DNA of 64,000 nt. Origin: Halichondria panicea (lineage: Eukaryota > Porifera > Demospongiae > Suberitida > Halichondriidae). The stretch spans positions 4,400,830 to 4,464,829 of the forward strand of contig NC_087389.1 of assembly GCF_963675165.1 (NCBI RefSeq), in the 5' to 3' direction. A model generated the notes under the pieces. The model had not been told where the DNA came from, searched no databases, and worked only from the letters and a program-made list of their open reading frames with translations. Every line of letters begins with the position of its first letter. The stretch's first letter is position 1. Of this stretch, positions 1-64,000 are shown in pieces. Position numbers and translations under genes: made by a program.

Positions 1-376
1 CTTATTAGATTTAGAAAATAGTATGCTTTGGAACAGATTGCATTGCAGTGGTTGGTCCATGGGAGTTTGGTTGTCAAAACAATTCCTAGATCTCTTTGTT
101 GGTCACTGATTGAAGTTGGTGGCCATTAATAACGTAATTTGTGGTGTTTGTGCAGGCTAGTGAAATTCTGAATGTTGCACATTTGTTGTGGGTAAGAGTG
201 AGTTTCCATTGGTTGCACCAGGTTGAGATATTGTTAAGTGCAGTTTGTAGGGTATGTTGGCTTTCAGATGAGTCCATACACTGTAGTATCTTAGTGTCAT
301 CAGCGAAAAGGTATATACTTGGGTTGTATATACTTGGGTTGGCTGTACATGTCGGTAGGTCATTCACATAGATCAC
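1..376 (-). mobile_element. LINE reverse transcriptase fragment
   Basis: The minus strand encodes the C-terminal half of a non-LTR retrotransposon reverse transcriptase. The catalytic motif FADD is visible in the run LFADDTK, followed by the usual leucine-rich stretch and a CATF-type strand. Near position 90 the reading frame ends at a stop, but the similarity continues in another frame to the window edge (LGIVLTTKL), so the copy is frameshifted and dead. It is cut off by the window start. The clade (CR1/Jockey-like or other) cannot be decided from this piece. Confidence 0.8.
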
Positions 377-779
377 AAAGTAAGTAGTAGTCTAAGTATA
401 TTCCTAGTATACACACATGATAATTATCATGTGCATTATGCAGGCAAAATCGAGGAAACTCAAAGGGTGGGAAATGATTTCATTAATAATGCTCCTTTTT
501 GGAGGTTATGTTGTTAATAGGTATAGACCTATTGTCGGGTGAAAAATCAGCTTGTTTTGCCCATTCGTTCTCCTCTGGCAGCTGTCTGATTATACGTTCT
601 GTCTGATAATTGATACTTTACTCTAGCACAGGCTTGCAGTAACAATAATTATATCTATAGGTTTGTCCAGTTCTTTACTGTCTGCTTGAACAGTCCTAGG
701 ACACAATTACTGGTTGCATGGAGGCATGTCAGAGTTGAGAGGGGCTTTTTTTTCAGTAGAGTTTGAGGTGGACTGCTCG
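377..779. other. intergenic, nothing recognised
   Basis: No open frame, repeat or known motif that I can support lies between the LINE remnant and dispersed repeat A. Confidence 0.4.
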
Positions 780-1065
780 AGTTGCTCTGCAGCTTTGCCT
801 TTGGGGTAGTGCTGTTTTGCAGCAGTAGCATTGAGAAGAGAGTGTTTTTGCAACGTTAGGGGGGTGGGGCTGCTTTACGAGGAGCCCAACGCCAATTTTG
901 TGAGTCAAGCCATTCGTCGTGCCAATGACAGTAATCTTGAACGGTCAGATACTGGTGTCTTTGAACAGAGATGCATTAAGCAGCTGTGACCAGTAGTTTT
1001 TGTAGAAGCTGTGGTGTATTAGGGATATAAACTAGTTATAACATGTGCACTCGAGAGATAATGCA
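780..1065. repeat. dispersed repeat A, copy 1
   Basis: This stretch matches 46410-46770 in the same order. Shared blocks are a GGGTGGGGCTG run, a block around TTTTGTGAGTCAAGCCATT, the block AGATACTGGTGTCT, and GGATATAAACTAGTTATAAC. The two copies differ by many substitutions and indels, so it is an old interspersed repeat. No coding capacity is visible. Confidence 0.6.
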
Positions 1066-1149
1066 ATTAAAAGTGCACGGGTAAAATGCAGAGTTGAACA
1101 ATCAGCAAGCCGTTTAAGTCAGTAGGGAATTTCAAATCAACGCAGCAAA

Positions 1150-1325
1150 TTCAAATATTGAATGTTCAACTATATAAGTGAGGAATCTGAAATTCTACAA
1201 GCTTAAAAACTGAACCACTCGAAGCAACAGATTCAAATTCTTTTCCAAAGCAGATAGCAGATCGAAACATAATAGCGCAATTGGAGGGCATAAGTTATAT
1301 CCAGTCAGCGCTTGCAATGAAATTT
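1150..1325 (+). pseudogene. relic of fibrinogen-like receptor stalk
   Basis: A short stretch aligns with the coiled-coil end and domain start of the gene at 2129. It keeps the order CAGATTCAAA, a TTCCAAAGCAGAT block, AAACATAATAGC and a degenerate SYPVSSC region. It is riddled with indels and has no open frame. Part of the upstream region shared with other copies follows at about 1418-1475 and recurs at 4148-4213, so a whole unit including its promoter was duplicated. Confidence 0.6.
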
Positions 1326-2128
1326 CTGTCTAAAAACACTTAACATTATTGAAATGAGTACAACAAACATAATGACATGGACAGGTAGGGCAAGCCATTA
1401 TGTATATAGTCTACACAACATGCAGCTTGAACCATAACAGGAAATATTTAAGAACACCTGACCAATTTTTAGTGCTGCTGATCACATGATCTCCAGCGAC
1501 TCTAAAAAGTAGTTACCTCACCATGTTTAATCCACTAAGTGTGCTTTAAGTTGTTAATGAGCGTGCACACTTAAGTGTGGTTTAAAAGCAAATTGAGATA
1601 TTGAATGAAATGGATTCAAATATAGCCAGGTATATAAAACTGGTTTAACAGGTCAAGCTGTACAAATGGCAGGCTGTACACAAGGTTAGAGATCACGTGA
1701 CAGCACTAAATCCTTTAGAACAGCCAAAATCGTGTACTTTAATGCTGGTGCACATGGATGGACTCTTGGTTACATAATGCACTTGCGCATGCACCATGTT
1801 AACCTCAAGTTCATCCTCCTCGCAAACAGATAAAACACTTGACTATAGGTGTTGTCTAAATAATACATAAGCAGAGAATAAGTATAAGTGCATGTTTTTT
1901 CAATATATACAGTGTACCTATGGGTGCATCAGCATTATTTCCTTTTAGAGGTACGTGTTGTAGACTTAGCCGGTCTATTGTTAGGTCTACTTTACATGTA
2001 ACAGTCAAATTACTTTACTGCAACGTTTATACTCTAGCAATTTTGTTTAGAATTGCTCTATGCATGCAAGCCACAATACAGTATCAAAACAAGCTGGTCA
2101 TTAAGTTTGTACAGAACGTTGCATAAAT

Positions 2129-3312
2129 ATGAATGAAGTTATTAGTCATAGAAATGTTGCGTATGGTATTAACAGTAACAGAGAGGACAACTCTTATGAA
2201 ATAGTCTCACCGGATGATAGCACCCTCCCACAAGATAACGTAGAAGAGGACCTCGATCCTACAACAGGCAAAGAAATGTCAGTCAAAGTGCGATTGAATT
2301 GCTATTTTATTGTCACCATCTTAGCTCTAGTGATAGCTGTCCTTTCTCTGATAGTGGCTTCGATAGGAGTGAGTTATGAATCTCTGATCAATAACTTGAA
2401 GCAGGAAATTCAAAAAGTGAATTTTCAACTAAATCACACAAACCAACAGATTCAAACTCTATTCCAAGCTAATCAAAACATAATAGCAACACTACAATTG
2501 GGTACCATAAGTTATCCAGTCAGCTCTTGCAGTGACATCCCTCAATACAAACCATCTGGAGAGTTCTGGATTGCGACTGACAGTACTAGCTCTCCTGTTC
2601 AGGTCTACTGTGACATGAACCGAACAAGCTGTAGCTGCAACACTACAGGAGGATGGATGAGGGTATAGCCAACCTTGACATGACTGACCCCAACCAAAAC
2701 TGCCCAGATGGATTCAGACTGGTGAACAGGACAACACCACCACTGCGTACTTGTGGCGGACCTGGACCAGCAGGATGTGTATCTGCTACCTATCCAACTT
2801 ATGGGGTGGAGTACTCTCGAGTTTGTGGGAAAGTGATTGGCTATCAAGACAAGACTCCAGATGCGTTTTATTCGTATTTTGATAATAGAGCATTGTCTAT
2901 TGATGATGTTTACGTTGATGGTGTCAGCCTAACTCATGGACTGTCACCTCGTCAGCACATTTGGACGTTTGCTAACGCAATCGATGAAGTTCACTCGGAT
3001 CACTATGTATGCCCTTGCTCAAGACCTGACCTCCCCTACACTGGAATTGTACCTTCCTTTGTCGGTCAGGACTATTTCTGTGAAACTGGAAGCCGACAAC
3101 TAAGTAATCTTATCTTCTATCCTGATGATCCACTCTGGGACGGTCAGGGATGTGGGGGTACCAGTACTTGCTGTGAGTTCAACAATCCACCATGGTTCTG
3201 CAAGCAACTCCCTCAGCCAACTACAGACAATATCGAGTTGAGACGTTGTGCTGATGAAAACACTGAAAATGAAGACATAGCACTGCAGCTAGTGGAGATC
3301 TACATTCGCTGA
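2129..3312 (+). pseudogene. fibrinogen-like type II receptor, frameshifted
   Basis: This copy encodes a cytosolic tail (about 1-55) with tyrosines in NVAYGIN and NSYEIV, a membrane span (about 57-82), a coiled-coil stalk with NHT glycosylation sites, and a fibrinogen-like domain starting at SCSDIPQYKPSG. The first frame runs from ATG 2129 to a stop after GGWMRV (2668). The rest of the domain continues at once in another frame to 3312 and ends EIYIR. Compared with 5990-7168, the break is a two-base insertion (TA) near 2659. Everything after it is intact, including WDGQGCG, the CC pair and NNPPWFCKQL. It is either a very young pseudogene, a segregating null allele or an assembly error. No splice sites explain the break. 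Confidence 0.75.
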
Positions 3313-3354
3313 TTTATATTACGTACATTTGTGACTTAGATTAACATTTAACGC

Positions 3355-3665
3355 AAGCCATGCCCCTTCACACAAGAATTAGGATATGTCCACAGTGTGC
3401 ATATCGTATTGAGTGGTCCCAGTAGAATTTAATTACGTACTCACTCTGTCACGCCCACTCTATAGTTGGCATGGACAATTAGCTGCTCAGCCTATCAGAA
3501 TACTAGTGCATGACGTTATGTGGGTATAGTTTTTATGATACGAGTGAGTTAATGATGACGTTTTACAATCTGATTGGCGGCGCCAAGATCCTAGTGCAGG
3601 GGAAAACTCCGCATGCACACTATTGCGAGACCCTCTTTGTGTGAATGCATGGGGCATGGCCTAAT
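3355..3665. mobile_element. short inverted-repeat element
   Basis: The left end (CCATGCCCCTTCACACAA) and the right end (TTGTGTGAATGCATGGGGCATGG) are imperfect inverted repeats about 310 bases apart with no coding sequence between them. This fits a miniature inverted-repeat transposon. The target duplication is unclear, so the exact ends and the superfamily are uncertain. Confidence 0.5.
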
Positions 3666-4344
3666 TGCGAGATGGTACATTCCATCATTTGATGCCACGC
3701 CTAACTAGGCAAACACTACTGCACTCACTAGTAGACTTTTGCTAGGGAGGAATTTGATACTGCTTTGCACGTAGTTTTGGGACCAACGTTTCGTATTGAG
3801 TTCACTTGTAAGTGCATGTATATAATAAACTCGTGTGTTTTCAGGGAATGAACATCTTAATCACCTTCATCCATCGTTGTTATTGGTATGCTAATAACTT
3901 ATATAGATTTAGAAACTGTCACTCAGATAGAATAATTTAAAAACAATAATGTGCGTTCATCCATATAATTTCTAGGCAATAGTTAAATATAATTACCGGT
4001 ATGGTATTGGCTGTAGTAGTAGTATAAAGCTCTGGCACATTCAATGGAGGGTGTGAAATGAGCACATGCAATGGAGCTTATGAATATACATAATAGGCAT
4101 AATATACATAATATACATAATAGGCAGGCAGGGAAAACCACAGTGTACACAATAAACAGCTTGAGCCATAACAGGAAATACTTGAGTACACCTAGCCAAC
4201 TATTAAGCCAGAGGATAAGTCCTGAGTTCAAAATATACCTATATGGTAGCAATCAACTGAAACGTTTCTCTTTTATAGCACCTTTGTGTCCACGCAAGTC
4301 ACAATAATAATCTAAACAACCCAGCAATTAGAACGTTGCATCAT

Positions 4345-5435
4345 AATGAGTCATGTATGGTATTAACAGCAAAAAAATGAAAACGTTTATGAAAAAGTAT
4401 TAAATACCACCAGGTATAACACCTTCCCACAAAATAACATAGAAGAGGACCTCGATTGATCCAACAACAGGCAAAGAAATGTCAGTCAAATTAAAGTGCG
4501 AGTGAATTGTTATTAATTTTTATTGTCACCATCTTAGCCGTCTATAGTGATGGCTATCCTTTCTCTGACAGTGGCTTCGGTAGGAGTGAGTTATGAGAAT
4601 CGAGTTATGAATCCCAGATCAATAACTTGAAGCAGGAACTTCAAAAAGTGAATATTCACATTGTCAAACTAATTTACCGGTTTAAACTCTATTCCAAGCT
4701 AATCGAAACATACTAGCAACCCTATATAAATGATTGAAGTTATCCTGTTAGCTCTTGCTACTGGTTTGCGACTAAAAACTAGCTCTCTTGTTCAGATCTA
4801 TATACTACATGTGCATGCATGACATCGACCAAACACGCTGTAGCTGACACATCTCAACATGCATGACTGATCCCAACCAAGCCTTTCCAGATGAATTCAG
4901 ACTGGTAACCAGGCCAACTGGGGTGCCACCACTGCGTGCTTGTGGCAGCCCAGGATATGTGTGCAGTGGCAGATCCAGAGGGGTTCCAGGGGTTTCATTG
5001 AACCCCCGTTTTGCTCTTTCAAGTCTCTTATTGCTGGCTAAGGTTTTTTTTGGCTGAGTGAGCATTTTTTGAGGTTGCAGTAGTACAGTCGATCACACCT
5101 ACGTGGCTATTACTGTGTGGAACTAGCTCTCTAGGCCAGAAACAATTACACAAGTAGTGAAGACCTAGATGTCAGTATATCCTTTTTACTTTCAGATTAT
5201 TTATTATTTTGGGACAGTGCGTGGGCGTTATCCAAAATGTTGCGCTGTTGGAACCCCCCTTTTGGATCCGCCACTGGTGTGTCTACTACCTATCCGACTT
5301 ATGGGGTGGAGTACTCTCGAGTTTGTGAGAGTGATTGGCTATCAAGACAAAACTTCAGCTGCTTTTGAACCCATTATTTCTCAGGGCATTGTCTATTGAT
5401 GATATTTACGTTGATGGTATGAGTGTAACTCAATC
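4345..5435 (+). pseudogene. decayed fibrinogen-like receptor copy
   Basis: The sequence follows the gene at 5990 from its start (ATGAGTCATGTATGGTATTAACAG region) through the membrane span (about 4515-4600), the stalk (about 4620-4720) and the CSDIP region. It then continues through PDEFRLV to the GVEYSRV and DDIYVDGMSVT regions, where similarity stops at about 5435. Many small deletions and extra bases break every frame. A 313-base transposon (4964-5276) is inserted between the codons for the TCG..PG and STTYPTYG segments. The last third of the domain is missing. Confidence 0.85.
4964..5276. mobile_element. hAT-like miniature transposon
   Basis: The element has terminal inverted repeats beginning CAGTGGCAGATCCA on the left and ending GGATCCGCCACTG on the right. 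These termini (CAGTGGCGGATCCA type) are typical of hAT-like elements in many animals. It sits inside a receptor pseudogene, and comparison with intact copies shows the host sequence resuming immediately, with GTGTG present on both sides. It has no transposase frame. The eight-base duplication expected for hAT is not clean here. Confidence 0.75.
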
Positions 5436-5940
5436 AGTTTTGGTGTTGACGCCATTTTTATCGAAATGCACGTGTTGCTTCTGACGTGCAGGAAGATTTT
5501 CAATCACTAGAATGAATAAAATAATGCAACTATAAACTCACTATGTTTGACCCACTATAGGAGCTACAAGATGTCACGTCCTCCCATCAGTGTAGCATGT
5601 TTGTGGATCAATTTCTTTTCAAACCTTATCTCCATGCATGCATGTGCATCGTGCATGGTATGCCAGACACTGGTTCTAATTTACCTAACCAAAGCTTGTG
5701 TTTTAGGCACTTTCTTTATCCTGTATATGTGATTGCACATTTCAGTCATAATCACATGCGTGTTCATCTCAGGATGTGATCATGGTCATTGTTTGTTTCT
5801 CCGCTTCATATATATAGTTCAGCTTATATGTTAGGACATAGCTATGCAATTTACAGTACACATTCAATAAGAAGCCTGTCATAGCTGCATGCATGCGCTC
5901 CTGGAAGGAAATCCTTCGAAATGCAAGCCAACAACATTTG

Positions 5941-5947
5941 TATAAAA
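5941..5947 (+). promoter_or_regulatory. TATA box
   Basis: TATAAAA lies 49 bases upstream of the start codon of the intact receptor gene at 5990. This is a suitable distance for a short 5' leader. Confidence 0.5.
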
Positions 5948-5989
5948 CATGCCAGCAATTAAATTTGCACAGTATACGTTGGATCAATA

Positions 5990-7168
5990 ATGGAGGAAAG
6001 TATTATTAGTCACAGAAATGTTGCGTACAGTATTAACAGCAATGGAGAGGACAATGTTTATGAAACACTACCATCGCTGGGTGGCACCCTCCCACACGAT
6101 CTCCCGGAAGAAGACCTTAATGCAGCAACAGGAAAAGAAGTGTCGATCAAAGTGCGAGTGCTTTGCTATACTGTTGTCACTATCTTAGCTCTAGTGATAG
6201 CTGTCTTTTCTCTGATAATGGCTTCAGTAGGAGTGATTTATGAATCCCAGATTAACAAGCAGGAGATTCAGGAATTGAATATTCAATTGAACCACACACG
6301 CCAACGGATTCAAACTCTATTCCAAGCGGATCAAAACATAATAGCAACACTAAAATTGGAGGGTATAAGTTATCCAGCCAGCTCATGCAGTGACATCCCT
6401 CAATACAAACCATCTGGAGAATACTGGATTGCTACTGACAGTACTAGCTCTCCTGTTAGGGTATACTGTGACATGGACCGAACAAGCTGTAGCTGCAACA
6501 CTACAGGAGGATGGATGAGGGTAGCCAACCTCGACATGACTGACTCCAACCAAAACTGCCCAGATGGATTCAGACTGGTGTCCAGGACAACACCACCACT
6601 GCGTACTTGTGGCAGACCTGGACCAGCAGGATGTGTGTCTACTACCTATCCAACTTATGGGGTGGAGTACTCTCGAGTTTGTGGGAGAGTGATTGGCTAT
6701 CAAGACAAAACTACAGATGCTTTTGATCCATATTTTGATAACAGGACATTGTCTATTGATGATGTTTACGTTGATGGTGTGAGTGTAACTCATGGACAGT
6801 CGCCTCGTCAGCATATTTGGACATTCGCTAATGCAGCCGATGAAACTCGTTCGACTAATCTGGTGTGTCCCTGTACAAGACCTGACATCCCCTACACTGG
6901 AGTTGTACCTCCCTTCATCGGTCAAGACTACTTTTGTGAAACTGGAAGCCGACAAGAAATTTCCCGAATCTTTTACTCTGATGACCCACTCTGGGATGGT
7001 CAGGGGTGTGGGAGGGCCAGTACTTGCTGTGAGTTCAACAATCCACCATGGTTCTGCAAGCAACTCCCTCAGCCGACTACAGGCGATATCGAGTTGAGAC
7101 TTTGTGCCAATCTAGATGTAGACAATGAAAACACACCTCTTGAAATTATTGAGATCTATGTGCAGTAA
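5990..7168 (+). CDS. fibrinogen-like type II membrane receptor
   Basis: A single-exon gene encodes 392 residues. The cytosolic tail (1-58) has Y13 (NVAYSIN) and Y24 in YETL, followed by acidic patches. The membrane span is about 59-84 with basic residues just before it, so the protein is type II. A short stalk (85-122) carries an NHT glycosylation site. The extracellular domain (130-392) starts like a fibrinogen/intelectin domain (SCSDIP, PSGEYWIAT, VYCDMD, GGWMRV). It continues with a cysteine-rich part that lacks the classical ficolin ligand residues and ends DPLWDGQGCG, CCEFNNPPWF and EIIEIYVQ. The domain is a lineage-expanded type with no assigned ligand. A role as a lectin-like surface recognition receptor is inferred. 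The start fits the homologous copies, and a TATA box lies 49 bases upstream. Confidence 0.88.
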   Translation: MEESIISHRNVAYSINSNGEDNVYETLPSLGGTLPHDLPEEDLNAATGKEVSIKVRVLCYTVVTILALVIAVFSLIMASVGVIYESQINKQEIQELNIQLNHTRQRIQTLFQADQNIIATLKLEGISYPASSCSDIPQYKPSGEYWIATDSTSSPVRVYCDMDRTSCSCNTTGGWMRVANLDMTDSNQNCPDGFRLVSRTTPPLRTCGRPGPAGCVSTTYPTYGVEYSRVCGRVIGYQDKTTDAFDPYFDNRTLSIDDVYVDGVSVTHGQSPRQHIWTFANAADETRSTNLVCPCTRPDIPYTGVVPPFIGQDYFCETGSRQEISRIFYSDDPLWDGQGCGRASTCCEFNNPPWFCKQLPQPTTGDIELRLCANLDVDNENTPLEIIEIYVQ

Positions 7169-7263
7169 AAATGTGCTATGCATGCATGAATGTGTGTATA
7201 AATCACTGCATGTGTCTGCAGTTCATAGTTGTCTTTATTTATTGCATGTTCTGAGCTATATAC

Positions 7264-7490
7264 CATATAGCGCGAAATTCTCAAAGCACTTATATTTTGT
7301 GGAAGGGCCTCTAAAAGCATTTTGTTGCACAATGTTCGTGGGATGACTGCTTACCAAAAGCCACGCCTTTAATCTTTGCACGCTATAGCAGCAATTGAAG
7401 AATAATTTCGTGGACATAATTTTCGTGTAGGATTGCTAACCCACAAAATCAGCAAAAATTTGCGCTTTATACGATATACCTAAGCTGTGA
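7264..7490. mobile_element. miniature element, TATAGCGCGAAA termini
   Basis: The left end TACCATATAGCGCGAAATT and the right end AAATTTGCGCTTTATACGATA are imperfect inverted repeats about 220 bases apart. The interior has GTTCGTGGG and TTTCGTGG blocks, as does the element at 50475-50666. It does not encode protein. Confidence 0.5.
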
Positions 7491-7550
7491 CTACCTTCCC
7501 CATTATAGAGAGCTTCTGTATTGCATGTTCTGAGTACCTAACATAATTAA

Positions 7551-7573
7551 GGTTAGGGTTAGGGTTAGGGTTA
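7551..7573. repeat. interstitial telomere-type repeat
   Basis: The motif GGTTAG is repeated three and a half times without interruption, which is the animal telomere hexamer TTAGGG. It lies in the middle of genic DNA and is therefore interstitial. Shorter degenerate runs occur near 48340 and 63367. Confidence 0.8.
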
Positions 7574-7786
7574 TAGGCTTTACCTCGCGCATGCACAGCA
7601 GAGGTAAAGTGATTGCATAGTGTATGTGTGTCAGTTAATGGACACAAAATGAGAGCTGTTTGAGCTAACTAGGCAACACTTTCATGGACTGCTTTAAAGG
7701 CATGCATTTACATGCACTTAATAACATTAGATGCATGGGGCAACTTCCTGTGAAGTCAGTACAAATACAAGGCCAGTTATAAGGGA

Positions 7787-7921
7787 TCAGAGGAGGTCTG
7801 ACATGCGTGCACGAATCACTATAAGTTCAGTGCATTGATGTCATTGCGGTCACGTGATAATGTCCAGGCCAAATGCACTGAGCTTGTAGTGATTCGTGCA
7901 CACATGTCGGACCTCCTCTGA
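7787..7921. mobile_element. palindromic MITE, copy 1
   Basis: This 135-base element is almost entirely one hairpin: TCAGAGGAGGTCTGACATGC at the left is mirrored by CGGACCTCCTCTGA at the right, with CACGAATCACTA and TAGTGATTCGTG arms inside. AAGGGA occurs on both sides as a possible target duplication. A second full copy lies at 35459-35591. Confidence 0.75.
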
Positions 7922-8289
7922 CAAGGGATTATATATGAATATGCATAATACAATTATTGTACCATAATTATTATAGCTATAAGTACTGCTATAGCTCTAT
8001 CACAAGCATATTCAGTTATAACCCTGCGGCCCTCTGGCATTATGTCATCCAGTGCAATATAGGGCATGTTGCACTCGTGCTGGGCAATAACTAATACATA
8101 GTCATCGGTATAAGGAGATGTTCAAACATGCAGTGGTATGAATGTTGGCACGGTGAGGGGCGGCTCCACAGTTTACAAACCCCCTCCTCTTTCCCCTCGA
8201 GGAAATGGGGGGATATTACTACATCATTGGAATGTTAACTGCTAATGAGACAGCTTTATAGATTCATGATCATTATTTTAATAATTACA

Positions 8290-8445
8290 GGATTGTATTC
8301 GTTTTGCCGCTGTGCGATGAAGCTCAACGCACCACATGCATTTGGTTCGTATTTCAATAGCAGAGCATAAATATTGATAATGTTTATGTTGATGGTGTGA
8401 GTTTAACCCATAGACAGTCCCCTCGTCAGCACATCTGGACATGAA
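8290..8445 (+). pseudogene. relic of fibrinogen-like domain
   Basis: A fragment matches the middle of the receptor head: codons for the TFGSYFNSRA-like region, the conserved DNVYVDGVSLTH motif, and SPRQHIWT. A stop and a frame break are present, and neither the start nor the end of the gene is there. Confidence 0.7.
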
Positions 8446-8684
8446 TTTTGTTTGTGTGCAAACAATAAACTTCTATCAAATTTTGTCAGTTTTATACATA
8501 TATATCCCTGCACAAACATGGCCTCAACTACAAATGTATACTATAAAGTACATTGAGCTGCATGTACTTCCTTTTGTCAGTCAATACCACTCAGTCTGTT
8601 ATTACCCGAGGTGCGTAGTAGTCGCAGTATAGTAGTCGTCTTAGTTATTTGAGTTTGATAAAAGATAATATGACAGGGAGTGTG

Positions 8685-9330
8685 ATAAATATAGTGTGTA
8701 TCGAAATGCACACGAGGTCATCGACCAAATCCAAGTCAAAAAACAACAAATGAGGAAAAAGGAGAGCCTAAGATTGCTTTTTGCATTTCTATACAATAGC
8801 GGTGATTTATACATCAGTTTTAGTGCTTGTAGTTTTAGTGGTGTTATCTGCGGTAGCAATCATTCTTGTTTCTAAATACAAAGATGATTCCACTGCAAGT
8901 TCAGTAATGCTACAGAGAAACACTACTCAAGAGTTCCAAGCTCTTCAGATACAGATGAACGATGTGCAGCGTTTCAAGACTATATCAATTTCCAGTGCAT
9001 GAAGACTCATGACTCAACTTCATCAAACTTTCCAGAATAAAGTTTTTTTATTACACACAAGAAACTCAGAAACTTTTTGATGATCTCCACACACAGCTGA
9101 ATAATTCAAATTCCAGATTCAAGCTCTTCATTCTCAAACAGACCAGGAAGTTCAAACTCTTTAACTCGAACCATGCAAGATCTCCAGTCCCAGTACATGA
9201 TTTATTGTCCACCACCACTCAGGCTATTCTTACACGAATAAACTCTTCAACAAATGTGGAAATTTATGAGCTTCAATCAGAATCGAAGCATTTAACTTAA
9301 CCATGCGGATTGCCCTGGCTCTAAGGGTTG
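8685..9330 (+). pseudogene. decayed copy of long-stalk receptor
   Basis: This region follows the gene at 10111 from its SVYRNA-type tail (8693) through the membrane span (about 8800-8875), the SSVMLQRNTTQEFQALQIQ stalk and the later QAILT stalk, to the PCPGS region near 9320. Frame breaks occur from about 8760 on, and the head domain is absent. It lies about 1.4 kb upstream of the intact paralog, so it looks like a failed tandem duplicate. Confidence 0.8.
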
Positions 9331-10110
9331 GTAGATTATGCTGGTATACTTTTAAGCATAATAATATTATAGGCACATTGTTTAGGTGAGAATTATGCTG
9401 GCATAATTATATTATGGGCGCTTTTATAAAAATTACGAGAAGAATAATTACCCTCCGGAAGAGATACCTCGGGTCCCTGTGATTCTAGGCATACCAATAA
9501 TTTCTCGCTTGTTCCTGTTACACATTGGCTTACAAACACTCCTTTTTTCCGACGCCATGCGCATGCAAGCGAGGTTATTATACGATACGATACGATGTGT
9601 TTGTGTGTAGAGGTCTTCTAAAAATGCTTCATTCTCAAGACTATAGGCATGCAGGTTTTGGCCCGAACTACAGGTCAGTTGAGTTAGTAGTATAAACATC
9701 TGTAGGCCTGATGATGGGTGACTGAGGAAGATGTTCTTAATTGAAATTTATATGCATTAGCTTTCTATTTACCATTCACTTTTGCTCTATTTACCATTCA
9801 TTTTTATTCATTGTAAATGTATGGTGTATGTAGATCTATAATGATGATGTCTCTCCCAGCTAGAGTCTGAATGATATGTGTCAGTGTGCATCGTATACAG
9901 TATTGATTTACAATGTTTGAGGTACTGAAACAGTATCTATTAACAATAAAGTATTATGTGCATGTAAATCTACACATTTCAGGAAAATTGTATGGGCAAA
10001 CACTAGCTATGAATCACCGATCTCTCGTAGGGTAGCCAGACTGTTCATTTATCGGCTACAATAATAATCATTATAAGGATCAGTAATAATTTTGAGAGAA
10101 AAAATACGAC
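9331..10110. other. intergenic, upstream of long-stalk receptor
   Basis: No gene is visible. A stretch at about 9540-9640 resembles, in inverted orientation, the CGCATGCGCA and CGAGGT end of repeat B (26061-26612). The rest is AT-rich and unassigned. Confidence 0.35.
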
Positions 10111-11667
10111 ATGGAATGTGAGAACAGTGTGTATCGAAATGCGAATGAGGTCATCGACCGAATCCAAGTTAAGAAGAAGAATCCAAGAGCCAGTAATGAG
10201 AACAAAGAAGAGCCTAAGATTGCTTTTTTCGTTTCTACACTAGCGGTAATTTATACATCAGTTTTGGTGTTTGTAGTTTCAGTGGTGTTATCTGTTGTAG
10301 CCATCATTCTTGTTTCCAAATACAAAGATGATTCCATTGCAAGTTCAGTAATGCTACAGAGAAACACTACTCAAGAGTTCCAAGCTCTTCAGATACAGTT
10401 TGAAGATCTCCAGACACAGCTGAATAATTCAAATTCCCAAATTCAAGCTCTTCAATCCCAGCTATTAAAATACAAAGATGATTCCATTGCAAGTTCAGTA
10501 ATGCTACAGAGAAACACTACTCAAGAGTTCCAAGCTCTTCAGATACAGTTTGAAGATCTCCAGACACAGCTGAATAATTCAAATTCCCAAATTCAAGCTC
10601 TTCAATCCCAGATATTTCGAACTGATAAACAGGTTGGGATTCTTCAATCTGTATTAACAGACTCTAACGAAGACATCCAGTCCCAGTTAAATGAGTCCAT
10701 TGTTTCCTATCAGTTACAGCTAAACAATTCCAATCTTGAAATACATGATTTACTGTCCGATACCACTCAGGCTATTCTTACGCAAATAAACTCTTCAAAC
10801 GTGGAAATACAAGAGCTTCAATCAGAGATCGAAATATTAACACGACCGTGCCCTGGCTCAGATGCTAGTCAGCCTGCTTCTTCTTGTCAGCAGGTTTTGA
10901 ACTGCAAACCTGATGCTCCTAGTGATCACTATTTCATAATTTCAGAAAATAGTGCTGTAGAATCTCGCTACTGCAACATGAACAGAGTCTGTGGAGGAGT
11001 TGACGGGGGATGGATGAGAGTGGTACAGCTGGATACGAGGGAGTCAGGTAGTTTGTGTCCAGTTGGACTCGTTGGAGTGCTGGAATCTAATAAGAATCTC
11101 TGTAGATCGAGCAGTTCAATTGGATGCTCTCAGGTGTTCTTCGAGACAAATAATGTGTCGTATGACCAGGTGTGTGGAAAGATAATTGCATACCAGTTTG
11201 GCAGCACAGATTCATTCGGTTTGAACGGGTCTCCAATTGATTCAATCGATGAAATGTATCTGGACGGTATTAGCCTGACATATGGTTCAAACCCTCGAAA
11301 GCATATCTGGTCATTTGCAGCTGCTCTCGATGAAGTATCTACCATGAATAGTAATAGTTGCCCCTGTATACATATCAAAAATGCAGCTGATGCTACACCT
11401 CCTCCCGATTTTGTTGGAAGTGACTATTTCTGTGATACAGGTAGTACAGATAGATTCACCAACGGCATCGTCTATGGCGATGATCCACTATGGGATGGTG
11501 CTGGTTGTGGACCTGCCAACACTTGCTGCTCTCTCAACAATCCTCCGTGGTTCTTCAAGCAAATACAGTCTCCTACGACTAGCAACATCGAGATGAGGGT
11601 GTGCCATAATGAGGGTCGAGTCAACGAAGACATACTTATTGAACAGATTGAAATATTTATACGTTAA
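10111..11667 (+). CDS. fibrinogen-like type II receptor, long coiled-coil stalk
   Basis: A single-exon gene encodes 518 residues. The short cytosolic tail (1-36) has one tyrosine (NSVYRNA) and a lysine cluster. The membrane span is about 37-68. The stalk (70-245) is a glutamine- and leucine-rich coiled coil with several NNS and NTT glycosylation sites. It contains a direct duplication of 50 residues (70-119 and 120-169), each starting KYKDDSIASS. The head (about 248-518) has the family pattern CQQVL, YCNMN, GGWMRV, VCGKIIAYQ, DPLWDGAGCG, CCSLNNPPWF and QIEIFIR. It is only distantly similar to the heads at 5990 and 14530, so at least two subfamilies exist. A trimeric or oligomeric stalked receptor is inferred from the coiled coil. 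Confidence 0.88.
   Translation: MECENSVYRNANEVIDRIQVKKKNPRASNENKEEPKIAFFVSTLAVIYTSVLVFVVSVVLSVVAIILVSKYKDDSIASSVMLQRNTTQEFQALQIQFEDLQTQLNNSNSQIQALQSQLLKYKDDSIASSVMLQRNTTQEFQALQIQFEDLQTQLNNSNSQIQALQSQIFRTDKQVGILQSVLTDSNEDIQSQLNESIVSYQLQLNNSNLEIHDLLSDTTQAILTQINSSNVEIQELQSEIEILTRPCPGSDASQPASSCQQVLNCKPDAPSDHYFIISENSAVESRYCNMNRVCGGVDGGWMRVVQLDTRESGSLCPVGLVGVLESNKNLCRSSSSIGCSQVFFETNNVSYDQVCGKIIAYQFGSTDSFGLNGSPIDSIDEMYLDGISLTYGSNPRKHIWSFAAALDEVSTMNSNSCPCIHIKNAADATPPPDFVGSDYFCDTGSTDRFTNGIVYGDDPLWDGAGCGPANTCCSLNNPPWFFKQIQSPTTSNIEMRVCHNEGRVNEDILIEQIEIFIR
10321..10620 (+). repeat. 150-base tandem duplication inside stalk
   Basis: Two copies of 150 bases (from TACAAAGATGATTCC at 10321 and again at 10471) are almost identical apart from their last bases. 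They add 50 in-frame residues to the coiled coil. Near identity implies a recent duplication. Confidence 0.9.
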
Positions 11668-13448
11668 TTGGAGAACTGGAGGTAGAATTGTCTCAATGAT
11701 AGATCGTATCTACAACTTTTCTATGCTAAAATTCCTGATAAATTATTTTTTTTACCCATTATTCTATTCTTGAATTCTTGAAAAATGTGCCTATTATTTG
11801 CATTCGCTTTAAAAAAAGGTTTATAGACAAAATTAAGATGCAGACATGAACACAGCACACAACTGACACAATTCAAGATTCTCAGTGTTATTTTGCTAAC
11901 TTGAACTGATCCATAATTTTCACCTTCAGCCATTTTTTACCAGAGAAAGTTGTTATTGAAAACTTAATGTAATGATCTTTACTAAAAATGGACTGATTGT
12001 CATTAGCAAAACTTAATGTAATGATCTTTAACAAAAATGAACCAATTTTTTGATATAAATTGCGTATTTTCAACTATAATAAGGTGTTAATGATTTGGAA
12101 AAGTATTGTAGTACATGCTAGCTAAACAATCCAGCGTCTGGTCACTATTGCAACAATTCCATGGCACTGCATGAGGAATGTAGTCACGTGCAAGATATTT
12201 GTATTAACCAAATTTACATTTTCATTCACAGCTAGCTAGCTAGGTTGGATCTGAGCTCCTTATAACAGAGTTCCTTCGCAGCCAGGTATGGTTCAACACT
12301 AAAATTACCCTTGCTATATTTTTGTAGAGTCAATAATCCTTCTTTTCACGTTCATTTTATGCTATAATAGGAAAATATACGGGGTGTTACCACCCACTGT
12401 CTACATAGACAAATCTGATTGGCACTGCCAACATTCTGGCAGGGTCCACGGAATTGCTGCAATATAGTGACCAGACGTTCCCTCCCTCCCACGTTTGCTC
12501 GCGAGACTATAATATCCACGGTACAGGTAACTTGTACTATGAACACGTGTTGATTAGAAGCAATTAGAAGCTGTTATCCAACCCATTTACAACTGAGTAG
12601 TAGTAAATACTCTTTGATCCCTGACTGCATGCACTGTGCACATTTTGTGTGCGTGTGCTTGCACTTGACAAATCACATTTACAACTTCAAACAACCCAGT
12701 TCCAATGTAGTTCGGTAGTTTTAGTGAATCTGATTGGATACTGAAGAATTCATCTTCACAATGTGATCCAAGTGTGTCACAGTAGTGTTCTATAAAAGAG
12801 AAGGGTGGAGGATGGGCTTTAGGCTGACCACAGCCAATGTACCCTAGGGTACATGGGATTTGTACCCTAGAGTATCCTGAGAGTTTCAATGGATATTCCT
12901 TAGTGTCAGAGAACATCATTATGTATGATGAATGATACTGTTAGTACTAGCAACTGCATGTACGTAAATAGTCTGTGAACAAGTTTCAAAAGTTTTAGCT
13001 TCACTGTACCTATTACCTGCATGCATGGCTACGAACATGTATAAGTACCTAAACTATAGATAGATATGAAACAGACATGCATCCATGCCCAGGCCATGCA
13101 TAGCACCAGGAACGTACATGTGTCCTCGTTGTTGTATACATTCACATCAGAATCCATTCGCTCGAACTCTGCAACAATGTTTACCATTCACTAATTGAAA
13201 GCATCCATGCAGGAGGGAGGGAGCAGCTCATTCAGCCAAAAACCTAGGTTTTCTATAGCAGTGCCAAAGTTTTACATGTAAAGGCTAAATAACTTACCGT
13301 TTTTGCATATAGAACACAACGCTCCCTGCCGACAAGAATGTCTGAATAATCCTTAGAACTATATACCTAATACTATAACACTCTGTATAAGAAATTAAGA
13401 GCTGAAAGAAACCTGTAAGCAACCCATTTAGAGCTAAAATGCTAAGCA
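11668..13448. other. intergenic with small repeats
   Basis: No gene is supported. A block ACTTAATGTAATGATCTTTA occurs twice about 50 bases apart (11962 and 12009). GCGTCTGGTCACTAT with CAATTCC at about 12131 is mirrored at about 12450-12485 by GGAATTGCTGCAATATAGTGACCAGACG in shortened form, giving an inverted pair about 340 bases apart that may bound an old element. Confidence 0.4.
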
Positions 13449-13500
13449 GATTCAGCAGTCCTAGTTCTATAACTAGGACTATAACTAGGACCGCTGAATC
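13449..13500. repeat. near-perfect hairpin
   Basis: GATTCAGCAGTCCTAGTT is followed by its reverse complement form AACTAGGACCGCTGAATC, with a short spacer that itself contains AACTAGGACTATAAC. It forms a stem of about 18 pairs. The role is unknown. Confidence 0.6.
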
Positions 13501-13764
13501 AGTTGGCTTGGCAAATTATGTTCGCATAATTTTTGGAATAGGGAAACTTCTAGCAACTGGCATAATTGAGAATAGATCTAACAGGGCACTAAATTAGCAT
13601 GATTTGACCCTCAGAGTCTGGTAGACCTAATTTCACATCTTTTAATGCCAGTAGATAGACATCTTAGTCTATTACTGTGTAGCACCAGGAGCTCCTGATA
13701 GCATTAGCCACTAAGCAGGCATGGAGGAGTATTTTCTCTTGCGGCACTAGAGGATTACCGTATA

Positions 13765-14110
13765 CAGTAGACTCTCGCTATTCCGGCTCCCTGAAGTACG
13801 GCCACCTCGATATACCGGCCGTTTGGCTTGGCACGGAATGCTAGCTATATGTTTACTACACAAAACTCACCCTGAAGTACGGCTACTCGATCGCTATTCC
13901 GGTTACCGGCCAGTGCTGGCTGCCCCAAACAAGGTTTTCAATGTGATGTTTTGGGTGTGGTTTAGCAAATAAAATTGAATTACACTTAAATAGAGAACAA
14001 ATTGATTCATTATCCTACATTATCCTCGAGACAAGAACCGCAAAAGTAGTCATTAGATTCGAGGTAAGGTCGTTTTTAAGCCGCGGCTATTTCCTGGCTG
14101 ACTTTTTGAG
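13765..14110. mobile_element. CAGTAGACTCTC-type element
   Basis: The left end CAGTAGACTCTCGCTATTCC matches the end of the element at 16071-16295 and, reversed, the end near 59496. The interior (TTGGGTGTGGTTTA, GGTCGTTTTTA) matches the fragment at 59310-59496. It has no open frame. The termini resemble pogo/Tigger-type elements, but the right end is not defined. Confidence 0.6.
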
Positions 14111-14529
14111 AATAGTCAAAAAGAATAATAGGCAAAATAAAAATAATATTTGTCCTAGTCCTTTAATAGGTTACCCGTGTGTGTGTGTCTGTCTGTCAAT
14201 TCCAGCTGTAACTGTTAATAGTTGCAATGCAACAAACTTCTATTTAGAACTCTATTAGAATTAGAATTGTTGCCGTGATGGGGTGCACACGAAAATTACC
14301 CGCTATATATACGGTACAGAGCCACATCTCAGTAAACTGTCGATATAATTTATGATAACACTTATAATTCGCAAACTAAATACCCACCCCTAACAACTAC
14401 GTTATCATGACAGTATTACAATCATATTGATAGAAACTAACAGGCTATACTTAGTGGACAAATAGGGCAAGGGTATGTATGAAGATGAACTGATCGTTTT
14501 ATATTAATTTTATTGAGTCTTCAGTGTTT

Positions 14530-15816
14530 TTACTGAACAAAGATCTCAACAATTTCAAGAGGCGTGTCTTCATCGCTTGTGTGTTGATTGCCACAAATCC
14601 TCAGCTCGATATCGTTTGTAGTCGGATGAGGAAGTTGCTTGCAGAACCACGGTGGATTGTTAAACTGACAGCAAGTACTGTTACTCCCACATCCCTGACC
14701 ATCCCAGACAGGATCATCAGAGTAGAAGATAAAACTGTATGCTTGTCGACTTCCAGTTTCACAGAAGTAGTTTTGACCAATGAAGGGAGGTACAACTCCA
14801 GTGTAGTTGCGGTCAGGTCTTGTGCAGGGACATACAGAATGATCAGATTTAGTTTCATCGTTTGCATTAGCAAATGTCCAGATGTGCTGATGAGGCGACT
14901 GTCCATGGGTTAGGCTCACACTATCAACGTAAACATCATCAATAGTTACAGTTGTGTTGACAAAGTACGGTGCAAAAGCATCTGGAGACTTGTCTTGATA
15001 GCCAATCACTCTCCCACAAACTCGAGAGTACTCCACCCCATAAGTTGGATAGGTAGTAGACACACATCCTGCTGGTCCAGGTCTGCCACAAGTACGCGTT
15101 GGTGGTGTTGTCCTGTTCACCAGTCTGAATCCATCTGGGCAGTTTTGGTTGGAGTCAATCATGTCAAGGTTGGCTACCCTCATCCATCCTCCTGTAGTGT
15201 TGCAGCTACAGCTTGTTCGGTCCATGTCACAGTAGACCTGAACCGGAGAGCTAGTACTGTTGGTTGCAATCCAGTATTCTCCAGATGGTTGGTATTGAGG
15301 GATGTCACTGCACGAGCTGACTGGATAACTTAATGTACCCAATCGTAGTGTTGGTATTATGTTTTGGAATATAACTTGAATCTGTTGGTTCAAGTGGTTC
15401 AGTTGAGCCTGAAACATTCGGTTTGAGTTGTTTAGTTTAGTATGCAAATCAGTTATCAGAATTTTGCACTGCTCATTTGATAATTGAATTCGATTAATCT
15501 GGGATTCCACTCCCTGGCTGGAACTGCTCAGTTGACCTTGCTGGTTGTTCAACTCTATTGGAACATAGCTCACTCCTACCAAAGCCACTATCAGAGAAAG
15601 GACAGCCATCACTAGAGCTATGATGGTGACAACAGCATAGCATTTCCTTCGTACTTTCTTCTCTTTGACCGATACATCTCTGCCTGCTGCTAGGTCGAGG
15701 TCTTCTTCCTTGTTATCTGGTGGGAGAGTGCTATCTACCACTACTGAATTGTAAGTATTCTCCTCTTCTCTGCTGTGAAGATTATACGCAGCATTACAGA
15801 CCACATCTTTGTCCAT
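14530..15816 (-). CDS. fibrinogen-like type II membrane receptor
   Basis: A single-exon gene encodes 428 residues on the opposite strand to its relatives. The cytosolic tail (1-58) has Y11 (NAAYNLH) and Y22 in YNSV, placed like the tyrosine pair of the gene at 5990, followed by an acidic patch and a KEKKVRRK basic stop. The membrane span is about 60-85. The stalk (86-150) has a longer coiled coil than the 5990 copy, with NNS and NTT-type sites. The head (about 165-428) starts SYPVSSCSDIP and contains GGWMRVANLDM, CGRVIGYQDK, VYVDSVSLTHG, HIWTFANA, DPVWDGQGCG and CCQFNNPPWF, ending EIVEIFVQ. The head is close to the 5990 and 2129 heads. The inverted orientation implies local rearrangement of the array. 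Confidence 0.88.
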   Translation of the reverse strand: MDKDVVCNAAYNLHSREEENTYNSVVVDSTLPPDNKEEDLDLAAGRDVSVKEKKVRRKCYAVVTIIALVMAVLSLIVALVGVSYVPIELNNQQGQLSSSSQGVESQINRIQLSNEQCKILITDLHTKLNNSNRMFQAQLNHLNQQIQVIFQNIIPTLRLGTLSYPVSSCSDIPQYQPSGEYWIATNSTSSPVQVYCDMDRTSCSCNTTGGWMRVANLDMIDSNQNCPDGFRLVNRTTPPTRTCGRPGPAGCVSTTYPTYGVEYSRVCGRVIGYQDKSPDAFAPYFVNTTVTIDDVYVDSVSLTHGQSPHQHIWTFANANDETKSDHSVCPCTRPDRNYTGVVPPFIGQNYFCETGSRQAYSFIFYSDDPVWDGQGCGSNSTCCQFNNPPWFCKQLPHPTTNDIELRICGNQHTSDEDTPLEIVEIFVQ

Positions 15817-16070
15817 TATGCATGCATTGATACACTCTTTCAGGTTGGATTGACTTTTGGATTGAAAATTACTTGAACATATATATACACATGCATGCAG
15901 CTGCTGGTTTGATGATTAACAGACACTGCATGCATATGTTTATTATATGATTATAGTCTCTTATTCTTATAATTATAAGGTCCCAAAGCTTTCGTGGCGA
16001 CTTGAATTTTTTGCACGCGGTAACAAAGAGTTAAACATCTAACCCACGTAATGAAAAGCGTACATGTATA

Positions 16071-16295
16071 CAGTAGACTCTCATTAATCCGGGCATCCTT
16101 GGGACAGTGCAACTTGGCCGAGGTGGCCGCATTTAAAAAAAATAACGCGGCTAAAAACTCGTCAGAGTGGCCGTATTTCAGTTTCAGGGCAGTTTTTTGC
16201 TTTAACCGTCTAGCTAGCAATCTGTGCCAATTATAAACCGAATGTCTGGTATATCGACGTGGCCGTACTTCAGAGAGCCGGAATAGTGAGAGTAT
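16071..16295. mobile_element. CAGTAGACTCTC-type MITE
   Basis: The left end CAGTAGACTCTCATTAATCC and the right end AGCCGGAATAGTGAGAGTATA are inverted repeats about 225 bases apart. The interior carries GGCCGAGGTGGCCGCATTT and GTGGCCGTACTTCAGAG, matching the element at 13765. It does not encode protein. Confidence 0.65.
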
Positions 16296-16904
16296 AATTA
16301 TAAGTTAACATGTTTTTGTGCCAACACAAAAGTATATATACTGCATGGCTATACTGGTACCTATGGTCCAATCGTCAAATGACGGCGCTATTTCCGGCTC
16401 ATGAATTCTTTTCCTTTGGCTCTCCTGAGACTACAGCCCCAGTCACTCGTATCCTTCTCAACACATTGACACATAATATACATTAACATGTGGTTGCCTT
16501 GTATTGCCTGTCCCGTCTGGGAAATGTCGACCATCATATTTTGTCACTTGACACATAACCAGGTACGCCTCCCTCTACAATCTGTACCGGTATCTGTTTT
16601 TCCAGCTACATGCATGTATAAGTCTATCTATCACACCTACTATATATGTCTATATATGTCTATGCACAGCAGTCTTACAGTTGGGTAATGCTATGGGTGG
16701 GTGTCTTGCACTTGCACACCCTCAGATGCTGGGTTGCTTAGCCCACTCCTTCCACGCACACGTTACGTTCGCGTAACCGTTATAAAAGCAAAAAAAAACT
16801 CGACCTGGGATCGAGGCTGACGTAATTGTCTGCCTGCCTTCTTCCACGCACCCACGCACACATATATAGCATATAATATGTCTCACTCTGGCTGTCAGGC
16901 GTAT

Positions 16905-17235
16905 ATAAAACACTAACTATAAAGTGTCCGCTAAGACGTCTGGAATATAGTAAACGATTAGATGTCTGCTGAGTCTTGTTCTGTAAATAGACATTAACTA
17001 TAAAGTGTCCACTTAAAACATCTGGAATATAGTAAACGATCAGATGTCTGCTGAGTTTTGTTCTGTAAACAGACACTAACTATAAAGTGTCCTAAAACAT
17101 CTGGAATATAGTAAACGATCAGATGTCTGCTGAGTTTTGTTCTGTAAACAGACACTAACTATAAAGTGTCCTAAAACATCTGGAATATAGTAAACGATCA
17201 GATGTCTGCTGAGTCTTGTTCTGTAAACATGCAGA
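16905..17235. repeat. tandem repeat, unit about 80 bases, four copies
   Basis: The block AACTATAAAGTGTCC recurs at 16915, 16996, 17078 and 17157. Each is followed by ACATCTGGAATATAGTAAAC, then GATCAGATGTCTGCTGAG and TTGTTCTGTAAACAGACA. The spacing varies by only one to three bases. Open frames read through it are products of the repeat. Confidence 0.85.
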
Positions 17236-17286
17236 CACAAGGAATAAGAGAGTTCATTGAATGCTTGTATTATATATGTACTGTGC

Positions 17287-18245
17287 AGTATTATTTTATC
17301 TGAACTCTGCCATAAATAATTTATTATGTCAGATAGTGCCGGCATGGCGATGTGGAAGAGGGAAAGTAATGGAGGCAAAGAAGGAAATCCAGAGTGTGTT
17401 AGATTCTTCTTGCAACCATATGCATGCGAAAGAGTATAATAGCTAGACAGGCTAGACTATTGCTAGTTCAGAGATTGACTGCCAATAAATAATTATTTTT
17501 ACAAAGATTCAGCCTTAGTGTGCATGTCAGTATTTATCTGAACTGTGCCATAAATAATTCATTACGTCAGATAGTGGTGATGTGGAAGGGGGAAAGTAAT
17601 GCATGGAGGCAGTACATGTTATATGCTTTAAGGAGGAAATCCAGAGTGATCTACAATAGAATTAGCCTTCAAAACTCAAGCTGTGACTGACATGTCAATC
17701 ACTCTTTAAGTCCAGAACACATGTTATTACCAAGGGCGTATAAAAGAAAAGAGGGCATGCAACTCGACTATCAGTACACGTAGCTAGCCTCGACCCCAGG
17801 CCGATTTGTCAGAGTGCATGGGGACTTAAGAATTGCAGAAATGCTGATCATTACAAACCAAGCTGAGTCTTGTTCTGTAAACAGACACAAGCAACATTGA
17901 ACACTTGTATTATATATACGTAGTTGACAATCGATAAATAAAGCTATGCATGCATGCATCCAATTATGCAGTGTTTGTGACTGATGATATATACAATCAT
18001 TTTTCTGATATCACATGCATTTGCACGTACATCAGTCATGCTTCAGCCTAATACTGTGCCAGTATTTATCTGAACTGTGCCATAAATAATTTATTATGTC
18101 AGATAGTGGTGATATGGAAGGGGGAAAGTAATGGAGGCAGTATATTATACATATTATTGCTTTAAGGAGGAAATTCGGAGTGATCTACAATTGAATTAGC
18201 CTCCAAAACTCATGTCAATCACTCTTTAAGTTCAGAATACATGTT
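17287..18245. repeat. threefold dispersed duplication
   Basis: A block with CTGTGCCATAAATAATTTAT, GTCAGATAGTG, GGAAAGTAATG and AGGAGGAAAT occurs at about 17287-17400, 17528-17690 and 18058-18240. The second and third copies also share GAGTGATCTACAAT and a tail CTCATGTCAATCACTCTTTAAG type sequence. TGAGTCTTGTTCTGTAAACA from the neighbouring tandem repeat recurs at about 17863. No gene is seen. Confidence 0.6.
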
Positions 18246-18576
18246 ACTACATAATCATGTTATTTATACGTATATAGCTTATAAGCTATTACGTAACTAT
18301 AAGTTATTGCAAAACCAATACTATACCAGCTAATCTCCCTTTATTAGTTTACTGTTCACCTAGGATTATTTCCATGTTGGTTCATCGAGCAACAGGACAT
18401 CATTTTGAAACCAAATACAGTAAGACAGTTACATGCAGACGATTCAAAGAGCCACTGTTAAATATGATATAATTATGTGCATAGATATTGTGATTCTTTT
18501 GGGGCGAAAGTGATTCGTTTTTGTCCAAACTGTTTATTTACACAATTTGCAGCCATTATTATAGCCTCACTGGACA

Positions 18577-18592
18577 CCCCCCCCCCCCCCCC
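18577..18592. repeat. poly-C tract
   Basis: Sixteen consecutive cytosines lie just upstream of the disrupted receptor at 18695. Length errors are likely here in any assembly. Confidence 0.9.
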
Positions 18593-18694
18593 ATGCATAC
18601 GTGCGTTCTCACTCAATAAAAGCTAAAACAGTGGCAGGTAGGTTTCATTCATTGCACTTTTTGAATGCATGCAGAACAATTCAAACCACGAGAA

Positions 18695-20775
18695 AATACG
18701 TATAATGATGTGTTTCAAATCGAACAAACATCGGTCGATAGGAATCGAAGGTACGAATTGACCGCTGTGCAACCACGAAAAAGGAATCATGTTCTATATG
18801 TTGTTGTATTGGTATTGTTTTCGTAGTTTCAATTTTAGCTCTGATAGTTGCTACAGTTTCTATAACTCTTGGATTCTTCCCTGAATTGCTGAGTGGAACT
18901 GGCTCTACTCAAATCCAGGTCACTCTACCCAGTTGCCCAGGCTCAAGCTCAGCTGTTTCCTGTCAGCAGGCTCTAAATTGCAATGCTTCATCTCCAAGTG
19001 GAATGTACTGGATATCCACAATTGATGGCGATGCTTAGCCTCGATCCCAGGCCGAGTTTTCGCTTTTATAACGGTTAGGCGAACAACTAGGCCTGGTACT
19101 AGTTGTCTGCGCATGCGTCAAATTTTCATTGTATTTGTGGTCGGCAAAAATATTTAATAAATCAATAATCGAAATTTGTACACAGAAAATGCACAGAGTG
19201 AGTACACACAAAATATGCACATAGGGAGCTGCTTCACAAGGGCCTGGGGAGTTGCCAGTTGTGCTGCAGCACGATTACAGTGACCCAGGGCAACTTCAAG
19301 ATGATTGACAATTACGTTTCAACGATTTAGCAGGCTGCTGGACTTCTCTGATTCTAGGCCCCAACTCGTAGCTCAGTTAAACTTTGCTTGAGAAAACGTA
19401 GATTCTCTTGATGCCTCTGAGCTACCCAGCAACGCTCGAACGAGCAGGTCATACTCCAGTCCTGTAAGTATAGGACAATATTAAAGAAACTAAACACGGT
19501 TAAACCCTTACCTTAAACTGTCCAGTCTCGTCCAGCACTGTTGGGATAGCTGGATATTAGCCATTGCTCCTGTACAGAGAAGTAGACATTCTAAATACGT
19601 GTAGATCTATATTAAATTTCTCGTATTTTAAACAGGTTATAGCGTCATTGTCGACGAGCTGATGATGGCAGCACCAAGTTCTCTAACTCACACTCTTCAC
19701 TTGATCCACCATATTAATGATGAAACTATAGTCTACCTAGATCTTGCCAAACATGATGATAGCACAGGGCCCACACAAAAATGTCTGACCTTAACAAGCT
19801 TGACAAAGCTTTATACCTCTTCCCTTGTTGTTCAGTCTTCAGAATAATGTTTTCTAAGCTTCAGAGAAGAGAGAAGCTTCAGCTAAGAGCCATTCCAATA
19901 ATGATAAAACGGGAACTGACTTCTAGTACACGATAGTACACGAATATAAATGTCACAAAAGTGAACGAGAATATCCATTAGTCAGAATCTGACTAACGAT
20001 TGACGCATGCGCAGACAACTAGTACCAGGCCTAGTTGTTTGCCTAACCGTTATAAAAGCGAAAACTCGGCCTGGGATCGAGGCTAGGCGATGCTATGCTT
20101 AGTTACTGCAACATGAATCGAGCCTGTGGAGGGTTTGACGGTGCATGGGTGGATGCGAGTGGCTATGCTTGACATGAGAGACAGAAGTAGTCAATACCCT
20201 CAAGGATTAGAGAGAGTACATCCTGGACGGAAACTTTGTGTAGAAGCATTGATATTGGTTGCTCCACAAGTTTTCTTCAATAATTATGTCACATATGATC
20301 AGGTGTGCGGAAAAATAATTGCTTATCAAGTAGGTAGTACAGATTCATTTGGATAGTTACTGCTAAACATTCAGCAAAACGAAACCTATGTTGATGGTGT
20401 TAGCCTTACTCACAGTACAAGCCCTCGGAATCACATCTGGTCTTTTGTCGCTGCCCTCGATGAAGTAAGCAGCAGTAATCCTACCTCCAACTGCCCTTGT
20501 ACCAACATAGACTATATATCAAGTGCTATACCTCCTCCCGATTTTGTTGAAAATTACTATTCAGTTCTGTGATACACTAACGGCATCTTCTATGGAGATT
20601 GGAGATGATCCACTATGGGATGGCGCTGGCTGTGGACCTGCCAACACTTGCTGCTCCCTCAACAATCCTCCGTGGTTCTTCAAGCAGCTGAGTCTCCTAC
20701 GACTAGTGACATGGAGATGAGGGTGTGTGCTGACAGGTTCGAGTCAACGAAGACACTTATTGAGATATAATTATA
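18695..20775 (+). pseudogene. receptor gene split by a transposon
   Basis: The 5' part (18695-19035) encodes a tail with basic residues, a membrane span (about 18790-18875) and the start of a head (CPGSSSAVSCQQALNC, MYWIST). It has no coiled-coil stalk to speak of. A 1050-base element then interrupts the gene. The head resumes at 20095 with YCNMNRACGG, but the frame breaks at the GWMRV region. There is a stop after STDSFG and further breaks before DPLWDGAGCG and CCSLNNPPWFF, which are still readable. Similarity runs to about 20775. The subfamily is that of the gene at 10111. The decay on both sides of the element shows the gene is dead. Confidence 0.85.
19036..20085. mobile_element. Mutator-like element, 9-base target duplication
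   Basis: The element is bounded by long inverted repeats of about 85 bases. The left begins TAGCCTCGATCCCAGGCCGA and the right ends TCGGCCTGGGATCGAGGCTA; both include TTATAACGGTTAG/CTAACCGTTATAA and GACAACTAG. The host sequence GGCGATGCT is duplicated exactly on both sides (19027-19035 and 20086-20094). Long terminal repeats with a nine-base duplication are the signature of Mutator-like elements. No transposase is encoded. The internal sequence contains splice-like signals on the minus strand, so a captured host fragment is possible. Confidence 0.75.
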
Positions 20776-20903
20776 CGTTAGAAATTGAATCTATGTTTGT
20801 GCGCATGTTTAACGTATTTACTGTGTTCTGTTAATGATCTTTACCAATAATTATTATTGAATGATGGGCATCAAATAAAAAATATAACTAGCCAATTTTC
20901 AAG

Positions 20904-21194
20904 ATGTCAACGGTGGATATTCCTGAAGGCCTTGAAGAGCTCTTTCAACAGTCACTGTTCGATCATGTCTTACATTACGCGTTGCTAGTGGGAGCCATCT
21001 TCCAACTCATCTGCATCGCGGCTATTGTGGTACTCCCCTCAAAAGAAGATGACAATGAATCGCCCATTGACCAGGCCCAAGATGAGAGGACACAAGACAA
21101 AGCAACAACAGAGGACCAGGCTCAAGTGGTGAAAGGCACTCCAGGAGGTATCTCCAAGAAGGCAGCTGCCAAGAAAGCCAGAAAGAGAAAATAA
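20904..21194 (+). CDS. MANBAL: MANBAL (UPF0239) small membrane protein
   Basis: A single-exon gene encodes 96 residues. An N-terminal acidic segment is followed by one membrane span (about 22-46) with the family-defining run LLVGAIFQLICIAAIVVLP, then a charged tail rich in D, E and Q ending in a lysine/arginine cluster (KKAAAKKARKRK). This order and the GAIFQLIC core match animal MANBAL proteins, which are about 85 residues long and of unknown biochemical role. The gene is tail to tail with NPHP4, with about 530 bases between the two stop codons. Confidence 0.9.
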   Translation: MSTVDIPEGLEELFQQSLFDHVLHYALLVGAIFQLICIAAIVVLPSKEDDNESPIDQAQDERTQDKATTEDQAQVVKGTPGGISKKAAAKKARKRK

Positions 21195-21726
21195 CTCTTA
21201 AAAAGTGAGGTTGGTATGTTGTTGACTGCTCATTTCACTCTTGACCTGTTCGTACAGAGAAGTACTAGGACTAGATTTGGTGGATTGCGTACATTTAACC
21301 ATGTTTCTAGAAGTGTACATTGTATTAATATGTATTATAATACAAGACCCACCCTCTATTGGATTAACGTGGTTGACTGAAAACATGCGCATATTTTGTG
21401 ACCACAGTTGTCCCTATGGTGATTCCAATGAGTCAAAGTTAGTATTCTCATGATTTTTCATTCTGTGTAGGTTTGTTTCGAGGATGTTGACTGATTTTCA
21501 ATCTCAAGATAATTTAAAAATTCGACTTTGTAAAATTTAACATGCAACTTTTTAAGCATACTACCTCTGCATACATGTTCATAGCTGACCTTCAGTTTCA
21601 ATAAGAGTTTATTTTTCATTTCACATTATAACAATCTAATTATCAACTTATTCTAGTAATTATAAAGTGATGAGGATGCCAGCTATAAATATACGTATGT
21701 AAATAATTATAATTGATAATGGTATA
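21195..21726. other. shared 3' region of MANBAL and NPHP4
   Basis: This AT-rich gap between two convergent stop codons presumably carries both 3' UTRs. No other feature is visible. Confidence 0.4.
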
Positions 21727-24700
21727 CTAGGAGTAGATAGTTTTGACGAGGAAGCACTCTTCTGTGAGGTCTTTGTTGTCGTTGATGAAGATGTACACAT
21801 CAACAGTGGCCCGGGAATGATGCGGGGAGAAGTTCAGATTGAGCACCACCGTTTCTTGAGCATGCAACTGTTGGGAACAGTGTGTACATGTTAGTGTGTG
21901 TTGAGCTCTATAGACAGTTACATTCAGCCATCATAATATATACACGTAGATCGAGGCCTTCATGTTTGAGATTGTATATACCAGGTACAAGAGTTCATAC
22001 CCAGAGGAGGTACGACACGCGTGCCTCGCAATAACGTTGAGCGTGGGCGTAATTATGCCTCGATTATCCGCCTAATTATTCTGATGGTCCCTGGTCAGTG
22101 GTGTGGCTGGGCTAACACACACAGTGGAGGCTTTAGGGCCCACTATATAGAAGCTATAGAGTTGCATACATAGACAGGTTTTTATGTAACCTATTAGGTA
22201 ATGAAGAGCTAGAGGAGAGATTTAAATGAGTGATGTAGATGATAGTAGGGAAGCATGGGGGAAAGTGGGGCATGGGTGACTTGTAGGACAGTCTGAGCTT
22301 TATTGTTAAGCACTATCGCTAGGGACAACCACTTGTGTATGCTGATGAAATAGCTAGGACCTCTTACGTACCTTGATGAGAATGCTGTCAAATTGTACCA
22401 CGTCTGGTCTGTTGGTGGAGAGGTGGAAGCTCTTCTTCTTGGGGTAGGGGTTTGTGAAGGAAATGGTCTGTACAGGGAAAGAGGAGGAAAAAACAGTTAT
22501 TACATGGTAGAATCCTGTGATACAATTATAGCATGTACAGTAGAACCTCGATTATCCGGACACCTTGGTTCCAGAAGCAGGCCGGATAATCGAATAGATA
22601 AACCACGCCTTGATCCACCCACTTTATTGATAAACAGCAATGCCACATGATTGTCTGCGCATGCGCAGAAGATAAGCAGGTATGTCTCCATGGTAACAGC
22701 TGTAACGCGCATGCGCATTTGAGGGACACGCCCATTTTCTGAATTATTTAATCTGATAAAAAAAAAACTGCCAAGCCAGATGATCGAGGTTCCGGATAAT
22801 CGAGGTTCTACTGTACTGTAAACTACAAGAGACGACAGAGATATACATGTAAAACTAACCACTAACCACAGCCTACTAATTCAACTGACAATAATACAAA
22901 ACAAGACATCTGCACCACTAGTTATTAAACAGTCTGTAATATTTAACTTGCCCACCTTTCTCATCAGCTCTCCCCCTCCAGTTGGCAGTGATATCTGGAA
23001 GCCCCTACTAATCGAGGGGAGATGGGACTCGGACACTACCAACCATTGACCGATGGCCATCTTGTTGTCCACGTCCACAGCTGACACGAGGAGGGTGGAG
23101 GTACCGGGGAAGAGCGTGTGTAGGGTGACGGGGAACTCTGTTAGCGATTGAGAACTCAAGAGGAACGGGGTGGGGGTCAGTATCTGTGTGTGTGTGTGTG
23201 TGTGGGGGAGGGGGGTGGGGTAGCTACAGTGAGAGTTAGTATATCTGTGTGTGTAGGGGTGGGGTCAGTATCTGTGTGTGTAGGGGGGGGGGGTATTGGA
23301 CTGTCATTATTGTCAGGCTTGATCAATACCATCACAAGTACTCATAAGTACACGTTAAAGGTAAAGGCATAAATCCATCATACATTGTAGAAGGAGTGCA
23401 TGAATACTCATGAATATTCATGCACTCCTGCTTGTAGTTTGGACAAAAACAAAAGTTGGAATTTTTCTAAATGCTTTGTCAACATATACATGGAAAAAGC
23501 ATTGCGTTCTTTCTAACACGTACGTACAATACCAACTTATATGTACGTGAGTATCTCACTCACCCTGACAGCATGTTGGTTGCACGAGTAGCAGGCCACT
23601 CTCCTGTCAGTGTGGTCACCTCTCAGCATCAGCTTTACCTGAGAGGACTGCCCTACTTGCAGCGAGTGGTCCACCCTGTAACAGGTAAATCAGACAGCCG
23701 TGTTTATTTGAAATGCTCTAAAGGACAGTCCACTAAATGACAGCCTCTCGACACCTGCCTAACAGAAAATATGCTTCTTAAGGACAAATACGACGTTACC
23801 ACTGTCCATGTACTGTAGGGCTACCCTATAACCCTACACGTCCATGTACTGTAGGGCTACCCTATAACCCTACACGTCCATGTACTGTAGGGCTACCCTA
23901 TAACCCTACACGTCCATGTACTGTAGGGCTACCCTATAACCCTACACGTACATGTACTGTAGGGCTACCCTATAACCCTACACGTCCATGTACTGTAGGG
24001 CTACCCTATAACCCTACACGTCCATGTACTGTAGGGCTACCCTATAACCCTACACGTCCATGTACTGTAGGGCTACCCTATAACCCTACACGTACATGTA
24101 CTGTAGGGCTACCCTATAACCCTACACGTCCATGTACTGTAGGGCTACCCTATAACCCCACACGTCCATGTACTGTAGGGCTACCCTATAACCCTACACG
24201 TCCATGTACTGTAGGGCTACCCTATAACCCTACACGTACATGTACTGTAGGGCTACCCTATAACCCTACACGTACACTTTACAGTGTAAAAAATAATTTT
24301 TACACTAAAATTAATGACAGCAAACCACAAAAAGCACCTTTGTACTGAGTGTATACAGAGCTTCCACACTTGACTGGGAGAGATGAGGTATTTCTGATCA
24401 CTGCAGAGGAATTGGAAAATCGGATTGTGAAAATTATTTTAACATGCAAATGTAACACACACACAAGTCCATTGAAAGCTATCGAAGTTCTAGGCTCCTA
24501 CCAGGAGCCATAGGTACAATGTAGAAGAACAGATTACTTGAATAATGGCATGCTTGAGTATACATAATTATATGGCATGAGTATACATTATACATATGGC
24601 ATGACATAATGGTAAAATACGATATCGGATATGGAGTAGACACAGTAGAGGAATGTATGATTTGTTAGTTCTTACTAGTAGATTATGATGTAGAGAGTGC

Positions 24701-27700
24701 TCAAAGCCGGTGATGATTGGACGGGCACTTTGATGAACACACTACCAGAGTTGCTCTAAAATAGAAAAAATAGCCAAAGGCAATGATAATAATTTTCTGG
24801 AGCAAACGCGTTTGCATATGAAGGTACATGGGGACAATCGCAAAAGGATATAACATGACCTCATTGACAAAGCGCTCTACAATGTACAGCATAATAGATT
24901 TGTACTCTTAGAATGTTTCGTGAGTGAAACCATTCCAAATCACAGAAAATTTGACACTTTGCTATCCATAACTTTTGCGATCAGGATGCCATTACAAGTA
25001 TGTACACCGATATAGGTATTTGCAATTATAATTATTTTGCGATGTCATAATAATTATTATAAGCGCTAGCAAAATTAATGTTTGATGCTCGCAGCATTGT
25101 AGTAGTAATACACTCACTATAATTATCATCACTGAACTCACCGAGTGCTTGACTTCACAAACTGCCTCAGGCTCACTACAACACACAAACACATCTCCGC
25201 CAGACAGTGACAGAGACAGCTGTTTCTTCAAAAAGCTCTTCTCCGAGTGGTAGAAATGGAGCAGCTGATCCAGTCGAGGGGGGAGGGGCTCCACCTGCAC
25301 GTTGAGGATAGCCAGTACCTCCTGGTGGGCGGCTTGTAGGTACACCTAAAAGAGGGGGCACGTGTTGAGAATATAGAAACGTTCGATTCGATAGTAAAAC
25401 AAAATGCTGTTGCTGTTGCTCTTAGAGTGATCTATCACATGAGGTACGTATTTATATCCGAGGTCATTTTCAGACCCAAAATCGGTGCTACTACTAAATA
25501 CTCGGGTCTTTTGGCGAAAATGGGCCCTGATCAAAAATGCGATTATAATGGTGACTATCGATAAAGAGGGCTTCAGAAAGATTGTTTCAATTTTGAAATT
25601 GAATATTCTGAACAGTTATGAACACTCGTAGAACCAACCACCCACACACACACACCCACACAGAAGGAGTACAAGCTGACACTTCAGTATTATGGTGGAA
25701 TGTACAAACATTAGGCGCAAGTCGAGCATGCTACTAGGAAAATGACTGTAAATCGCAACTTGAGTTTTGAAGGATTGTAGATCACTCATACCTTAATGGA
25801 TTTCCTCCTTGAAGCATACTGCTCTCCGTTAGTCTCCCCTCCCACATCACCACTATCACAGGGGGTGGTCTGAGGGCAAGATCTAAAGGTCAGGTACTTG
25901 AATGGCAGGTGAACTGTCTCTCCGGGATGTACGAAGAACTCGTACTGACCTGCCACCAGGCCCTCGCTCAGTAGATTGTCGTCCATAACTGCATGGTAGT
26001 AGGGGGGAGGGTCCAATCAACACACTCATTATACTGATTATACTGAAACTAAAACTATCCTAATGAAAGCACCGCGGGTGCTGATGCCTCGGTGGAGGTG
26101 CCAAAGCTACATAACATAAAACTACTAATAGCTAGCTTTTATACACACATTGATTATAACTATCATGATGAACATCTTTAATTTTGCTGCATGCAATCAA
26201 CCGAATAGTGGGTAATGATCAACCATGATTGTTGTTAAAAACGATCGATGCCAAAAGTTCAAGTAATGGCTGCAAGTCAGCAGAGCCTTGCAGCTCTCTG
26301 CTCACTCTTGCAGCTACCAGTAGCTTAGCGTTCTAGTGCAGAGCTAACTACTAAGTAGAGTAGTAACACTCGGTGAACAAGTTTTGCTACGGACTCTTCT
26401 GAAAAGGCTGCAATGGCATAACTCGAGAACAAAGCATTATTTTGCAAATCCACAAATTAAAATCCAAGTAAACATGACTAGAAGCCTATAGAAACTCTTA
26501 CTTGCACTTGATTCATCCTTGAGCAGCTGTAGCGGTCTACACAGACACACAAACACACTACCGTATACCTCGCTTGCGCATGCGCACCGAGGCATAACAA
26601 AGTATGTATACATATATGCAGTCAGATAGCATCTCTCCACAGTGACTATTAGATTACTTACTGGTGTGGATTGAGAAGTGCTGTCTCAGGCAATTAACTT
26701 CTTGTCTGTCAACCACCAACCTGGATTAGTACACATACTATAGAGCGACTGAATGCACATTCAAATACTGAAGACATTCCTGCAAATATTTTGCACTGGC
26801 TCAATCACAACAACAATGTCTACGCCTATCGTACGGATAGCTCAACATTTTCAATGCACTTCACTTTAATTTGTGGAAGTACTCAATTTCGCTTTATGTG
26901 GAACGGAGTTGCTAACCCTCGAAAACAGCGAAACTTAAAAGCGCCTCCAAAATTTCGCCGGTATACTCACTTTAGCTCAGGGTCATTCCAGGCCACACTG
27001 ACAGTGACAGGGTTCGTTTGGGAATTGGTGAACGGGTGTTCGAAATAGACCACCCTCCCCATCCTGACTCTGAGACGGTAACTAGTGGTGACGGACTCTT
27101 GTAGGACGGCAGATATCCTCTCTCTCTTCAGCTCCTCTCTATACGGAGAGACAGTTATGACAAGATAATCAGAAGTGACACACATAATTATACATGACTG
27201 TATAAGACTCGTGGTTAGATTGCAGAGTATTATGTTTCTTTGTAGTGTGCAGTGAAGCTAAACAAGTGAGCAGGAATTGGCTGGGTACAACACCACCCTA
27301 TGAGCACCTTTACTAAGCTAGCATTGTAAGCAATGAACAATTGTCAGTTGCCTCACCGTTGTAGGTCAATAACGTCTGATTGGTTGCTTGGAAACGGCTT
27401 GTTAGACTCGACCTACATGGAAACAATCAGATCATATCACCCATAACAATTTTGTATGATGTGTACATACCATGAAGGACTTGTTTTCATTTTCCATTGC
27501 TTTCATTTCTCGCACTCTCTGCATTCTATCAAACTTCCTATGGATAGTAAAGCAATTATAGTTATGTACTCATTTTTTTGTAATTCTGACCTTTTTCTCG
27601 TCTGCTCATCTTCGTCGTGACACTGTTGCTCCTCCTTCAAGTGGGTGTGGTTACTGTATAGTCGACGAGCTATGGTACACATTCTCTTAGTTCCTTTGTT

Positions 27701-30700
27701 TAAATTCTCCATTTTAGCAATGCGATCTAGTTCCGGGGGCAGTCGAGCGATCCTAACGTAGAGTGTGCCGGTCTGTGAGGATGAGGGGGTGGTGTGTGAG
27801 GGTGTGAGGGTTGTGAGGGATGTGTCTGTGGTGTGGGCGGAGAGACGGAGGGGCAGAGAGAGGTGTGACTGGCAGTACGAGGGGGAAGGGTTGTCAGGAG
27901 AACTCAGGAGAGTCTATATGAGAGAAAAATACAATGCTACATGGTATGAATTCCAAAAAATTTTATGCATAAAATTGATCCGTTAAAATGCTAAAGCTAC
28001 AAATACACCTAACACCTAATTATCATACCCAATACTTAATAGCTGTTAATTATCATTCTTACTCTTAGAGGGAGGCGGGCTGTTCCCAACAGGAAGAGGG
28101 AGTCCCTGTCGTAGAGGTCGATAATGAGGCAGCCCGAAGAGAGGAGAGAGGAGAAGTCGGAATGGTCAGTCTTGGAGGGCAGTGTGGTGTGGTTGGCATG
28201 GTAGCAGTGCTGGGTGGGAGAGAGAGAGAGTGCAGGCGGATCTACAATGTACATGTAAGAGGCACATGCAATGTTCTTTAATAACAGGGGGGAAACCCCT
28301 TTACTGCAACATACATGAACGCTACTTTCATTTGATTAAGTATCTAACCTGGTCTGCATGTAGATGTCCCTGTAGGTATAAAATTTAAATCTGACTTATG
28401 CATCAACTCACTGTAATTCCTGCATGTGTGCCGTCACTGTCAAGAGGTGAGAGTAGGTGGGGCAACTGGGTGGAGCTTCCAGATGGGGGTGGGGCACAGG
28501 AGCAGTGGACTACGACGGTGGAGAACAGGGGACAGTGGAGGGTGAGGGAGACAGAGTGTTGGGGGGAGGGCTGGTCGTCAGAGCTGTGCGTGTGCATGTG
28601 CAGTGTTGGAGTTACGAGTAGCAATACATACATACATACATACTGCAAGACAGCAAAAGAACTACATCCCACTACAACCACACATGCACAATTATATTTG
28701 AGGTGCTCGGACAATATCCCACAAAGCAGTCTAAACTCCATCAGCCGACAATACAAATGAATTCGGAGCATTTATGGCATGCATTGTATATACATTTTCA
28801 GTACTGGCTGCTAATTGAAAGACCTATGACAATGCACACTACATACACACGTACAGTGTGTGTCCCAGTATCTGCACTGCAAGGACCAGAGGACTATCAG
28901 AGAGCACATCTACGCTGGGGTCTATGGTCGCCTTGGCGGCACTGTGAGGGGTAATCGTGGGCAGGGAATTCCCCTTCTTGTCTTTGAACTCCTCTATCCC
29001 AGCATTGTGAAAGTAGGCCAGAACAGAACGGGGCACATGACCTGCACTAGAATGAACAATAGAAACAAATAATGAACCAATGCATTTGATTCCACCAGCA
29101 CAAGGTATGATAAATGGCTACGACCTTTAATTGTACTAACCAGACTTCAAAATGCACCCATTAATTAATTTGGGTACTCAAAGTTAACTCAGAAAACAGG
29201 CCAGTTTCGAAAAAAACACCAACACTACTTTAAAAACGTAAGATACGGGTACAAAAACTGGTTAGGCATGCGTACACCATCGAACAGCTAGAGCTATCAA
29301 AGAGCTATCATACACAAAAACAATACGTACACACGGTCATCAGTTAATGAATACCTGATATGATGAGGGGGTGTGGTTACGTGTGGATACCTGATATGAT
29401 GAGGGGGTGTGGTTACGTGTGAATACCTGATATGATGAGGGGGTGTGGTTACGTGTGGTTCAGCTGTGCCCAATATCTCAACAGAGTGGAGTGGCTTTGA
29501 ACTAGTACGTGTCGGTGTTGTAACTATGGGAACAGGAGAGCTACGGACATGAGGGGGAGTGGAGGGAGGACGGCTGTAGAGAGTATGAGATTATACCATA
29601 ACACACATGTTACAATCATGTACACTGTGCAAAATAGTTTAAATGACGCAAACACTTTTGTAATTGCGGCTGTAATCAAACTTAAGTGCATGCTTTAAAT
29701 TCCACGAAGTTTTTGGGCCAAAATAATTTGTAAAATTACACAAGGTTGCGATCGATAAGGAAGTCGAAACCTTTCTACCAAATAATAGCCAGCAGACCCA
29801 AACAGCCCAACCAATATGGTAACAAGAACCATTCAGACCCTCAAAGGCCTATCGACAGTTGACACTCACCCTGAGTCTGCTAGGTCTCTCCCTCCATTGG
29901 GCATGTGCCTGGGTGATTTCATGTCCTGAGAAAATCATAAACAATAATACACAAATAATACATAGGTAGTCAATTGCATGGGTCAATTAACAAACATAAA
30001 ATTTACACAAACATACTGTAAAAGTAGCACAAGTCTTAATTGTTAGGTGATGCTTGATAAATGGATAAATGACTATAACAATAGCTCATACGTACCTCAA
30101 ACTGCACTCCACTGGTTGTGGTCAAGGTCTGACTACCCTCCATTCTGCTGGATGACCTCGAGGGGGTGAACTTGAACGTCAGCTTCCCAGCATCACTCAG
30201 ATTGCCCTACAATCACAATAGGTTGTAATCACCACTGACACCACACACATACGTACAGTACATGTAGAACACGAATATTGAGTAATGATGACCCAAACAC
30301 ATATTCTAGAGGTATCTGGAACTTCTGGTCCTTAACTGCATGACCCTAAGGCGCACGTTACTTAAGGACTTGTTAGTCATAATAATATGACATCACCGTT
30401 ACCTGATAACAAACGCTGTGAGCAGAAGAAGGAATGAGGGTGGGCTTGAAACCACACCCTCTCTTTAGTTCCAGAGAGACGGACGTGTTCTGTTCAGCCT
30501 CAGGGTTCCACACCGCCCACGCAAGTGTGAGGGTGGTGGAGTGGGTGGTCGAAGGCTGTGTGCGTGTGTGTAAGAAAAGAAGACTGTACTGAAATGCAAT
30601 GGAGCAGTTGGTCAGTATAATTACATTACGTATTGATAAACTTGACGTCATTTTCCCCCTACTTTGTCAGTTGTCTTAGAAGTGGCCCTTCTTGAGAGAG

Positions 30701-33700
30701 TGTCACGTGTAGGGGTCTGGAAAATGGCCGCTCTGCTCCAACTGACAACGTACTCCAATTGAAAGACCACCTCCGTATCAGCATGGACAATCAGGTCCGA
30801 TACCTCCAAAGAGCCCTGCATGTGATATATACAGTTACATATGTAATCATGCACACACGAATTAATATACAGATGCCTTTCAAATTGACAACTACCGTTG
30901 TGTTTAGAAAGAACCTATAGCTATATAGTTAACACTGAAAGTTACTGGTCTTCGCCATAACAACGACTACATCTGACAATTAAAAGTAAATTAAAAATGG
31001 AAGAGCTATACATTTTAAAAACAAACACACTATTTCTACCTACGCAGGTTAATTTAAGAGTTGTCCCATTAAATTGTGTTTTCTAGCCTCTATTCTCCGC
31101 TCTCTGTCAGTCAACAGACGATCGTATATCTCCTCCACTTGACTCTGCGAGTACGGAGCCTCCTCCCTCTTCCTGTACTGGTACTTCCTTGCTGCTATGA
31201 TGAATGCAATGAGCCCTGCTATTGATATGACAGCAGTGAGCAAATAATAGCTCGACTCACAGCTAATTTTACAGTCAAATGTCTCCCAAATTGTTTGGGA
31301 AAAGAAAGGAATGAGTGAGATTGCTTCTATCAGTTGGAAGAATCCACGCACAGCAAACAGCATTCCCACTAGTACTACTTTCATTGTGTGGGGGCTCTGG
31401 GCTGAAATGAACTCAAAGGCAGACGCCATTATTAAATCTAGTGCTAACGTTTTAGTAAGGTTAGGAAAGATGAGAACCCACCAGTGAAGGTTGAGCGGCT
31501 CGGATATAATTGAAGGGAATTGGGTTAACATGCATGTACTATTTCGCTCGCCCATGACAAGTACATTCCCTGCAACATCCACCGCAAGCATGTTGGTGAT
31601 AGTTATGGTGAAAAGTATCGAGCCTAAAACAATTCTGTTGAGAATTTTAGGAAGACAGTTCCTTCTTGAAAGCACCGGGAAAAGCAACATATAAAGTGGC
31701 AGTATTGCTGTTGAAAATAAGCCAGACAAAAGTCCACTCTCTAAGAGTAACCAATTTGCATTGCAGAAATTACGACTGACAACAGTGGAAGTTCCTAAGT
31801 TAACAGCAAAGTATGAAAACAAGAAAAACGAAGTAGGTACACATGTAACAAATATAGGCCCTAGAATTAAGAGCATTAAGAATATTCTTATAAATGTTTT
31901 AACATCTTCAACATCAGCTGTAGTGAATGGTCCACCGTATCTCTCCTTTGCAAAGTCCATTCTCGAAGGTTGGTAGTTGTCACAGTAAGCAAAGGCAGTG
32001 GGATGGCCTACTGGGCGTTTGTGTTTCTTTGCAAACCTGAGCACTCTGACAATCATCTTGTAAGGATTGTACTTCACTTTCTCTTTGTTAAACATTCGAT
32101 GGGCACAGCAGTTGAGGAGAATCAGGGCTAACAAAACTACAAATAAACTTGACGGTAGTGCATAAAGAAGTCCATCTGTTAACTTAGTTTCAATACTTGT
32201 GTGGAAAAAACACTCCTTTACGGCATACATCATATCGAACACTGTGTTTCCGAGCCTATTGGCCCAAACATACAAGTGAATAAATGCTGAGAGCTTGATA
32301 CTTGGTACATCTTGAAGTTGGTCTAGTCCAAATTGTACAATATTTGATGTGAATCCAGCTAGCCCTATTGCTAACGGTATAAACGTCATCAGAGCACCTA
32401 AAACAAACATTCCTTTCTTCCATACACTACTCAAAATGTTCACGTGAATTTGAATAGAACACAGAAACAGGATAAACGCCATGAGCATAGATAAGGCCAA
32501 ACAGATCAGACTTGCTGCAATGACCTTGTAACGTCCGTAATATACATCAGCCAGAAAACCTCCAAATGGATAGCAAATCATATTAATTGCAAAAGCAATG
32601 TAAAGTATAACTACAACATCTAATATAATATCCTCAGACACTATCGATGTAATAATATGGTCAGGAGATGCATTGATGACACTGTTGATGAATCCAACGA
32701 CTGCAGTCCAGATGAGAACTAGCACTAGAGATTTGCTTGTTGGGTACGGGCAGCATCTGCTTCTAGAGCTCCCAGTCGGACGAGGAGGGTCAAAGGTCGA
32801 ATAGGATCGCAACTGTCTTACATTAGCTCTCATGATCTCTTTTAGACTCTTAATAAGTAGACAAATAGTTTATGCAACAGATTGCTATATATCATTGTGA
32901 AACTGATTAAGGGTAATCCAAGATAAGTGAAACAAACTAACTATCATGAGATAAATCTTGTGTAAGGTGTTTGTCAATAATCAGCATGTTGACATAATTA
33001 GCACCAGATGCGTACACTTAACATGAGAGTTATTATTGAAAATTGAAAATGCGTACAAGTTGAAGGTAAAACAATGCATCGGTTTGAATGTGGGGTGGGG
33101 GTGCTGCTTGACTGCTTTTAGTATAATTATACAAACGGTATAATATTATACTGATATTTATATACGTAGCCAGAGTCACAATGAACGATAATTAAGGGGC
33201 TATAGTTTTGATAAATGGCTCGCAATACCTCAACCTGTATTAATTGAGCCACCTGAACTCAAGCTATGGGCACTAACACACAATAAAGACACTTAAACTT
33301 GATACAGCATGCAGACACCTGGACACACGTACCTTCAAGACAAGGCTGTCCCGCACGCCAAATGTAGAGCCTCGTAGAGAGCTAGACACTTTCCCGGTAG
33401 TTGGTGAGCCTCTCTCTAGGTAACCAATGGCAGCAGAGCTGTTATAACGCCACCCATTGTAGGGCATCACCTTTGAGTGGTAAAGGTTAGTGTATTATTT
33501 TTTGTCAATCATAGCAAAACTACTGTAATAGGAGAACTGTTGGAAAAATGTTCAGTACAGTTTACTTCTTGTTAAACTCAATTGTTAAATATTACTAGTA
33601 CCTTTAATCGCCTCTCCTCAATTGCAACTCTTGTGGCATCCGAGTCAATGCCCTGTACAGGGGAGAACATATGCCAACAGTATCAATGGACACAATAAGT

Positions 33701-36700
33701 GTTTACTATACACTATGTCATCCAATACATACACGATTATGTACACCTGCACATACCTTCATAGCATATATACACATGCATTCATAGCAAGCACCTTCAC
33801 ATTCAATCCTAATGTAAACAGTGTGTGATATCGTTGATACGCACATTATAATCAGCCAAAACAACAGAAAAAAAGAGAGAGGATTCAATAGAATAATTAT
33901 TATAGTCAGTGTTCAAAAGTCTAAAGAACTGTTTCGTTCACTTATGTATAATTATTTCATAGTTTAATTATAGACACAATGCGCTTTGACTCCCTTTTCT
34001 TGTACACAGGTCATATTCAAAGCTTGACAATCGAGTTCGCCACACGTATCAGGACCAGGCACATGCTTGACACATCGTGGTCGAGTACGTCTCCTCCCAA
34101 ACAGAGCACACTCGAATCCCTTCTTGCACCTCACTCCAGAGCAATCGAGAGGATGTTTAGAGTGTTTAGCAACACATTGAGCAACAGAATCGTGCTTCAC
34201 TTTGCAAATCATACCATTATCACAGGGTCCAAGCTCAGAACAATTTGTAGGCTTTTTATTCACACAGTTAGCTAATTTACCATTCCTTGTATACGCAACG
34301 TTACAGACAGTTTCGGCTGGGCACTCAACCATGCTACAATCAGAGGGTGCTGTATGGATATGCTTTGAAACGCAGCGAGGCCTCACATGATGTTCACACT
34401 TATGATGGCGACAAGTTAACGGCACCATCTCTTCAACACACACACGCTTTTCAGAACATTTCATTTCCGAGCAAGATGTGCGATTACATTTGTCGGTGAT
34501 GTCTTTTTGAAGGTTGTGCTTGTGGAAGAACAATGGCTGGCATGTTTCGTTGCAGTTGTTGGGTATGCAGACTGCGTACGGGTAAGGGGAGCAGGTTGCA
34601 TTCAGACACGGGTCCACAGGGCATGGCTCTTGTTCAGGACACAAGTATGCGGTGGCCTGTGCGATCGAACAAACGTACATGGTAATGCAATTATACAACT
34701 CATGAGATAATCTATCAATTGATCTACATGTATAAATTACCAGAACCAAGTATACAGACTAATCATGCTAGTGTTGTGCTATATAGTGAGAGTGGCATAT
34801 GAATTTTAGAATGTGAACTGTATTTGTATATAGTGCACTTACTTCACATCCAGTTAGTAGCAGGAGAACAGCTACAAGAAGAGTGCTCGAAATCATATCT
34901 ATAACTATAATTATGAGCTGTTTGATCACTTCAAGACTACTGATAATGAAATTGGTCAACAGTTATGATATTGAAAACAGTTGCTTCCAGGAAAGAAACC
35001 CAGCCAGTGTATATAGAGAGACACTCAATGTTTTCATTCAGTCAGGAACAAAGTTAAGCGGAATTGCCAGCTACACGCGCCCACACAAGGTACATGTACT
35101 AATTTATCATTGCACACTGCACATGTACACATGACATCATTGCCAATTAAGGAGAGTGGGTATAGGTAGCACGCACGCACACATACACACACACGTACGT
35201 ATACGTGTGTGTATCTAGAACGGCCAACACAATATCACTACCATTAAATTGCTAGAGCCCTTAACAGTAAAGTCATCTGGCCACAATAAGAGCTCTATAG
35301 TATCACATGACATACACTACACCCACCCCTGAGGCCAGATCCTCTGATATAGCTGAGAGGAGGAGTTCCTCGAAGTCCTCCACAGAGGGTAGAAGCAGCA
35401 AAGACACCTGGCATAGTACAAAGGTTAAAGCTAATGACAGCATGCATATACTTGTACCCAGAGGAGGTCTGACGTGCGTGCACTAATCACTACAAGTTCA
35501 GTGCATTGTGGTCATTGGGGTCACGTGATATTCCAGGCAAAATGCACTAGCACTTGTAGTGATTTGTGCACGCACGTCGGACCTCCTCTGACTTGCACCA
35601 TAGAATAGTTTTTGCGACATCACTTAAAGGATAAGAGAATGCTTTCGACATATGTATCAGCACATCACTTAAAGGATAAGAGAATGCTTTCGAAATATTT
35701 ATCAGCGTATCAGCTTCACTTAGTGTACATCGAGGCTATAATTATTGTATGGTGTACATTGAGGCTATATTGTATGGTGTACATTGAGGCTATATTGTAT
35801 ATTGTATGGTGTACATTGAGGCTCTATTGTATGGTGTACATTGAGGCTCTATTGTATGGTGTACATTGAGGCTATATACATGTATGGTGTACATTGAGGC
35901 TATATTGTATGGTGTACATCGAGGCTATAATTATTGTATGGTGTACATTGAGGCTATATTGTATATTGTATGGTGTACATTGAGGCTCTATTGTATGGTG
36001 TACATTGAGGCTCTATTGTATGGTGTACATTGAGGCTATATACATGTATGGTGTACATTGAGGCTATATTGTATGGTGTACATCGAGGCTATAATTATTG
36101 TATGGTGTACATTGAGGCTATATTGTATATTGTATGGTGTACATTGAGGCTCTATTGTATGGTGTACATTGAGGCTATATACATGTATGGTGTACATTGA
36201 GGCTATATTGTATGGTGTACATTGAGGCTTCACTAGAAATGGTACTATAGGTTTAAGAATAGAGCTATAAGCTTAAAGATGCATGCATGCAGTACACAGC
36301 CTACAGGTATGAAATGTATAAAGTTAGTGAGTTCACCTTCTCGAAGGTTCCAGAGCTGGTCTTGAGAAGTTTGGGAAACGCTACAAGTAAGAAGTTAACG
36401 AAAAAAATTATTACGTACTACAGTACGTAATAATTAACTGAGCGCTATAGTGCTACATGTATAAGTACGCATAGTCACAATGCTACGTAAGTACGTTCTT
36501 TAAACGTGTCTAGTCTAAAACACACAGACATTGTGTTCACCTTCGAGTACATTGGTGTGTGCGAGGCCCGGCACGTGGTCGTCCAACGAGATTAGAGTAT
36601 TGGGTGGTATAAAGGATGTGGCCTTGAGGAGGGTGGGGTGGGGACACAGGGAGCATGTCAGGATACACCCGGGGATGGGGACCAACTCTTTCTTATCTGT

Positions 36701-36917
36701 GGGAGGTAATGTGTGTGTCGGAGGGGGAGTCAGACACAATAGGACTTGAAATAAACTACATGTACAATGTACATAATTACAGTTGACAAAATTCAAGGAT
36801 GCAGTAAGGATGTGCACACACTGGTTGTGGTGGTAATTTATACTCCCACCTCTTGACAACCACCCACTATAATTATAGTCTATGACCTCTTTGGGCCTAG
36901 TTACTTGTAAGAGGCAA

Positions 36918-36984
<67 letters not shown>

Positions 36985-38918
36985 TTGAACTGAGATTGAG
37001 AATTGAAAAAATAGCCACCACTTTGAAAATCACTCAGTGACTCGACTTCGTGATTTTGAGAAAGATGGTAACGATGATAACTATACATAGGTAGCTCCTT
37101 AAATGTATGCACCTTCTCCTGTTGGGTGTGTCAGGGAGAACAAAGCTCTCGGACTGCCCTCGTATAGAGCCAAACGAACTGTGTTATGTGAGGGGGATTT
37201 CCCTCCTCTTGTCACGTTGACACGGCGATCAAACAGCGGGAACATCGACCAACCGAGACAGATCTGATGCTTGACAGAATCTGAGTGGACTAAAATACAA
37301 CTATCTTATCAAAGATGCACGTACCTGATAACACATACACAGTGGGGTTACTTACAAAAATCACTATTACAGCACAAACCCACAACGCCTAAACCCTTTC
37401 TAATCTGCTATAGTTGGGCGATTCTTCTATCAAAATTAATGAACAGCACAGCATACATACATTGTACCGCAAAACCGTTTAAAAAATTGTGCAAAATGTG
37501 GGTTTAATTCATCATTACCAAAGTTACAGTGCTTATGTTCGACTGACTGGTGGTGGTTTGTGACTCACATAGTGCGGTGAGCTCTATCACCAGGATGAGG
37601 GTGGGGTCTGACCCATTGCAATAGAAGAAGGCAACCTGGGAAAAGTAAGGTAGCAGTTGCTATGACAACTCAATAAATACACGTATAGTGATGTGCCCAG
37701 ATTTTCAAAAGGCTGCATGGATATTTCCATCCTCGAAATCAAATCAATACGCATAATTATTAGCCTCTTTTATGTACCTAAACATGTAGTGGTGGTTATT
37801 ATTTGTCTATATAATTCCGAGCAAAGCGAGGTTATGTTCGAGTCCTATCGAGATTTTCCGTGGCGGTGGCGGTGGTGGTGGTTGACGTCGAGGCAAAAGG
37901 AGCTCTACCTTGACTTCTGGTGAACATGTAGGCTTTGATACTTGGCGTGGAGTCTTGCAGATGCTGAGGGACGTTGACTCAAAGTCTTAGACCTCAGCAA
38001 CAGCCAGGAGTGGCTAAGCCGGACCCTGGACGGTCGAACTTATTTCTTGTATGTTGACCATTAGACGTCTTTACCAGATTGAATGCACATAGAACTAGCT
38101 TTCTTATGTGACAATTATTAGGTCCAGATCAGGCCATAAAACAACAAATCCCAGAGAGAGGTTAGTATAAAGTACAAATCCGCGTGTATTAAACATGCGC
38201 ATGCGTAGCGAGGTTTGCACTCCAGTGTAATGGTTTTGTTTAGAGGTGGTAGTACTAACCACCACCGACCAGTGTGCAGGGCACATCCCTGTACACTGTG
38301 ACTGAGTCACATCAATCTTTTGATTGACGTATTATTTTGTTAATTTTCTAAGCGCAGTGCTAGTAATAATGTAGAAAGAAGGATGATGTCAATTCATCTA
38401 AGCGTGGGTATTTCCAAAATCTAAGTTCCTGATTATAATACCTGCTCAATTGGGCACATGACGGCTCCAGTTTTCAGGCTCTCCACCAGCCTACAGGGCA
38501 TGCTGTCATAGAAACGCCCTTCAAACCTCTTGTAGGCATTGTTGAAGATGCATGTACGGAACTTGTACTCAGCCAAATGAACAGACGTCTGCTTCTGCAT
38601 AAGAGATTGGTTCTAAAAATTAATGGAAGAACGCAGAGCTATTGATTCGAAGGAATGTTTTCATGCATTTCATGCACGAAAACATTCACTTTCAAGTGAT
38701 GTACAACCAGACTTCTTAATTTTAATACCTCAACTTTTCGGCCTAGCAAATTAGCATATCCCTCAAGAGATCTGTATGCCAGCTGGAAAGACTTCTGATC
38801 GCTGCTACCTCCTTTCAGCGACATTTAATACAGCTCTTCTTAGGAACCCACATGGTCTGCTGTAACTGTGCCTGTGGAGGGAACGCCCCCAAAATGTCTT
38901 TTCTGGTAATGATGGTTT
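21727..38918 (-). CDS. NPHP4: nephrocystin-4, 31 coding exons, 5' end missing
   Basis: NPHP4 is a ciliary transition-zone scaffold that works with NPHP1 and RPGRIP1L. I joined 31 exons with GT-AG sites, all in frame: 38918-38852, 38801-38729, 38594-38442, 37635-37569, 37280-37113, 36696-36541, 36380-36337, 35407-35327, 33652-33602, 33470-33333, 30815-30663, 30555-30403, 30206-30096, 29925-29870, 29573-29335, 29041-28855, 28583-28412, 28275-28063, 27913-27591, 27537-27471, 27412-27357, 27138-26971, 26720-26662, 25988-25792, 25345-25142, 24755-24676, 24400-24338, 23675-23564, 23183-22956, 22467-22372, 21867-21727. They give about 1358 residues; the human protein has 1426. Family landmarks are YEGSPRAL, PGCIL, DRDSLFLLG, NDPELKLVVD, ETVHLPFKY, HFYHSEKSFLKK, SQVWKLCIHSVQR, VDVDNK and FTNPYPKKKSFHL. 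The C-terminal half is the MSP-like part. A first exon with the start codon should lie between 38919 and 39849 but was not identified. Two genes are nested in its introns. Confidence 0.93.
22538..22813. mobile_element. pogo-like MITE with TA duplication
   Basis: The left end CAGTAGAACCTCGATTATCC and the right end GGATAATCGAGGTTCTACTG are perfect inverted repeats with TA on both sides. This termini and target pattern fits Tc1/mariner-pogo elements. It lies in an NPHP4 intron and encodes no transposase. Confidence 0.85.
23803..24286. repeat. 36-base minisatellite, about 13 units
   Basis: The unit contains TGTACTGTAGGGCTACCC and TATAACCCTACACGTCCA. Copies are nearly identical; a CGTCCA/CGTACA variant alternates irregularly. 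Each unit contains GTAGGG and CCCTAC in inverted order, so it can fold. It lies in an NPHP4 intron. Confidence 0.9.
26061..26612. repeat. dispersed repeat B, copy 1
   Basis: This stretch matches 51498-51960 along its whole length. Shared blocks include AATGAAAGCACCGCGGGTGC at the start, GATGCCAAAAGTTCAAGT, GCATAACTCGAGAACAAAGC, GAAACTCTTACTTGCACTT, and CGCTTGCGCATGCGCACC near the end. It lies wholly within the NPHP4 intron between exons 26662-26720 and 25792-25988. No protein is encoded. Confidence 0.8.
29355..29462 (-). repeat. coding 36-base minisatellite in NPHP4
   Basis: Three 36-base units start at 29355, 29391 and 29427. In the NPHP4 frame each gives the 12-residue repeat HVTTPPHHIRYS, with P replacing S once. 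The repeat sits at the 3' end of exon 29335-29573. Each unit also contains a CAG-GTATTC splice-donor look-alike, but only the donor after the last unit (at 29335) keeps the frame into the next exon. Confidence 0.7.
31049..32833 (-). CDS. SLC15/POT-family peptide-transporter-like protein
   Basis: A single-exon gene encodes 594 residues with about twelve membrane spans. It belongs to the proton-coupled oligopeptide transporter (POT/PTR, SLC15) part of the major facilitator superfamily. GGFLADVYYGRYK (91-103) matches the first POT signature, FGLDQLQD the conserved FGxDQ segment, and FEFISAQSPHTMK the second signature in the late spans. The central cytosolic loop carries RMDFAKERYGGPFT. The usual proton-coupling ExxER motif of the first span is absent (IWTAVVGFINS instead), so classical peptide uptake is doubtful. 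The gene lies inside an NPHP4 intron on the same strand and has no introns, which suggests a retroposed origin. The substrate is unknown. Confidence 0.85.
   Translation of the reverse strand: MRANVRQLRSYSTFDPPRPTGSSRSRCCPYPTSKSLVLVLIWTAVVGFINSVINASPDHIITSIVSEDIILDVVVILYIAFAINMICYPFGGFLADVYYGRYKVIAASLICLALSMLMAFILFLCSIQIHVNILSSVWKKGMFVLGALMTFIPLAIGLAGFTSNIVQFGLDQLQDVPSIKLSAFIHLYVWANRLGNTVFDMMYAVKECFFHTSIETKLTDGLLYALPSSLFVVLLALILLNCCAHRMFNKEKVKYNPYKMIVRVLRFAKKHKRPVGHPTAFAYCDNYQPSRMDFAKERYGGPFTTADVEDVKTFIRIFLMLLILGPIFVTCVPTSFFLFSYFAVNLGTSTVVSRNFCNANWLLLESGLLSGLFSTAILPLYMLLFPVLSRRNCLPKILNRIVLGSILFTITITNMLAVDVAGNVLVMGERNSTCMLTQFPSIISEPLNLHWWVLIFPNLTKTLALDLIMASAFEFISAQSPHTMKVVLVGMLFAVRGFFQLIEAISLIPFFSQTIWETFDCKISCESSYYLLTAVISIAGLIAFIIAARKYQYRKREEAPYSQSQVEEIYDRLLTDRERRIEARKHNLMGQLLN
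33964..34896 (-). CDS. secreted cysteine-rich protein, two exons
   Basis: Exon 1 (34896-34843) encodes MISSTLLVAVLLLLTGCE, a signal peptide, and ends at a GTAAGT donor. Exon 2 (34656-33964) continues in frame (E then ATAYLCPEQ) to the stop, giving about 248 residues. The mature part has some 30 cysteines. It begins with a CPVDPCLNATC, YPYAVCIPNNC module; CxxxxC-type segments such as CSEMKCSEKRVC, CSMVECPAETVC, CSGVRCKKGFEC and CGELDCQALNMTC then repeat about every 45 residues. These look like degenerate follistatin- or TIL-like knots, but I do not recognise the family. It lies within an NPHP4 intron (33653-35326) on the same strand. Confidence 0.75.
35459..35591. mobile_element. palindromic MITE, copy 2
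   Basis: This is a second copy of the hairpin element at 7787-7921. It has the same ends (CAGAGGAGGTCTGAC and GTCGGACCTCCTCTG), the same CACTAATCACTA/TAGTGATTTGTG arms and the central GGTCACGTGATA. It lies in an NPHP4 intron. Confidence 0.8.
35731..36232. repeat. minisatellite with higher-order structure
   Basis: A unit of about 25 bases (TGTATGGTGTACATTGAGGC plus TATAT or TCTAT) is repeated about 19 times. Variants CGAGGCTATAATTATTG recur near 35731, 35920 and 36084, so blocks of seven to eight units have been duplicated as a whole. Open frames through it are artefacts. It lies in an NPHP4 intron. Confidence 0.9.
36919..36981. repeat. (TG)n microsatellite
   Basis: About 31 TG dinucleotides run without interruption within an NPHP4 intron. 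Confidence 0.95.
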
Positions 38919-39465
38919 CTAAAATAAGTATATTTTGACTCCAGCGCGCGCGGTCTCTTCGCGGCCTGGAATCGAGGCTAATTAGGAGCACATGAGGATA
39001 TCTCCTCATGATGCTCCTGATACAATGAATAGCTAGTATAGGTAGTGCACATTTTGTTAAAAATTATGCTGATGCTGGCATAATTCTTAACGAGAAAATA
39101 GGCAGGTTTTAGAAATACAGGTCTTCTGTCGATCGTGGGAAAATGTGCTAAGCATGTTGCTCACCAACTAATTAGCAACGATATTTTAGTCTAGATCTGC
39201 TATATAATTACAGTGGAGGCCGGACTCTAGCTCCCAGCGGATGGGAGCGTCTGCATGGGTACGTAGTTATCGTACATTTTTGTACAATTGCTGCAACTCA
39301 TCACCGAATATTAATTCGGAGGAATAATTAATGGAAATAATAATTATACATGGTTATACCTGACAATAATTACCTATAGCTAGCTCATAGCTATAGCTGT
39401 TAATTCTTCTTAGCAGTAACCATTATACATGTATATAGCATTAACCAATTGCAAGGGGTGAGTGT

Positions 39466-39712
39466 AAAAGCTGGAATGTGGAATATGGAACGGAATATGG
39501 AATGACATGCTTAGTAATAAAAAGAGAGCTGCTGATGGTGCTCTGTATTTTTTTTTTAAGTCATACTATACACTAAAAAAGTACAGAGCACCATCAGCAG
39601 CTCTCTAGATCTTTTATTACTAAATTTGTCATTCCGTATTCCGTTCCATATCCGTTCCATATTCCATTCCATTCCGCATTCCAGCTTTTACACTCACCCT
39701 TAACCAAGTACA
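39466..39712. repeat. large imperfect inverted repeat
   Basis: The left arm (GGTGAGTGTAAAAGCTGGAA, GGAATATGGAACGGAATATG, AGAGAGCTGCTGATGGTGCT) is mirrored by the right arm (AGCACCATCAGCAGCTCTCT, CCGTTCCATAT, CATTCCAGCTTTTACACTCA). About 45 unpaired bases separate the arms. TTAACCA flanks both sides. It is most likely a foldback transposon. Confidence 0.75.
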
Positions 39713-39849
39713 GTTTATGATATACAGTGTACGTACAATCGAAACAATCCAATACCATACATGCAGTCAAGTACATTAAGATGATGATAATAACTGTGAT
39801 AACTGATAGTCTGTAGTGCACACATAAAGACAGCTAAGATGTGTAAACG

Positions 39850-42800
39850 TCAAGTAGTTCTGAACTGTCTTTCTAACACTCTCAGTTTGATATCCACTTC
39901 TCGTCTGTAGGTGATAGACATTAAGGATCGAACAGATTATAATTCCTTGCCTGCTCTATCGATTCAAACGCTTACTATACAACATCAGTCAATAATAGCC
40001 AACCACCTCTGTTCTCGCTTCTTAAAAAATGATGAAATTTAGTATTAAGTGAGGATACATTTGCGATGCTATCTGCTGCAGTGGACCCAACGATTTGTGA
40101 AGCTCTTCAAACTTGGACATAAACACATACATTGCCTGAGGGGAAATAAAACAAATACACTAAGTATAGCAAATAAATACAGTGTCCTATAATCATAGAT
40201 TGAAGAGTTAGAGGGATAGGAAACGGAGTGGTGCACGTGATGATTTTACATTGAATCTGCAGTGGAGCCTCGAAAAATATCCGCGTTACGAGGCTATTAA
40301 GCACATTTTTGCCGGGTAACTCCCAAAGCTGTGTTTCCTCGAGACATCATCTCTTTCAGCAATTTATAACACGCCTAGTCCATGAGCCACGTGTAGTACT
40401 TGCTAATGTCTGACCACACCCAGTAAAAAGAGACTTTCCATATATGTTCCCAAGGCTGTTTTAGAGCTATTGGAACATATAACGTGTAAGCGTGCTGGTT
40501 ATGACTATTACAATAGGTATAGACCTTGAAATATAAGTGAGTTGCACGGACTAAGCACAGTTACTTGTAGTTTATTATGCATTGAGTGTAGAAATAGACA
40601 TTGTTGTGATGGCCTCGATTAAACTGCAGCGTAGCGCGGATGTTACTCGAGATACAAATCGTTTCCTATCCCTCTAACTCTTCAATCTATGCTATAATCA
40701 AAGAGTTGAATTGGGATTTTGATACTAGATCATGTTACGAACTATAAGATATACTTACTGTATGTATGGAACATTGCATGCATGTATGTGTACGTTGTGG
40801 AATACTAAAAGTCTATCCATGCATACGTGCATATACTCGGGTGTTAAGTGCATGAAAAAGTAGAGGGTTGAATCGTACCTTGATATTGGAGTCCACTACA
40901 GTGTGTAAGTTATCCACAGACTCTCTGTGTAGTTCAATAGACTGCTTGGAACACACCGACATCTGTATGTGATGTATGAGAGAAAAGCAGCAGATAATTA
41001 TAGTGTCAACGATAGTAGAGGAACCTGCATATTGCAGTCACCCCCCAGGGCAGACAATATGCTGTATAATTATGTATAATAAAGGCAGGTTGAAACACAT
41101 TCTATATAGGGGACTTTGTGGGGCTTGGCTGTATTATATGATCATGCACAATACACACATATGCAGGTATACATGTAAGGGGTGAGAATGACAATAACGC
41201 CTCAGGGCATGTGATGTATGCACTAAAAGACTTCTCCTAAAAAATTAATTATGCTCATTTCATAATAATGATAGGATCTATCAGGAGCCCATAAAGAGAA
41301 GGAGCGGCTAACTACGGGGATCATATCTCGTAAGTGGTTATGACCGCATTTCCATATATGCAGGGTCCACTAAGTGGTTGAATCCCTACACGTATTATAC
41401 GCAATGCAGGGATGCGGTTTGCAACCACTTAGTCGCTTCCATACAAGGAAGTGCGGTTTCACCGGCAATTACGAGATGTGATCCCCGAGTGTACGTTGAA
41501 GTTGGCCGCTCCTTCTCTTTATGGGCTCCTGGATCTATATATACATTGAACTAACTAATATGAACCCCTTAACAGTTAAATCTGGACACAAAGTGTATGG
41601 ACACTTAAAAAAGTATACAAGCCTCTCTAGGAAAACAGTTTGTACAACACATCACATACTGCTATTAGAAAGCTTGGTGTGAACAAGAAAGCATACAGTT
41701 CATGCAGAGTGTACAACCACATATTACAAGCCAACAATGGCAATTCAAAACACTTCAATTCTACATCATGAAAAAATCGATTTGGGTAAAGGAAACATAC
41801 ACATACACATTCAACAAGTCTACGTGTTGTTCTGATTTGTGTTGGGTGCATTCTGTCTAGAGCCTTCCCCGGTATTCTGTTGAACAGCCGAATCATAGGC
41901 AGGTGGCAAAACACCACCACCTTGTTGTTGCCGTGTACCCCTACTCTCGACAGCCACTGTAGCCGGTGTGCCAGCTGTGGTCGAGGGGATATTCTGCTGC
42001 TGATAACGCATGGCCGACGAATAAGAAGGTGGAGCATCACCGAGGTTGCTAGGAGCGATGTCAGAGAGATTGGGAGCAGTAGCTGGGAGGGAGCGATCGC
42101 TTATTCCAGCTGCTCTCTGTATATATATAAGCGTGAAAACAAATTTATCAAAATGAGGTACTACTGCATGTACACTATGAATGCATCAATTACGTATAGT
42201 ATAAATTAAGCCCCTTTGGTGATCTTATCGAAAGAATGACTGACAGAGCTTGTGATTTCTTCTCACCTGGCCTTGTCCATTGTACATGGTGTTAGTAGAC
42301 GGAGGATAGTACTGATGGCCAACAACTCCGCCAGCTTGCGCGTTATTTTGTCCTCTCATGCGTTCATATCGTCTCTGTCTTCTCTGGTTGCTCCACGGGT
42401 AATACTGATTAGTTTCATACGGGTCTTGCCTTCTGTTCAAATTATTTGTCCCATTTGGGTTTCTTCGCCACGAACGGTTGCTCGATCCAAAGAACCTTTC
42501 GCTCTCGATACCTCTCGATCTTGGACTTTGGCACATTCTAAAACAGTATGAAGCCATTACACATAAAATCAGAATACCAGCAATTGCCGGTGCGATGTAG
42601 TAGAAATAGCTCCAATTGAAATAAGGGTAAATAAAGTCATTTCCATTGGGATCATTCACAGCTACCATTTCTTTCAGCTACTGAAGTACTAGTCTTGGAA
42701 GATTGACTGTGGTTAGTTATGGCAGCTGAAACTGCAACTACAGAGCTAATGTGACTGTCGTCATGAATAGAGTTGCATAGTGTATAGGACAGGTACAAGC

Positions 42801-45800
42801 TGTGAACAGTGTAGACCATTAAAATACATGTACACACTGCACGTGCTCAATTAGTGGAAAGCTATTTCTGTACAGTTCTACAAATTATATATAATAATAT
42901 GAGGTGAACAGCATGCAATCACTACAAAATAAATATGGTTTCAGGACACCTTTATAATTATGAAGCAATAATTACTATACATTTTGGTGTGCATGTGAGT
43001 CAACAACACTGCGTGAGCAAAATTGGTGAATGTAATAGTACAATTATTATATAGTTCTGGTACGTTCGTATCTATCTTGCATCATTGTCTTGTCTCACTG
43101 CCACATCGTAAGCTGGAGGCAAAACAGTAGTTATAGCTTCAGCCCCTGTGGGGAGGGGGTTAGCCGAGACGCTAAAGGTCAAAGGTGAGGGTGTTCTGGG
43201 TTGGTATCGCTGAGAGAGTATAGCTGTAGCGTAGGGAGGTGGGGGGTCAGTAGCCGAAGACGATTGTGGGTTCCCAAGGGGATCACTTGTTTCCGCTACT
43301 CTCTATACAGGAAAAGAAGACATGTACGGTGAAGGTCCTTCATGACCATTATTTTGTTATGCCATTATGAAAGGACTACTGCGTATATACTCGAAGGCAT
43401 GGAATTTTTTGTTTGCACATCAGTTTTATGGGTTTGAATCCCCAACAGGGGACAGATATATTGTACACAAAGAACATGGTTTCTGATACATGCATACAAC
43501 TGCATGATACACACATTAGCTTATAGTTACCTGTGTACTGAGGAAAGGGCTAGGTGGACTGTAGTATTGGTAGTCCACTCCTGGTTCAATCCTATACTGA
43601 TCATCTGTTTCAACCAATATCCGCCTCTGGGAATTACCCGATAAAGAAAACTCACTAGATGGATCGTCTCTCCTCAAATTATTTGAATCTGAAGGAGCTC
43701 GTCGGAAAAAGTTTTGACCTCTTTGAGAACGACGAAACCGAGAGCAGTACAAAAACACAGCAAAGGCTATGAACAGTCCACCAATAACAGAGGCAGCAAT
43801 GAAAATGTAGTCATTGTTGATGTCAAAACTTGAAATGATACCGCTCATTCTAGATTTAGTGTTTAGCTATATGACTTGTTTCACTAGCTTCTATAAAGGG
43901 GATGAGCTTCAAATAGGACTGAATGGACATGACATTTTGTGAACAACATTCAGCATTGTGCTGACATGTATCAAACATATAAGAGACAAAAATTATATAT
44001 AGCTATAGGGCACTCAATAGGAGAACCATAATTATATGCAGCAGATATATAGCTGGCCATGGAGGATTACAATTATCATTTACCTACTACACTGCACAAT
44101 GCAGTATATACACATGTAAAAATAGAAATAACCTCAACACCCAGCATAATTATAATTTATTATGCTTGCAGGAAACGAACAGAGAAATTATATGAACTCT
44201 GTTATCACAACTGATAACATGCATGTTAATAGGTCAACATGTCGGATATAAGAACACCATGTTAGTCGTTATAGTCAGTCACTATAGTCACTAAGTATAG
44301 TCGTTAACACAGTGTCTTTTGTCGTATGATTACAATTATCATTTACCTACTACACTGCATAATGCAGTATATACACATGTAAAAATAGAAATGACCTCAA
44401 CACCCAGCATAATTATAATTTATTATGCTTGCAGGAAACGAACAGAGAAATTATATGAACTCTGTTATCACAACTGATAACATGCATGTTAATAGGTCAA
44501 CATGTCGGATATAAGAACACCATGTTAGTCGTTATAGTCAGTCACTATAGTCACTATATAAGTATAGTCGTTAACACAGTGTCTTATAGTATTGGTGAGA
44601 TGGCCATCGATTCGTCGGTATTGTATCTTGTTTCACTCATTGGTGGTGCACTATTAGTGGCACTCTATATAGCAATGTGTGTGGGATGCTGTATTGCTCA
44701 TCTGAGAAGGAGAAATGAAAGTTATTCGAGGAGGGGAGATGATCACACACCACTATTACCGACAAGAAGAAGCAGGGTTATTTATCAGAGAGGAGCAGAA
44801 ATTACTGCCGCCACAGGACCACAATATACTTTCACTATCTCGAATCCTCTTACTAACGCGTTAAAACCAGAATCTGATGCTATTGGTGAGACAGTCAACG
44901 ACAGATCATTATCAAATGAACCACCACCCTCATACAATGAGGTTCAGGAACAAGGAACAGCTTTGCCTTCTTACACTGAAGTAATACAAGAGAATCGGTT
45001 GCAGAAATCTATAAATGCTGCAGGTCTAAGTAAAGTAACTGTAGCTCAAGAACAAAGGCAGCTTCAGGAAACAGCCACTACACTAGTACCAACAAGAAGA
45101 AGCAGAGTTATTTACCAGAGAGGAGCAGAAATTACAAGGATTGACAAACCACAGCCTCCGTGCAGAGACGTTACATGAAGCATAAGACAACAACAACAAG
45201 CAGTTAGAGCCATTGTTACAATACTATAGGTAGAGTGGAAGCCGATAGTAAACTCTGCACCGTAAGAACAAAATTCAGACACATGTCAAGCTATATAATA
45301 TTGCTGCATGCATGATACAGAATGTTTGCATATCGTATATAGCGGGTTATTTTTGAGAATAGAGGTTCAAATGCATGCATGACCTACAGTAGAATGTCTT
45401 TTAATACCGGATGGCCTTTATTCAAGGTACGTATTTACAGCTGAAGTGATCCTATACCAGGAACAATGGAAAAGGGTCACTAGAAAAGAAAGCTAGAATG
45501 TGGTTGTGGCTTCTTAATTTTGTTGATGTTCTTTATTGTAGGATGGAAATTGATCTAGGGTGCAATTTGATAACACTATTCTAGCCCAGAACAGGAGCCA
45601 TTATTTCTAATACTTCAAGCTCCTATAGTCCACAGTGCATGCATGTCTCATGGACTACTAAAACTCCATTTTCAGCATGCCTCAGGCTCTAATTTAATAC
45701 ACTGCTCCTGTTACTTCCTGTTTAGCCAGCATGTTCACTGCATTTATTGCAAGACAAGACTACTCTTGACAACACCTATTATTCATGTCACAGCCGAGGT

Positions 45801-48800
45801 GTTCACACTTCAGTGCTCTAGTTCTGATAGCGACAGGATATGTAGTTGATATCCAAATCTTAAGTCATTCCTTAGTAAACGAGATTCAGTATAATTACGT
45901 ATGTTGTTTCACTATAGCTTCTATAAAGGGGATGAGCTGAGACTGAACGGACATGACATTTTGTGAACAATGTACTCATTACTGCATTGACATGCATGTA
46001 TCGAACAATTTAGGGCACTCGATAAATACAGCATATTATATGCAGCTTATATCCCGTTGCTACGTTGTTGCCAAGTGCAATATGCAGCATAATGCACTGC
46101 TGAAAGTCATATTGCACTGACCGCAAAGTCATAATGCACTAACCACAAAACGCCCCTCTGGCAATTAGACAGACAATTAAATTAAAATTAAATTAATACG
46201 CATGAGAAATAACAAGTATCAAAGTGTGTCCAGCCATGCAGGAATGAATGTTCAGCACTGCTGGAGTTTCTTCTTGCAACCATGCAGGTTTTAAAATTGT
46301 CCAAGATTCATTTTGTGGAAGATTCTGTGTTCCTAGATCGACCTAGTCCTCGACCTCGTGATGCATGTCAATTCTGCTTCACCTTAGCACTAGAAGTGGC
46401 TCTTTTTGCTGGGGGCATGAGCTGTTTTGCAGCAGTGTAGAAGCGAGCTTTCTTGGCTTGGTTATGAGGCCGAGCGTAGACCAGCAGCTAATACATGTAT
46501 TCACTGAGTAGTGGGGTGGGACTGTTTCTTTGCAGCATGCAGTAAGTGGGGTGGGGCTGTTTTGCAGATTTCAGTTGGAACTCCAACAATTTTGTGTCAA
46601 GCCATTTGTCCGTCATGCCAATCTTATACGCTGCAGATACTGGCGTCTAGAAGAGAGAAGAGATGGAGCTGTGTCTAGAGTTGTCTCTGTCTTTTTTTTT
46701 GTGCTGTTTATATTGTGTTACTAGGACAGTGTTATGTTGCTATGCCCTCGGGATATAAACTAGTTATAACACGTGCACTCGGGCTGCATGGCATATATTG
46801 CACTCAGCCCTCGGGGCTGGCGCCCTCGTGCTTCAGTGCAATATATTCCATACATCCCTCGTGCCCGTGTTATAACTATAACATAATTAAAGGCCATGCA
46901 GGGTTATATACACATAACTAAATTGGGTCAACATTAATTTTGTTATCACATGTGACCCAGCATAGACATGGCATATTCGACTCCTGGCCACAACAGTACA
47001 CATACAAATGACCTCAACATGCACTCAAGGAAAACACACTAACAGCTTGGGGAATTATTTGCAGACAAATTACGGACTCTGTCTTCACAATGAACATGCA
47101 TGTCACATGTACAACAAGGTTCATAGTTTTATACGTCAAAATCTGAATTGATTCTATAATTAAACACAGATCAGATTCCGTACTTATTAAGCATATAGCT
47201 ATACGTATGACTCAACACTCAAACATGTTCCAGGAATTGAAGCAGGGATTAAGTTACTTCATGGGAAACAGATTATTTGGGAAATCTACATTAGCTGCTA
47301 TATATAGCACAATTAATGGTTAGGTCAACAGGTGTGTGTATAAAAGTACACCAAGTACGTCAAGATTATTAGATTCAGTAATTATGATTTATAGTCATTA
47401 GACAGTTTCTTGTTATTAGTACAGAGTACAGAGGAGATGACGGTGATACCAGCTATCAGTCAAGCGCAGAACAGACCATCCAATACTGGTTCTGATTCTT
47501 CAACATCTTCAACACTGTTAATTAGTGGACTTGGTGTTGGTATTCCAGGACTAATCGGTATAGCAATATTTTTGGGAATTGTATGCCGTGTTATGAAAGA
47601 TAGAATTAATCATCCACGAACTCGAACAATCTCAACTCGAGTGGACCCAGGAGTAAGAAGAATTAGACTCATTCATTACAGACAAACAGAATATAATAAC
47701 AACGACGACAATGACAACAACAACAACGATGACAACGATGACGTCGCCACCGCCGCCGCCACATTAGCACCACAACAACTTTTGGCTTTCTCACTTCCTC
47801 AAACTAGTCAATTAAGACAACCTGTAAACACAGACTCTGATTCTATTGATGAGACAGTCAATGACAGATCATTATCAAATCAGCCACCACCCTCATACTA
47901 TGAGGTTCAAGCACAAGGAAAAGCTTTGCCTTCTTACACTGAAGTAATACAAGAGAATCGGTTGCAGGAATCAGTTGAAACTATAAATGCTGCTGGTCCA
48001 AGTGAAGTAACTGTAGCTCAGGAACAAAGGCAATTTCAGGAAACAGCTGCTACAAGCTAGGATTGACATACGTACTATAGTATACATGTGTAGGTGCAAA
48101 GGCACCACACGAAGCACAATGCAATAACTCAGCAAAGCCATGCAAGCAGTTGAGATTGTGAACTATGCACTGTGGCAATTAAGTCAAAATACCAACTACG
48201 TACATGCGTGTATAATGACGATATTATACATGTGGATTGATTATATTTATCAACATTGTTAAATTTTCCCAGAATGCCGAAAGAAAGCATGCATACATGC
48301 AGCTGAGTACAAAAACACAACACAAACTATATACCCCCGGGTTAGGATTAAGGTTAGGGGTTAGCCCATGCATTGATAACAGGGGTACTATATAGATCCC
48401 ACTTGAGTGTGTTTAGCAGGGAACTATAATTATGATGTCGATGAGCTATGAAGCCTTGCTTGTACAACCACCTCCAGCCAAATCTCCGCAACTGCGAGAC
48501 AGTCATGGACTGACTGCATGGTCATCCGATTACAGAAGGGACCGAACTCAATCCTATCTTGACCTTTCGTCTCTCACAGTGTACTCCATCAATCTTGATG
48601 CTGATCATAGAAAGAGTTGTATATGTTAAACCAGCAATGTTGATCAAACATTTTTCAGAACCAAATTGACAGCAGTAAAAAAACACAGCATACGTTATAG
48701 TTTGGAAATCACTCTAGAACTATAGAGTGCCAGGTAGGAAGTTTTGACATCAATTCTTGTACGTGAAATCGCATTTCCTGTAAAGCCATGCACAAACACA

Positions 48801-51800
48801 TAATGAATGTTTGATGTTGCCACTGCCAACAGATGACCAACATGTACTCAGACATACTAATTTAGGGAAATATGAAACAGGAAGTTACTTCAAAGGAACA
48901 GATTATTTGGGAGAAAATGTATGGAATGTATATCATTATAATTACGTCACCACTGACTGACTCATGATTCATAAGACGTTTCACAACTAGACGAAAAACG
49001 CCAGATACATTGATTTCTGATAACACAAAGACATTTAAGGCGGCATCAGTTTCGACATCGAGCATTTGTGAACGACCAGAAGTGAATAAATTCTTCAGTA
49101 CTGTACATATACAGTGGCAATTTAATCTTAAGAAGGCCCCTTGGTAGGGTGGAGCTTTCGAACGCATGATAAAATGTGCAAAACGATGCCTAAGAAAATC
49201 CGTAGGGAAAACCTGTCTGACCTTTGATGAACTCTTGTGACAGAGGTGGAAGGGTGCTAAATTCAAGACCCCTTACTTACATGATGTTACAGAGGCCCTG
49301 ACACCATCTCACCTATATACTGGTCGGATATAGGATCCTCTCTTTCCAGATGCCACAGAGCATGAGAAGACTCACAATGAGGACTATTCTCCTGAGAACC
49401 TCACCCGAAGAGCGAGTCATCTCCCTAGAACGCTGGATACATTCTGGAAGCGATGGAAACAGGAGTATTCATTAGAGTTAAGAGAGTTTCATCGCACTCG
49501 CCAGCAAAAGGGAGCCACCTATACTCTTCAGGTGGGCGAAGTTGTGGCGGTTTACGCAGATGAAGGACACCCACGAGGAATGTAGAGATTGGGTAGAGTC
49601 GAAGAGCTCATCCCAAGCTCAGATGATAAGCTTTATGGCGTGCGTGTAAAGGTAATATCTAAGGGAGGGCAGATCAGGATCATTCGGAGATCTGTCCAAC
49701 ACATAATACCCGCTAGAAGTTCGTACTGATCCCCAAGAGACACAGCACACGAATATGAGTGATCACTCAACTGAGAACGTTATCGTTCGAGCTCAAGATA
49801 CACAGAACACCGATCGCCCAACTGAGAATGTCGTTGTTCGGGCACGTTCGACTAAATTCTTTTACTGAGTGCTTGATCGAAGATGATGAACTAATGAACT
49901 GATTAACTGTATGTGCGTGTATTGATTAGCTATATGTATATCATTATAATTACGTCACCACTGCATGACTATCATTTTACTATCTATTTGTACAACATAT
50001 CTTGTGCACGTCTGGAGACTCAGTCAGCCACATGTTATATTACATGAAAAAGTGAAACAAAGTGAAGTGAAGTAAATATATAACAAGTAGACAGCTATAA
50101 TAGGTGAGTGTAATAGAGATCCAGTTAAGAATCCACTACAACATGTGACCCATGCAGCATAGACATGGCATATTGGACTCCTGACCACAACAGTATACAT
50201 ACAAATGATCTCAACATGCACTCAAGGAAAACACACTAACAGCTTGGGGAATTATTTGCAGACAAATACGGACTCTGTCCTCACAACAAACATGCATGTC
50301 ACATGTATAAGTTGCACTGTACATCAAGTTAGTCATTACAATTACAGACATGTATCTTTTGGGAACCCTGCACTGTATGCTATTGAACATGCCAGCGAAT
50401 GAAGACACCATAACAATCAATGCCAACCTATAATATTGCTGCTAATGTCACATAATGTTTTCGTATTATTATACTACCGTATAGCTGGTAATTTTCGTTA
50501 TTTTCGTGGGCAGGCTGACCTCAACGAAATTTTAACGTAGGCGTGGCTTATCGGAACGTAGGAATGCCGTGCAGCCACGAGACTAAACGAAATTTTTACT
50601 CACGAAAACCACTGTTTCTCGAGTTGAACAATTTTTTACCCCACGAAACTTACCCGCTATACGGTATACAAGGGAAAACAAACATGCATGCAGAATTGCT
50701 ACAGACATGTATATAAACACTGCATAAACAGTCATATTTAGATTGTCCCCGAAATAGATGGTCACAATGTCCTTATTGACCGGGGTAACCTTATAAATTA
50801 ACCTTTAACTAAGCAAACTATAAATTAATGAGTATATATTAATAATTATACAGCTCATCACAATGTATATACAGTTAATACATGCATTACTATTTTGTGT
50901 ACACTATTGTGGAAATAATAAGACATTTCTCTACATATTGTGATATTACAGTAAGTGTATACTGCTACACAGTCATATGCTATTATATATGTGGCACACT
51001 TGACACTATGGATATATGTAAACATAAATATAAGGATGACTGACGTGTATTGTTGGCGAATTATGATGACACATACATGCACAGACAGTGACACACACTC
51101 TCATGGATATACTATAAGCCATTCAGTTTCAGCTAGCTCTTGTACTGACATAAGTGCTCTATATCAATGATATCGTTCTCCAATATCTTGCTTTGAAGTC
51201 TTGCTTGTACAACCACCTTCAGCCAAAACCTCGCAACCATAATGACTGCGAGAGAGTCACTGTCATCCAGTCACAGAAGGGTCTATTTTGCTTTCAAACT
51301 CATTCCCATATCGATCTTTTGTCTCTTGACTATATATAATATAGTGCCATTGTCCACTCAAGGTTTAGAATTTCTAGTTCTGATGTTCGACTCTTCACAG
51401 CTATTGGAGTATAATTATGCTGGTGATATAGTCCATTCTTAACACGTAATTAATAGTATAATAAGGCCACTATTCATGTTTCTGGTTTGGGAATCACCCT
51501 ACATAATGAAAGCACCGCGGGTGCATGCTGATCCGTAGAGGTGCCAAAGCTATAATAACATATACACACATGCATTATATCATGATGGATATTTTTAATT
51601 TTGCTGCATGCAGGCAGAAATCCAGGAATCATAGGGAAACTCAAAGAGTGGGTAATGATCGACGATGGATTATTGTTAAAAATTATTGATGCCAAAAGTT
51701 CAAGTCTAAAATTAGTGGTTGGATCAGAGCCTTGCAGCTCTCTTCTTACTCTTCCAACTATACCAATAGCTAGAATATAGGCATAACTCGAGAACAAAGC

Positions 51801-54800
51801 ATTATTTTACAAATCCACAAATACTGAAAACATGACTAGAAGCATATAGAAACTCTTACTTGCACTTCATTGATGCTATAGCAGTCTACACAGACACAGA
51901 CACAGACACAAACAAACACACTACTGTATACCTCGCTTGCGCATGCGCACCGAGGCATAATTAGTGTGAGTGGATGGTTATCACATAACATCCTATTCCT
52001 AAAATCACATTTATTAAGCAAGTCACATGCACAGGTTCCAATAAAGCCACAGACACATAATAAACGTTTCAAATATAATATAGTTGGGGAAATATACAAC
52101 AGGAATTTGCTTCAAAGGAACAGATTATTTGGGAGAAAAAGAAATCTATATTAGCTGTTATCACAATGATCAGGTACCTATAATTCAATTTCTACGGTAA
52201 TACAATTATAATAAGAGAGTGATCAGATGCAAAAATCGACTGATGCTTCATGTCACAGTCATAATTCCTATCTCAAAATTTCGTCTCTCAACTAGTCCTA
52301 TCATCCATTCAAGGCTTAGAGAGAATTTCGTCATTTACACATTTTTCACAGCTACTGAGGTACAGCCCATCCGTCTTGACTTGAACAAAATAATATTGAC
52401 TTGAAGGATATAAGGAAAATAATGTTAACCCTTTAACCGTCGGATTCTTAATTAACAGTGAAGTGAAATGTCTGTAAATTCTCTATCGGGTTTCCAGAGC
52501 AATAAAATGCCTAGCAACCATATACCAATAGAATGCCCATACAACAAGGAATAAAATGGTGCAACATGTGTTGCCATAACAACCACGGTTATTACGCTCA
52601 CCCGTTTTTATCATTTTAAATGCTCGGCCAGCGGTGAGATAAAATCCAAAAATTTTTTTTTATGGATCAGCCTATCATATGGTATAAAGGCTTGACTAAA
52701 CTTGATTTTCACATCATATGAATGTAACAGTGCTAAGATATATCAATTTGAAGTACAATACGTACATGTAATACTATATCCGTGAACGATCTATGAAATT
52801 TACAAGCTCACATAAAGACTGTTCATTAATGCTAATTCTATTTTAGCTATACTATACTTACTACTGATATTCAGGCTATACTATACTACTTGCCAGAGTC
52901 ACACAGTGAGCCCTCTCCTGGTCTTTCACCGTCCTGGTCCATAGCTCTAGCGTCTAGGTCCATGTCATGCATGTCCTCAGTCCCAGACAGTTCATCAGCG
53001 TCTGGCATAAAGCTGGTAGCCTTTGGGAGGTATCCTACTATCCTCTCTCCTTCATAGGCACTGTCATCACCAGAGGAGACATCGCCATTGCTGTCCTCAA
53101 GCTGTTCAAGCACATCGGCACAAGTAAACAACCTAGCCATAGCTATAAACTTCGTGCGGTAAGATGCTAATGAAATTTTAATATAGCAACGTGGCTTGGA
53201 AAATTCTAGACTAAATTGCACGTGATTCTACAGCTCTTCCTCTATACAGGGATGTGCGTAGTTCGAGCTACTTCCTAAGTATCGCAGAATTAGAATTTCG
53301 CAAAAAAAGTCACTATTGCGGGCCACGATCGTGGCCCGTGACGGTTAAAGGGTTAAACGTTAAATCAAAATAAATTCTAAGTTTTTTCTGAACCCCAAAA
53401 TCGAGAGCAGTAAAAATCACAGCATGCACACGCTATATTATAGTCAATGCCAACAGATGACCAGAACATTATGAATTTCGGCCTAATAGAATAACAATTA
53501 AGGTTCATGGTTAAAAGGATTCTATATAGTTAAACACAGATCAGATTCCGTACTTAAACATAGCTACTCAAACACGCTCCAGGAATTGAAGCAGGGATTA
53601 AATTACTTCATGGGAACAGATTATTTGGGATAATAGCTGCTATATAACACAATAATAATAATAACACAATAATGGTTAGGTCGACAGGTGTGTGTATAAA
53701 AGTACACCAAGTGAGTCAGATTCAGTATAATTATTAGACACTTTCTTGTTATTAGTACAGAGGAAATGACGGTGATACCAGCTATCAGCCAAGCGCAGAA
53801 CAGACCATCCAATACTGGTTCCGATTCTTCAACATCTTCAACACTGTTAATTGGTGGACTTGGTGTTGGTATTCCAGGACTAATCGGTATAGCAATATTT
53901 CTGGGAATTATATGCCGTGTTATGAAAGATAGAATTAATCATCCACGAACTCGAGCAACCTCAACTCGAAGAATTCAATACAGACAAACTAACAACGACG
54001 ACAACTACAATGACAACGACAACGATGACGCCGCCACCGCCACTGTCGCCACATTAGCACCACAACAACGTTTGGCTTTCTCACTTCCTCAATTAAGACA
54101 ACCTGTAAACACAGACTCTGATTCTATTAGTGAGACAGTCAATGACAGATCATTATCAAATCAGCCACCACCCTCATACTATGAGGTTCAAGCACAAGAA
54201 AAAGCTTTGCCTTCTTACACTGAAGCAATACAAGAGAATCGGTTGCAGGAATCAGTTGAAACCATAAATGCTGCAGGTCCAAGTGAAGTAACTGTAGCTA
54301 AGGAACAAACGCAATTTCAGGAAACAGCTGCTACAAGCTAGGATTGACATACGTACTATAGTATACATGTGTAGGTGCAAAGGCATCACATGAAGCACAA
54401 TGCAATAACTTAGCAAGCCATGCAAGCAGTTGAGATTGTGAACTATATATGCACTGTGGCAATTATACGTACATGCATGTATAAATACATGTGGACTGAT
54501 TATATGTTTATCAACATTGTTAAATTTTCCCAGAATGCCGAAAGAGAGCATGCATGAAGCTGAGTACAAAAACACAACACAAGCTATGCCCCCATGCATT
54601 GATAACAGGGTATTATATATAGATCCCATGCTCTTGAGAGTGTTTAGCAGGGAACTATATACAATGATGTCATGAGCTATGAAGCCTTGCTTGTACAACC
54701 ACCTCTAGACAAATCTCCGCAACAATGACAAGAGCGAGACAGTCGTGGACTGCATGGTCATCCGGTCACAGAAGGGACTGTCTGGCTATTGAACTCAATC

Positions 54801-57800
54801 CCATCTCGATCTTTTGTCTTAGAGTCATTTTCGACTCTTCACAGTGTACTCCATCCATCTTAACTCGTTGACTTGCTGATCATAGAAAGAGTTTTATATG
54901 TTAAACCAGCATTACTTGAAATGTTGATCAAACATTTTTCATCGACAGCAGCAAAGAAAAAACACAGCATAAGCTATAGTTTGGGAATCACTCTAGAACT
55001 ATAGAGTGCCAGGCAGGAAGTTTTTACATCAATTCTTGTACATAAAATCGCATTTCCTGTAAAGCCATGGCACAAACACATAATAAACGTTTGATGATTG
55101 CCACTGCCGACAGATGACCAACATGTACTCAGACATGCTACAGGAAGACAATGTTTGGGGAAATATGAAACAGGAAGTTACTTCAAAGGAACAGATTATT
55201 TGGGAGAAAATACGAAATCTTAATTATAGCTGTTAACACATAATCAGGCCAACAGGTCGACGTATATAAGTACACTCGATCACTATATAGAGTCAGTAAA
55301 AACAGCTATATAGTGATTAGTATACAGTTTTTAAGTACATGCAGAGGAGATGACGGTGATACCAGCTATCAGTCAAGCGCAGAACAGACCATCCAATACT
55401 GGCCCCAATTTTTCACCACTAATATATGGTGGACTTGGTGGAATTCCAGGACTAATTTGTATAGCAATATGTCTGGGGTGTATGTGCCGTCATTTGAGAC
55501 ATAGAAATAATCACCCACGAAGATTTATGTTTCGAGTGGAGCCAATTGCAGGAGTAAGAACAGCTAGGGCCACTTATCAGAGAGGAGCAGAATATAATGC
55601 TGCTGCCACAATACAACCACAACAACCTATCGCTTTCTCAATTCCAATGGTACCTCAAACTAGTGCATTGAGACAACCTGTAAACACAGACTCTGATTCT
55701 ATTGGTAAGACAGTCAACGACAGATCATTATCAAATGAACCACCACCCTCGTACTATAAGGTTCAGGAACAAGGAACAGCTTTACCTTCCTACACTGAAG
55801 TAATACAAGAGAATAGATCACAAGAATCAGTTGAAACTATAAATACTGCTGGTCCAAGTGAAATAACTGTGGATCAGGAACTTCAGGAAACAGTCACTAC
55901 AAGAATCGACATACCACATCCAAGTGAAGGTGCAGAGACGTCACATGAAGCACAAGACAATACCGTATAGTGCTAGAAATGTATGCGTGATATTACACTC
56001 TAATGCTATTTATGTGAGTGTCTATCATACTGTATATCGCACAATTATTGGCTTTTATTCGAGGCCTGCATGTATACAATCCCTATTGAAATCGCGACAT
56101 TTAATCGCAAATTAATAGCATAAATAAAATCGTATAGCGTTTTCGTAGCCTTAAAATTGGCCAAAACGCAATATTTTAACTAGATACGTAGCACTATAAT
56201 GGCATAATTATGCAGAAACAACAAGAAGTTGGAGTAAATGCTACAAGACTATAGCTCGGACAGATTGTGAACAATGCCATATAATAATCATTACCTGAGG
56301 TGCGCGTGGGCGGCCACGGGTATAGTAGTCTGTTGGTTGGTTTGTTTGTGATAGCCTTTTCTACTCACCTGGATGCCACAGCACTGCGTTTACAGCATGG
56401 ATAGCCTTCATACAACAATATCTTGGTTTAAATAGTGGCAGATTTTGATGTTAAAGCTTCTTTGTCGAGCAAAAGCTAAGAAGCTTGAACTTGCACATTG
56501 GGCAGCTAGCTAGCTACACGTGGCCTTGACTATGCATTTGCAGCTGAAGTGATCCTTACCAGGAACAATTGACAGTCAAAGCATGGTTATTGACTGACTC
56601 TGGATCCTATACTCTAGCCTGGCAGGAGCCATACTTCTCTAAGTCTAAGACTCCAGGCTTCTTTGCTGTGATCCCAGTCCACAGTCCATGATGCATGTAC
56701 ATTGTTAATTGCTCTTGAGCCGTTACTGTGCTAGTCAGTCATACATGTTACATGCACTGCATTATAATTATATCACTCTTCTGGTTTCTTTATTCATGTC
56801 ACCAGCCGAGGGTTTGCACTTCAGTGCTCTAGTTATAATGTTTATTTGAAAAAGGATAATTTAGAATGCCGAAATTGAGAGTGTATAGAAGTTATCCTAT
56901 TCCCAGGGGTAGTATAATTATGATGAAGTAGATGTGAAACATGCACTGAAGAGATGTGCATGTATCACTCATTCTAGTAAAACACAGATGTATAGCACTT
57001 TATAGTAAGCTAATCAGTGCATGCTAGCTATATAACTTTGGGTAAGCGTTTGATGTCAATAAAATCAAAACCACAACAGTACACACATAGAAAAGACCTC
57101 AACACTCAAATATGCTCATGCAAGGAAAACAAAATTATAACGCAGGAAGTATAAAGTGGATTACTGGGAAGACATGAACTTTGTCATCACAGCTGATTAT
57201 AGGTCAGCCTGTCATCCATATGTATATAAGTAAGTAACAGTCAGTATAGCTATACAGTACAGCTATTCATTATAGCAAAGTGTCGATCATTATTAGTAGA
57301 GAAATATGACTGTGATACCACCTATCAGCCAATCGCAGAACAGAACATCCAATATTGATCCCTCTGGATTATCGTGGTTATATTATGTTGCAATTGTTGT
57401 TGGTGTAGTCTGTATAACAGTGTGTCTGATATGTATATGCTGTCATTTGAGAAAGAGAAATGATCGTCCACAAGAATCTACTAGGTCTAACGTAGTGCCA
57501 AGATTTATCGAAACAAGCGGGGCCACTTATCATAATCAGAGAGGAGCAGAATATAATGTCGACACAAGACCACAACAAACGTTCACTTTCTCAATTCCAA
57601 TGGTTCGAGCATTAAGACAACCTGTAAGCACAGACTCTGATTCTATTGATGAGATAGTCAATGACAAATCATTATCAAATCAGCCACCACCCTCATACTA
57701 TGAGGTTCAAGCACAAGGAAAAGATTTACCTTCTTACACTGAAACAATACAAGAGAATCGGTTGCAGGAATCGGTTGAAACTATAAATGCTGCTGGTCCA

Positions 57801-60800
57801 AGTGAAGTAACTGTAGCTCAGGAACAAATGCAGCTTCAGAAAACAGCCACTATAAAAGGATTCACATCGTATGGCGTCCTATAGTGCAGGTGCAGAGGTG
57901 TCACGTGAAGCACAAGACAACACAAGTTATTTCATGAGAACAGATAATTTGGGAGGAAACACAAAATCTATATATACGTAGCTGTTAACAATGATTAGGA
58001 CAACATGTACGTGTGTACACCAAGTTAGTCGATCACTATAATTATATAGATTCAATAATTATATAGCTAGCCATTATTAGCACAGTTTCTATGTTATAGT
58101 ATAGACGAGATGACGGATTTAAGAACAGTGTTAATAATTAGTGTAAGTGTTAATAATTAGTGTAAGTGGTGGTGATACTCTAGGACTATGTTGTATAGCA
58201 ATATGTCTGGGAATTGTCTGCCGTATTTTGAACGATACAAATAATCGTCCATGAACTCTATTGGAGCCAAGAAAAGTAAGAACAGGCAGGGTCACATATA
58301 CAAGGATTGACATGCCATGGTGTGCGGAGGCGTTACATCACTCAGCAATTACAACAACCAATTGGATATTAAACAACTTAGAGTATCTTAACTGTGAGTT
58401 TGATATCTCAATTTGTCATGACCAGTGACAATTGATCTTAAACCACATCATATAGCGCACTTAAAATGACCCCAACACTCAGACATGCTACAGGAAGACA
58501 ATGTTTGGGGAAATATGAAACAGGAAGTTACTGCAAAGGATTATTATTTGGGAGAAAAATACAAAGTCTAAATAGCTGTTAACACATAATCAGGTCAATA
58601 AGTCGTGCTTAAGTACACTGAGTTAGTCGATACTGCAAAGGATTATTATTTGGGAGAAAAATACGAAGTCTAAATAGCTGTTAACACATAATCAGGTCAA
58701 TAAGTCGTGCTTAAGTACACTGAGTTAGTCGATCACTATAGAGTCAGTAATTATATAGCTAGTACAGTTTTTGAAGTACAGATGAGATGACAGTGATACC
58801 AGCTATCAGTCAAGCGCAGAACAGACTATCCAATACTGGCCTCAATTTTCAACACTGATATTTGGTGGACTTGGTGGTGGTATTCCAGGACTAATCTGTC
58901 TAGCAATAATTATGTCTGGGGTGTATGTGCCGTCATTTGAGACATAGAAATAATCTCTCGAGTGGAGCAAATTGCAAGAGTAAGAATAATAGCCTCCTTC
59001 ACTGGCCTCTGAAGAAGAAGTGCGGCCTGGAATTGAAGCAAGAGTAAGAACAGCTAGGGCCACTTATCAGAGAGGAGCAGAATATAATGCCGCCGCCACA
59101 GTAGAACCACAACAACCTATCGCTTTCTCAATTCCAATGATACGTATGCATCAAACTAGTGCATTGAGACAACGTTATATTGGTGAGACGGTCAATGACA
59201 GATTAATTATTATCAAATGAACTACCACCCTCATACTTATAAGGTTCAAGCACAAGGAACAGCTTTGCCTTCTTACACTGAAGTAATACAAGAGAATAGA
59301 TCGCAGGAACTATTTTGGGTGTGGTTTAACTGGAAATAGAGAGCAGCATTATCCTCTAGACAGAACCGCATCAATTAGATTTGAGGTAGGGTCGTTTTTA
59401 GCAGTGGCTATTTTCTGAAATGTGGCCACCATGCTATTTTCGGCCAAGCTGCACGATCCCAAGGGTGGCCGGATTAACAAGAGTCTACTGTATCGAGATG
59501 GGAATGAGTTTAATAGCAAAATGGACTCGGATTACAGTGACTGTTTCGCGGTGGTCATAGTTGCGAGGCTTTGGCTAGAAGTGGTTGTACAAGCAAAACT
59601 TCAAAGCAAGAAGTTGGAGAACAGTCAGTGTCATTGGATAACGAGCACTTACGGACAACAACTTGAACTGAATGGCTACGTATATACATAATTTCATGAG
59701 CGTGCATGTATGTCATCATGCATTTAGCCAACAATTTTTTATAATTTGTGATTCACAATCACATTCTACTGCCTATATTGTACCATGTCATATGCCTTAA
59801 ATCAGTACATGTATACAGTGAAACCTCTAATCCCTTATATATAAAACAGCCATTTAACTGTGTTAGCAGGCCACTTCTCTTTATTGCTGGCAACCATGCA
59901 GGTCAATATTACACACACAATAATTATTAAGGGTGACCACAGGTTTCATTGTGTATAACACAACACGTACATACATATTTATAAGCAAGTGTATATCATA
60001 ATACAGTATATATAGTACAATCATGTGTAGCATCAGAATTATAAATAAATGCACATGCAAGTTGATAAGTTGTTTAATGCATGTACAAACACAAGGGAGA
60101 TCATTTCCTTTGTGAACGTTATACACTATACTTTTCACAAAAGAGCTAACAGTAGCAGCCAACTATCAAAGAATTTGTATGCTAATAAGTATTCTTGGCT
60201 CAGAGAAGACACTACACTTAGGTCACAGTATAGGACAGTATAGACACATCAGAAGCAGCTAACAATCTATTATAGCTACCTAAAGAGCAGTTAGAGTATA
60301 CTTCTGAGATTCAAAAGTCTATACATGTATATAGCTTATATGTACCAGTAGCTGCTCACTAATGGAGAGACCGGGTCTTACCATCCCCACAGAGTCACTA
60401 AACACAGTCATTATTGTGAGCACAGCCTCTGCTACTGGACTTATTGTGCTACTGGTACTCAACCTCTTTGTGTGTGGATGTATCGTGGCAATGTGCCTCA
60501 AACAAAGAAATGAACCAACGTACCAACGATGCACACCGACGTCAGTGCCTTCAGTGCCTTCGATTAGGGCTCCTGTTAGAGTACAGTTCCAAGAAGAAGC
60601 TAACTACTCTGAAATAGCTCCTCGTACTGAAGACATGTTCCAAATGAGGCTAATACAGAATCATCGTATTACAATGAGTCAACCACATTTGATGACAACG
60701 TCATTTGGACCTCACGGTCTACATAGTGAACATGTAGCTATGAGTCAACCGCACTTGTCTACAAGACAATGGATATCGCAGAGAACAACTTCTTTCGAGA

Positions 60801-63800
60801 ATATTTACTCATCAGTCGTGGATTCTCAAGAAGATCTAACCGAAGAACACATCCACCAGGTACATGCATGCATACACGTACAATGTCTGCTAATACAAGC
60901 TAGTAGTAAATCATTATGACACCCGGCTCATTAGATTAGGCACAAAATGCCATAGGCTAATGGTACAGAGTCCCCGTAGATTAAGTATACAGACAGATAG
61001 AGGATTCATAGATAATTCAGGCACACATGGATTAGTGAATCTCATCAGTTTGATAAGGTACAAACTATTGCACTCTCTTAAAGGTGTACATATAGTACAG
61101 TACATATAGTACAGTACATGTACATGATGGTCTAACCTCTCTAATTGCATGGGGAGGCAGTGAACATTTGCACTGATACAAAAGCAGTATAATTATGAAC
61201 ATCAACTCTCCTACGTCTTTTAAAAACAGTCGCTATGTATTAGAGTGAACTTCTTTATGTCCACACCTTTATGCCCTACATAATTATGCTCATATACAAA
61301 TTGTGCAAAGGTTAGGCCAGCCATTATTACACCAGCAAAATTTAAGTACCATGTATAAAATCGTTTCTCAGCATAAGTATACACAAATGCTCCGAGGCTC
61401 TGAAGTGTTGTGATGGTGTATGTACGGTAGCTATAAAGTACATTATTATAATATTGCTATACAGGTCCCTTTGTACCGTGAACTGGAGGGGGTGCCCATG
61501 AGAAGGGAGTACTCGAGTGAGAGACATCTGTCACTAGGGGAACGAGCATACACACTACAGAACTCGCTGTCACAGAGCGCAGAAATAACACTGATTTAGG
61601 AAACGCTTAATTATCACTGTTATCTATTTATTGTGTTTACGAATACTTATAGGGACTGTATTTTCTGAAAGTGCATGCCAACATTTAATGATATAATCTA
61701 AGAATAGCAACAACAATACCTGAAACTAAAAAACGTTCACAAGATTATTGTAAAACAAAATTGAAAGTGCATTATAATTATGCAAACAATCTCCAAATGT
61801 TTACTAAGCATGGGTATTTCGTTTACTACAACAAGTTCAAACACGGTTAAAATTTCGCAAGCAATAGCAAATGAAATATTCACAACAAATTACCCACTGC
61901 ATTCAAAAACTATTACACAGATGATTACTGAAGCTACAGTTATCCACACAATGTTAAGTCTTAGAGAACATCTCTTAACAACACGCACAGCTTATAACTA
62001 TAGTAAAACCATAACAGAAAACGTATGGGGATTTCATATTAAAGCACCTGACAATGCAATGGTACACATTGTACAGTTAGAAATGAGCCTCAACGTTAAT
62101 TATACAGTATTAATTACTAGCAAGTGAAAACCTTTGCGACTAAGCCAAATCAGCAGAAATGTTTACACTTTCGCGATCTGCGTTCTGGCAAGGATCATCA
62201 TATCATCGTAATATCTGTATTAAATAGGTTTTTGCGAAGCAATCAAAACTCGCAAAATTCGCGTATGTTTGATGCTCGATGCTCGCAAACATTCTAGTAA
62301 TAGTAATTACGGTGGTTGCACTCAAACTAATGTGGTTAGCCCTTTATTTACATAATTGCACAATGAATCGACAGTCCATAAATTATTATGCCCACTACAA
62401 AAACATTCTCTTTACAAAAATGTACATTTCAACCATTCTTTCTATTGACTGACTCACTGCATGTAGACTGTTCCTGAGGTTATCCATAACGTGGTTGAGG
62501 TTGCCAGCTATGACCTTTGCCCTCCTCTCAAGGTCACCCAGGACGTCGGGATCAATGAGGGACACACCCTCCGAGAGCTGGGACAGAGGTAACGTCCAAA
62601 TCAGTGAAATAAAAAAAAAATGACATGTAGTGGGCATAACAATTAAAATTAACGTATGGCCTGTGTATACAATAGCTACGTAGCAACTACGTTCTTATAA
62701 ATTTTTCAATGCTACATGTAGGACTAAAATTGAGATATTGGCCTCCTCTTCCTATGGTTGATACAGCTGGCACTTGATAAGTAATTAAAAGGTCACGTAC
62801 AAGTACAGTGTGTATTGTAAAAACAAATGAATGTGTGTGCAGCTAGAACGAATAGAGCTTACCCCAACTTCGTAGGAGTTCTCTTCAGCGTCTGTACAGT
62901 ACATGAACAAAGTCACATCAGAGCATTAGTTAATAATTATGTTATGTTAATTGCAATGTATAAACTTAGTAGTACTTGGACTGAAAGATCACGAGATATA
63001 CTCACTAGCTGTTCCGGATAAAGATCTTTCCCAAGATCTTTCTTTATCATAAACTGAATGTACGTATTAACGATTTAGATACCCACGCATGTAGCCACGC
63101 CCACCTTCACTGTCCTCTCCCTCCACCTCCGCCCCCTCCTCTCCGTCATACTTCTCCAGTACATCAACTGCCACCTCATCAGCCACCAGCTCACTGTGGG
63201 GGGTATTACATGTTTAATTGAAATACTCTAGGGGTACCCTCAGGCTAGAAATACACGCACAAAACCATTGTGGCATCAGAATAAAATGTATTCTGCTGCG
63301 CTATATATACTACAGACCTTAACATAGAGGTAATCTACACCATGATGATCGATGTAAGCTAGGTAGGGTTAGGGTTAGTCCATATAACCTACTTTCATTC
63401 ACATGTTCTAGACCCATACCCCTAACCTGAACCGAAACCCAGCTAGTGTACACCTTATACGAAATGCAAAAACTTTATACTCAATATTTACTGTAAGTAG
63501 CCTCTTGGACATCGATGTATAATTATTTGCACGAGCAAAAAGGAAGTACATTCACACACACCCACACCCACACCCACCCACGCACACACACAAGAACACA
63601 CCTCTTATTATTCTTGCTGGTGGGTCTGGCATAGAGCAAACCAGGGGATTCGAATTCCGTAACCCTGGCAATGTTGCCCTCCTTATTGATCATTAGATAA
63701 GGGGACATTCGTCCACTCTTCTCGCCCCCTGAGGCCACATCTGTTTCCTCAGTACCTGTTCGTCCCACCTCACCACCTGTGGCCAACTGCTCCTCATTAA
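39850..63800 (-). CDS. BORCS6: BORCS6 (lyspersin), 7 exons, 5' end beyond window
   Basis: BORCS6 is a subunit of BORC, the complex that couples lysosomes to ARL8 and kinesin. Exons found, all joined in phase by GT-AG: 63800-63602, 63193-63105, 62891-62863, 62577-62458, 40962-40879, 40135-40059, 39904-39850. The conserved C-terminal helical region reads across the last four exons: IDPDVLGDLERR, then SVCSKQSIELHRESVDNL, SNIKAMYVFMSKFEELHKSL, GPLQQIASQ and REVDIKLRVLERQF, followed by a stop. It matches the order and spacing of vertebrate BORCS6 (IDPEVLRDLE, YRDAVDSL, MYTLLARCEEL, RQVRDIRRTLEVLE). The N-terminal part is acidic and low in complexity. The first exon is beyond 64000. The intron from 40963 to 62457 holds a cluster of other genes. 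Confidence 0.9.
41282..41531. mobile_element. MITE with 8-base duplication
   Basis: The left end CAGGAGCCCATAAAGAGAAG and the right end CTTCTCTTTATGGGCTCCTG are inverted repeats of about 27 bases, including GGAGCGGC/GCCGCTCC. GGATCTAT lies directly before the left end and overlaps the right end, fitting an eight-base duplication of hAT type. The interior is noncoding. Confidence 0.75.
41820..42668 (-). CDS. single-pass membrane protein with PPSY/PPAY motifs
   Basis: Exon 1 (42668-42267) and exon 2 (42116-41820) join in frame (GQGQ to RAAG), giving about 232 residues. A short outer N-terminus carries aromatic residues. The membrane span is about 21-44 with flanking cysteines (YCFRMC) that could be palmitoylated. 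A long arginine-, asparagine- and tyrosine-rich cytosolic tail follows. Exon 2 holds two WW-domain ligands, APPSY (about 162-166) and PPAY (about 205-208). The neighbour at 43072-43848 has the same exon layout, so the two are tandem paralogs. The architecture resembles adaptors for NEDD4-type ubiquitin ligases; that role is inferred. The gene lies in the large BORCS6 intron. Confidence 0.75.
43072..43848 (-). CDS. single-pass membrane protein with PPPPY/PPAY motifs
   Basis: Exon 1 (43848-43531) ends at CACAG-GTAACT and exon 2 (43302-43072) begins after TATAG, joining in frame to give about 182 residues. The membrane span is about 14-35 and is followed by YCSRFRR. The tail has a YQYYSPPSP stretch, then PPPPY (126-130) and LPPAY (167-171) in exon 2. 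Intron position, span and motif spacing match the gene at 41820-42668. Neither is closely similar in sequence to the plus-strand family, but both share its layout of outer stub, span, and paired proline-tyrosine motifs. Confidence 0.75.
44065..44587 (+). repeat. 263-base tandem duplication of a promoter region
   Basis: The block 44065-44320 is repeated almost without change at 44328-44587, directly before the gene at 44600. The visible differences include four extra bases that create TATATAAG in the proximal copy only. Confidence 0.9.
44555..44562 (+). promoter_or_regulatory. TATA box
   Basis: TATATAAG lies 38 bases before the start codon at 44600 and is absent from the upstream copy of the duplicated block. 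Confidence 0.45.
44600..45178 (+). CDS. L/PPxY single-pass membrane protein
   Basis: A single-exon gene encodes 192 residues from the ATG at 44600; an in-frame ATG at 44486 lies upstream of the TATA box and is disfavoured. The membrane span is about 8-33, with a cysteine cluster (CVGCC) at its inner end. The tail contains PTRRSRVIYQRGAEIT (54-69), the family core DSIGETVNDRSLSN-like segment, PPPSY (108-112) and LPSY (122-125). PPxY and LPxY are ligands for WW domains, typical of NEDD4-family ligase adaptors. At 164-179 the PTRRSRVIYQRGAEIT segment appears a second time and replaces the ending seen in relatives. It lies in the BORCS6 intron. Confidence 0.8.
   Translation: MAIDSSVLYLVSLIGGALLVALYIAMCVGCCIAHLRRRNESYSRRGDDHTPLLPTRRSRVIYQRGAEITAATGPQYTFTISNPLTNALKPESDAIGETVNDRSLSNEPPPSYNEVQEQGTALPSYTEVIQENRLQKSINAAGLSKVTVAQEQRQLQETATTLVPTRRSRVIYQRGAEITRIDKPQPPCRDVT
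45179..46409. other. intergenic with a duplicated 3' flank
   Basis: The block at about 45431-45850 (GCTGAAGTGATCC, CCAGGAACAAT, AGGAGCCAT, TATTCATGTCAC, CACTTCAGTGCTCTAGTT) recurs in the same order at 56520-56880. The 3' flanks of two paralogous genes were thus duplicated with them. No gene is seen. Confidence 0.55.
46410..46770. repeat. dispersed repeat A, copy 2
   Basis: This copy matches 780-1065 (GGGTGGGGCTG, TTTTGTGTCAAGCCATTTG, AGATACTGGCGTCTAGAA, GGATATAAACTAGTTATAAC). It is noncoding. Confidence 0.6.
46755..46882. repeat. imperfect inverted repeat
   Basis: TTATAACACGTGCACTCGGG and TATATTGCACT on the left are mirrored by AGTGCAATATATTCCATACA and CCCGTGTTATAA on the right, around a GCCCTCGGGGCTGGCGCCC centre. 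It adjoins repeat A and may be its end. Confidence 0.65.
47339..47346 (+). promoter_or_regulatory. TATA box
   Basis: TATAAAAG sits in a block (GTGTGTATAAAAGTACACCA) conserved before the paralog at 53766. It lies about 90 bases before the start codon at 47437. Confidence 0.6.
47437..48060 (+). CDS. L/PPxY single-pass membrane protein
   Basis: A single-exon gene encodes 207 residues starting MTVIPAISQ, the start shared by four paralogs; an in-frame ATG nine codons upstream is not conserved. The outer stub is Ser/Thr rich, the membrane span is about 26-50, and a basic stop-transfer follows. An asparagine/aspartate tract (87-102) encoded by AAC and GAC codon runs follows. The core DSIDETVNDRSLSNQ leads to PPPSY (150-154) and LPSY (164-167), then NRLQESVETINAAGPSE. 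Paired PPxY/LPxY motifs suggest recruitment of WW-domain ubiquitin ligases to a membrane; the extracellular role is unknown. It is closest to the gene at 53766, including upstream and downstream flanks. Confidence 0.82.
   Translation: MTVIPAISQAQNRPSNTGSDSSTSSTLLISGLGVGIPGLIGIAIFLGIVCRVMKDRINHPRTRTISTRVDPGVRRIRLIHYRQTEYNNNDDNDNNNNDDNDDVATAAATLAPQQLLAFSLPQTSQLRQPVNTDSDSIDETVNDRSLSNQPPPSYYEVQAQGKALPSYTEVIQENRLQESVETINAAGPSEVTVAQEQRQFQETAATS
48972..49729 (+). mobile_element. BEL/Pao retrotransposon integrase remnant
   Basis: Reading the plus strand across several in-frame stops gives an integrase core end (ISDNTKTF, APW-GG-FE, LRKSVGK) followed by LTPSHLYTG and a DUF5641-type C-terminal region (FWKRWKQEY, LQVGEVVAVY, HPRG-RLGRVEEL), as in BEL/Pao elements. 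The stops show the copy is dead. No LTRs were found. A direct repeat of about 28 bases containing GTATATCATTATAATTACGT flanks it (48928 and 49936). Confidence 0.8.
49935..51497. other. intergenic, copies of gene-flank sequence
   Basis: No gene is supported. The region at 50140-50290 (GACATGGCATATTGGACTCC, ACACTAACAGCTTGGGGAAT) repeats 46965-47100. The region at about 51185-51300 repeats the 3' flank found at 48450 and 54680 (GCTTGTACAACCACC). These are relics of a duplicated unit whose gene was lost. Confidence 0.5.
50475..50666. mobile_element. MITE, TACCGTATAGC termini
   Basis: TACCGTATAGCTGGTAATTT at the left is mirrored by TTACCCGCTATACGGTA at the right, with CGAAATTTTAACG/CGAAATTTTTACTC inner arms. 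It is noncoding. Related ends occur near 14290-14320 and 7264-7490. Confidence 0.7.
51498..51960. repeat. dispersed repeat B, copy 2
   Basis: This is the same element as 26061-26612, starting AATGAAAGCACCGCGGGTGC and ending with the CGCTTGCGCATGCGCACC box. The copies differ by scattered substitutions and short indels. Confidence 0.8.
52429..53352. mobile_element. piggyBac-type element with TTAA duplication
   Basis: The element begins CCCTTTAACCGTC and ends GACGGTTAAAGGG, a perfect 13-base inverted pair. It is flanked on both sides by TTAA (52425-52428 and 53353-53356). TTAA duplication with CCC..GGG ends is diagnostic of piggyBac. At 924 bases it is too short for a whole transposase. Confidence 0.88.
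52886..53140 (-). CDS. acidic N-terminal piece of piggyBac-like transposase
   Basis: Inside the piggyBac element an 84-residue frame starts MARLFTCADVLEQLEDSN and is rich in Asp, Glu, Ser and Gly (SSGDDSAYEGE). This is the character of the N-terminal region of piggyBac transposases and PGBD proteins. The catalytic DDD core is missing, so no activity is expected. An upstream in-frame extension to 53221 lacks these features. Confidence 0.55.
   Translation of the reverse strand: MARLFTCADVLEQLEDSNGDVSSGDDSAYEGERIVGYLPKATSFMPDADELSGTEDMHDMDLDARAMDQDGERPGEGSLCDSGK
53695..53702 (+). promoter_or_regulatory. TATA box
   Basis: TATAAAAG lies about 65 bases before the start codon at 53766, in the same conserved block as at 47339. 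Confidence 0.6.
53766..54341 (+). CDS. L/PPxY single-pass membrane protein
   Basis: A single-exon gene encodes 191 residues and is the closest relative of the gene at 47437. The start MTVIPAISQAQNRPSNTG, the Ser/Thr stub, the span and the tail are nearly identical. It lacks a block of about ten residues after the span and has a shorter, differently ordered Asn/Asp codon tract. PPPSY and LPSY are present (LPSYTEAIQ). The conserved 5' block and at least 350 bases of 3' flank are also shared with 47437, so a unit of well over 1 kb was duplicated. Confidence 0.82.
   Translation: MTVIPAISQAQNRPSNTGSDSSTSSTLLIGGLGVGIPGLIGIAIFLGIICRVMKDRINHPRTRATSTRRIQYRQTNNDDNYNDNDNDDAATATVATLAPQQRLAFSLPQLRQPVNTDSDSISETVNDRSLSNQPPPSYYEVQAQEKALPSYTEAIQENRLQESVETINAAGPSEVTVAKEQTQFQETAATS
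55263..55270 (+). promoter_or_regulatory. TATA box
   Basis: TATATAAG followed by TACACT lies about 80 bases before the start codon at 55350, in the position of the TATA boxes of the paralogs. Confidence 0.5.
55350..55970 (+). CDS. L/PPxY single-pass membrane protein
   Basis: A single-exon gene encodes 206 residues. It starts MTVIPAISQAQNRPSNTGPN; the span is about 24-47 and is followed by CMCRHLRHRN. Instead of the Asn/Asp tract it has ATYQRGAEYNAAATIQ, related to the YQRGAEIT segment of the gene at 44600. PPPSY is followed by YKV where relatives have YEV, and then by LPSY. The C-terminus (RIDIPHPSEGAETSHEAQD) is longer than in the 47437 pair. This mosaic of segments from different paralogs suggests gene conversion. 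Confidence 0.82.
   Translation: MTVIPAISQAQNRPSNTGPNFSPLIYGGLGGIPGLICIAICLGCMCRHLRHRNNHPRRFMFRVEPIAGVRTARATYQRGAEYNAAATIQPQQPIAFSIPMVPQTSALRQPVNTDSDSIGKTVNDRSLSNEPPPSYYKVQEQGTALPSYTEVIQENRSQESVETINTAGPSEITVDQELQETVTTRIDIPHPSEGAETSHEAQDNTV
55971..57232. other. intergenic, duplicated flank
   Basis: No gene is supported. It contains the 56520-56880 block shared with 45431-45850. Confidence 0.4.
57233..57240 (+). promoter_or_regulatory. TATA box
   Basis: TATATAAG lies about 66 bases before the start codon at 57306. Confidence 0.5.
57306..57884 (+). CDS. L/PPxY single-pass membrane protein
   Basis: A single-exon gene encodes 192 residues starting MTVIPPISQSQNRTSN. The membrane span (about 24-48) is rich in valine and ends in a cysteine cluster (CLICICCHLRKRN), a likely palmitoylation site. 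The tail has ATYHNQRGAEYN, DSIDEIVNDKSLSNQ, PPPSY and LPSY, then NRLQESVETINAAGPSE as in the 47437 pair. The C-terminal end (IKGFTSYGVL) is unique. It is more diverged in the stub and span than in the tail, which suggests stronger constraint on the cytosolic motifs. Confidence 0.82.
   Translation: MTVIPPISQSQNRTSNIDPSGLSWLYYVAIVVGVVCITVCLICICCHLRKRNDRPQESTRSNVVPRFIETSGATYHNQRGAEYNVDTRPQQTFTFSIPMVRALRQPVSTDSDSIDEIVNDKSLSNQPPPSYYEVQAQGKDLPSYTETIQENRLQESVETINAAGPSEVTVAQEQMQLQKTATIKGFTSYGVL
58110..58345 (+). pseudogene. truncated L/PPxY gene copy
   Basis: Relics of the start region, span (TATAGCAATATGTCTGGGAA, CTGCCGT) and C-terminus (ACAAGGATTGACATGCCATG) follow each other. The central part with the PPPSY and LPSY codons is deleted, and a stop follows the start. 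A short repeat TTAATAATTAGTGTAAGTG occurs twice at its beginning. Confidence 0.75.
58788..59310 (+). pseudogene. decayed L/PPxY gene copy
   Basis: This copy is closest to 55350. It begins ATGACAGTGATACCAGCTAT, but a lost base after the NTG codons breaks the frame. An insertion of about 50 bases at about 58990-59040 is flanked by GCAAGAGTAAGAA on both sides. The region TNTDSDS is deleted, and further breaks surround the PPPSY-equivalent (CTACCACCCTCATAC). The copy stops at about 59310, where a transposon fragment begins. Confidence 0.8.
59310..59496. mobile_element. CAGTAGACTCTT-type element fragment
   Basis: The sequence TTTTGGGTGTGGTTTAACTG to CCGGATTAACAAGAGTCTACTG matches the interior and end of the elements at 13765-14110 and 16071-16295. 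It truncates the 3' end of the neighbouring pseudogene. Confidence 0.6.
59497..60361. other. intergenic, nothing recognised
   Basis: Apart from a short frame at 59422-59691 that begins inside the transposon fragment, no gene or repeat is supported. Confidence 0.35.
60362..61599 (+). CDS. single-pass membrane protein with YxxPhi motifs
   Basis: Exon 1 (60362-60859, donor CACCAG-GTACAT) and exon 2 (61465-61599, acceptor CTATACAG) join in frame, giving 210 residues. The outer stub is about 15 residues and the membrane span about 16-44, with cysteines at its inner end (CGCIVAMC). The tail has three tyrosine motifs, NYSEI (Y82), IYSSV (Y149) and LYREL (Y170), and the hexapeptide MSQPHL twice (105-110, 127-132). 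There is no PPxY motif. Size and topology match the neighbours, but the tail suggests SH2- or clathrin-adaptor binding. It is the last gene of the cluster inside the BORCS6 intron. Confidence 0.75.
61600..62457. other. end of large BORCS6 intron
   Basis: A 115-residue open frame at 61780-62127 is Thr/Ile/Asn-rich with no recognisable domain, and I do not accept it as a gene. No other feature is seen before the BORCS6 exon at 62458. Confidence 0.3.
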
Positions 63801-64000
63801 CTGATGTGTCTAATAAACAAAATTTGAATATTCGCAGGGATTATCTTCAGAGTGAACAACAACGCACACTATAATTTCGGACATAGTTAAGTATATGAAT
63901 ATGGGGATAATCCACGGGTATAATGGACATGGATGAGACACAATCAAGAGATTTACTATATAGCAAAGGTGAAATAAGTGCATGTATAATAATTATGGTT

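Follow-up and report, generated by a model that had tools for sequence, protein, structure and literature searches.

The lysosome-positioning gene BORCS6 of the sponge Halichondria panicea very probably holds, in a single intron of 21,495 bp, eight complete genes predicted from sequence to encode small single-pass membrane proteins, and one group of them, designated A, has duplicated locally together with its upstream regions. To the overall reading, namely a single working BORCS6 gene with an enlarged intron and locally multiplied genes for PY-motif adaptors, we assign a probability of about 0.65. According to it, the second-to-last coding intron of BORCS6 would have expanded to 21.5 kb, small single-pass membrane-protein genes would have settled there, the A genes would have multiplied through local DNA duplication, and transposons would have contributed further length. 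The intact A copies would be transcribed independently, antisense to BORCS6, and the BORCS6 transcript would simply lose the whole intron by splicing. In the proteins of group A and of a second group, B, a short outer segment would be followed by a single membrane helix and then by a tail in the cytoplasm, whose two PY motifs could be recognized by the WW domains of HECT ligases of the NEDD4 type; on the analogy of Commissureless, these proteins may recruit a membrane partner to the ligase and thereby direct it to endosomes and lysosomes. Transcription, splicing, topology, ligase binding, and cargo are what we infer here from genomic sequence.

The window, i.e., the whole stretch of 64,000 nucleotides that was analyzed (C13:4400830-4464829), belongs to a genome of 131.5 Mb in 39 contigs; unless a contig is named, positions refer to the window. 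The BORCS6 model comprises six minus-strand exons with in-frame joins and GT/AG ends, yielding a spliced piece of 213 amino acids, and its open frame runs on upstream past the window edge, where exon edges are not fixed. The host features are as follows:

63602-63809, minus strand: BORCS6 exon with GT/AG sites, frame open into the following exon
63105-63193, minus strand: BORCS6 exon with GT/AG sites, frame maintained
62863-62891, minus strand: BORCS6 exon of 29 nt, frame maintained if the candidate 63006-63037 is left out
62458-62577, minus strand: BORCS6 exon preceding the long intron, in which the PF10157 match begins
40963-62457, minus strand: BORCS6 intron of 21,495 bp with the nested cluster, supported by splice sites, phase, and a continuous domain match
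40879-40962, minus strand: BORCS6 exon following the long intron
40022-40135, minus strand: final coding exon of BORCS6, stop included

The candidate exon at 63006-63037 was rejected, its inclusion breaking the frame and its skipping keeping it. The long intron has the donor GTGAGTCA after 62458 and the acceptor ...TCACATACAG before 40962, and the two exons that flank it are each a whole number of codons in length and meet in phase 0. When spliced, the BORCS6 model exceeds the cut-off (35 bits) of PF10157, the C-terminal helical domain of BORCS6, with 80.6 bits (E=1e-22) over 87 contiguous residues (protein 116-202; model 4-90 of 101), compared with 23.2 bits for the part before the long intron and 43.1 bits for the part after it. 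The sole related chain of known structure, PDB 9tqb_B (named BORC subunit 6 domain protein), matches residues 112-202 in an alignment that runs ungapped through the junction (E=1.6e-13). The sequence-only reading had placed these two exons on either side of the cluster and joined them in phase; the exons were recovered with exactly those boundaries, and the join is confirmed by the GT/AG sites, phase 0, and the continuous PF10157 and 9tqb_B matches. With the BORCS6 domain continuous across the junction, we regard the nesting as very probable. The remaining introns of the model measure 408, 213, 285, and 743 bp, as expected from the earlier remark that they stay below 1 kb, and the long intron exceeds them 29- to 101-fold.

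When the whole genome was searched in six frames for BORCS6, eight matches up to E=10 were returned, of which the top one is the exon before the long intron and another is the last exon; the remaining six are weak (E 0.007 to 1.2), and four of these contain stops. No second coherent BORCS6 locus was found in this search, and tblastn detected no further copies of exons 62458-62577, 40879-40962, and 40022-40135 in the window. Two BORCS6-like matches on C12 (L003 and L004; 23.1 bits and two stops each) were judged from their frames to be noise.

Within the long intron, the following features were delimited:

41262-41540, no strand assigned: small inverted-repeat, MITE-like element, scored at about 40 genomic places, itself among them
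41820-42116, minus strand: B1 exon 2, PPSY ... PPAY tail
42267-42668, minus strand: B1 exon 1, transmembrane helix (by hydropathy)
43072-43302, minus strand: B2 exon 2, PPPY ... PPAY tail
43531-43848, minus strand: B2 exon 1, transmembrane helix
44600-45178, plus strand: A1, single-exon gene, single-pass protein with PPSY/LPSY
47437-48060, plus strand: A2
50141-50310, plus strand: geneless relic of the stretch upstream of A2 (self-comparison)
52069-52175, plus strand: geneless relic of an A upstream region (self-comparison)
52425-53356, plus strand: piggyBac-like element of 932 bp, TTAA ends and matching terminal repeats
53766-54341, plus strand: A3, protein 92% identical to A2
55110-55349, plus strand: A4 upstream module, with ATTATTTGGGA 155 bp and TATATAAG 87 bp before the ATG
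55350-55970, plus strand: A4
57306-57884, plus strand: A5
58110-58320, plus strand: A pseudogene 1, truncated, with stops
58787-59313, plus strand: A pseudogene 2, broken frame with stops, closest to A4
60362-60859, plus strand: C exon 1, transmembrane helix
61465-61599, plus strand: C exon 2

The predicted genes thus comprise three sequence groups, i.e., five single-exon A genes on the plus strand, two two-exon B genes on the minus strand, and one two-exon C gene on the plus strand, accompanied by two A pseudogenes, promoter relics, and recent transposons. Eight ATG-to-stop open reading frames of at least 130 amino acids occur in the intron, where 200 first-order simulations gave 0.195 on average, and the longest has 230 amino acids against a simulated maximum of 165; seven of the eight belong to the predicted genes, and one (41627-42037) lies in another frame over B1 exon 2. 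Seven intact genes had been counted before, a number that we correct to eight, while the two pseudogenes were found as announced, at about 58110-58320 and 58787-59313. The cluster had also been described as a whole gene family nested in the intron. No sequence search linked groups A, B, and C to one another, so the term gene family fits A, weakly B, and not the whole set, and a single family is too strong a claim for three unlinked groups. Nor is the family nested as a whole: a further intact A gene, the sixth, was located at C7:5593728-5594300 on the plus strand (L015, L028-L029).

Group B genes lie on the host's own strand, and B1 and B2 are weakly similar (E=0.13), each encoding two PPxY motifs. 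Judged from exon lengths, B1, B2, and C each have a phase-0 intron. No paralogue of gene C was found, and its protein lacks the PPxY pair, having only VPLY. The poly(A) signals AATAAA or ATTAAA occur within 300 bp of the stop in only one of the five A genes and within 600 bp of it in neither B gene; with these signals mostly missing, the ends of the A and B genes are unproven.

Protein identity among the A copies of the intron ranges from 92% (A2/A3) down to 51% (A1 vs. A3). Self-comparison revealed that the A2 unit and its flanks are repeated around A3 (1,875-column alignment, 80%), and the upstream DNA of the five A genes, the two pseudogenes, and the C7 copy can be aligned in patches. The A genes are intronless and may therefore go back to an older retrocopy. 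At silent sites, A2 and A3 differ less from A5 within the PY module than across the N-terminal half, a hint of possible gene conversion in the tail among A2, A3, and A5, with tree support of only 55-60 in the 3' half.

All six intact A genes, including the C7 copy, have a TATA-like motif (TATAAG, TATATAAG, or TATAAAAG) 71-98 bp before the ATG, although the motif is short; neither pseudogene has one in its upstream region. The sequence ATTATTTGGGA or a one-letter variant precedes A2, A3, A4, and both pseudogenes, and C7 has only TTGGGA, A5 has CTGGGA, and A1 has neither. A genome search with the A4 upstream region gave five matches, all in the BORCS6 intron and A4 included, a count that is a lower bound since the search missed the upstream regions of A1, A2, A3, A5, and C7. 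As every intact copy carries its own TATA-like upstream motif, separate transcription of each is likely, and we consider it probable that the A genes are transcribed from their own promoters. Host transcription, as the sequence-only reading held, would have to cross the cluster.

Outside the intron, the C7 copy is the one group A gene detected, in a search that may have missed distant A relatives. On one flank of it, a minus-strand open stretch matches residues 1164-1232 of the GCN2 chain 8t7t_A; on the opposite flank, another matches residues 1396-1458 of this chain and, in addition, PF12745 (32.2 bits, cut-off 24.4). Farther upstream, the minus strand also carries a protein-kinase piece (PF00069, 38 bits). 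Two other pieces of this locus, scanned singly, matched no Pfam family. The C7 gene thus appears to lie antisense between exons of a gene resembling GCN2/EIF2AK4, a second antisense-in-host case that, with one such copy, can be chance. In an unrooted tree, the C7 copy groups with A2/A3 with 97% support; a root on the C7 branch is compatible with this tree, and copying may have gone either way between the intron and C7. An origin of the C7 gene as a processed retrocopy is unlikely, as it retains about 146 bp of common DNA upstream of the ATG.

The presence of transposons in the interval, also announced earlier, was substantiated by two repeats, each of which, itself counted, was scored at about 40 genomic places. 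The element at 52425-53356, which we take to be piggyBac-like from its TTAA ends and terminal repeats, gave 42 matches including itself (40 scored of 272 candidates), the best others being 99% identical, and the MITE-like element gave 84 matches with both inverted-repeat strands counted (40 scored of 210 candidates). These copies indicate that recent transposon traffic lengthened the intron. By eye, a remnant resembling a retroelement integrase end, with stops, was seen at 49150-49760, and an inverted-repeat element at 39455-39705, directly 3' of the BORCS6 stop. Two recent tandem duplications are located at 44065-44585 (263-bp units, 97%) and 58529-58733 (102-bp units, 99%). Elsewhere in the window, related membrane proteins with a common Cys-rich C-terminal region are encoded at 2129-3312, 5990-7168, 10111-11667, and 14530-15816; COLFI matches were sub-threshold in two of the three that were scanned and absent from the third. 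This group is probably another local expansion.

The nine nested proteins, i.e., the eight of the intron and the C7 copy, each have a single hydrophobic helix near the N-terminus, preceded by only 9-31 residues without any cysteine, and no folded extracellular domain was found in any of them within so short a Cys-free segment. In the 15 residues after the helix, there are 3-5 lysines or arginines, compared with 0-1 before it, and from this charge bias, by the positive-inside rule, the tail is predicted to be cytoplasmic. All six intact A proteins contain PPSY and LPSY at a constant distance of 13 residues from start to start. In a comparison of three pairs whose tree branches do not overlap (A2-A3, A1-A5, A4-C7), which covered the 36-residue PY module and the N-terminal half, pN/pS is 0.38 (p=0.0065) in the former and 1.04 (p=0.79) in the latter; selection is therefore visible on the PY module of the A tail and not on the N-terminal half, for which, given the pooled ratio, we do not claim positive selection. 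No Pfam family reached its cut-off for any nested protein, and with all scores below the cut-offs, membership in a Pfam family was rejected; the best Commissureless (PF15957) score, that of A5 (E=0.0015, 19.2 bits), is under the cut-off of 27. The earlier label receptor-like does not suit proteins with so short an N-terminal side, in which A conservation sits in the PPSY/LPSY tail. Together, the short Cys-free N-terminal side and the conserved tail point to WW-domain/NEDD4 adaptors, and the A proteins look like adaptors rather than receptors; for them, we would give a PY/NEDD4 adaptor role an even chance. Possible ligase partners exist in this genome, since WW matches lie directly upstream of HECT matches on the same strand in at least three loci (C7:173-177 kb, C7:5497-5502 kb, and C17:5298-5302 kb).

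Two alternatives concern the locus itself. If the BORCS6 halves were now separate genes, or BORCS6 were broken, the interval would be plain intergenic DNA, which would accord with its size relative to the other host introns and with the ATG at the start of exon 40879-40962. Against this very unlikely history, the methionine in question aligns with an internal methionine of 9tqb_B, PF10157 is complete only with the halves joined and either half continues to match the portion of the model that belongs to it, the splice sites and phase at the long intron are intact, and no replacement BORCS6 copy was found elsewhere in the genome. The least likely of the explanations considered is an assembly misjoin that placed an unrelated cluster into BORCS6: the near-identical tandem duplications (44065-44585 and 58529-58733) are sites at which an assembler may slip, but the window contains no N letters, the contig is 6.57 Mb long, the two tested intron repeats are dispersed through the same genome, and misassembly would not produce A-copy identities spread from 92% to 51%.

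Other alternatives accept the nesting and concern the function of the guests. A diversifying receptor or recognition cluster, as first proposed, would account for the tandem A copies and pseudogenes, for a dN/dS of up to 1.63 in the N-terminal half in single pairs with a pooled pN/pS of about 1, and for the hint of tail exchange given by the silent distances of A2/A3 to A5; we nevertheless consider it unlikely, as the 9-31 residues on the N-terminal side are Cys-free and without a detectable domain, and the pooled ratio does not exceed 1 beyond chance, so that relaxed constraint fits equally. The antisense orientation to a host gene of all six intact A genes could suggest that their antisense transcription is a switch tuning BORCS6 and the GCN2-like host. 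Five of the six share one intron, which reduces the pattern to two host cases, and excerpts of PMC8467205 already describe opposite-strand nesting as a general bias in the animals studied; such a switch is thus highly unlikely. A bolder version is more doubtful still, in which the A genes would form a lineage-specific Commissureless-like NEDD4 adaptor family living solely as antisense intron passengers of lysosome and amino-acid-response genes (BORCS6 and the GCN2-like kinase), with transcription coupled to that of their hosts; were this coupling true, the production of sorting adaptors and of the lysosome-positioning machinery would exclude or tune each other.

Among the guest genes compared here, human EVI2A and EVI2B encode single-pass proteins. 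Excerpts of PMC4394429 describe them, with OMG, in one intron of human NF1, all antisense, and also describe human MOB2 as host of six KRTAP5 paralogues. MOB2 resembles BORCS6 in hosting a nested paralogue cluster and NF1 in carrying several coding genes in one intron, the NF1 guests being all antisense; both differ from BORCS6 in having unrelated nested proteins and far larger hosts. In the five-sponge table of PMC10282587, as far as excerpted, nested genes number 2432 of 19,578 genes in Aphrocallistes vastus, 3358 in Amphimedon, and 5032 in Sycon, with low counts in Oopsacas (83) and Ephydatia (0), and the authors attribute low counts in some genomes to annotation settings; for the ctenophore Hormiphora californensis, excerpts of PMC8527503 give 2357 nested genes, 1109 of them with a transposon on at least one side. 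Like the case of BORCS6, these are genes within introns of compact genomes, but the BORCS6 intron holds several paralogues plus unrelated look-alikes. With thousands of nested genes in three of the five tabulated sponges and the guest groups of MOB2 and NF1, judging from these excerpts, the arrangement was overstated when it was called unusual. Among the titles and abstract openings retrieved on BORCS6 introns and nested genes, this arrangement was not reported, and a query for multiple nested genes in the same intron gave no match. Nested gene clusters are already known, and the BORCS6 layout is a good but not novel case. What makes it valuable is that the growth of a well-delimited paralogue cluster within a single intron of a conserved gene can still be followed from its duplication steps, its relics, and recent transposon insertions, and that nature here provides a test of how well a host can bear an intron of 21.5 kb filled with apparently active genes.

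As to the encoded proteins, the TMEM51, WBP-1, and TMEM52 families comprise small membrane proteins, some with PY tails, and resemble the nested proteins in type, all matches being under the curated cut-offs. Commissureless is a single-pass protein. This Nedd4 substrate adaptor of Drosophila is like the A proteins in having a tail with PPxY and then LPSY; according to the excerpted text of PMC12101832, PPCY (220-223) and LPSY (229-232) lie in its cytoplasmic tail, and its PY motifs are required for Robo1 ubiquitination and lysosomal degradation. It differs from A in motif spacing (9 vs. 13), and the sequence match is not significant. That A is a Commissureless is not supported, and our leading guess, drawn by analogy, is that A may work like Commissureless. 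Judging from the nested proteins, PPxY-LPSY membrane adaptors akin to Commissureless may be able to arise outside insects, possibly convergently.
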